Below, one piece after another: positions 1 through 23,938 of a DNA stretch of 23,938 nucleotides; the first letter of the stretch is position 1; each line of letters opens with the position of its first letter. The DNA comes from Clavulina sp. PMI_390 (Eukaryota > Basidiomycota > Agaricomycetes > Cantharellales > Hydnaceae). Location of the stretch: assembly GCA_015039315.1 (NCBI GenBank), contig WIDE01000237.1, positions 1-23,938 of the forward strand, written 5' to 3'. The notes under the pieces were generated by a model. That model searched no databases, was not told where the DNA came from, and saw only the letters and a program-made list of their open reading frames with translations. The position numbers and the translations under genes were made by a program.

Positions 1-295
1 TAGCGTCACTCCGCCGCGACTGTCCAACAACCATGTATTGAGCCGTTCATCCACCAAGTATCAGTGCAATCGTGAGGAACTTCATGATGTTCAGAGCTTT
101 TGAATAAAGCTCAGATTTGTCGACAATCGAACGAGGCTGGCCGAAGTAAATGACGAGGACTTGTTAGGAGTATGGCTTGGTATAGCTCAGCACTGGCGGG
201 CCTGACTCCATGGAGCGATCAATGGCGCGGGTAGTGGGCGAACCCCGTAAGAAAGGAGACGTTTGTGTCGGTAAATGGAGATGAGGAGGGATATG
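1..295. other. Left flank, no gene seen
   Basis: No coding region, RNA gene or repeat can be supported here. It lies outside the left inverted-repeat arm. If the arms are transposon ends, this would be host DNA or the outer part of a longer terminal repeat; the two cannot be told apart because the matching right side is beyond the window. Confidence 0.5.
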
Positions 296-414
296 TATTG
301 ATTGATCTGTAAGTTTGGTTGGCTCTCTTTTCTGTTTTGCTTGGTCTGGAGAATAATACTCGATACCCATTCCATTGGTCTTCCCCAGTAAATGCACACG
401 ACTTCTGATGCGAT
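296..414 (+). repeat. Left arm of a 119-bp inverted repeat
   Basis: This stretch is the reverse complement of 23820-23938 without gaps; the only mismatch I see is A at 391 against the complement of 23843. Position 296 pairs with 23938 and 414 with 23820. Inside 414 the similarity drops sharply but goes on for about 25 bp with substitutions and one indel (a shared 9-base block, TCAAGATCC, near 430-438). The outer limit is unknown because the partner ends at the window edge. Candidate terminal inverted repeat; it could also be a dispersed repeat. Confidence 0.9.
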
Positions 415-820
415 ACTATGCGCATAGGGTCAAGATCCACGCATGGTCATCTCAATTGCCTGACTAGAGCCCTTTTCGTCGCAATGGTGATGCACTGTTC
501 CGACTCGCTTATCAAAACTATACGTCATCGACCACCAGACGCCCTATGTATACAAAGACCCACACCACCTCTTCTGCAATCGCGTTCCTTATACGCATCC
601 CTACATTAATGTATATGCAATCGACATTAATAGCCCTGAAGCAAAATTCCTCCTTGCGCAGTTCCCATTCGTTAATGAACTGACCAAAGTTGCCAGATAT
701 TCGCACATTGGCTGTTTCAGGGTGCGTCTCTCAGCTTTGATCAGCACCCGGTTGAAATCCATGATAAGCCCACATCTAGCCGAGGCGAGAACATAGTCAT
801 TCAATGACAGAATACCATCT
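415..820. other. Spacer between repeat arm and transposase 3' end
   Basis: Holds the presumed 3' UTR of the minus-strand transposase and the weakly conserved inner part of the inverted repeat. A minus-strand open stretch at 518-706 has some protein-like composition (WELRKEEFCF) and could be another 3' exon of the transposase, but I could not find convincing splice sites joining it. Confidence 0.4.
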
Positions 821-3800
821 TCACTTGTGACTAGAGGATTTAGGGACAGTTTCACGAGTGCCAAGCAACTCTGCAATTCTTTGAATATCGTTGTCGTCCA
901 ATGGCTACATCGCTAGCTTGAGTGCACATAAAATCTTTGGGAGCCGAAGTGACTTCTCACCTTATTTAAAGGTATGAAGTGAACCACTGGGTTACCTGCG
1001 GGTATGACTAATTCGTGACACTCGCGGAATGCGGCGTGGCATTTGAGTGCGTCCGTGGACAATAATACCGATGCTCGCGGTCCCCCGGCTAGATATAGCC
1101 GTCCCGCTACGTCTGGCCATCTCGAGTACGGATCCCACACATTACCAGGGAGCTTTGGCCATATTTCTGCCCTCATAACCACCTGAATGGAGTCGGCCTT
1201 GTTCTCCATCTGAACGGCGATGATCTGGGTGATGCGGCCATATTCAACTTCCCCCTCATTGTGGAACACAATGTGAGAATCCCGTGGCGGCTGCAAGTGC
1301 CTATGCCGATGAGCCACAAATCGTAGAGGCCCATTGGCCCACCAACGTAGTTCTGAGATAATGCAGCCATGGATTCCGAGCGCACCTAATTGGATTCTGA
1401 GCAGCTCATCGGGATGCTTGAATTTCAAACTTCCAAATTGCCTTTGCATAGCTTTAGTGTCTCGAAAGACATTCATTTTCGAAATGGGCTTTCGGACCAC
1501 ATCTGGACCATTGGACTCAATCCTGGCCAAGAGGTTGGAAGCAGCAATTAGCTTATTTGTCATAGTACGTTCCATCTCTCCTAAGGGGCCGTCAGTACCT
1601 CGCACTTGTCTGTAATACTAAGCTGACCTGGGCGTGTGTTGCTAGTTATCTCCTGGATATCCCCAATAAGGCGCTCCAGGGGCGCAACAGTGAGATTTTG
1701 GCCAGGCCCGAAATCCTCAAGAATGGGTCCAAGATGTGTCATCCCATGCTGCTTTGGTGTGATGTTTGCGTGAGGGAAAAGATCGCATATCCTGTCAATA
1801 TATTGTCTGATAAGATCTTCATAGAGGTGGATAGAGTTCTGTGAGACGGTCTTGGCAGTTGCTATATGGACGGCATAGACCAAGAGCATATAGGCTTCCA
1901 GATGATCAAGGAATACCCCGCCCTTGGATTGCCAGAGGGGCACAAGCGTTACAGGAAGATGTATGCTCCCGAGAGTAGCCCATTGGCCGGCGCTGAGCTT
2001 TCGATGCTCCTTAGTGCCGACATTGGCGGGAAGAGGCCTTGTCCAACTAGGGAGCGTCATGCTCTTATTAATATCCCACAATAACCTACACGTCTCCCCT
2101 CCCAGGAAGTGTGCAGGAGTTTTGAGAGGTTGTCGGGGGGCTGGCCGCGCCTGAGGAGGCTCTCAATGTTGCTACCAATGATTGGATAATATTGGCTTAC
2201 TTTGGCCTTTATCTTTTCGATGAGGTCCCCCCGCCGAAGTGTCCTAATGTCTACGTCAGAGATGGAAGGGTCTGCACAAAATAATCTTAGCCTCAGTTAT
2301 TCAGACAAATTGCGTATTCAAGGAGCTTACACCAGCTGTGTACGATCGCCTGAAGCAACCTCATCGGTTTGGGCTTTAACTGTGCTTCGGAATAAGCTTG
2401 CCTTGGTCGAGTCACTGTCGGAGACCCGGTTGACGTGTACTCCCAGCCTTGGCTTTCTCGCTATATACATCAAATAAGACCATTGACTCTCTAAGCGTTG
2501 AAAAATGTGCACTTTCCCACCGTTGTATTGCTTGAAGAGGTGTTTCCGAGGGCGTCTGAACCAGCTCCAATAAGTTGTTAAGGCCGTGCAGGACTGTTTG
2601 TGGCATAGAGGCTAGGCGCGAGGATGGTATCCATCTAAGACCAATCCTACATTGATCCACGAGAAAGCCAGTTTTTTCATGACCTCCCCCCACAATGGGC
2701 TAGACAGATATCAGCTTTAGCTATGTGAAGACGGATTGAACGCACTACAGCAACAAGTAAGCTTGCAAGACTTCTGGCTGATTTGTCCTTCTGAGGGATC
2801 GGGATGCGCATTCTATCACATGCACCCTCCAAATAACTGACGGGAATGGATTCAAGAATCTCACGGTTTCCGATTGTAACCATGAGCGACATGTGAAACT
2901 CAGTACAATCACTAAGTGGATTCGAGGCGCTGAACTCGTAGTCCTAAGTGGAAATGAGATATTGTCAAGACTATCTCAGAAGCTTCTGGGCCCAGACTTA
3001 CCATCAGTAATTGTGCTAGCGTTACCTTGTTTCCCGCATAGCGAAGATTCCTTGTCTGGCACATGGCCACGAGTGCTTCTCGGGTGAGAGTTTCCAGCCT
3101 ATTCCGATTCCCACTGAAAAGCGTCATCTCAGCATCAAAGAGGTCCGCCGTAGTTGTCGAATTTCGAACGTCCATCTCTTCAGCGGTCGCATCTGGTTGA
3201 CTTGGCTCTAGACCGAGCAAGTCCGCAATGTGGCGCTCCCATACCCCCTGCATGGTGTGCATGAGATCTAACACCTTACACCGGACCACATTGAAGTAGG
3301 ACAGCCGACTCAGCTCAGTATATCGTACGCCGTATCGCTGGAAATGGCTTAGTCGTGCGGCACGGCTGCGGAGATCCTTCCAGGCGCGGCCGAGCCGTTG
3401 TACTTCGTCGCGGGTTCGAAGTGCCCCATCCATTGCACCTTCTTTCATTCGGGGGCCATCAATCTTGCAGAATGCGCATGGGTGTGCATTCGATGAGAAG
3501 TGCCCGAACCCAGCAGCGGGTAAAGCAGCGACAAGATCGCAAAGTAGGCATGGAACGGCAAGCCGTACAATACGGCCGGTTGACCTGAGGGCAGTTGTTG
3601 AATAATGAACCCCAATCCAGAGCTTGATAGCTTCATCCATTAGGGGGGAGAGAACGAAGTTGAGTTGCTCATTGCTAGGGGCCTCTGGACCACAGATAAT
3701 CGTGGCAAGGAACAAACTTTCAATCTTGAATCGAATATCCTCTGGAAGACTTAACAGAGCCATGAACATCCCGGTCGATGTGTATTTGGAGCCGGAAGGC

Positions 3801-5048
3801 TTCATTCCTAGAGGATGGAACCCATCAAGGTTCAAGGATGCCAACAAATGCAGGTCAGAGCCTCTGCTGGGGAAGAAAGGGTCTCCAGTGCTTGCGATGA
3901 GCTCGCGTGGCCATTTGGCCTCCCAGGGTTCCGAGATCATCGTGCTAGCGGCTGGTTCGGAAGGGATGTAGGACGATGAAGCTTCCAGAGATCTTTCTAT
4001 ATCATGGAGAGCAAGCATACGTCCAATCCAGTCAATCAGACTTTGGTAGATAACCCCACGCGCATTAACGTCAATGGTAGTCTCGCACAAACTCCCAGAG
4101 AAGGGATCATGAGCTCGACTAGAGCATTTGAACGATACTATCCTGGGGTCGATGTTGGAGTGGAGTTCAAAGCATGAAGGACAGATAACAAAGACTCGAG
4201 TGGATGTGAGTAGTTTGAGCCTCGTCATAGCCGTCCGCACAGCCTGGGTGCTGAGTCCGGTGCGAGGGGGTGGGCGATGTTCCCAGTCATCCGCGAGGTG
4301 CACAGCAACTTGGCTAGCATTAAGAGAGAGCGTGCTAGTTTCTAAAGAGGTTTTGCCGAAGAGATAAACTGCCAGGGCGAGAATCTCAGAGGCTGCCCGG
4401 TTGTGCTGAGGGAGCACCGCAGTGGCAAGATTGTAACCTACAGAACTGTTAGATCGAGGTCTCTAAACGAACAAGCGACATACTATTATCAAAAACGGTA
4501 ACACCTGTGGACTCTAGAGCATCTAATCGAAAATGGGACGCTCTTTGGCGAAGCCATTCGCGTTGCTTTCCCCGTCTTAGCTCCTCTATCCAACGGTGCG
4601 TGCGTGGATCTTGCTCAACGAATCGATGAATACAGGCCCAAGCGTCGAGAAAAGCCCTGTTGGTGGGAGAGTACCTGAGGGCGTACGGCCCAGTAGTATT
4701 GGAATCAAGAGAGATATCGAAAGCGTCCGTAGCAAGCGATGGAGGATGCATGAACTCCAGAGGACCTTGAGCGTCTAGCACCCTGCGGCATACTGCTTCC
4801 GCCTCTCCAAAAGCTGACGTATTGTCGACCGTCTGATCAATAGTAGCGGGGAGCGTATTTCCTAGGATGGGACTAGGTGACTCGTTTGCAGCTGCAGGAG
4901 CAACTGGTTCACGATCATCCCGTTTCCTATGAATTGCAGCAGTTGCCCGAGTTACCAAAGCACCATGCCTTAGCACTCCGTCGTCACTACGGTACTTGGA
5001 CCGACCACATCGTGCCGTACGACACCTACAGACCACGCGATTCGTCAT
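821..5048 (-). CDS. Plavaka-type (CACTA/Tnp2-related) transposase, multi-exon, possibly frameshifted
   Basis: Cut-and-paste DNA transposase. Exons that join in phase: 5048-4484, 4437-3002, 2943-2746, 2699 onward, an exon beginning at 2271, about 2083-1628, 1580-961 and 904-821. Introns 4438-4483, 2944-3001, 2700-2745, 1581-1627 and 905-960 have GT-AG ends; exon structure between 2700 and 2270 is not settled. Landmarks in order: N-terminal Cys-rich part (VVCRCRTARCGR); NLDGFHPLG; FLATIICGPEAPSNEQLNF (typical GPxxPSxxQ block); CDLVAALPAAGFGHFSS; LDLMHTMQG; two SAP-like segments (ALVAMCQTRNLRYAGNKVTL and SYLEGACDRMRIPIPQKDKS); LPSWTRPLP; KLSAGQWATLGSIHLPVTL; ITPKQHGMTHLG; PLERLIGDIQ; GEMERTM. 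The Asp of NLDGF, Asp of CDLVA and Glu of PLERLIG are candidate DDE residues. Near 2083-2092 the frame shifts by one base between TSWEGRRV and RLLWDINK, so the copy may be damaged. The last exon (LDDNDIQRIAELLGTRE) is a reasonable but not unique choice. The start is the Met at 5048. Confidence 0.85.
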
Positions 5049-5487
5049 TGGGATGCGGTTCCTGCGTGGGTCGTGAGACTCTGCGAGGATATGCGCATGG
5101 GAGCTTCCCGCCCCTTCACCCTATTGGCGGAGCCCTTCCTTTGTGACTACGTTCGAGATCTCAATACAGCCGCCTAGGAGTCCGGCGGTATCCGTGGAAT
5201 CAACTTCCGCAACGCTCATGGTGCAAATTAGCTCCGTCAATCCTTAGTTCGCATGCTGTCATGGGCATGTTAAGCGACTCTAAACTACAGAACTATTGCA
5301 CACCTCACATGCCGATTCACGAAGATTTCGCTCTCGGAAGATGATTATTGGAGTGCTTAACCGAAATTCTAGGTTCTGAACTGGAGTATCCAGAAGTTTC
5401 AGAGCGGAAGTGTGAGATTCAAAGGAGGAATTATACTCATGCCATCAACGGAGCAATGTATTACAGAACTGGTGCCTCTGGATAGAA
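5049..5487. other. Intergenic, upstream of the transposase
   Basis: Lies between the transposase start and the 3' end of the WD40 gene, both on the minus strand, so it should hold the transposase promoter. No repeat, RNA gene or clear motif was found. Confidence 0.4.
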
Positions 5488-7072
5488 TTAGATAGGCTCA
5501 AAACCCAGAAATACTACATCGTCATGTTCCCAGAATCGAAGAATTGACGCAATCCTGGCGCTGATGGGGAGAGGAATAGTGAGAGAGACAGCCCCAACAA
5601 TTAACTAGATATTGAGCCAGTGAGAGATTGGTGGTTCGTAGGAAAAACTGTTCACATACAACGGCCACCGACAAGCACATGACATAGCGCAGATGACGAA
5701 AATGATAGCCTTGCTGATATTGTGCTGTTGGAGTCTCTAACGTCTCCCATATTGTGATGGTCGATGTGGATGGACCACATACTAGTGTCGACACCATCGG
5801 GAAAGCAGCACCAGGGCCTGAGTGCTGATAAAGATGTTTACTGGTGAGACCTCAGCGGATTAGATGAGCACCGTTGAATTTGCTCACTTGAAGACCCATC
5901 ACAGGCGCCATACCATCAGCAGGCAGGACAAGAAGCTTACGACCGCTACGAGAGCTCCACGCGGAGACTCCTCCATCAGTCCCATGGGCTCCCCACACTA
6001 TGTTGCCATCGGAACTGAAGACCACAGGCTGAACCTGCATGTCTTCAGTGGAGGGACACCTAGCATCCATTGTAGCTAGCCCCCAAAGTGGATAGACATC
6101 AAAGCCATCTCGCAAATTGAACACGGCAGCTTGAACGGCCTCTTCATTTTCAAATTTGATATCTACCCACCCACTACCAGAGGCCATTAGAAGGCTGGAG
6201 TTAGTGCTGATTAGATAGAGACTCACAATCGGGAGGCTATCTTCGAATGCAATGGTCGGATGATCTGTCCAGTGTACGGGTCCCAAAACCTACGAAATTA
6301 TGATGATCATTCTGCCGGACTATTGAAATGGAGAAGGGTGGACTTGCCATATCCCATGGTGAACATACGCAGCTAATAGAAGGTTTCCAGTTGGAGAGAA
6401 CGCGATTGCTGTCACAATGACTTCTAGAGAGTGATCGGATGGTGGGCTGCGGTCGATGGTCACAAGGCTTTGCCATGTGTCGATTGTATCTATAGAGATT
6501 TTTTGTCATATGATGGGCTAATTTTATTAGATAGAACGAGCGAGCGAGAGAGACGTACTATTATAGCCCCAGATGACAATGGTTTGCTGAGATGTCGCCG
6601 CAACTCGACGTGTGTCAGAAGAGACTGCGAGGGATTCAATAGCGCGTAATTGCTCGCACGACGGCACGATGAGGAAACGCTGCTGGGTCGGCTAGGATCA
6701 AATGTTCAATGTCTTCGTCCTCCAGAAAACATCGTGGATAGGAGCGCAACTAACCAGACGGAGGTGGCCATCTGCGAAGGCTGCAATGATGCCAGCCTCA
6801 GTTCCGAACGTCTTGTGCAGGGGACTTCCATGTAGCCAGGGAAGGGAGTGCCATTGAAGGACCGTGAAACTGACGGTGTTGAGATTGTCCTGCCCAACGG
6901 TATGGTGGTGAAACGGTTTCTGATCCGTCGAGCTCGACGTTGAGTACACCACAATATTCCCATCACTTGATCCCACAGCTAGCTGATCGCCATTCGGGGA
7001 GAAGCAGTAGGCCTTAGGCCAGCAAGCACCGCTAAGAGTAATAGTTCCCCTTCGGAGGGCCACAAAAGGCAT
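5488..7072 (-). CDS. WD40-repeat-like protein with C-terminal hydrophobic segment, 407 aa
   Basis: Seven exons join with consistent phase into 407 codons plus a stop: 7072-6755, 6691-6559, 6489-6348, 6289-6227, 6173-5888, 5824-5660 and 5604-5488. Introns are 53-69 nt; the third (6290-6347) appears to be GC-AG with a GCAAGT donor, the rest GT-AG. Repeated beta-propeller signatures are visible: AYCFSPNGDQLAVGSSDGNI, IESLAVSSDTRRVAA followed by QTIVIW, AIAFSPTGNLLLAA then IWFWDPYTGQIIRP, PVVFSSDGNIVWGAHGTDGG, and STITIWE. After the propeller comes a hydrophobic stretch built by splicing (CLSVAVLIVGAVSLTIPLPI), probably a membrane anchor, then an acidic tail ending VFLGFEPI. The start ATG has an A-rich CCACCAA context and no upstream in-frame alternative was needed. 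WD40 propellers are binding scaffolds; the partner is unknown. The frame is intact, so it is probably a working gene. Confidence 0.8.
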
Positions 7073-8041
7073 TTGGTGGCGGGTACGACAAACACGAGGT
7101 CAACGAATACAAGGCAAAGGCCGGCGCCGCTCCTGTGGCGTTACTCCTCACCTCTGGAGAGGGATTAAGTTTTATGAGCTTGCTGTGCACTATAATCTGT
7201 TAGCATCCTGAAACGCAAAACCTGCGACAGTCTCGAATATTTTAAGAGTCACTAGTCCAAAGCAGTACTGTGGAGGCACCCTAAGGAACTTTTATCTCCT
7301 AGAGAGGACCAGCGCTGCCTAGCACAGCCGGAGAATATAACTGGCTCAGGCTAGTAGCTATGCAGTCGGGACTAGCATTATAACGCGCGAGTAATTTCCA
7401 GTCAAAGTATAGGCATTCTTGTCTAAGCGAGAATTTTGTCCCATGGATTCGGATCACCGAAAGACATGTCGTGACGACCCATATTGTGAGATTCGCCCCA
7501 ACGCCGAAGCTGGGAATACGCTCTAGTGGCCCTTATGGATGAAAGGGGACCAGTACTGTGATTACGATGTCTACGCATACATGACGAGAGTGTCCACTTC
7601 GGCGAAGTTACCACACTCGCTATTCTATATGGCGCAGCTGGTGTAGTCTAATGATTGTCCAGACGTGACGATGCTGTATGAAATTGTAAAGCACGTCGTT
7701 GTGAGGAATTCAAACGAAGGATTACAAGGCGTTACCAGTCGTGAGGAATATTAATATATTGTGACACATACCTTGGGAAGTATGCACACTACCAGTTCAA
7801 TCAAGACCCCACAGTGATGAACGTAAATTCAACCATTCTTGAAAGAGTCGAGTCAAGCATGTTGACTCAACATGCATTGGAGACACGAAGACCCATGGTC
7901 CCAGAACCAGCTAATAGATTACGACTCACCAGCCTCTCATCTACCAATGATGCTACTAAAAGTAAGCGGGCCCCGCCAAGTCCCTCTACAAATAAAGGAA
8001 GGAAAACAGACGGAATGCAGGACTAATGTCAAAGAAAGTAA
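7073..8041. other. Intergenic, no gene supported
   Basis: Several short open frames on both strands lack recognisable motifs and do not join through plausible introns. The right edge is the 3' side of a minus-strand LINE fragment, so part of it may be LINE tail sequence. Nothing else is supported. Confidence 0.4.
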
Positions 8042-8545
8042 TCAATCAAAGCAGGAATCGTTCGTAAGAGGAGGGAGTTGGATTCGAGCCGTCTGCCCCC
8101 ATATACGGCCGGCGAGATGGATGGAAGCGGTATGGAGTGTTTGAGCGAGCTTCCCGTAAACTTTTGGGGCGGATGGCCTGGGGAGTACATCATGTAGCAA
8201 GGGGATGTGTCCCACGTAGTAGCGCGTCTGTCCCGTCGCCCAAACGTCATCATTGTCGGAGAATAAGTGTGAGATGAGGGAGGACATCTTGGCTCTGTGG
8301 GGCTCTGGTAGGTCCTTGACAAGCTTGGCGAGCTGCTGTTGGAGCCAAGAACTTGCTTCAAGACAGAGGGAATTTGAGTGGGGACAGTGAACAAATATAT
8401 GGTGCATGGTTTCTCGTGAGGCGCCGCAGCCAAAGCGACAAGCTGGTGAAGATGTCATTCTCCGCGTAAACAGGGTGTCAGCCGTCGGTAGCTGGCCGGA
8501 GCGACTCTGGAGTTGGACAGTCGTAACGTAGCCTGGTGCCGCGCT
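8042..8545 (-). mobile_element. Non-LTR retrotransposon (LINE) 3'-end remnant
   Basis: The minus strand encodes the extreme C-terminus of a fungal LINE polyprotein. Read from about 8540: LQSRSGQLPTADTLFTRR, then CRFGCGASRETMHHIFVHC, the Cys/His tail typical after reverse transcriptase/RNase H in basidiomycete elements, then HLAGRIWGQTARIQL before the stop at 8042. The frame is open for about 165 codons from around 8536 but the rest of the element is missing, so it is a truncated copy. It lies directly against the truncated 5' edge of the FAS copy, on the opposite strand. Confidence 0.65.
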
Positions 8546-8734
8546 GAAACCAAACAGAACACAACAGAAACAGAAACCTCATTTTCATTCGCCGTGAAGA
8601 TGAGTTTTCTCGCGGCCCCGATGCGATGCTTTGGACTTCTTCCCTCAGACTCAAACGTGACTCATAATCCATCGTTCGCCAAATCATGACTGACTGACAC
8701 AAATTCGCGCCGTTCTTTTTTCTGCACCGATTTA

Positions 8735-11700
8735 GGCTCGGATCTGCGCTCGATCTGCGACCAGAGGTTCATCTTCCCTCTCAACTGGAACACGGCCACC
8801 AGCTTTCCGAGACCAATACTCATGCCGTCGATTTCGGCCCTGGCAGCGTCTCTAGTATCGATCCTCTCACTGTCCGTAACTTCAAGGGCCGCGGTGTCCG
8901 CGTGGTTGTTCTCTGAGAGAAGGGCAAGGACGAGGACTGGTGGCCCAAGACGTGGACCCCTCGGCTCGTCAATACTCGATTAGTACTAATTTTCTTGCCT
9001 TCCGTTCATGTTTAGATGCTGATGATACTCTTTGTTCTTAGTGATGGAAAGATCCAGATCGACTCGACCTTCTCGCGTCTGCTCGGCAACCCTCCCGTCA
9101 TGGACGCTGATATGACTCTTTAACCGTGAAGGCTGGCTTCGTCAGCGCCATTCTCACCGCTGGCTACCCCGCTAAGCCTGCCGGCGGTGGCCATTACAAT
9201 GCCGCTGCTCTGCGTGCCAAGATCGCAGAGATTCAGACTCTCATCCCTGCTAGAGTTGGCATTACGCTGAACTCGCTCTACATCAACATTTGCCAGTTCA
9301 ACTTCCAGTTCCCTCTGTGGCAGGAGGTGAAGCGTGAGGGCCTCCCCATCGGGGGCTTCTGCGTTGCTGCTGGTATTCCAGCACTGAGAAGGCTGCTGAG
9401 ATCACTGATGGCCTGCGCTCGTGCGGCATCAAGCACGTCGCGTTCAAGCCCGGCTCGGTTGACGGTATCCATCAGGTTGTAGCCATCGCTGCTGCCAACC
9501 CCGACTTCGCCATCATCATGCAGTAGACCCGTAGTCTTGCAGGTAGTCATCACTCGTACGAGGACTTCCACCAGCCTATCCTTGCGACCTGCGGCTCCAT
9601 CCGCCAACATCCCAATATCTCCCTCGTCGGTGGCTCCGGCTTTGGTGATGGCGAGAGCGTCTGGCCCTACATGGCGGTGAATGGTCGACCGCGCTCGGTG
9701 TGCAGCCCATGCCTTACAATGGTGTCCTCTTTGGTTCGTTGGCGATGAGTTCCAAGGAGGCTCAAGCCTCTGAGAGTGCCAAGCAGCTCCTCGTTCAGGC
9801 ATCTGGTGTTGACGACGACAAGTGGGAGAAAACCTACAATACAGGTGATATCCTTGTCGTACAGTCCCATCCACAAGATTGCTGACCGCGCCGCCAAGCT
9901 CCAGGAGTTGGGCGAGACGATCTTCAACCTCCCCAAAGAGAAGCGTGCCACATGGCTCCCTGCCAACGCCGACATGGTCATCGAAAGCCTCAATCGTGAC
10001 TTCGCCAAGCCATGGTTTGGCAGAAGAAGGACGGCACCGTGGTCAAGGAGCTCGGCGACATGACCTACGAGGGGACCGTCCCCCGCCTGATGCGCCTCAC
10101 GTACGTGAAGCATCAGTCTCACCGGATCGACCCCTCGCTCCGCAGCCTTCTTGGTGACTGGCTCCACCCCGTTTAGGAGCACTTCGCTGGTGTTAACGGC
10201 AGGCCTAAGCAGTCGATCCTCCAGCCGCACAATGCCCCCAACGACCCCGGGCCTTTCGTCACCAAGTTCTTCGAGATCCACCCCTGCATGCGGGCAGCTC
10301 CTTGTCGCCGAAGACAAGAAGTTCTTCCTACTCATCGCTTAGCTTACGCCCTTGATTCCCGTCCTTGATGCTTCCTTCGAAGTCTGGTCCGAGAAGGTGA
10401 GTCCTGATGTTTTCTACCTCTCCTTCAATATAGCTGACACGGCTATTCCTCTTTTTAGGACTCTCTCTGGGCTGCTCAGGATATCGATGCTGTCTTTGAC
10501 CAGGATCCTCAGCGGGTCGCTATTCGGCGGGGCCCTGTCGCCATCAAGCACGCTCGGGTTGCCATCCAGCCCATTAAGGATATGCTGGGTGGTGTTGTGC
10601 AGTGTGCCATCAAGAAGCTGCCCGAGACTCAGCAAGGCGGAGACTCAGCAAGGTACCCACATCCGCTCGACCCATGCCAGTGTCCTTGACCTCGCCATCT
10701 CCTATGCTATTGACGTCTCGACCTCAGGTAACAAGACGGTGTACAAGATTGGTTCGTCGCTTCCTCCCACCGAGGAATGGCTCGAGACCCTCGCCGGCCT
10801 CAAGATGCACTGGCTCAGTGCTGTCCTCCGCTCCGAGAATATCGTCCAGGCTGGTGAACACGTCTCAAACCCCCTGAGGAGGTTGTTCGCTCCTCGTAAG
10901 GGCCAGACCGTCATAGCTACGTCCAGCACCAACGGCGTCCGTACTTCGGTCTCTCTCTACGGCTCTGCTCATTCGTTCGGTGTGCACCACTCTACCCTCG
11001 AGGCTGTCACTGCTACCTTCAAAAATAAGATCAATGCCGTCACCGTCGTGGTGAACGAGGAGCTCAAGGGGTCCTCCATCCCTCCCGAGTTCACCCTCGT
11101 TACCGTTTCGCCCCCATCCATGAGGTCACCGCAACAAGTGCATCGGCGTTCTACTGGCACCTGTGGTGCGGCGAGAACGGGTCCTCACTTCGATTGGTAT
11201 ATACGACAAGCTCGTTGGCCCCGATGTCATGATCGGTGCTGCTGCCGTCGAGCGCTTCTCTGCTGTGGTCGGCAACCAAGGCCAGAAATAGAAGATGACT
11301 CGCATGACCGAAGTTGCGGCCCCATGGATTTCGCCATCGGCACTGGCTGGCAGGCACGTTCAATATTCGTTTCTTTCTGATAGTCAGGAAGGTCTGACCT
11401 TTCTCGTCTGTTTAGTCCACGATGCGCGCCCTCTTCCCTGACGCCGTCGACGGTGAACCGCTCAAGCTCGTTCACCTTTCCAACGCCATCAAGGTTCTCG
11501 AGCCCTCCAAGCCCTTCAAGGTCGGCGACAAGTGCAGTTCTGAGGCCCAGATCCTCTCCGTGATCAACAGCTGCAGGGCTGTCTCTGCCGTTGGCGGGTG
11601 CTCCACCATGGCGTGCCCATCACCAAAGTCAAGTCCTCGCTCCTGCCCCGTGGTCACTTCGCCGACTCCGAGAACACCTTCGAGACCATTGACGGGTCGG

Positions 11701-13835
11701 TGTGGTCCAGTCCAAGGAACGGTCCCACTAGGACGACGATACCAAGCCTCTCCTCCTTGGCATCAAACTCATCTTCCTTGTTCGGACCGAGCTGGCTTAC
11801 AAGAACAAGTCGACTTTTGGTGCTAACGTCAGCGGTACCATCTATACCCGCCATCAGCTCTAGGGTCACATACTTGTCGCCACGTCTCGACCGGCAACCA
11901 TGCCTCCGGTACCGTCCAAGACCAGCCCGTCCTCTTTGAGAGCCCAACACCCTGACCAGCTCTGACCCGTCGGCATTTCATCTCCTGCCACACAAAGCTC
12001 GACTCCAAGATCTACAATGATCTCAACCCCATCCATAACAGCCCCATGTCGCCGATTATGCCTGGCACAATCACTCATTGTGTGTAGTTCAGCGCTGCTA
12101 CTAGGCACTTCGTCGAGTCCGTCGCTACAGAGGACAACTCAGCGGTGTCATTTTGTCAGTTTCCTCAACATAATGCTCTATCGGGCCTATTCCGGCCTGC
12201 CTCCATCAACTTCGGCAGCGTAGTTCTTCCCTATGGTGAGCTCTCCGCCAAGTTGACTCAGACCGACGCGAACAAGGTAATCAAGTTCGAGATCATCAAC
12301 GATTGTGGCGAGAAGACATTGAGGGCATCGCGGAGGTCGTTGAACCCCCTTTGGTCTAAGGCTTCACTAGCCCGAGCTCGCAAAAGCCCGGGATTGGTCT
12401 GGAGGCCGCAAATGAGCACTAAACTGCCGTCTACGGTTCTCCATCATCGAGCCCCAAGGAGAAGACAATCCACTTAGGGGGACCCGCGAGCTGAGCTATT
12501 AGCCAGCGGTGCATCTACATGACTGACGAACCCCTTGACAAGGAGGTCGATGTCAAGATCCTTCCTCTCTTTGCCGCCCAGTTCCCCCAGATCGCTCTCG
12601 TTGACACGAGAACGCCACCCTTAATGGCATGTGCTCGAAGGGTATCGTCCAGAATGACTCTGCCTTTGCCGGTCACTCTCGCGGCCAGCACCCAGTACTC
12701 CACCCTTGCTTCGATCGCGGATGTCCGCATCTCCTACCCAGTGGAAGTTGTCTTCTGTCGTGGTATCGCCATGCAGGGCGCGGTCGAGCGTAGTCATCTC
12801 AACCACTCGAACGATGCAATGTGCACTGTCAACCCCAGACGTATCAGCGACACCTTCAACGAAAGCGCGCTCCGCAAAGTTGTCGAGATCATTGGCCGCC
12901 GTACTAAAGCGCTTATCAAGATTGTTGACTACAACATTGAGGTAAGATCCCTCTGTTTCAGCCACTCGCGGTCAATGCTCACTGAAGTATTTCAATGTAG
13001 GGCTGTCAATAAGTTTCTGCTGATACCTTGGTCACCCTCCGGACCCTCGCCATTGTCCTTAACTGCCTCGAGAAGGAGAACGTCGAAGTCCAGGTTTTGT
13101 TCTCGCTGGTCACTGATTATTCACTTGGTTCTCTTTGCAGCTTACCAGGAGCTTTACACTTGAGAAGATCACGGAGATGTCCAACTGCTTCGAGGTTGAA
13201 AAGAAGCAGGAGGCTACTCAAGGCAGTCATCTCACCCTTGGGCGTGGTATCGCCACCATCCCTTTGCCTCGCATCAATGCATCCTTCCGCTATCTCTAAG
13301 TGGTTTCATGCCCTTACGTGTCTGTATGTGAATACTCTCAACTTGTTCTATGGTGTTCTGGTCACTCAATTGTTCGTAAACTCCCCAAGAGGAACAACTT
13401 GAGGCACTTGAACCCTGACCTTCTCATCAATAAGTACATCGCCGACCCGACCGCCAAGCCCTTCCGAGTCACAAGGGAGTACGCCTATATCATCTTTGAC
13501 CAGACGATGTCCTCTCGTCTTGACAAGGTCTTCAAGACTTGGGATGAGAAGAACAGGGGCGCACATGCTGGACGCCAGAAGCTCGCGTACATCATCGTTG
13601 TCGAACCTCTGGCCTACCATTTCACCTTTCATGTGGGTTAGATCAAGACCCCTCGCCCACCCCAAGTCCGAGCGCTTTTGAGCTTGGACCTGGTCGTACA
13701 CAGAGGGTCAGGAGACCTACTACCAGTTTGAGGACGAGGCTGCGTAGTAGTCGTCCGGTAAAGCGTCTGAACCTACTACCACATCCACACCTGTTACCGC
13801 TGCTGCCCTCATCGTCTTTGCTGGTGCTTGTTGTT
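8735..13835 (+). pseudogene. Decayed fungal fatty acid synthase, beta-type part (AT end, ER, DH, MPT)
   Basis: Segments follow FAS beta order. End of acetyltransferase: CDQRFIFPLNWNTATSFP (8757) then, after a frameshift, HAVDFGPGSVSSIDPL. Enoyl reductase: GFVSAILTAGY, GGGHYNAAALRAKIAEIQ, ITLNSLYIN, FPLWQEVKREGLPI, FCVAAGIP, SYEDFHQPIL, SLVGGSGFG (9130-10340), then PVLDASFEVWSEK joined across intron 10397-10458 to DSLWAAQDIDAVFDQDPQRV. Dehydratase: MDFAIGTGWQ, FPDAVDGEPLKLVHLSNA, ASINFGSVVLPYGELSAKLT. Malonyl/palmitoyl transferase: GHSRG at about 12674-12688 (family GHSLGE), then YSTLASIAD in another frame, with introns 12942-13000 and 13094-13140 still spliceable; the Ala/Thr-rich C-terminal linker ends near 13835. 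It is dead: no 5' part, TAG in place of a conserved Trp at 9524, frameshifts near 8805, 9120 and 9390, and many more. Retained introns (one GC-AG at 11354-11415) show DNA-level duplication, not retroposition. Confidence 0.92.
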
Positions 13836-14229
13836 AATCTTCAGCATCTTTGGTGCTGCTACATTGCTTATGTGTTAGCCAGTTAATGAATTTGTAAATT
13901 CGATCAATATGGTGAACTTCACTTCTTGAAGATGGATCAACCAAAGAAATGCTTTGCCTTGTTGCATCGATGTATATGACTGACACTGCGGACATCAATC
14001 AATCACAGGGCATTATGGTGCACGCGACGGGGCATCACGCCAGAGTCGGAATTGGAACCGGAATTGAGCCAGAACTGATTTCGTGGGGCAGGGATATCCT
14101 CTTCTGGTCTTACCAAAATGGTCTGCGCAAACTGCCGCGCTACGAAGCTCCAGTCATGTTGTCTTACTTCTATGATTATCAAGCATACTACGTCCGAACT
14201 GCTTTCGGACACCCTGGTCTGTAACTCCT
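13836..14229. other. Spacer between FAS remnant and LINE remnant
   Basis: A plus-strand open frame (13949-14224, 91 codons, ending YYVRTAFGHPGL) shows no family I recognise and has no convincing splice partners. It may be more decayed LINE sequence or chance. Confidence 0.35.
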
Positions 14230-15690
14230 CTAATGCGGCGACATGATCTCCCACCACCGCCTCCACGCTTTTTCCTCTATCACTGCACCACTCACCCGAC
14301 AATCACCCAGTACGACAACGACTCCCACCGCCCCACACGGGACCTGATAAAATAGGGGAATTCGACGGCCTCCCGTTCCTCGTCTCGCACCCAATAACAT
14401 AGTGACTACACCGGAAGGGATGGATAAGTCATGTAATACCATGGCACCATGTGGACAAACGGGTACATATCAGAATCCCAAGAAAAAGCAAGAGCCTCGA
14501 TTGAGCTCGCTGAAGACCCAGCGGGCGAAACGTCACCAAAAACGCCTTCGCCAGCTCGAGACGAGCATAGCAGACCTCGTCATCTACACTGACGGCTCCC
14601 TCCGATTCAAACAAGAAGACCAACAGACGGGATCTGGAATAGTGGGCTTCCGCCGTGGCGAACCCATCGAGATCGAAGTTTCAGATGCAGAGATGCAAGC
14701 GTTGAGCGAGAGCGCATGCTACGCCAAAGCAATACTCCACCAGTTGGGAGACCTACATGGCATCAACCGCATCTGGTTCATTGTAAACACCACGAGCGCT
14801 TCAGCGCATCTACAAAGGAACCCCCGGCCCCGACGAAGAGTACTTATTGTCCTTCCAAGACACCGTCCACGCCACTCTCGATCGTTACCCCCAAATCCAA
14901 GTCAACATTGAGCGGGTACCGGCACATCACGACATCCTCGGCAACAAGGTGGCAGACAATCTAGCAAAACGATTATGTGGATAACTCACACCCTCTGCGG
15001 CATTCGTCTGAAGCGCTCAGAAGAAGATCACCCAGGAGCGATGGACTCACGAATGGGTCGACCAGGCTACCAGTGACTCACACCGCTTGGACTTCCGCAC
15101 CACCAACACATTCCTCCCCACTACAACACCCACGAAACGTCTTATCACACCCCTGCCTAAATCTTTCACTCGTCTGATCCAGTGCCGCACTGGACACTCA
15201 CATAGGAAGCTACTATGAGCACTTCCGCGCAACCAAACCCCACGCATGCCAGACACACAACCACATTCTCCTCCATTGCACTCTTCATGCCAGATACCGC
15301 TCCCTACTCAAATATTACAAAGGTCAGATCAACTCCAAGACATTCTAGACACCCCGAAAGGATGCAAGCGACTCGTGCGCTTCATTGCGCGTCCCGGACA
15401 TTCGAAAAACCTAGCCCCGACCTGATAAATGATCCCCCACATCCTCTGCCATACATATCTTCACACCACTCGCCCCTCCCCCGCTCTCTCCCACTTTCTT
15501 AATACTTTTACCTACTCCCATTGCCCGCAACGGGTCTCATGACCACGAAACTCAACCAAACGGCATCGTATTTCCGCTTTGTAACACCCTAAAAGGTTAG
15601 GATATACACTATGTACTTATAATATGGAGTATAGCCCTCGCCCTAAACGCCTTGTTGGTAGCCCAATGCGGTAAAACCGATTTTCTCTCT
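14230..15690 (+). mobile_element. Tad1-like LINE remnant: RNase H domain, Cys/His tail and 3' UTR
   Basis: About 14256-14400 reads as the region after the reverse transcriptase (GPDKIGEFDGLPFLVSHP). The RNase H domain starts at about 14575 with LVIYTDGSL, then SESACYAKAILHQL, IVNTTSASAHL, and after a frameshift near 14815 VPAHHDILGNKVADNLAK. The first and last acidic residues are kept, but the Asp expected in the IVDxxSA strand is Asn. After stops come RLIQCRTGHSHRKLL, ACQTHNHILLHC (zinc-knuckle-like tail) and LDTPKGCKRLVRFIA to about 15400. A non-coding tail with GTTGGTAGCCCAATGCGGTA (near 15654-15673) resembles the 3' end of these elements. Frameshifts and stops make it inactive. Only the 3' third is present, as usual for 5'-truncated LINE insertions. 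Orientation is opposite to the copy at 8042-8545. Confidence 0.75.
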
Positions 15691-15833
15691 CCTCTTCAAG
15701 CTTTTGACATCGTTGGACTAGCTACGAAAATTTAAGGAAGATAGTTGCTCATGGTTTTATCCCGCATGTAATAGAAGAGAGACTAGTTGATATCAACCCG
15801 GTTCGCCATTGATCAAACCACGATACATATATT

Positions 15834-18236
15834 TCATGCAATATTTTTGAATTCTGAGAGCCCAAGACGCCGGCATCCGGTATGGCATCGATGCTCTGTG
15901 GTCCACTCAATGATCTTCTCTTGCCCTTGATCGTGAGATCCAAATCTTCTAGCCGGCCTGTGAGAAGTAAGGACCTTAGATGCGAAAGAGGGAAGGCAAG
16001 ATATACTTACGAATGGCAACGCGACAAGACTACGCAGAAGATTGCTTGATCTTTTCCTTCCAGCCAATGTCCTTGGAGGCAGACGAGTCAGCGGCACTGG
16101 GACAAGATACGAGTAAGGCTGACGCACCATGGAGGTCAGTGAACAGATAACCAGAAAGTTGTAGAGCGAAGTGCTGGAACACAGAGAATAGTTTACTGAT
16201 GTGTCGATTATCAACATTTGAGTGAGATCCGCGGAGGATGATAGGTTGAGCGCTCGGATCAGCGACAGCTCTTATCCCCGAAAGCAAACGTCCGTCTCTC
16301 AATCGCGTAAAGAATGCATCTTTGGCATCAAACCGCAAGTCTAGTGAATAATGTTTTCAGGCATTATTACGAGCAAGATAGATGAAAAACTGACCAGTGT
16401 AATGATTTCGAAACCCTGCGTTATGAAGAGCCGTAGCAAACTCCTTAGCAAACTCCTCTCCAATGACCATGGTCTCCACGAAACATTGGGCTTCGAGCTT
16501 GGATTGAGGACTGTACAGTGTTGCAATCCAATAACGATACTTTTGCTTCGGAGCATTGAAGTATCGGAGCTTCATAGATGACTAGTAAGTGCCTGTTCGC
16601 GATGGCTAATTGGTCATATCACGTACCACAGCGCTTTTGCAGGTCAAGGATGGCGAAGTCCACTCCATTGCCACACCTTCGGTTACAAACGCCTCGAGCC
16701 CAGAGTTCTCGTAATACTTGAGTATCACGGGAACAATTGGAACCTCTGACCATTTTTCGTCCACAAGCTCATCCTCCAGGGATGGATAGGGAAAAGAACG
16801 AGGGTTCGAGATAAGAGAGTGGGGCAGGATTGTTGGGAGAGTGTCGAGAGCTTGTATTGGTCTACTAGCAAGAGCGCGTAGCTCTTCGACCTTTTCTGCA
16901 ATGGATATATTGACTCGGGTCTCCCGTAAAACATGTGTGTCATTCATATCAAACGCTGTGATGGGTTGCGAGAGTGTCATTTCGTTGAGTACGAATGGTG
17001 TCGTTGAGCGTGACAGAAAAGACCAAGAACGCCGTAAGCCGCCACTAAATGAAGCACCTGGACTGATATCTTCCCAGATATCACTGGAGGAAGGACGGAT
17101 ACTGGGGAAATGGTCCTCATCGGACCAGTTAATGTCGAGACAGTATTGAGCCGAGAGGGAGAAAGCCTGAGTCTCTCGAAATTCCTTCTGGGCTGCCGCG
17201 CCTCCCGCAAGGATGTAGACCACATGAGAAACGTGCCTGGATGCTTCTATCGCCATGAAACATTCTCGATCTCTCGCCGAGGCAACGGTAACACCCGGTC
17301 CCGAAGAGCTGTCATAGCTCAGAACAACTTCGGAGCCAGGAAGACGTATTAGTACGGCATAGTGGGCTCCTTCGATGGAGTTACGCGGCGCGACATGAGA
17401 CGCATTTCGATCCAGGATCAGAGCAAGACGATCATAGCGAATATTCGTGCGTTGGTCGGTCACAGAGAGAGGTATCTGCCACGCCTTTTTTTCATCCACC
17501 TTGGGCTCAAATATCCACGTGAGAGGAGCTGAGAGCATAGTAGCGGACGTCAAAGTGGCAGGATAACCTCTGGTTGGTGCGGCTTGAGACCAGAACCTGT
17601 CCACTTGAGGGTAACACACCTGTCCCAACGCGGCTTCAAGAGACCCGCCATGGACGTCGAAATGATTAGGACACCAGGACCGCTCGTAGTCAGCGGTGAG
17701 CTCAATCCTAGGCGAGGAGTAAGCTGTGCGGAGGGTGACTACATTGAAGTAGTGATGGACGGAGGGTGGCTCATTCGATGACTTAAGGGCGGTGAACACC
17801 CACTCCTGAATAATACAGTTAGTTGGGACGGATTCATAATTCCATGGTGGAATCTCACTAGAGGGGAGTAATTGACTCTTGTCCCAGCGATGACAGGTGC
17901 CGATGTTCCCAGATTGTGGGCCAATAGCTCGCGGACTGCGTTTCGGATGTTGCTAAGTATATCAATCTTTGTAGATAGGTCGATGGAAGGAGATATGTTG
18001 CACTGCATCATCAGCTCTACCGCGCATCTAAGAGCCCCTACGCGGGTCTTGACATCAGCGATCCGAACGCCTGTCAGGTCAACGCGCCAGAAAGTGCCAT
18101 GGAGGCTCCGAAGCACTAGATATACAAGAATCTCGGAGTCCTGCCAGCAAGAGTTGGAGTCCCATCTTGGGGCAGGAAAGCCTTGTCGAGATTCGGCCTC
18201 GCGAAGTACTTCGCCACATGAGTTGAAAGGATGCAA
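15834..18236 (-). CDS. Alpha-kinase-fold protein, probably catalytically impaired; 5' end unresolved
   Basis: Six exons join in phase: 18236-17859, 17805-16627, 16581-16395, 16340-16128, 16071-16011 and 15957-15834, giving 714 codons including the stop. All introns are GT-AG and 45-56 nt (16072-16127 has a GTGCGT donor). The N-terminal 500 or so residues match nothing I recognise. The C-terminal part follows the alpha-kinase (MHCK/eEF2K) fold: KLRYFNAPKQKYRYWIATLY, FVETMVIGEEFAKEFATALH, LFSVFQHFALQLSGYLFTDLHG, then FGSHDQGQEKIIEWTTEHRC and HTGCRRLGL. The structural zinc site is complete (His of FQHF and the HxCxxxC of EHRCHTGC), as is the Asp of the DLQG-like motif. The ATP-binding Lys (WIATLY in place of VVKR) and the Asp of the usual TDPQ are not visible, which suggests a pseudokinase. 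TGA at 18237-18239 precedes the first exon in frame and no Met is placed there, so an upstream exon (perhaps from 18240-18450) must be missing. Confidence 0.7.
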
Positions 18237-19099
18237 TCAGACGACCTCGAGAATTGAAACGTGTCGTAGGATAGGCCTCTCACGTAGTTTGTGAAAATCG
18301 ATCTACAGTATCCTCACAATATTGAGTACCTTGAACTTGATGTTGCGTGATGACGATTAAGCGCTCACCTGGGAGGACATTCGTACGCCACACTGCCGGC
18401 CTCACGGTGCGGAATACAATAGTGTTCGGGAAGAGGGAGCGCTCCGCTTGAAAGGAGAAGGAGAGGGGTATATGAGTGACCTACAATGCTTGAGTAAAGC
18501 TACTGCTGACATCGTGAGGGAAGGCGATTCACGAGCAAAAACGGACCGAGCCCCTCACTTTTGGCCTGGAACCGGAAACTGGGTGCTTTCAGAATCATTG
18601 TGTCAGCGAACCAGGCTCATGGGGGAGCATCTCAATAATTTAAATTGTGATGATCAAAATAAATACTAGTAGCATATGCTCCCCTCGAGGCTAGGCGGTC
18701 ACCGGCCATGAGAGATTTGCTGAAAGATATCTTTAATAACCCACAGTGAGCGCGCCACAAAATCGTAGATCTCCCTTGCCGTATCGTCGCGGCTCCTCGC
18801 TTATTCCCGGCTCGAACCTGAAGCTGGGAGTTTATTAACGGCCCGTATCCCGTCCCTGCTGCCGTCAGCTTCTGAATCACATTGCTTCAAGCTGCGCTGC
18901 TCCTGTCGTTGCCATATCATGACCCCACAAATGTGGTTGTCCGCCGCCTCTGCACTCACTGCCAGCTTTCCGCATATCTCCCTAGCGATTCTGCCCGGCT
19001 GACGTTTATGTGTGGCGCTGTATGTTCACCCCAGGGTTAGGCCAGGAGGGATTGAAAGACAAACAGACAACAACACTGGCAGAGGAGTGGCTCCAGCGC
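18237..19099. other. Intergenic; may hold the 5' exon(s) of the alpha-kinase-like gene
   Basis: On the minus strand an open segment reading IDFHKLRERPILRHVSILEV (18303-18243) is in frame with the first assigned exon across one TGA, and TIVFRTVRPAVWRTNVLP (about 18425-18370) lies before a GTGAGC donor. Both look protein-like, but I could not connect them with matching phase. From 18450 on I see no coding signal. The gene at 19317 runs the other way, so this is a divergent promoter region. Confidence 0.35.
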
Positions 19100-19316
19100 C
19101 ACAGCGTCATCAATTACTCGCTCAATACAGAGTTTACTCTAAATGCGAGCTTTTTCAGCTTCAAGAACTCAAATAGCTTGCTCCCGAGCTGGACCAAAAA
19201 CGGGCAGTCAAATTTCTCGGCAAGCCGGTTATGTTTGACGAAACCACGCTCCTCCGTCCTCGCTACTTCGAGCCACCAACAAAGGCCTGGTAACACGCGA
19301 GAAGGAACTTCGACCC
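19100..19316 (+). pseudogene. Decayed coding stretch in front of the Zn2Cys6 gene
   Basis: The plus strand reads LLAQYRVYSKCELFQLQELK, a TAG at about 19170, then LAPELDQKRAVKFLGKPVMF and DETTLLRPRYFEPPTKA, which has strongly protein-like composition. It breaks at about 19287; a one-base shift continues directly into LVTREKELRP and the Met at 19317. So the Zn2Cys6 protein may once have been longer at its N-terminus, or this is a separate gene remnant. The TAG may be a mutated CAG (Gln). I do not recognise the family. Confidence 0.4.
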
Positions 19317-20752
19317 ATGCAAGAACCTGTTCCACAAATGCCTCAGGTCGAAGAGACAGCGGAGGGCTTGGAGGCGCTCCCACACTGGCACCTCACCCGG
19401 CGCTACGATGGCTGTACCCCATGTAGGAAGTCTAGGAAAGCCGTGAGCTCTGAACCTGTCGCTGAAGAGTATAATTATCTCAAAGCACTCCCTGACTATA
19501 GTGTAGTAATCGCACACCACCTGGGGGTTCGCCAGCTCCTCCAAGCTGCTTGCTGTGCGCTAAGAGAAAAATTCTCTGCTTCTGGGACCCAGCCTTTAGT
19601 CGATCTGGCCAGGCCAAGACGAAGAACACGTACCCTTGTATGTCCTCATCAGACGACATCATAGCTACGCCTGACTTAATCGGTCCATCAGTTGTGTTAG
19701 CGGAACGCCCAGATCGTTCGGTCGTGTTACACGACGTCGTCTCGGCCGCCGCGCCGTCCGATCAAGGATTCAATGGACCTGATTTTCTCTATCAGAGTAT
19801 TCTCCCCCCCAGTCCTATGTGAGTCCGCGGTCCACAACTCAGATCCATTGACATACGTCAGAGTAACCATTCACGAACATGCGACTATCATTGTCCTTTC
19901 TTGCAGGGTCGGCCGATCTCCCCACTCCATCAATCTCACAACACCTCTTGATATGTGTACCCTGTTGCCTTCAGCGCCTGAGGTCAACATGATTAGCTTC
20001 AGAGGTAGCGGCGATCTGGAGGTTCCGGTCGGTCACTCTCTGGTTGTAGAGAACTGAACATGAACTTACGCTTTAATAGATCGAGGATGCCTTCGCGCAT
20101 TATCGATTGATAAACGTCATCGATCCTCCGCTTCCCCTCGGCGGAGTGATCGTGGATGTACTAACTTTCCAGTGTACCACCAACGTCTATATGCCCTTTT
20201 GTGGGGCTTTCAATTCGGCCATAACAGCTATGGGACTTGTACTTTCGGTGCGCTCCCGGTTATGTACAGATCTCGATGGTCTGTTAATCTCAACATCTAG
20301 GGCGGTGGAGCAGTAGCTGATCACCTGAGATTCAAGGTCGCCCGCGGTCACGCCGAGAATGCGTTAGAACAACTCATGATCTTAACATCCTTGGACCACT
20401 CGCTCGGCGACCCATTTGCTTTGGCAACTTTGGTATCGCTGGTGGTATGGCGCGTATGTATCTGGTATCTGGCAATCAGCAGCCTATTAACCCTCATATT
20501 CAGCTGAAAAACGCGCAACACGGGCGCAAAACCGGCCGAACCTTTGAAGTTCCACTCCTTGATTTACTCCCGACGCTGTTGCAGCATGCTCGTGAGACGA
20601 AACCAGACTGTGGTATTATCAAATCAGCGAACGTCCTTCATCAGTTCCTTATCTTGTCGTATGATTTTGGTGAGTTGAGAGCATCGATGCACTTGGGTGA
20701 ATACTCACTACTTTCAGATATATTAGGTGGCTGTATCAAGATTGACATGTAA
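19317..20752 (+). CDS. Zn2Cys6 (GAL4-type) binuclear-cluster protein, 348 aa, eight exons
   Basis: Exons 19317-19442, 19502-19818, 19907-20031, 20080-20115, 20173-20258, 20301-20432, 20480-20669 and 20718-20752 join with fully consistent phase into 349 codons with stop. Intron 19443-19501 (GTGAGC...CTATAG) splits the metal site: before it CTPCRKSRKA, after it CSNRT... and CLLCAKRKILC. Joined, Cys 33, 36, 43, 58, 61 and 68 give C-x2-C-x6-C-x14-C-x2-C-x6-C, the GAL4-type cluster with a loop slightly longer than usual and the usual basic residues. Such clusters bind two zinc ions and DNA, usually in nuclear transcription factors. The rest (for example ALLWGFQFGHNSYGTCTFGA, ARGHAENALEQLMILTSL, GRTFEVPLLDLLPTLLQH, IKSANVLHQFLILSYDF) lacks the large fungal regulator middle-homology domain as far as I can see and matches no family I know. 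The start Met is the first in the intact frame, but a decayed stretch upstream suggests an older longer form. Confidence 0.65.
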
Positions 20753-20882
20753 TTCAAGCTGATATTGTTCCGTAGAGGCTCATCAGTGTCATCGTGGCGG
20801 CGGAAATCATATCTTTTCATTTTATTTTCCTTTCTTTTTGGTACCATTGATACTTCAGATGTCGTACCGAACGGAGAGAAAA
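20753..20882. other. Short spacer
   Basis: T-rich tail after the Zn2Cys6 gene stop at 20752; plausible 3' UTR. No feature is seen. Confidence 0.3.
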
Positions 20883-21350
20883 ATGTCATGTCCATGTAAA
20901 TCACAGTCCTCGTCGTGTGGATTCGACACGATCTACGATGATGAGGCCACTCGCTGTCAAAGAGCGCGTCTCTTGTTGGAGTTGGTCAGGTGATAACAGT
21001 ATTCGTGCACTCCGTTGGTTTTCCTTCCTTTGGGTAGTTTATCTACCGTTTTCTCCTATCGGTGACGTGGTCCATAGTTTTCTGTGTACATTAGTTATAC
21101 GTTAGCTTCCCTTTCGGAGGAGGCCGGCGCCGAATTCACTATTATTCATTGTCTGTAAGGACTCAGGGTTGGCCTTTTGAGATATCTCTCGATGTAATCG
21201 TAACTGATCTCTATTGGAGAACGACGAGTTCCGGTAGCGGTGGAGTTCTATTTGTTAGTCGTTTACTAGCTACAAGCGTCACGTGGTACGCCTCAATCAT
21301 CTTCCTACTAGCACTCCCTATTGCACTTAAATTGCAGGTAATGTCACTCG
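20883..21350 (+). CDS. Doubtful small gene of about 70-90 codons
   Basis: ATG at 20883 opens a frame reading MSCPCKSQSSSCGF then DTIYDDEATRCQRARLLLEL to a GTGATA donor at 20990. One possible continuation uses acceptor TACATTAG (21093) for SYTLASLSEEAGAEFTIIHC, donor GTAAGG (21155-21160) and an exon with GGVLFVSRLLATS followed by hydrophobic residues. Phases fit, but several other splice choices fit equally well and I recognise no domain. A hydrophobic run (ASIIFLLALPIALKL, about 21290-21335) might be a membrane segment if exonic. It lies between two plus-strand genes. Confidence 0.28.
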
Positions 21351-21400
21351 CGATCGAATAACTAGCTTCAAATAGCGTATTGCTGAGAGCAAGTCTCACG

Positions 21401-23561
21401 ATGTTTGAAGCTTTACCAGAGTCAACTGATGCCTCCCCATCGTCAAGTCAAGCCTCTTCGTCGTCAAATGACGCCTCTCCAGCCTCAAGTCCAAGAAACT
21501 CACTATGAAGAGTTGATCTTCAAGGAGACGGATTCGGATATTAGTGGGAACTATCCTGAAGACACCACAGGGAGACGTAAGAATATCCTTTCCATCTAAC
21601 ATCCATAATTCCAACCAACGCGCAGTGCATCTGTTCAAGGCGACCAGGTCGGACTGTTGGACTACACGCAACGAGTCCTCTCTTCTGACCCACGGCATAT
21701 CCAATGGAGAAAGAGAGTGGGACGTTCTATCGCAGAGGAGAATAAACTGCGTATGTTATCTTGGTTGCTCAAACGACCACTATGGTACTTAATATCGCAT
21801 ATGTTCCTTGTGAACGCTAGCTGGCGACGCGAAATGCTACATTATGAGCCAATTTCCTGAAGGATACGAGCTCTACGTGCGTGTCAAAGAGCGCCGCGAT
21901 GGCTCGTCTCGACGAGATGCGTATCTGTATGGTGAGATCAAGCGCAGCTATCTGACTGTCGTGCTTAACATACTAATCCAGCAGCTTTAGGTCACAGGAA
22001 CGGAAGTTTTCGATCTATAGTGTCTTTTCTCCCTCATGCAAACTGGCTATACAACGGAGAAGGGCAATGTGAATGCGACCGTTGTCGCGCCACAAGTCAA
22101 CAAGTCTCTGTGGCTCAGAGTTCCGGCATCACGAGTCTCCAACCCACCTCCACAGCGTGTAATCGGCGCTCTACTATTACGAGCGCCACTAACCCTCACT
22201 CCGACGCCATCACCAAATCCTTAACGGTCTCAGGATCAGCTTCCTCAGCATCCTCCCGCCCTGAAAGCCCTCATACCTCAGATGCAGAAGCAAGCGAAGA
22301 CCAGACAAAGGCAATGGTGGATTTATCTACCGCAGCAATGTTTCGGAAGGGAGAGCTTGTCTGGGCAGCAGTTTCGCCGGCGATTACTGATTCGCTGGCA
22401 CACGATGATGTCATCCTGTATTGGCCGGCCATCGTCATCAATCGAGCAGTAAAGCCCCAATGCAGGGATCAAGCGACGGACATCGAGGTCCCACACTACC
22501 AGGTCGAATATCTCGGAAATCTCTACAGGCGATATACGCCTGAATCGGACATCATACCATATATCTCGTATACCCCCCCATCTACGTTGACAGACAATAT
22601 CAAAAAGTACCGGCCGCCTAGTAAATGGAGCCAAATCGATGCGACAGCAGCTTGGAAGGCCTTTTGGCCCATCTCTACGTCTTCGTACAGTCAAGAGGGC
22701 AGCTCAATGTCCGAAGGTTGCTCGTTGTTTGAGGCTGCTATCCCTGCTCTGATCCTGTCAATGGAAATAGCCAACCAACTATCCTATTTATACAGACCAA
22801 TCTTCCCACGGCTCCTTCCTGGGGCGAAACCTCTTGAAATGACTCCGACTCCGAAAGCCCCAGCGGCGGGGCAGCATATCTGGCATGGTCTGATGTGGAG
22901 GGGAGAGCGGATATGGACCGGGGATCTAGTTCGGCTTGGGTGCTTACAAACAGAATGGTCGGACAAAATTCAGGCCTGTCTTGAAGAACCCCTGCCGGCA
23001 TCGTTGATAGTTGGTGAAGGCGTCATGTTTCTGCTCATCGAAAACATTCTTTCGGGAGATATCTCTTCTGATGACGGCCGTGCTGCCTCAGTTTTCATTA
23101 CAGGCTCAATCTGGCAGGCAGTTTCAGGCCGGTGGAATGAGGAGAGGGAGTTATTTCCAGACTCAGTTTCCGCTGGGTTCGTCCTCCCTCCGCCTCCCTA
23201 CTTGTCAAGATGGAGAATGATTTCACGTATCGGGGAGCGTATCTGTGTTCCGGCGGAGCTGATTTCAGGCCGCTACTATCCTCAAATCCTTCATCATCCT
23301 AAACTCGGTGTGCCTTCGGAAACACTGAGTCACTTCCTTGGTTCTGAAGTTTCGAAAAGTGGATTAGTTTTATTAGACATCCAGGCCGAGGTATCCCTTG
23401 CTTTGGCTGGCCTTCGTAGGCTCTGGAATGAGCACCACAACGCCCTTCGTCCCTATCATAGTCACCGCCAGGAGATTGATGAAGCGCGAGCATTGGCAGG
23501 GAAGCTCTTGTGGGAAACAGTTGTACACCCTGCGGAGGAACATAGTAAGGTGGACGGCTAG
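21401..23561 (+). CDS. Clr2-like transcriptional silencing protein
   Basis: Related to fission yeast Clr2, a subunit of the SHREC heterochromatin-silencing complex. Exons 21626-21750, 21821-21931 and 21991-23561 join in phase across GT-AG introns 21751-21820 and 21932-21990. Landmarks: GLLDYTQRVLSSDPRHIQWR; VGRSIAEENKL|PGDAKCYIMS; FPEGYELYVRVKERRDGSSR then RDAYLYG|HRNGSFRS and FLPHANWL (the Clr2 N-terminal silencing domain), with CECDRCR; a Ser/Thr-rich linker; then FRKGELVWAAV, LYWPAIVINRAV, HYQVEYLGNLYRRYTPESDI and a long C-terminal region to 23561 (BAH-like Clr2 C-terminal domain). The 5' end is unsettled: ATG 21401 gives MFEALPESTDASPSSSQ but stops at 21506, while ELIFKETDSDISGNYPEDTT in the frame of ATG 21429 fits the family, yet joins exon 21626 one base out of phase across intron 21577-21625. 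So a single-base lesion or an unseen exon is likely. It is the first gene inside the right repeat arm and runs toward it. Confidence 0.8.
21431..21493 (+). repeat. Three degenerate 21-bp tandem units
   Basis: Units 21431-21451, 21452-21472 and 21473-21493 each start GCCTC and share a CGTCAA/CTCAA core. In the frame of ATG 21401 they encode ASPSSSQ, ASSSSND and ASPASSP; in the other open frame PPHRQVK, PLRRQMT and PLQPQVQ. They sit at the 5' end of the Clr2-like gene and could expand or contract without changing frame. Confidence 0.6.
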
Positions 23562-23819
23562 TTCTTTTCACATATGTACTATCGTTGTGTTCTATACTAT
23601 AGGTTGTCCATGTAAGAGGACAGTTCTTTAGAGAAGTACCTTATATCACGTTGAGATTTAGATCGATTAAAATTGAAGAGCAAAAGGCAGTCCATGCGTA
23701 AACGAGAAATGTGGGCCAATGCACGAGGGCTAGTATATGGAAAGAAACAGGGCCCGAGAGGATGGCGAGGGACTGCGAGACCAACGTGGAGAACACGGAT
23801 CTTGAACCATGCACAGAGC

Positions 23820-23938
23820 ATCGCATCAGAAGTCGTGTGCATATACTGGGGAAGACCAATGGAATGGGTATCGAGTATTATTCTCCAGACCAAGCAAAAC
23901 AGAAAAGAGAGCCAACCAAACTTACAGATCAATCAATA
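23820..23938 (-). repeat. Right arm of the 119-bp inverted repeat, truncated by the window end
   Basis: This is the reverse complement of 296-414 with one mismatch (23843). It starts about 260 bp after the Clr2-like stop codon. The window ends inside it, so its outer boundary and any target-site duplication cannot be seen. Ending inside a repeat is also what a contig break would look like. Confidence 0.9.

Follow-up and report, generated by a model that had tools for sequence, protein, structure and literature searches.

Among the mobile elements described so far, the closest to the locus reported here are DNA transposons of the CMC (CMCT) superfamily, whose transposases are defined by DDE residues with CxxC and HxxxH motifs lying between the second D and the E (PMC12730594). 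Within this group, PlavakaA elements have the termini TGT..ACA and a target-site duplication (TSD) of 2 bp, and PlavakaB elements have CATCA..TGATG and a TSD of 2-3 bp (Kojima, 2025, PMC12730594). In Marasmius oreades the defining domain of Plavaka is Pfam PF18759 (PMC8290104). EnSpm/CACTA elements, with a tnp2 transposase, end in CAC..GTG and make a 3-bp TSD. Some of the fungal families of DNA transposons (KDZ, Plavaka, EnSpm and others) are described as carrying TET/JBP genes, the enzymes of which may undo DNA methylation (PMC12730594). The Starships of Pezizomycotina are also giant fungal elements with cargo (PMC12134995); however, they move by a tyrosine recombinase and belong to the Ascomycota, whereas the present locus has a DDE-type transposase and long terminal inverted repeats (TIRs) and comes from a basidiomycete. 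Large size alone is not new in Agaricomycetes, since the repeat library of M. oreades holds elements of up to ~42 kb (PMC9674265).

The window, i.e., the whole stretch of DNA that was analyzed, is a complete contig of 23,938 bases (WIDE01000237.1, here C151) from assembly GCA_015039315.1 of Clavulina sp. PMI_390, a member of the Cantharellales (Agaricomycetes). The genome searched throughout was that of the same strain (39.4 Mb in 301 contigs, designated by C-numbers), and our comparisons rest on this genome, on protein collections and on published papers. The region from 294 or 296 to 23938 (ca. 23.6 kb) is probably a single large DNA transposon of the cut-and-paste type and of CMC (EnSpm/CACTA-Plavaka) grade, present in one copy, in which paired inverted repeats surround a transposase gene as expected for a TIR DNA transposon. 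More tentatively, and with the odds rather against it, this giant transposon may have captured a Clr2-type subunit of the SHREC complex and kept it as a working gene, giving the element its own handle on silencing by histone deacetylation.

The near-identical inverted arms that an earlier note on this DNA had reported are indeed present. A self-comparison aligned 296-438 with 23797-23938 as an inverted repeat of 143 columns (95.8% identity, E = 3e-48; a shorter alignment, 296-425 with 23809-23938, covers 130 nt at 97%), and the outermost 95 bases are identical. The six differences are unevenly placed, one in the outer 119 columns and five in the remaining 24 on the inner side (P = 5e-4 under a uniform distribution), and inward of the 143 columns the similarity fades. 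Such a sharp inner edge speaks against an artefact of copying and against simple duplication of a segment. Combining self-comparison and genome searches, we place the left TIR at 294..438 on the forward strand (inner edge at about 415-438) and the right TIR at 23797..23938 on the reverse strand, where it runs up to the final base of the contig. The genome returned just these two matches and no third copy of the arm, in a search that skips very common words; a repeat dispersed beside unrelated genes, the check proposed beforehand, was therefore not seen. The terminal 20-mer had one match elsewhere in the genome (C173, three mismatches), as many as its reversed control, and within the window there was neither another terminal 20-mer nor a third copy of the end, so that a compact element ending near 5-8 kb was rejected. 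The left flank (1..293) is single copy, without a long open frame, and retrieved only itself from the genome. With neither the arms nor this flank matching anywhere else, no second copy of the element was found in the genome. A 36-nt inverted repeat (7994-8029 with 20996-21031) was also considered as the ends of a nested 13-kb element and discarded, because each side comes from the 3' end of a dispersed LINE that is present elsewhere.

The gene nearest to the left arm codes for a CMC-type DDE transposase (821..5048, reverse strand; nine exons with GT-AG introns, 1275 aa, no internal stop), with its stop codon 382 bases from the arm. Nearest to the right arm is a Clr2-like gene, the stop codon of which lies 235 bases from that arm. 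Both genes are transcribed outward, and the gene order given in the earlier note was thus confirmed. The D, D, CxxC, HxxxH and E of the CMCT clade were found in the transposase motifs LNLDGF (starting at residue 390), LLCDLVA (486), HPCAFCK (507), QHGMTH (1001) and PLERLIGDIQ (1024), the residues having been assigned by eye, and by the definition of the superfamily the predicted protein would belong to CMC/CMCT. Pfam Transposase_21 (PF02992) was marginal, with 28.8 bits for an exon against a cut-off of 28.6 and 27.0 for the full model, while PF18759 matched the genome at six places, all of them outside the window. By BLAST within the genome the closest protein was a transposase on C140 (E = 1e-18), followed by a tnp2 protein on C246 (E = 6e-9), and the PlavakaB transposase on C269 was not matched significantly. 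For these reasons the name “Plavaka-type” that had been given to the element is not shown to be right, and we use CMC-grade instead. The likeness to PlavakaA and PlavakaB (PMC12730594) lies in the transposase residues, the TIRs and the occurrence in Agaricomycetes, and a terminus of the PlavakaA kind could be read in the TGT at 294-296; the difference lies in the missing match to the Pfam Plavaka model. To EnSpm/CACTA the window is alike in the marginal PF02992 match and the similarity to the C246 protein, but its end, with the outer boundary placed at the edge of the arm, does not read CAC..GTG. In the protein collection, no homologue of the transposase reached E ≤ 0.001 among 7995 candidates scored, and a PDB search with one exon gave a best E of 0.34.

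Only one other transposase of the same subfamily (25–29% identity) was found in the genome. It belongs to an element of 8,104 bp (C140:5462-13565, loci L020/L021) flanked by inverted repeats of 55 bp that are 91% identical, and its contig stops at the outer edge of the repeat, as the window does. The suggestion that relatives might have ends close to the transposase is thereby partly answered, since this 8.1-kb element is the sole relative found. Its transposase points away from the nearer end, whereas that of the window points towards it; the transposase frame of C140 also contains a tandem repeat of ~104 bp. We could delimit two PlavakaB families as well. One is an element of 8.6 kb on C91 (2794-11382 counted from C91:14000, L026/L027) that ends in CATCACC and is flanked by TT on either side, and the other is a family of 6,488 bp with CATCA ends present at C269:443243-449730 and C127:1-6488 (L022), for which no direct-repeat TSD was found at the flanks of the C269 copy. 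The window element, at 23.6 kb, is thus far larger than these PlavakaB families of 6.5 and 8.6 kb. In three of the five delimited insertions (C127, C140 and C151, the others being C91 and C269) the contig ends at the edge of the repeat. The start of contig C127 coincides with the first base of its element because a second copy exists on C269, and the ends of C140 and C151 may likewise reflect a polymorphic or multi-copy element. Four more tnp2 loci (C283, C246, C51 and C239) were omitted from this count because they had no clear inverted ends, the best pair being one of 47 bp and 74% identity at C283 (E = 0.009).

The exact left terminus can be read in two ways. In the window and in the C140 element alike, the left repeat begins with T and is preceded by TG. 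Either the terminus is TGT, as in PlavakaA, which would put the outer end of the window element at T294 with TA as TSD and would mean that the last two bases are missing from the end of both contigs, or the element starts with the T alone (T296 in the window) and TG is the 2-bp target duplication in both. The left end does not read CATCA and there is no CAC at the edge of the arm, where the outer boundary is not certain. On the opposite side the end is cut by the contig, so that there is no right flank and a target duplication is not readable. The arms had been said to enclose the window; they are real, while the enclosure is in part set by the contig stopping at the right arm.

Next to the transposase gene there is a WD40 (beta-propeller) gene (5852..7072, reverse strand, about five exons), which confirms the earlier note. 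Close to the right end of the C140 element there is a WD40-like frame that scored E = 0.0012 and 19.8 bits, below the cut-off of 27. The pairwise comparison of both gave E = 0.003 and a score of 60, with 500 shuffles averaging 35 and reaching 61 at best, and a genome search with the window protein (E ≤ 10) listed other loci without C140 among them. There is thus no more than a hint that a WD40 gene may be common to both elements.

Most of the region between about 7 and 21 kb is degenerate DNA. Its dead copies of a fatty acid synthase (FAS) gene and of LINEs were correctly recognized at the outset. The FAS copy (8584..13806, forward strand) has a FAS_meander domain and is 77% identical to a copy on C238 with many indels (453 gap positions); its divergence of 23% makes it probably old. 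A LINE 3' fragment with a zf-RVT domain (7988..8578, reverse strand) consists of pieces 96–98% identical to C190 and C179 and 90–91% identical to C57 and C262. Another LINE fragment (14397..15695, forward strand) is 77% identical to C129 and, over part of its length, 65% identical to C140:2425-2970, a match that falls outside the C140 element. The LINE piece on the right side of the 36-nt repeat described above extends over 20996..21152. An open exon of 448 aa (16609..17952, reverse strand; ORF-X) has no recognizable domain and is probably accompanied by further exons between about 15834 and 18236. The search for a paralogue in the genome returned only itself, and a single-sequence fold model was useless. 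Two genes formerly listed here could not be upheld. For the alpha-kinase-like gene, three frames gave no Pfam family over the cut-off, a joined model of 661 aa had no match and the fold reached a pLDDT of 29. The fragments that had been called Zn2Cys6 (18986..20752, forward strand, three reading frames) gave no Pfam match frame by frame, with their exons not joined.

Clr2 is a subunit of the SHREC complex in fission yeast. The paralogue at the right end of the window (21429..23561, forward strand; 646 aa, deposited as DL93DRAFT_2234230) matches Clr2_transil (PF16761) with 65.8 bits against a cut-off of 27 (E = 6e-18), and the Clr2 domain (PF10383), in the expected C-terminal part, with 21.4 bits, below the cut-off of 25. 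A family profile of five sequences (the window protein, the host's own Clr2 and three from other fungal proteins) matches, with E = 8e-11, the region of N-terminal motifs in Schizosaccharomyces pombe Clr2 (5ikj). Glycine mutants of the S. pombe residues P137, Y140, L142, H178, L182 and E376 are described as losing mating-type silencing in a growth assay (the L142G protein being undetected), while R170G and A375G kept it, the latter like wild type and the former with weaker effects in other assays (PMC3903592). All six residues whose mutants lost silencing are identical in the window protein, and so are R170 and F175. It deviates by a Met at Leu133, an Arg at Gly374 and a Gly at Ala375, and the host keeps another Clr2, on C35, which at 31–34% identity is the closest of the four relatives aligned. 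The window protein is thus like Clr2 of the S. pombe SHREC complex both in sequence match and in key silencing residues, and from its sequence the Clr2 identity of the right-hand gene is well supported. A single-sequence search of the protein collection found four relatives, itself included, among 7992 scored. The profile found the window protein alone among 7994 scored, missing three relatives of its own alignment, so that this search says nothing about absence. No Clr2 was confirmed in viral contigs.

The arms without a match elsewhere in the genome, their sharp inner edge, the lack of a third end, the outward genes and the like ends of C140 are most simply explained by a single element, and the two arms would then be both ends of one mobile element. 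The single-element claim of the earlier note is supported by this indirect evidence, while a TSD, an empty site and a second copy are all wanting. The strongest points against it are that the right flank is absent, that old debris of FAS and LINE origin lies between the genes, with a FAS copy 23% diverged between arms that differ at one of 119 columns, and that the genes of C140 are oriented differently. Alternatively, the window might contain two remnants, namely a compact element on the left, with the transposase and the WD40 gene, whose right end has been lost, and on the right a solitary end of the same family in opposite orientation, with FAS, ORF-X and Clr2 being host DNA. We regard this as unlikely, although decayed FAS and LINE sequence makes up much of the middle and the elements delimited elsewhere in the genome measure just 6.5, 8.1 and 8.6 kb. 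The right end of the left element would have to be lost, as no third end was found in the window or genome, and two copies of the same end should match beyond 143 bp unless one had been cut there. As to the assembly, short-read assemblers use k-mers of a length near 95 bases. The exact run of 95 bases could therefore have stopped the contig, and an arm that ends at the last base of a contig might be a false fold-back. We consider such an artefact very improbable, because a copied read would not show six differences in 143 columns, unevenly spread and followed by divergence, and because the C140 element ends in the same way with arms merely 91% identical.

Within the preferred reading of one element, the 1275-aa transposase would bind the inverted ends of 125–145 bp and move everything between them. 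The genes belonging to the element proper would code for the transposase, for the Clr2 paralogue inside the right end and perhaps for the WD40 protein, and the FAS remnant and LINE pieces would be insertions or captured debris that enlarged it. Most likely, the Clr2 copy would enter, or compete for, a SHREC-type complex of the host and thereby alter the strength of silencing of the element and of other heterochromatin. By analogy with the TET/JBP-bearing transposons, DNA transposons with a gene that may act on host silencing (PMC12730594), a weakening of host silencing is slightly favored over self-silencing. TET/JBP enzymes act on methylated cytosine, whereas Clr2 belongs to a silencing complex that contains a histone deacetylase.

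Large transposons commonly carry passengers. Clr2, ORF-X and FAS could be such passengers without a role in an otherwise real mobile element, a reading compatible with the single element that we rate as quite possible, if a little short of even. Besides being common, passengers would agree with a codon use that is uninformative and with a single copy, in which selection on the combination cannot be shown. However, Clr2 sits directly inside the end of the element and is open, with its key residues kept at 31–34% identity to the host Clr2, which suggests long selection for function. As for the silencing-factor cargo proposed earlier, it is the identity of the factor that stands; its action for the element we infer from the integrity of Clr2 and the TET/JBP precedents. 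Cargo of the TET/JBP kind is known on fungal DNA transposons, and no Clr2-bearing transposon was found in the open-licence literature searched, among the matches listed. If the proposal is true, transposons would tap the histone branch of silencing too, beside the action of TET/JBP on DNA methylation, the range of cargo recorded for TIR elements of Agaricomycetes would grow, and the locus would let one see in nature whether host silencing is reinforced or blocked by a diverged Clr2.

Codon use and CpG content were tried as signs of cargo versus host origin and were uninformative (GC3 was 0.51 for the transposase and for the Clr2 exon). Other FAS copies lie at C238:219-5949, the one 77% identical to the remnant, and at C100:18253-23026 (71–74%), so this genome seems to contain several FAS copies that have diverged from each other. 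The two PlavakaB copies on C269 and C127 are 99.6% identical, which suggests that another CMC family has been active recently.
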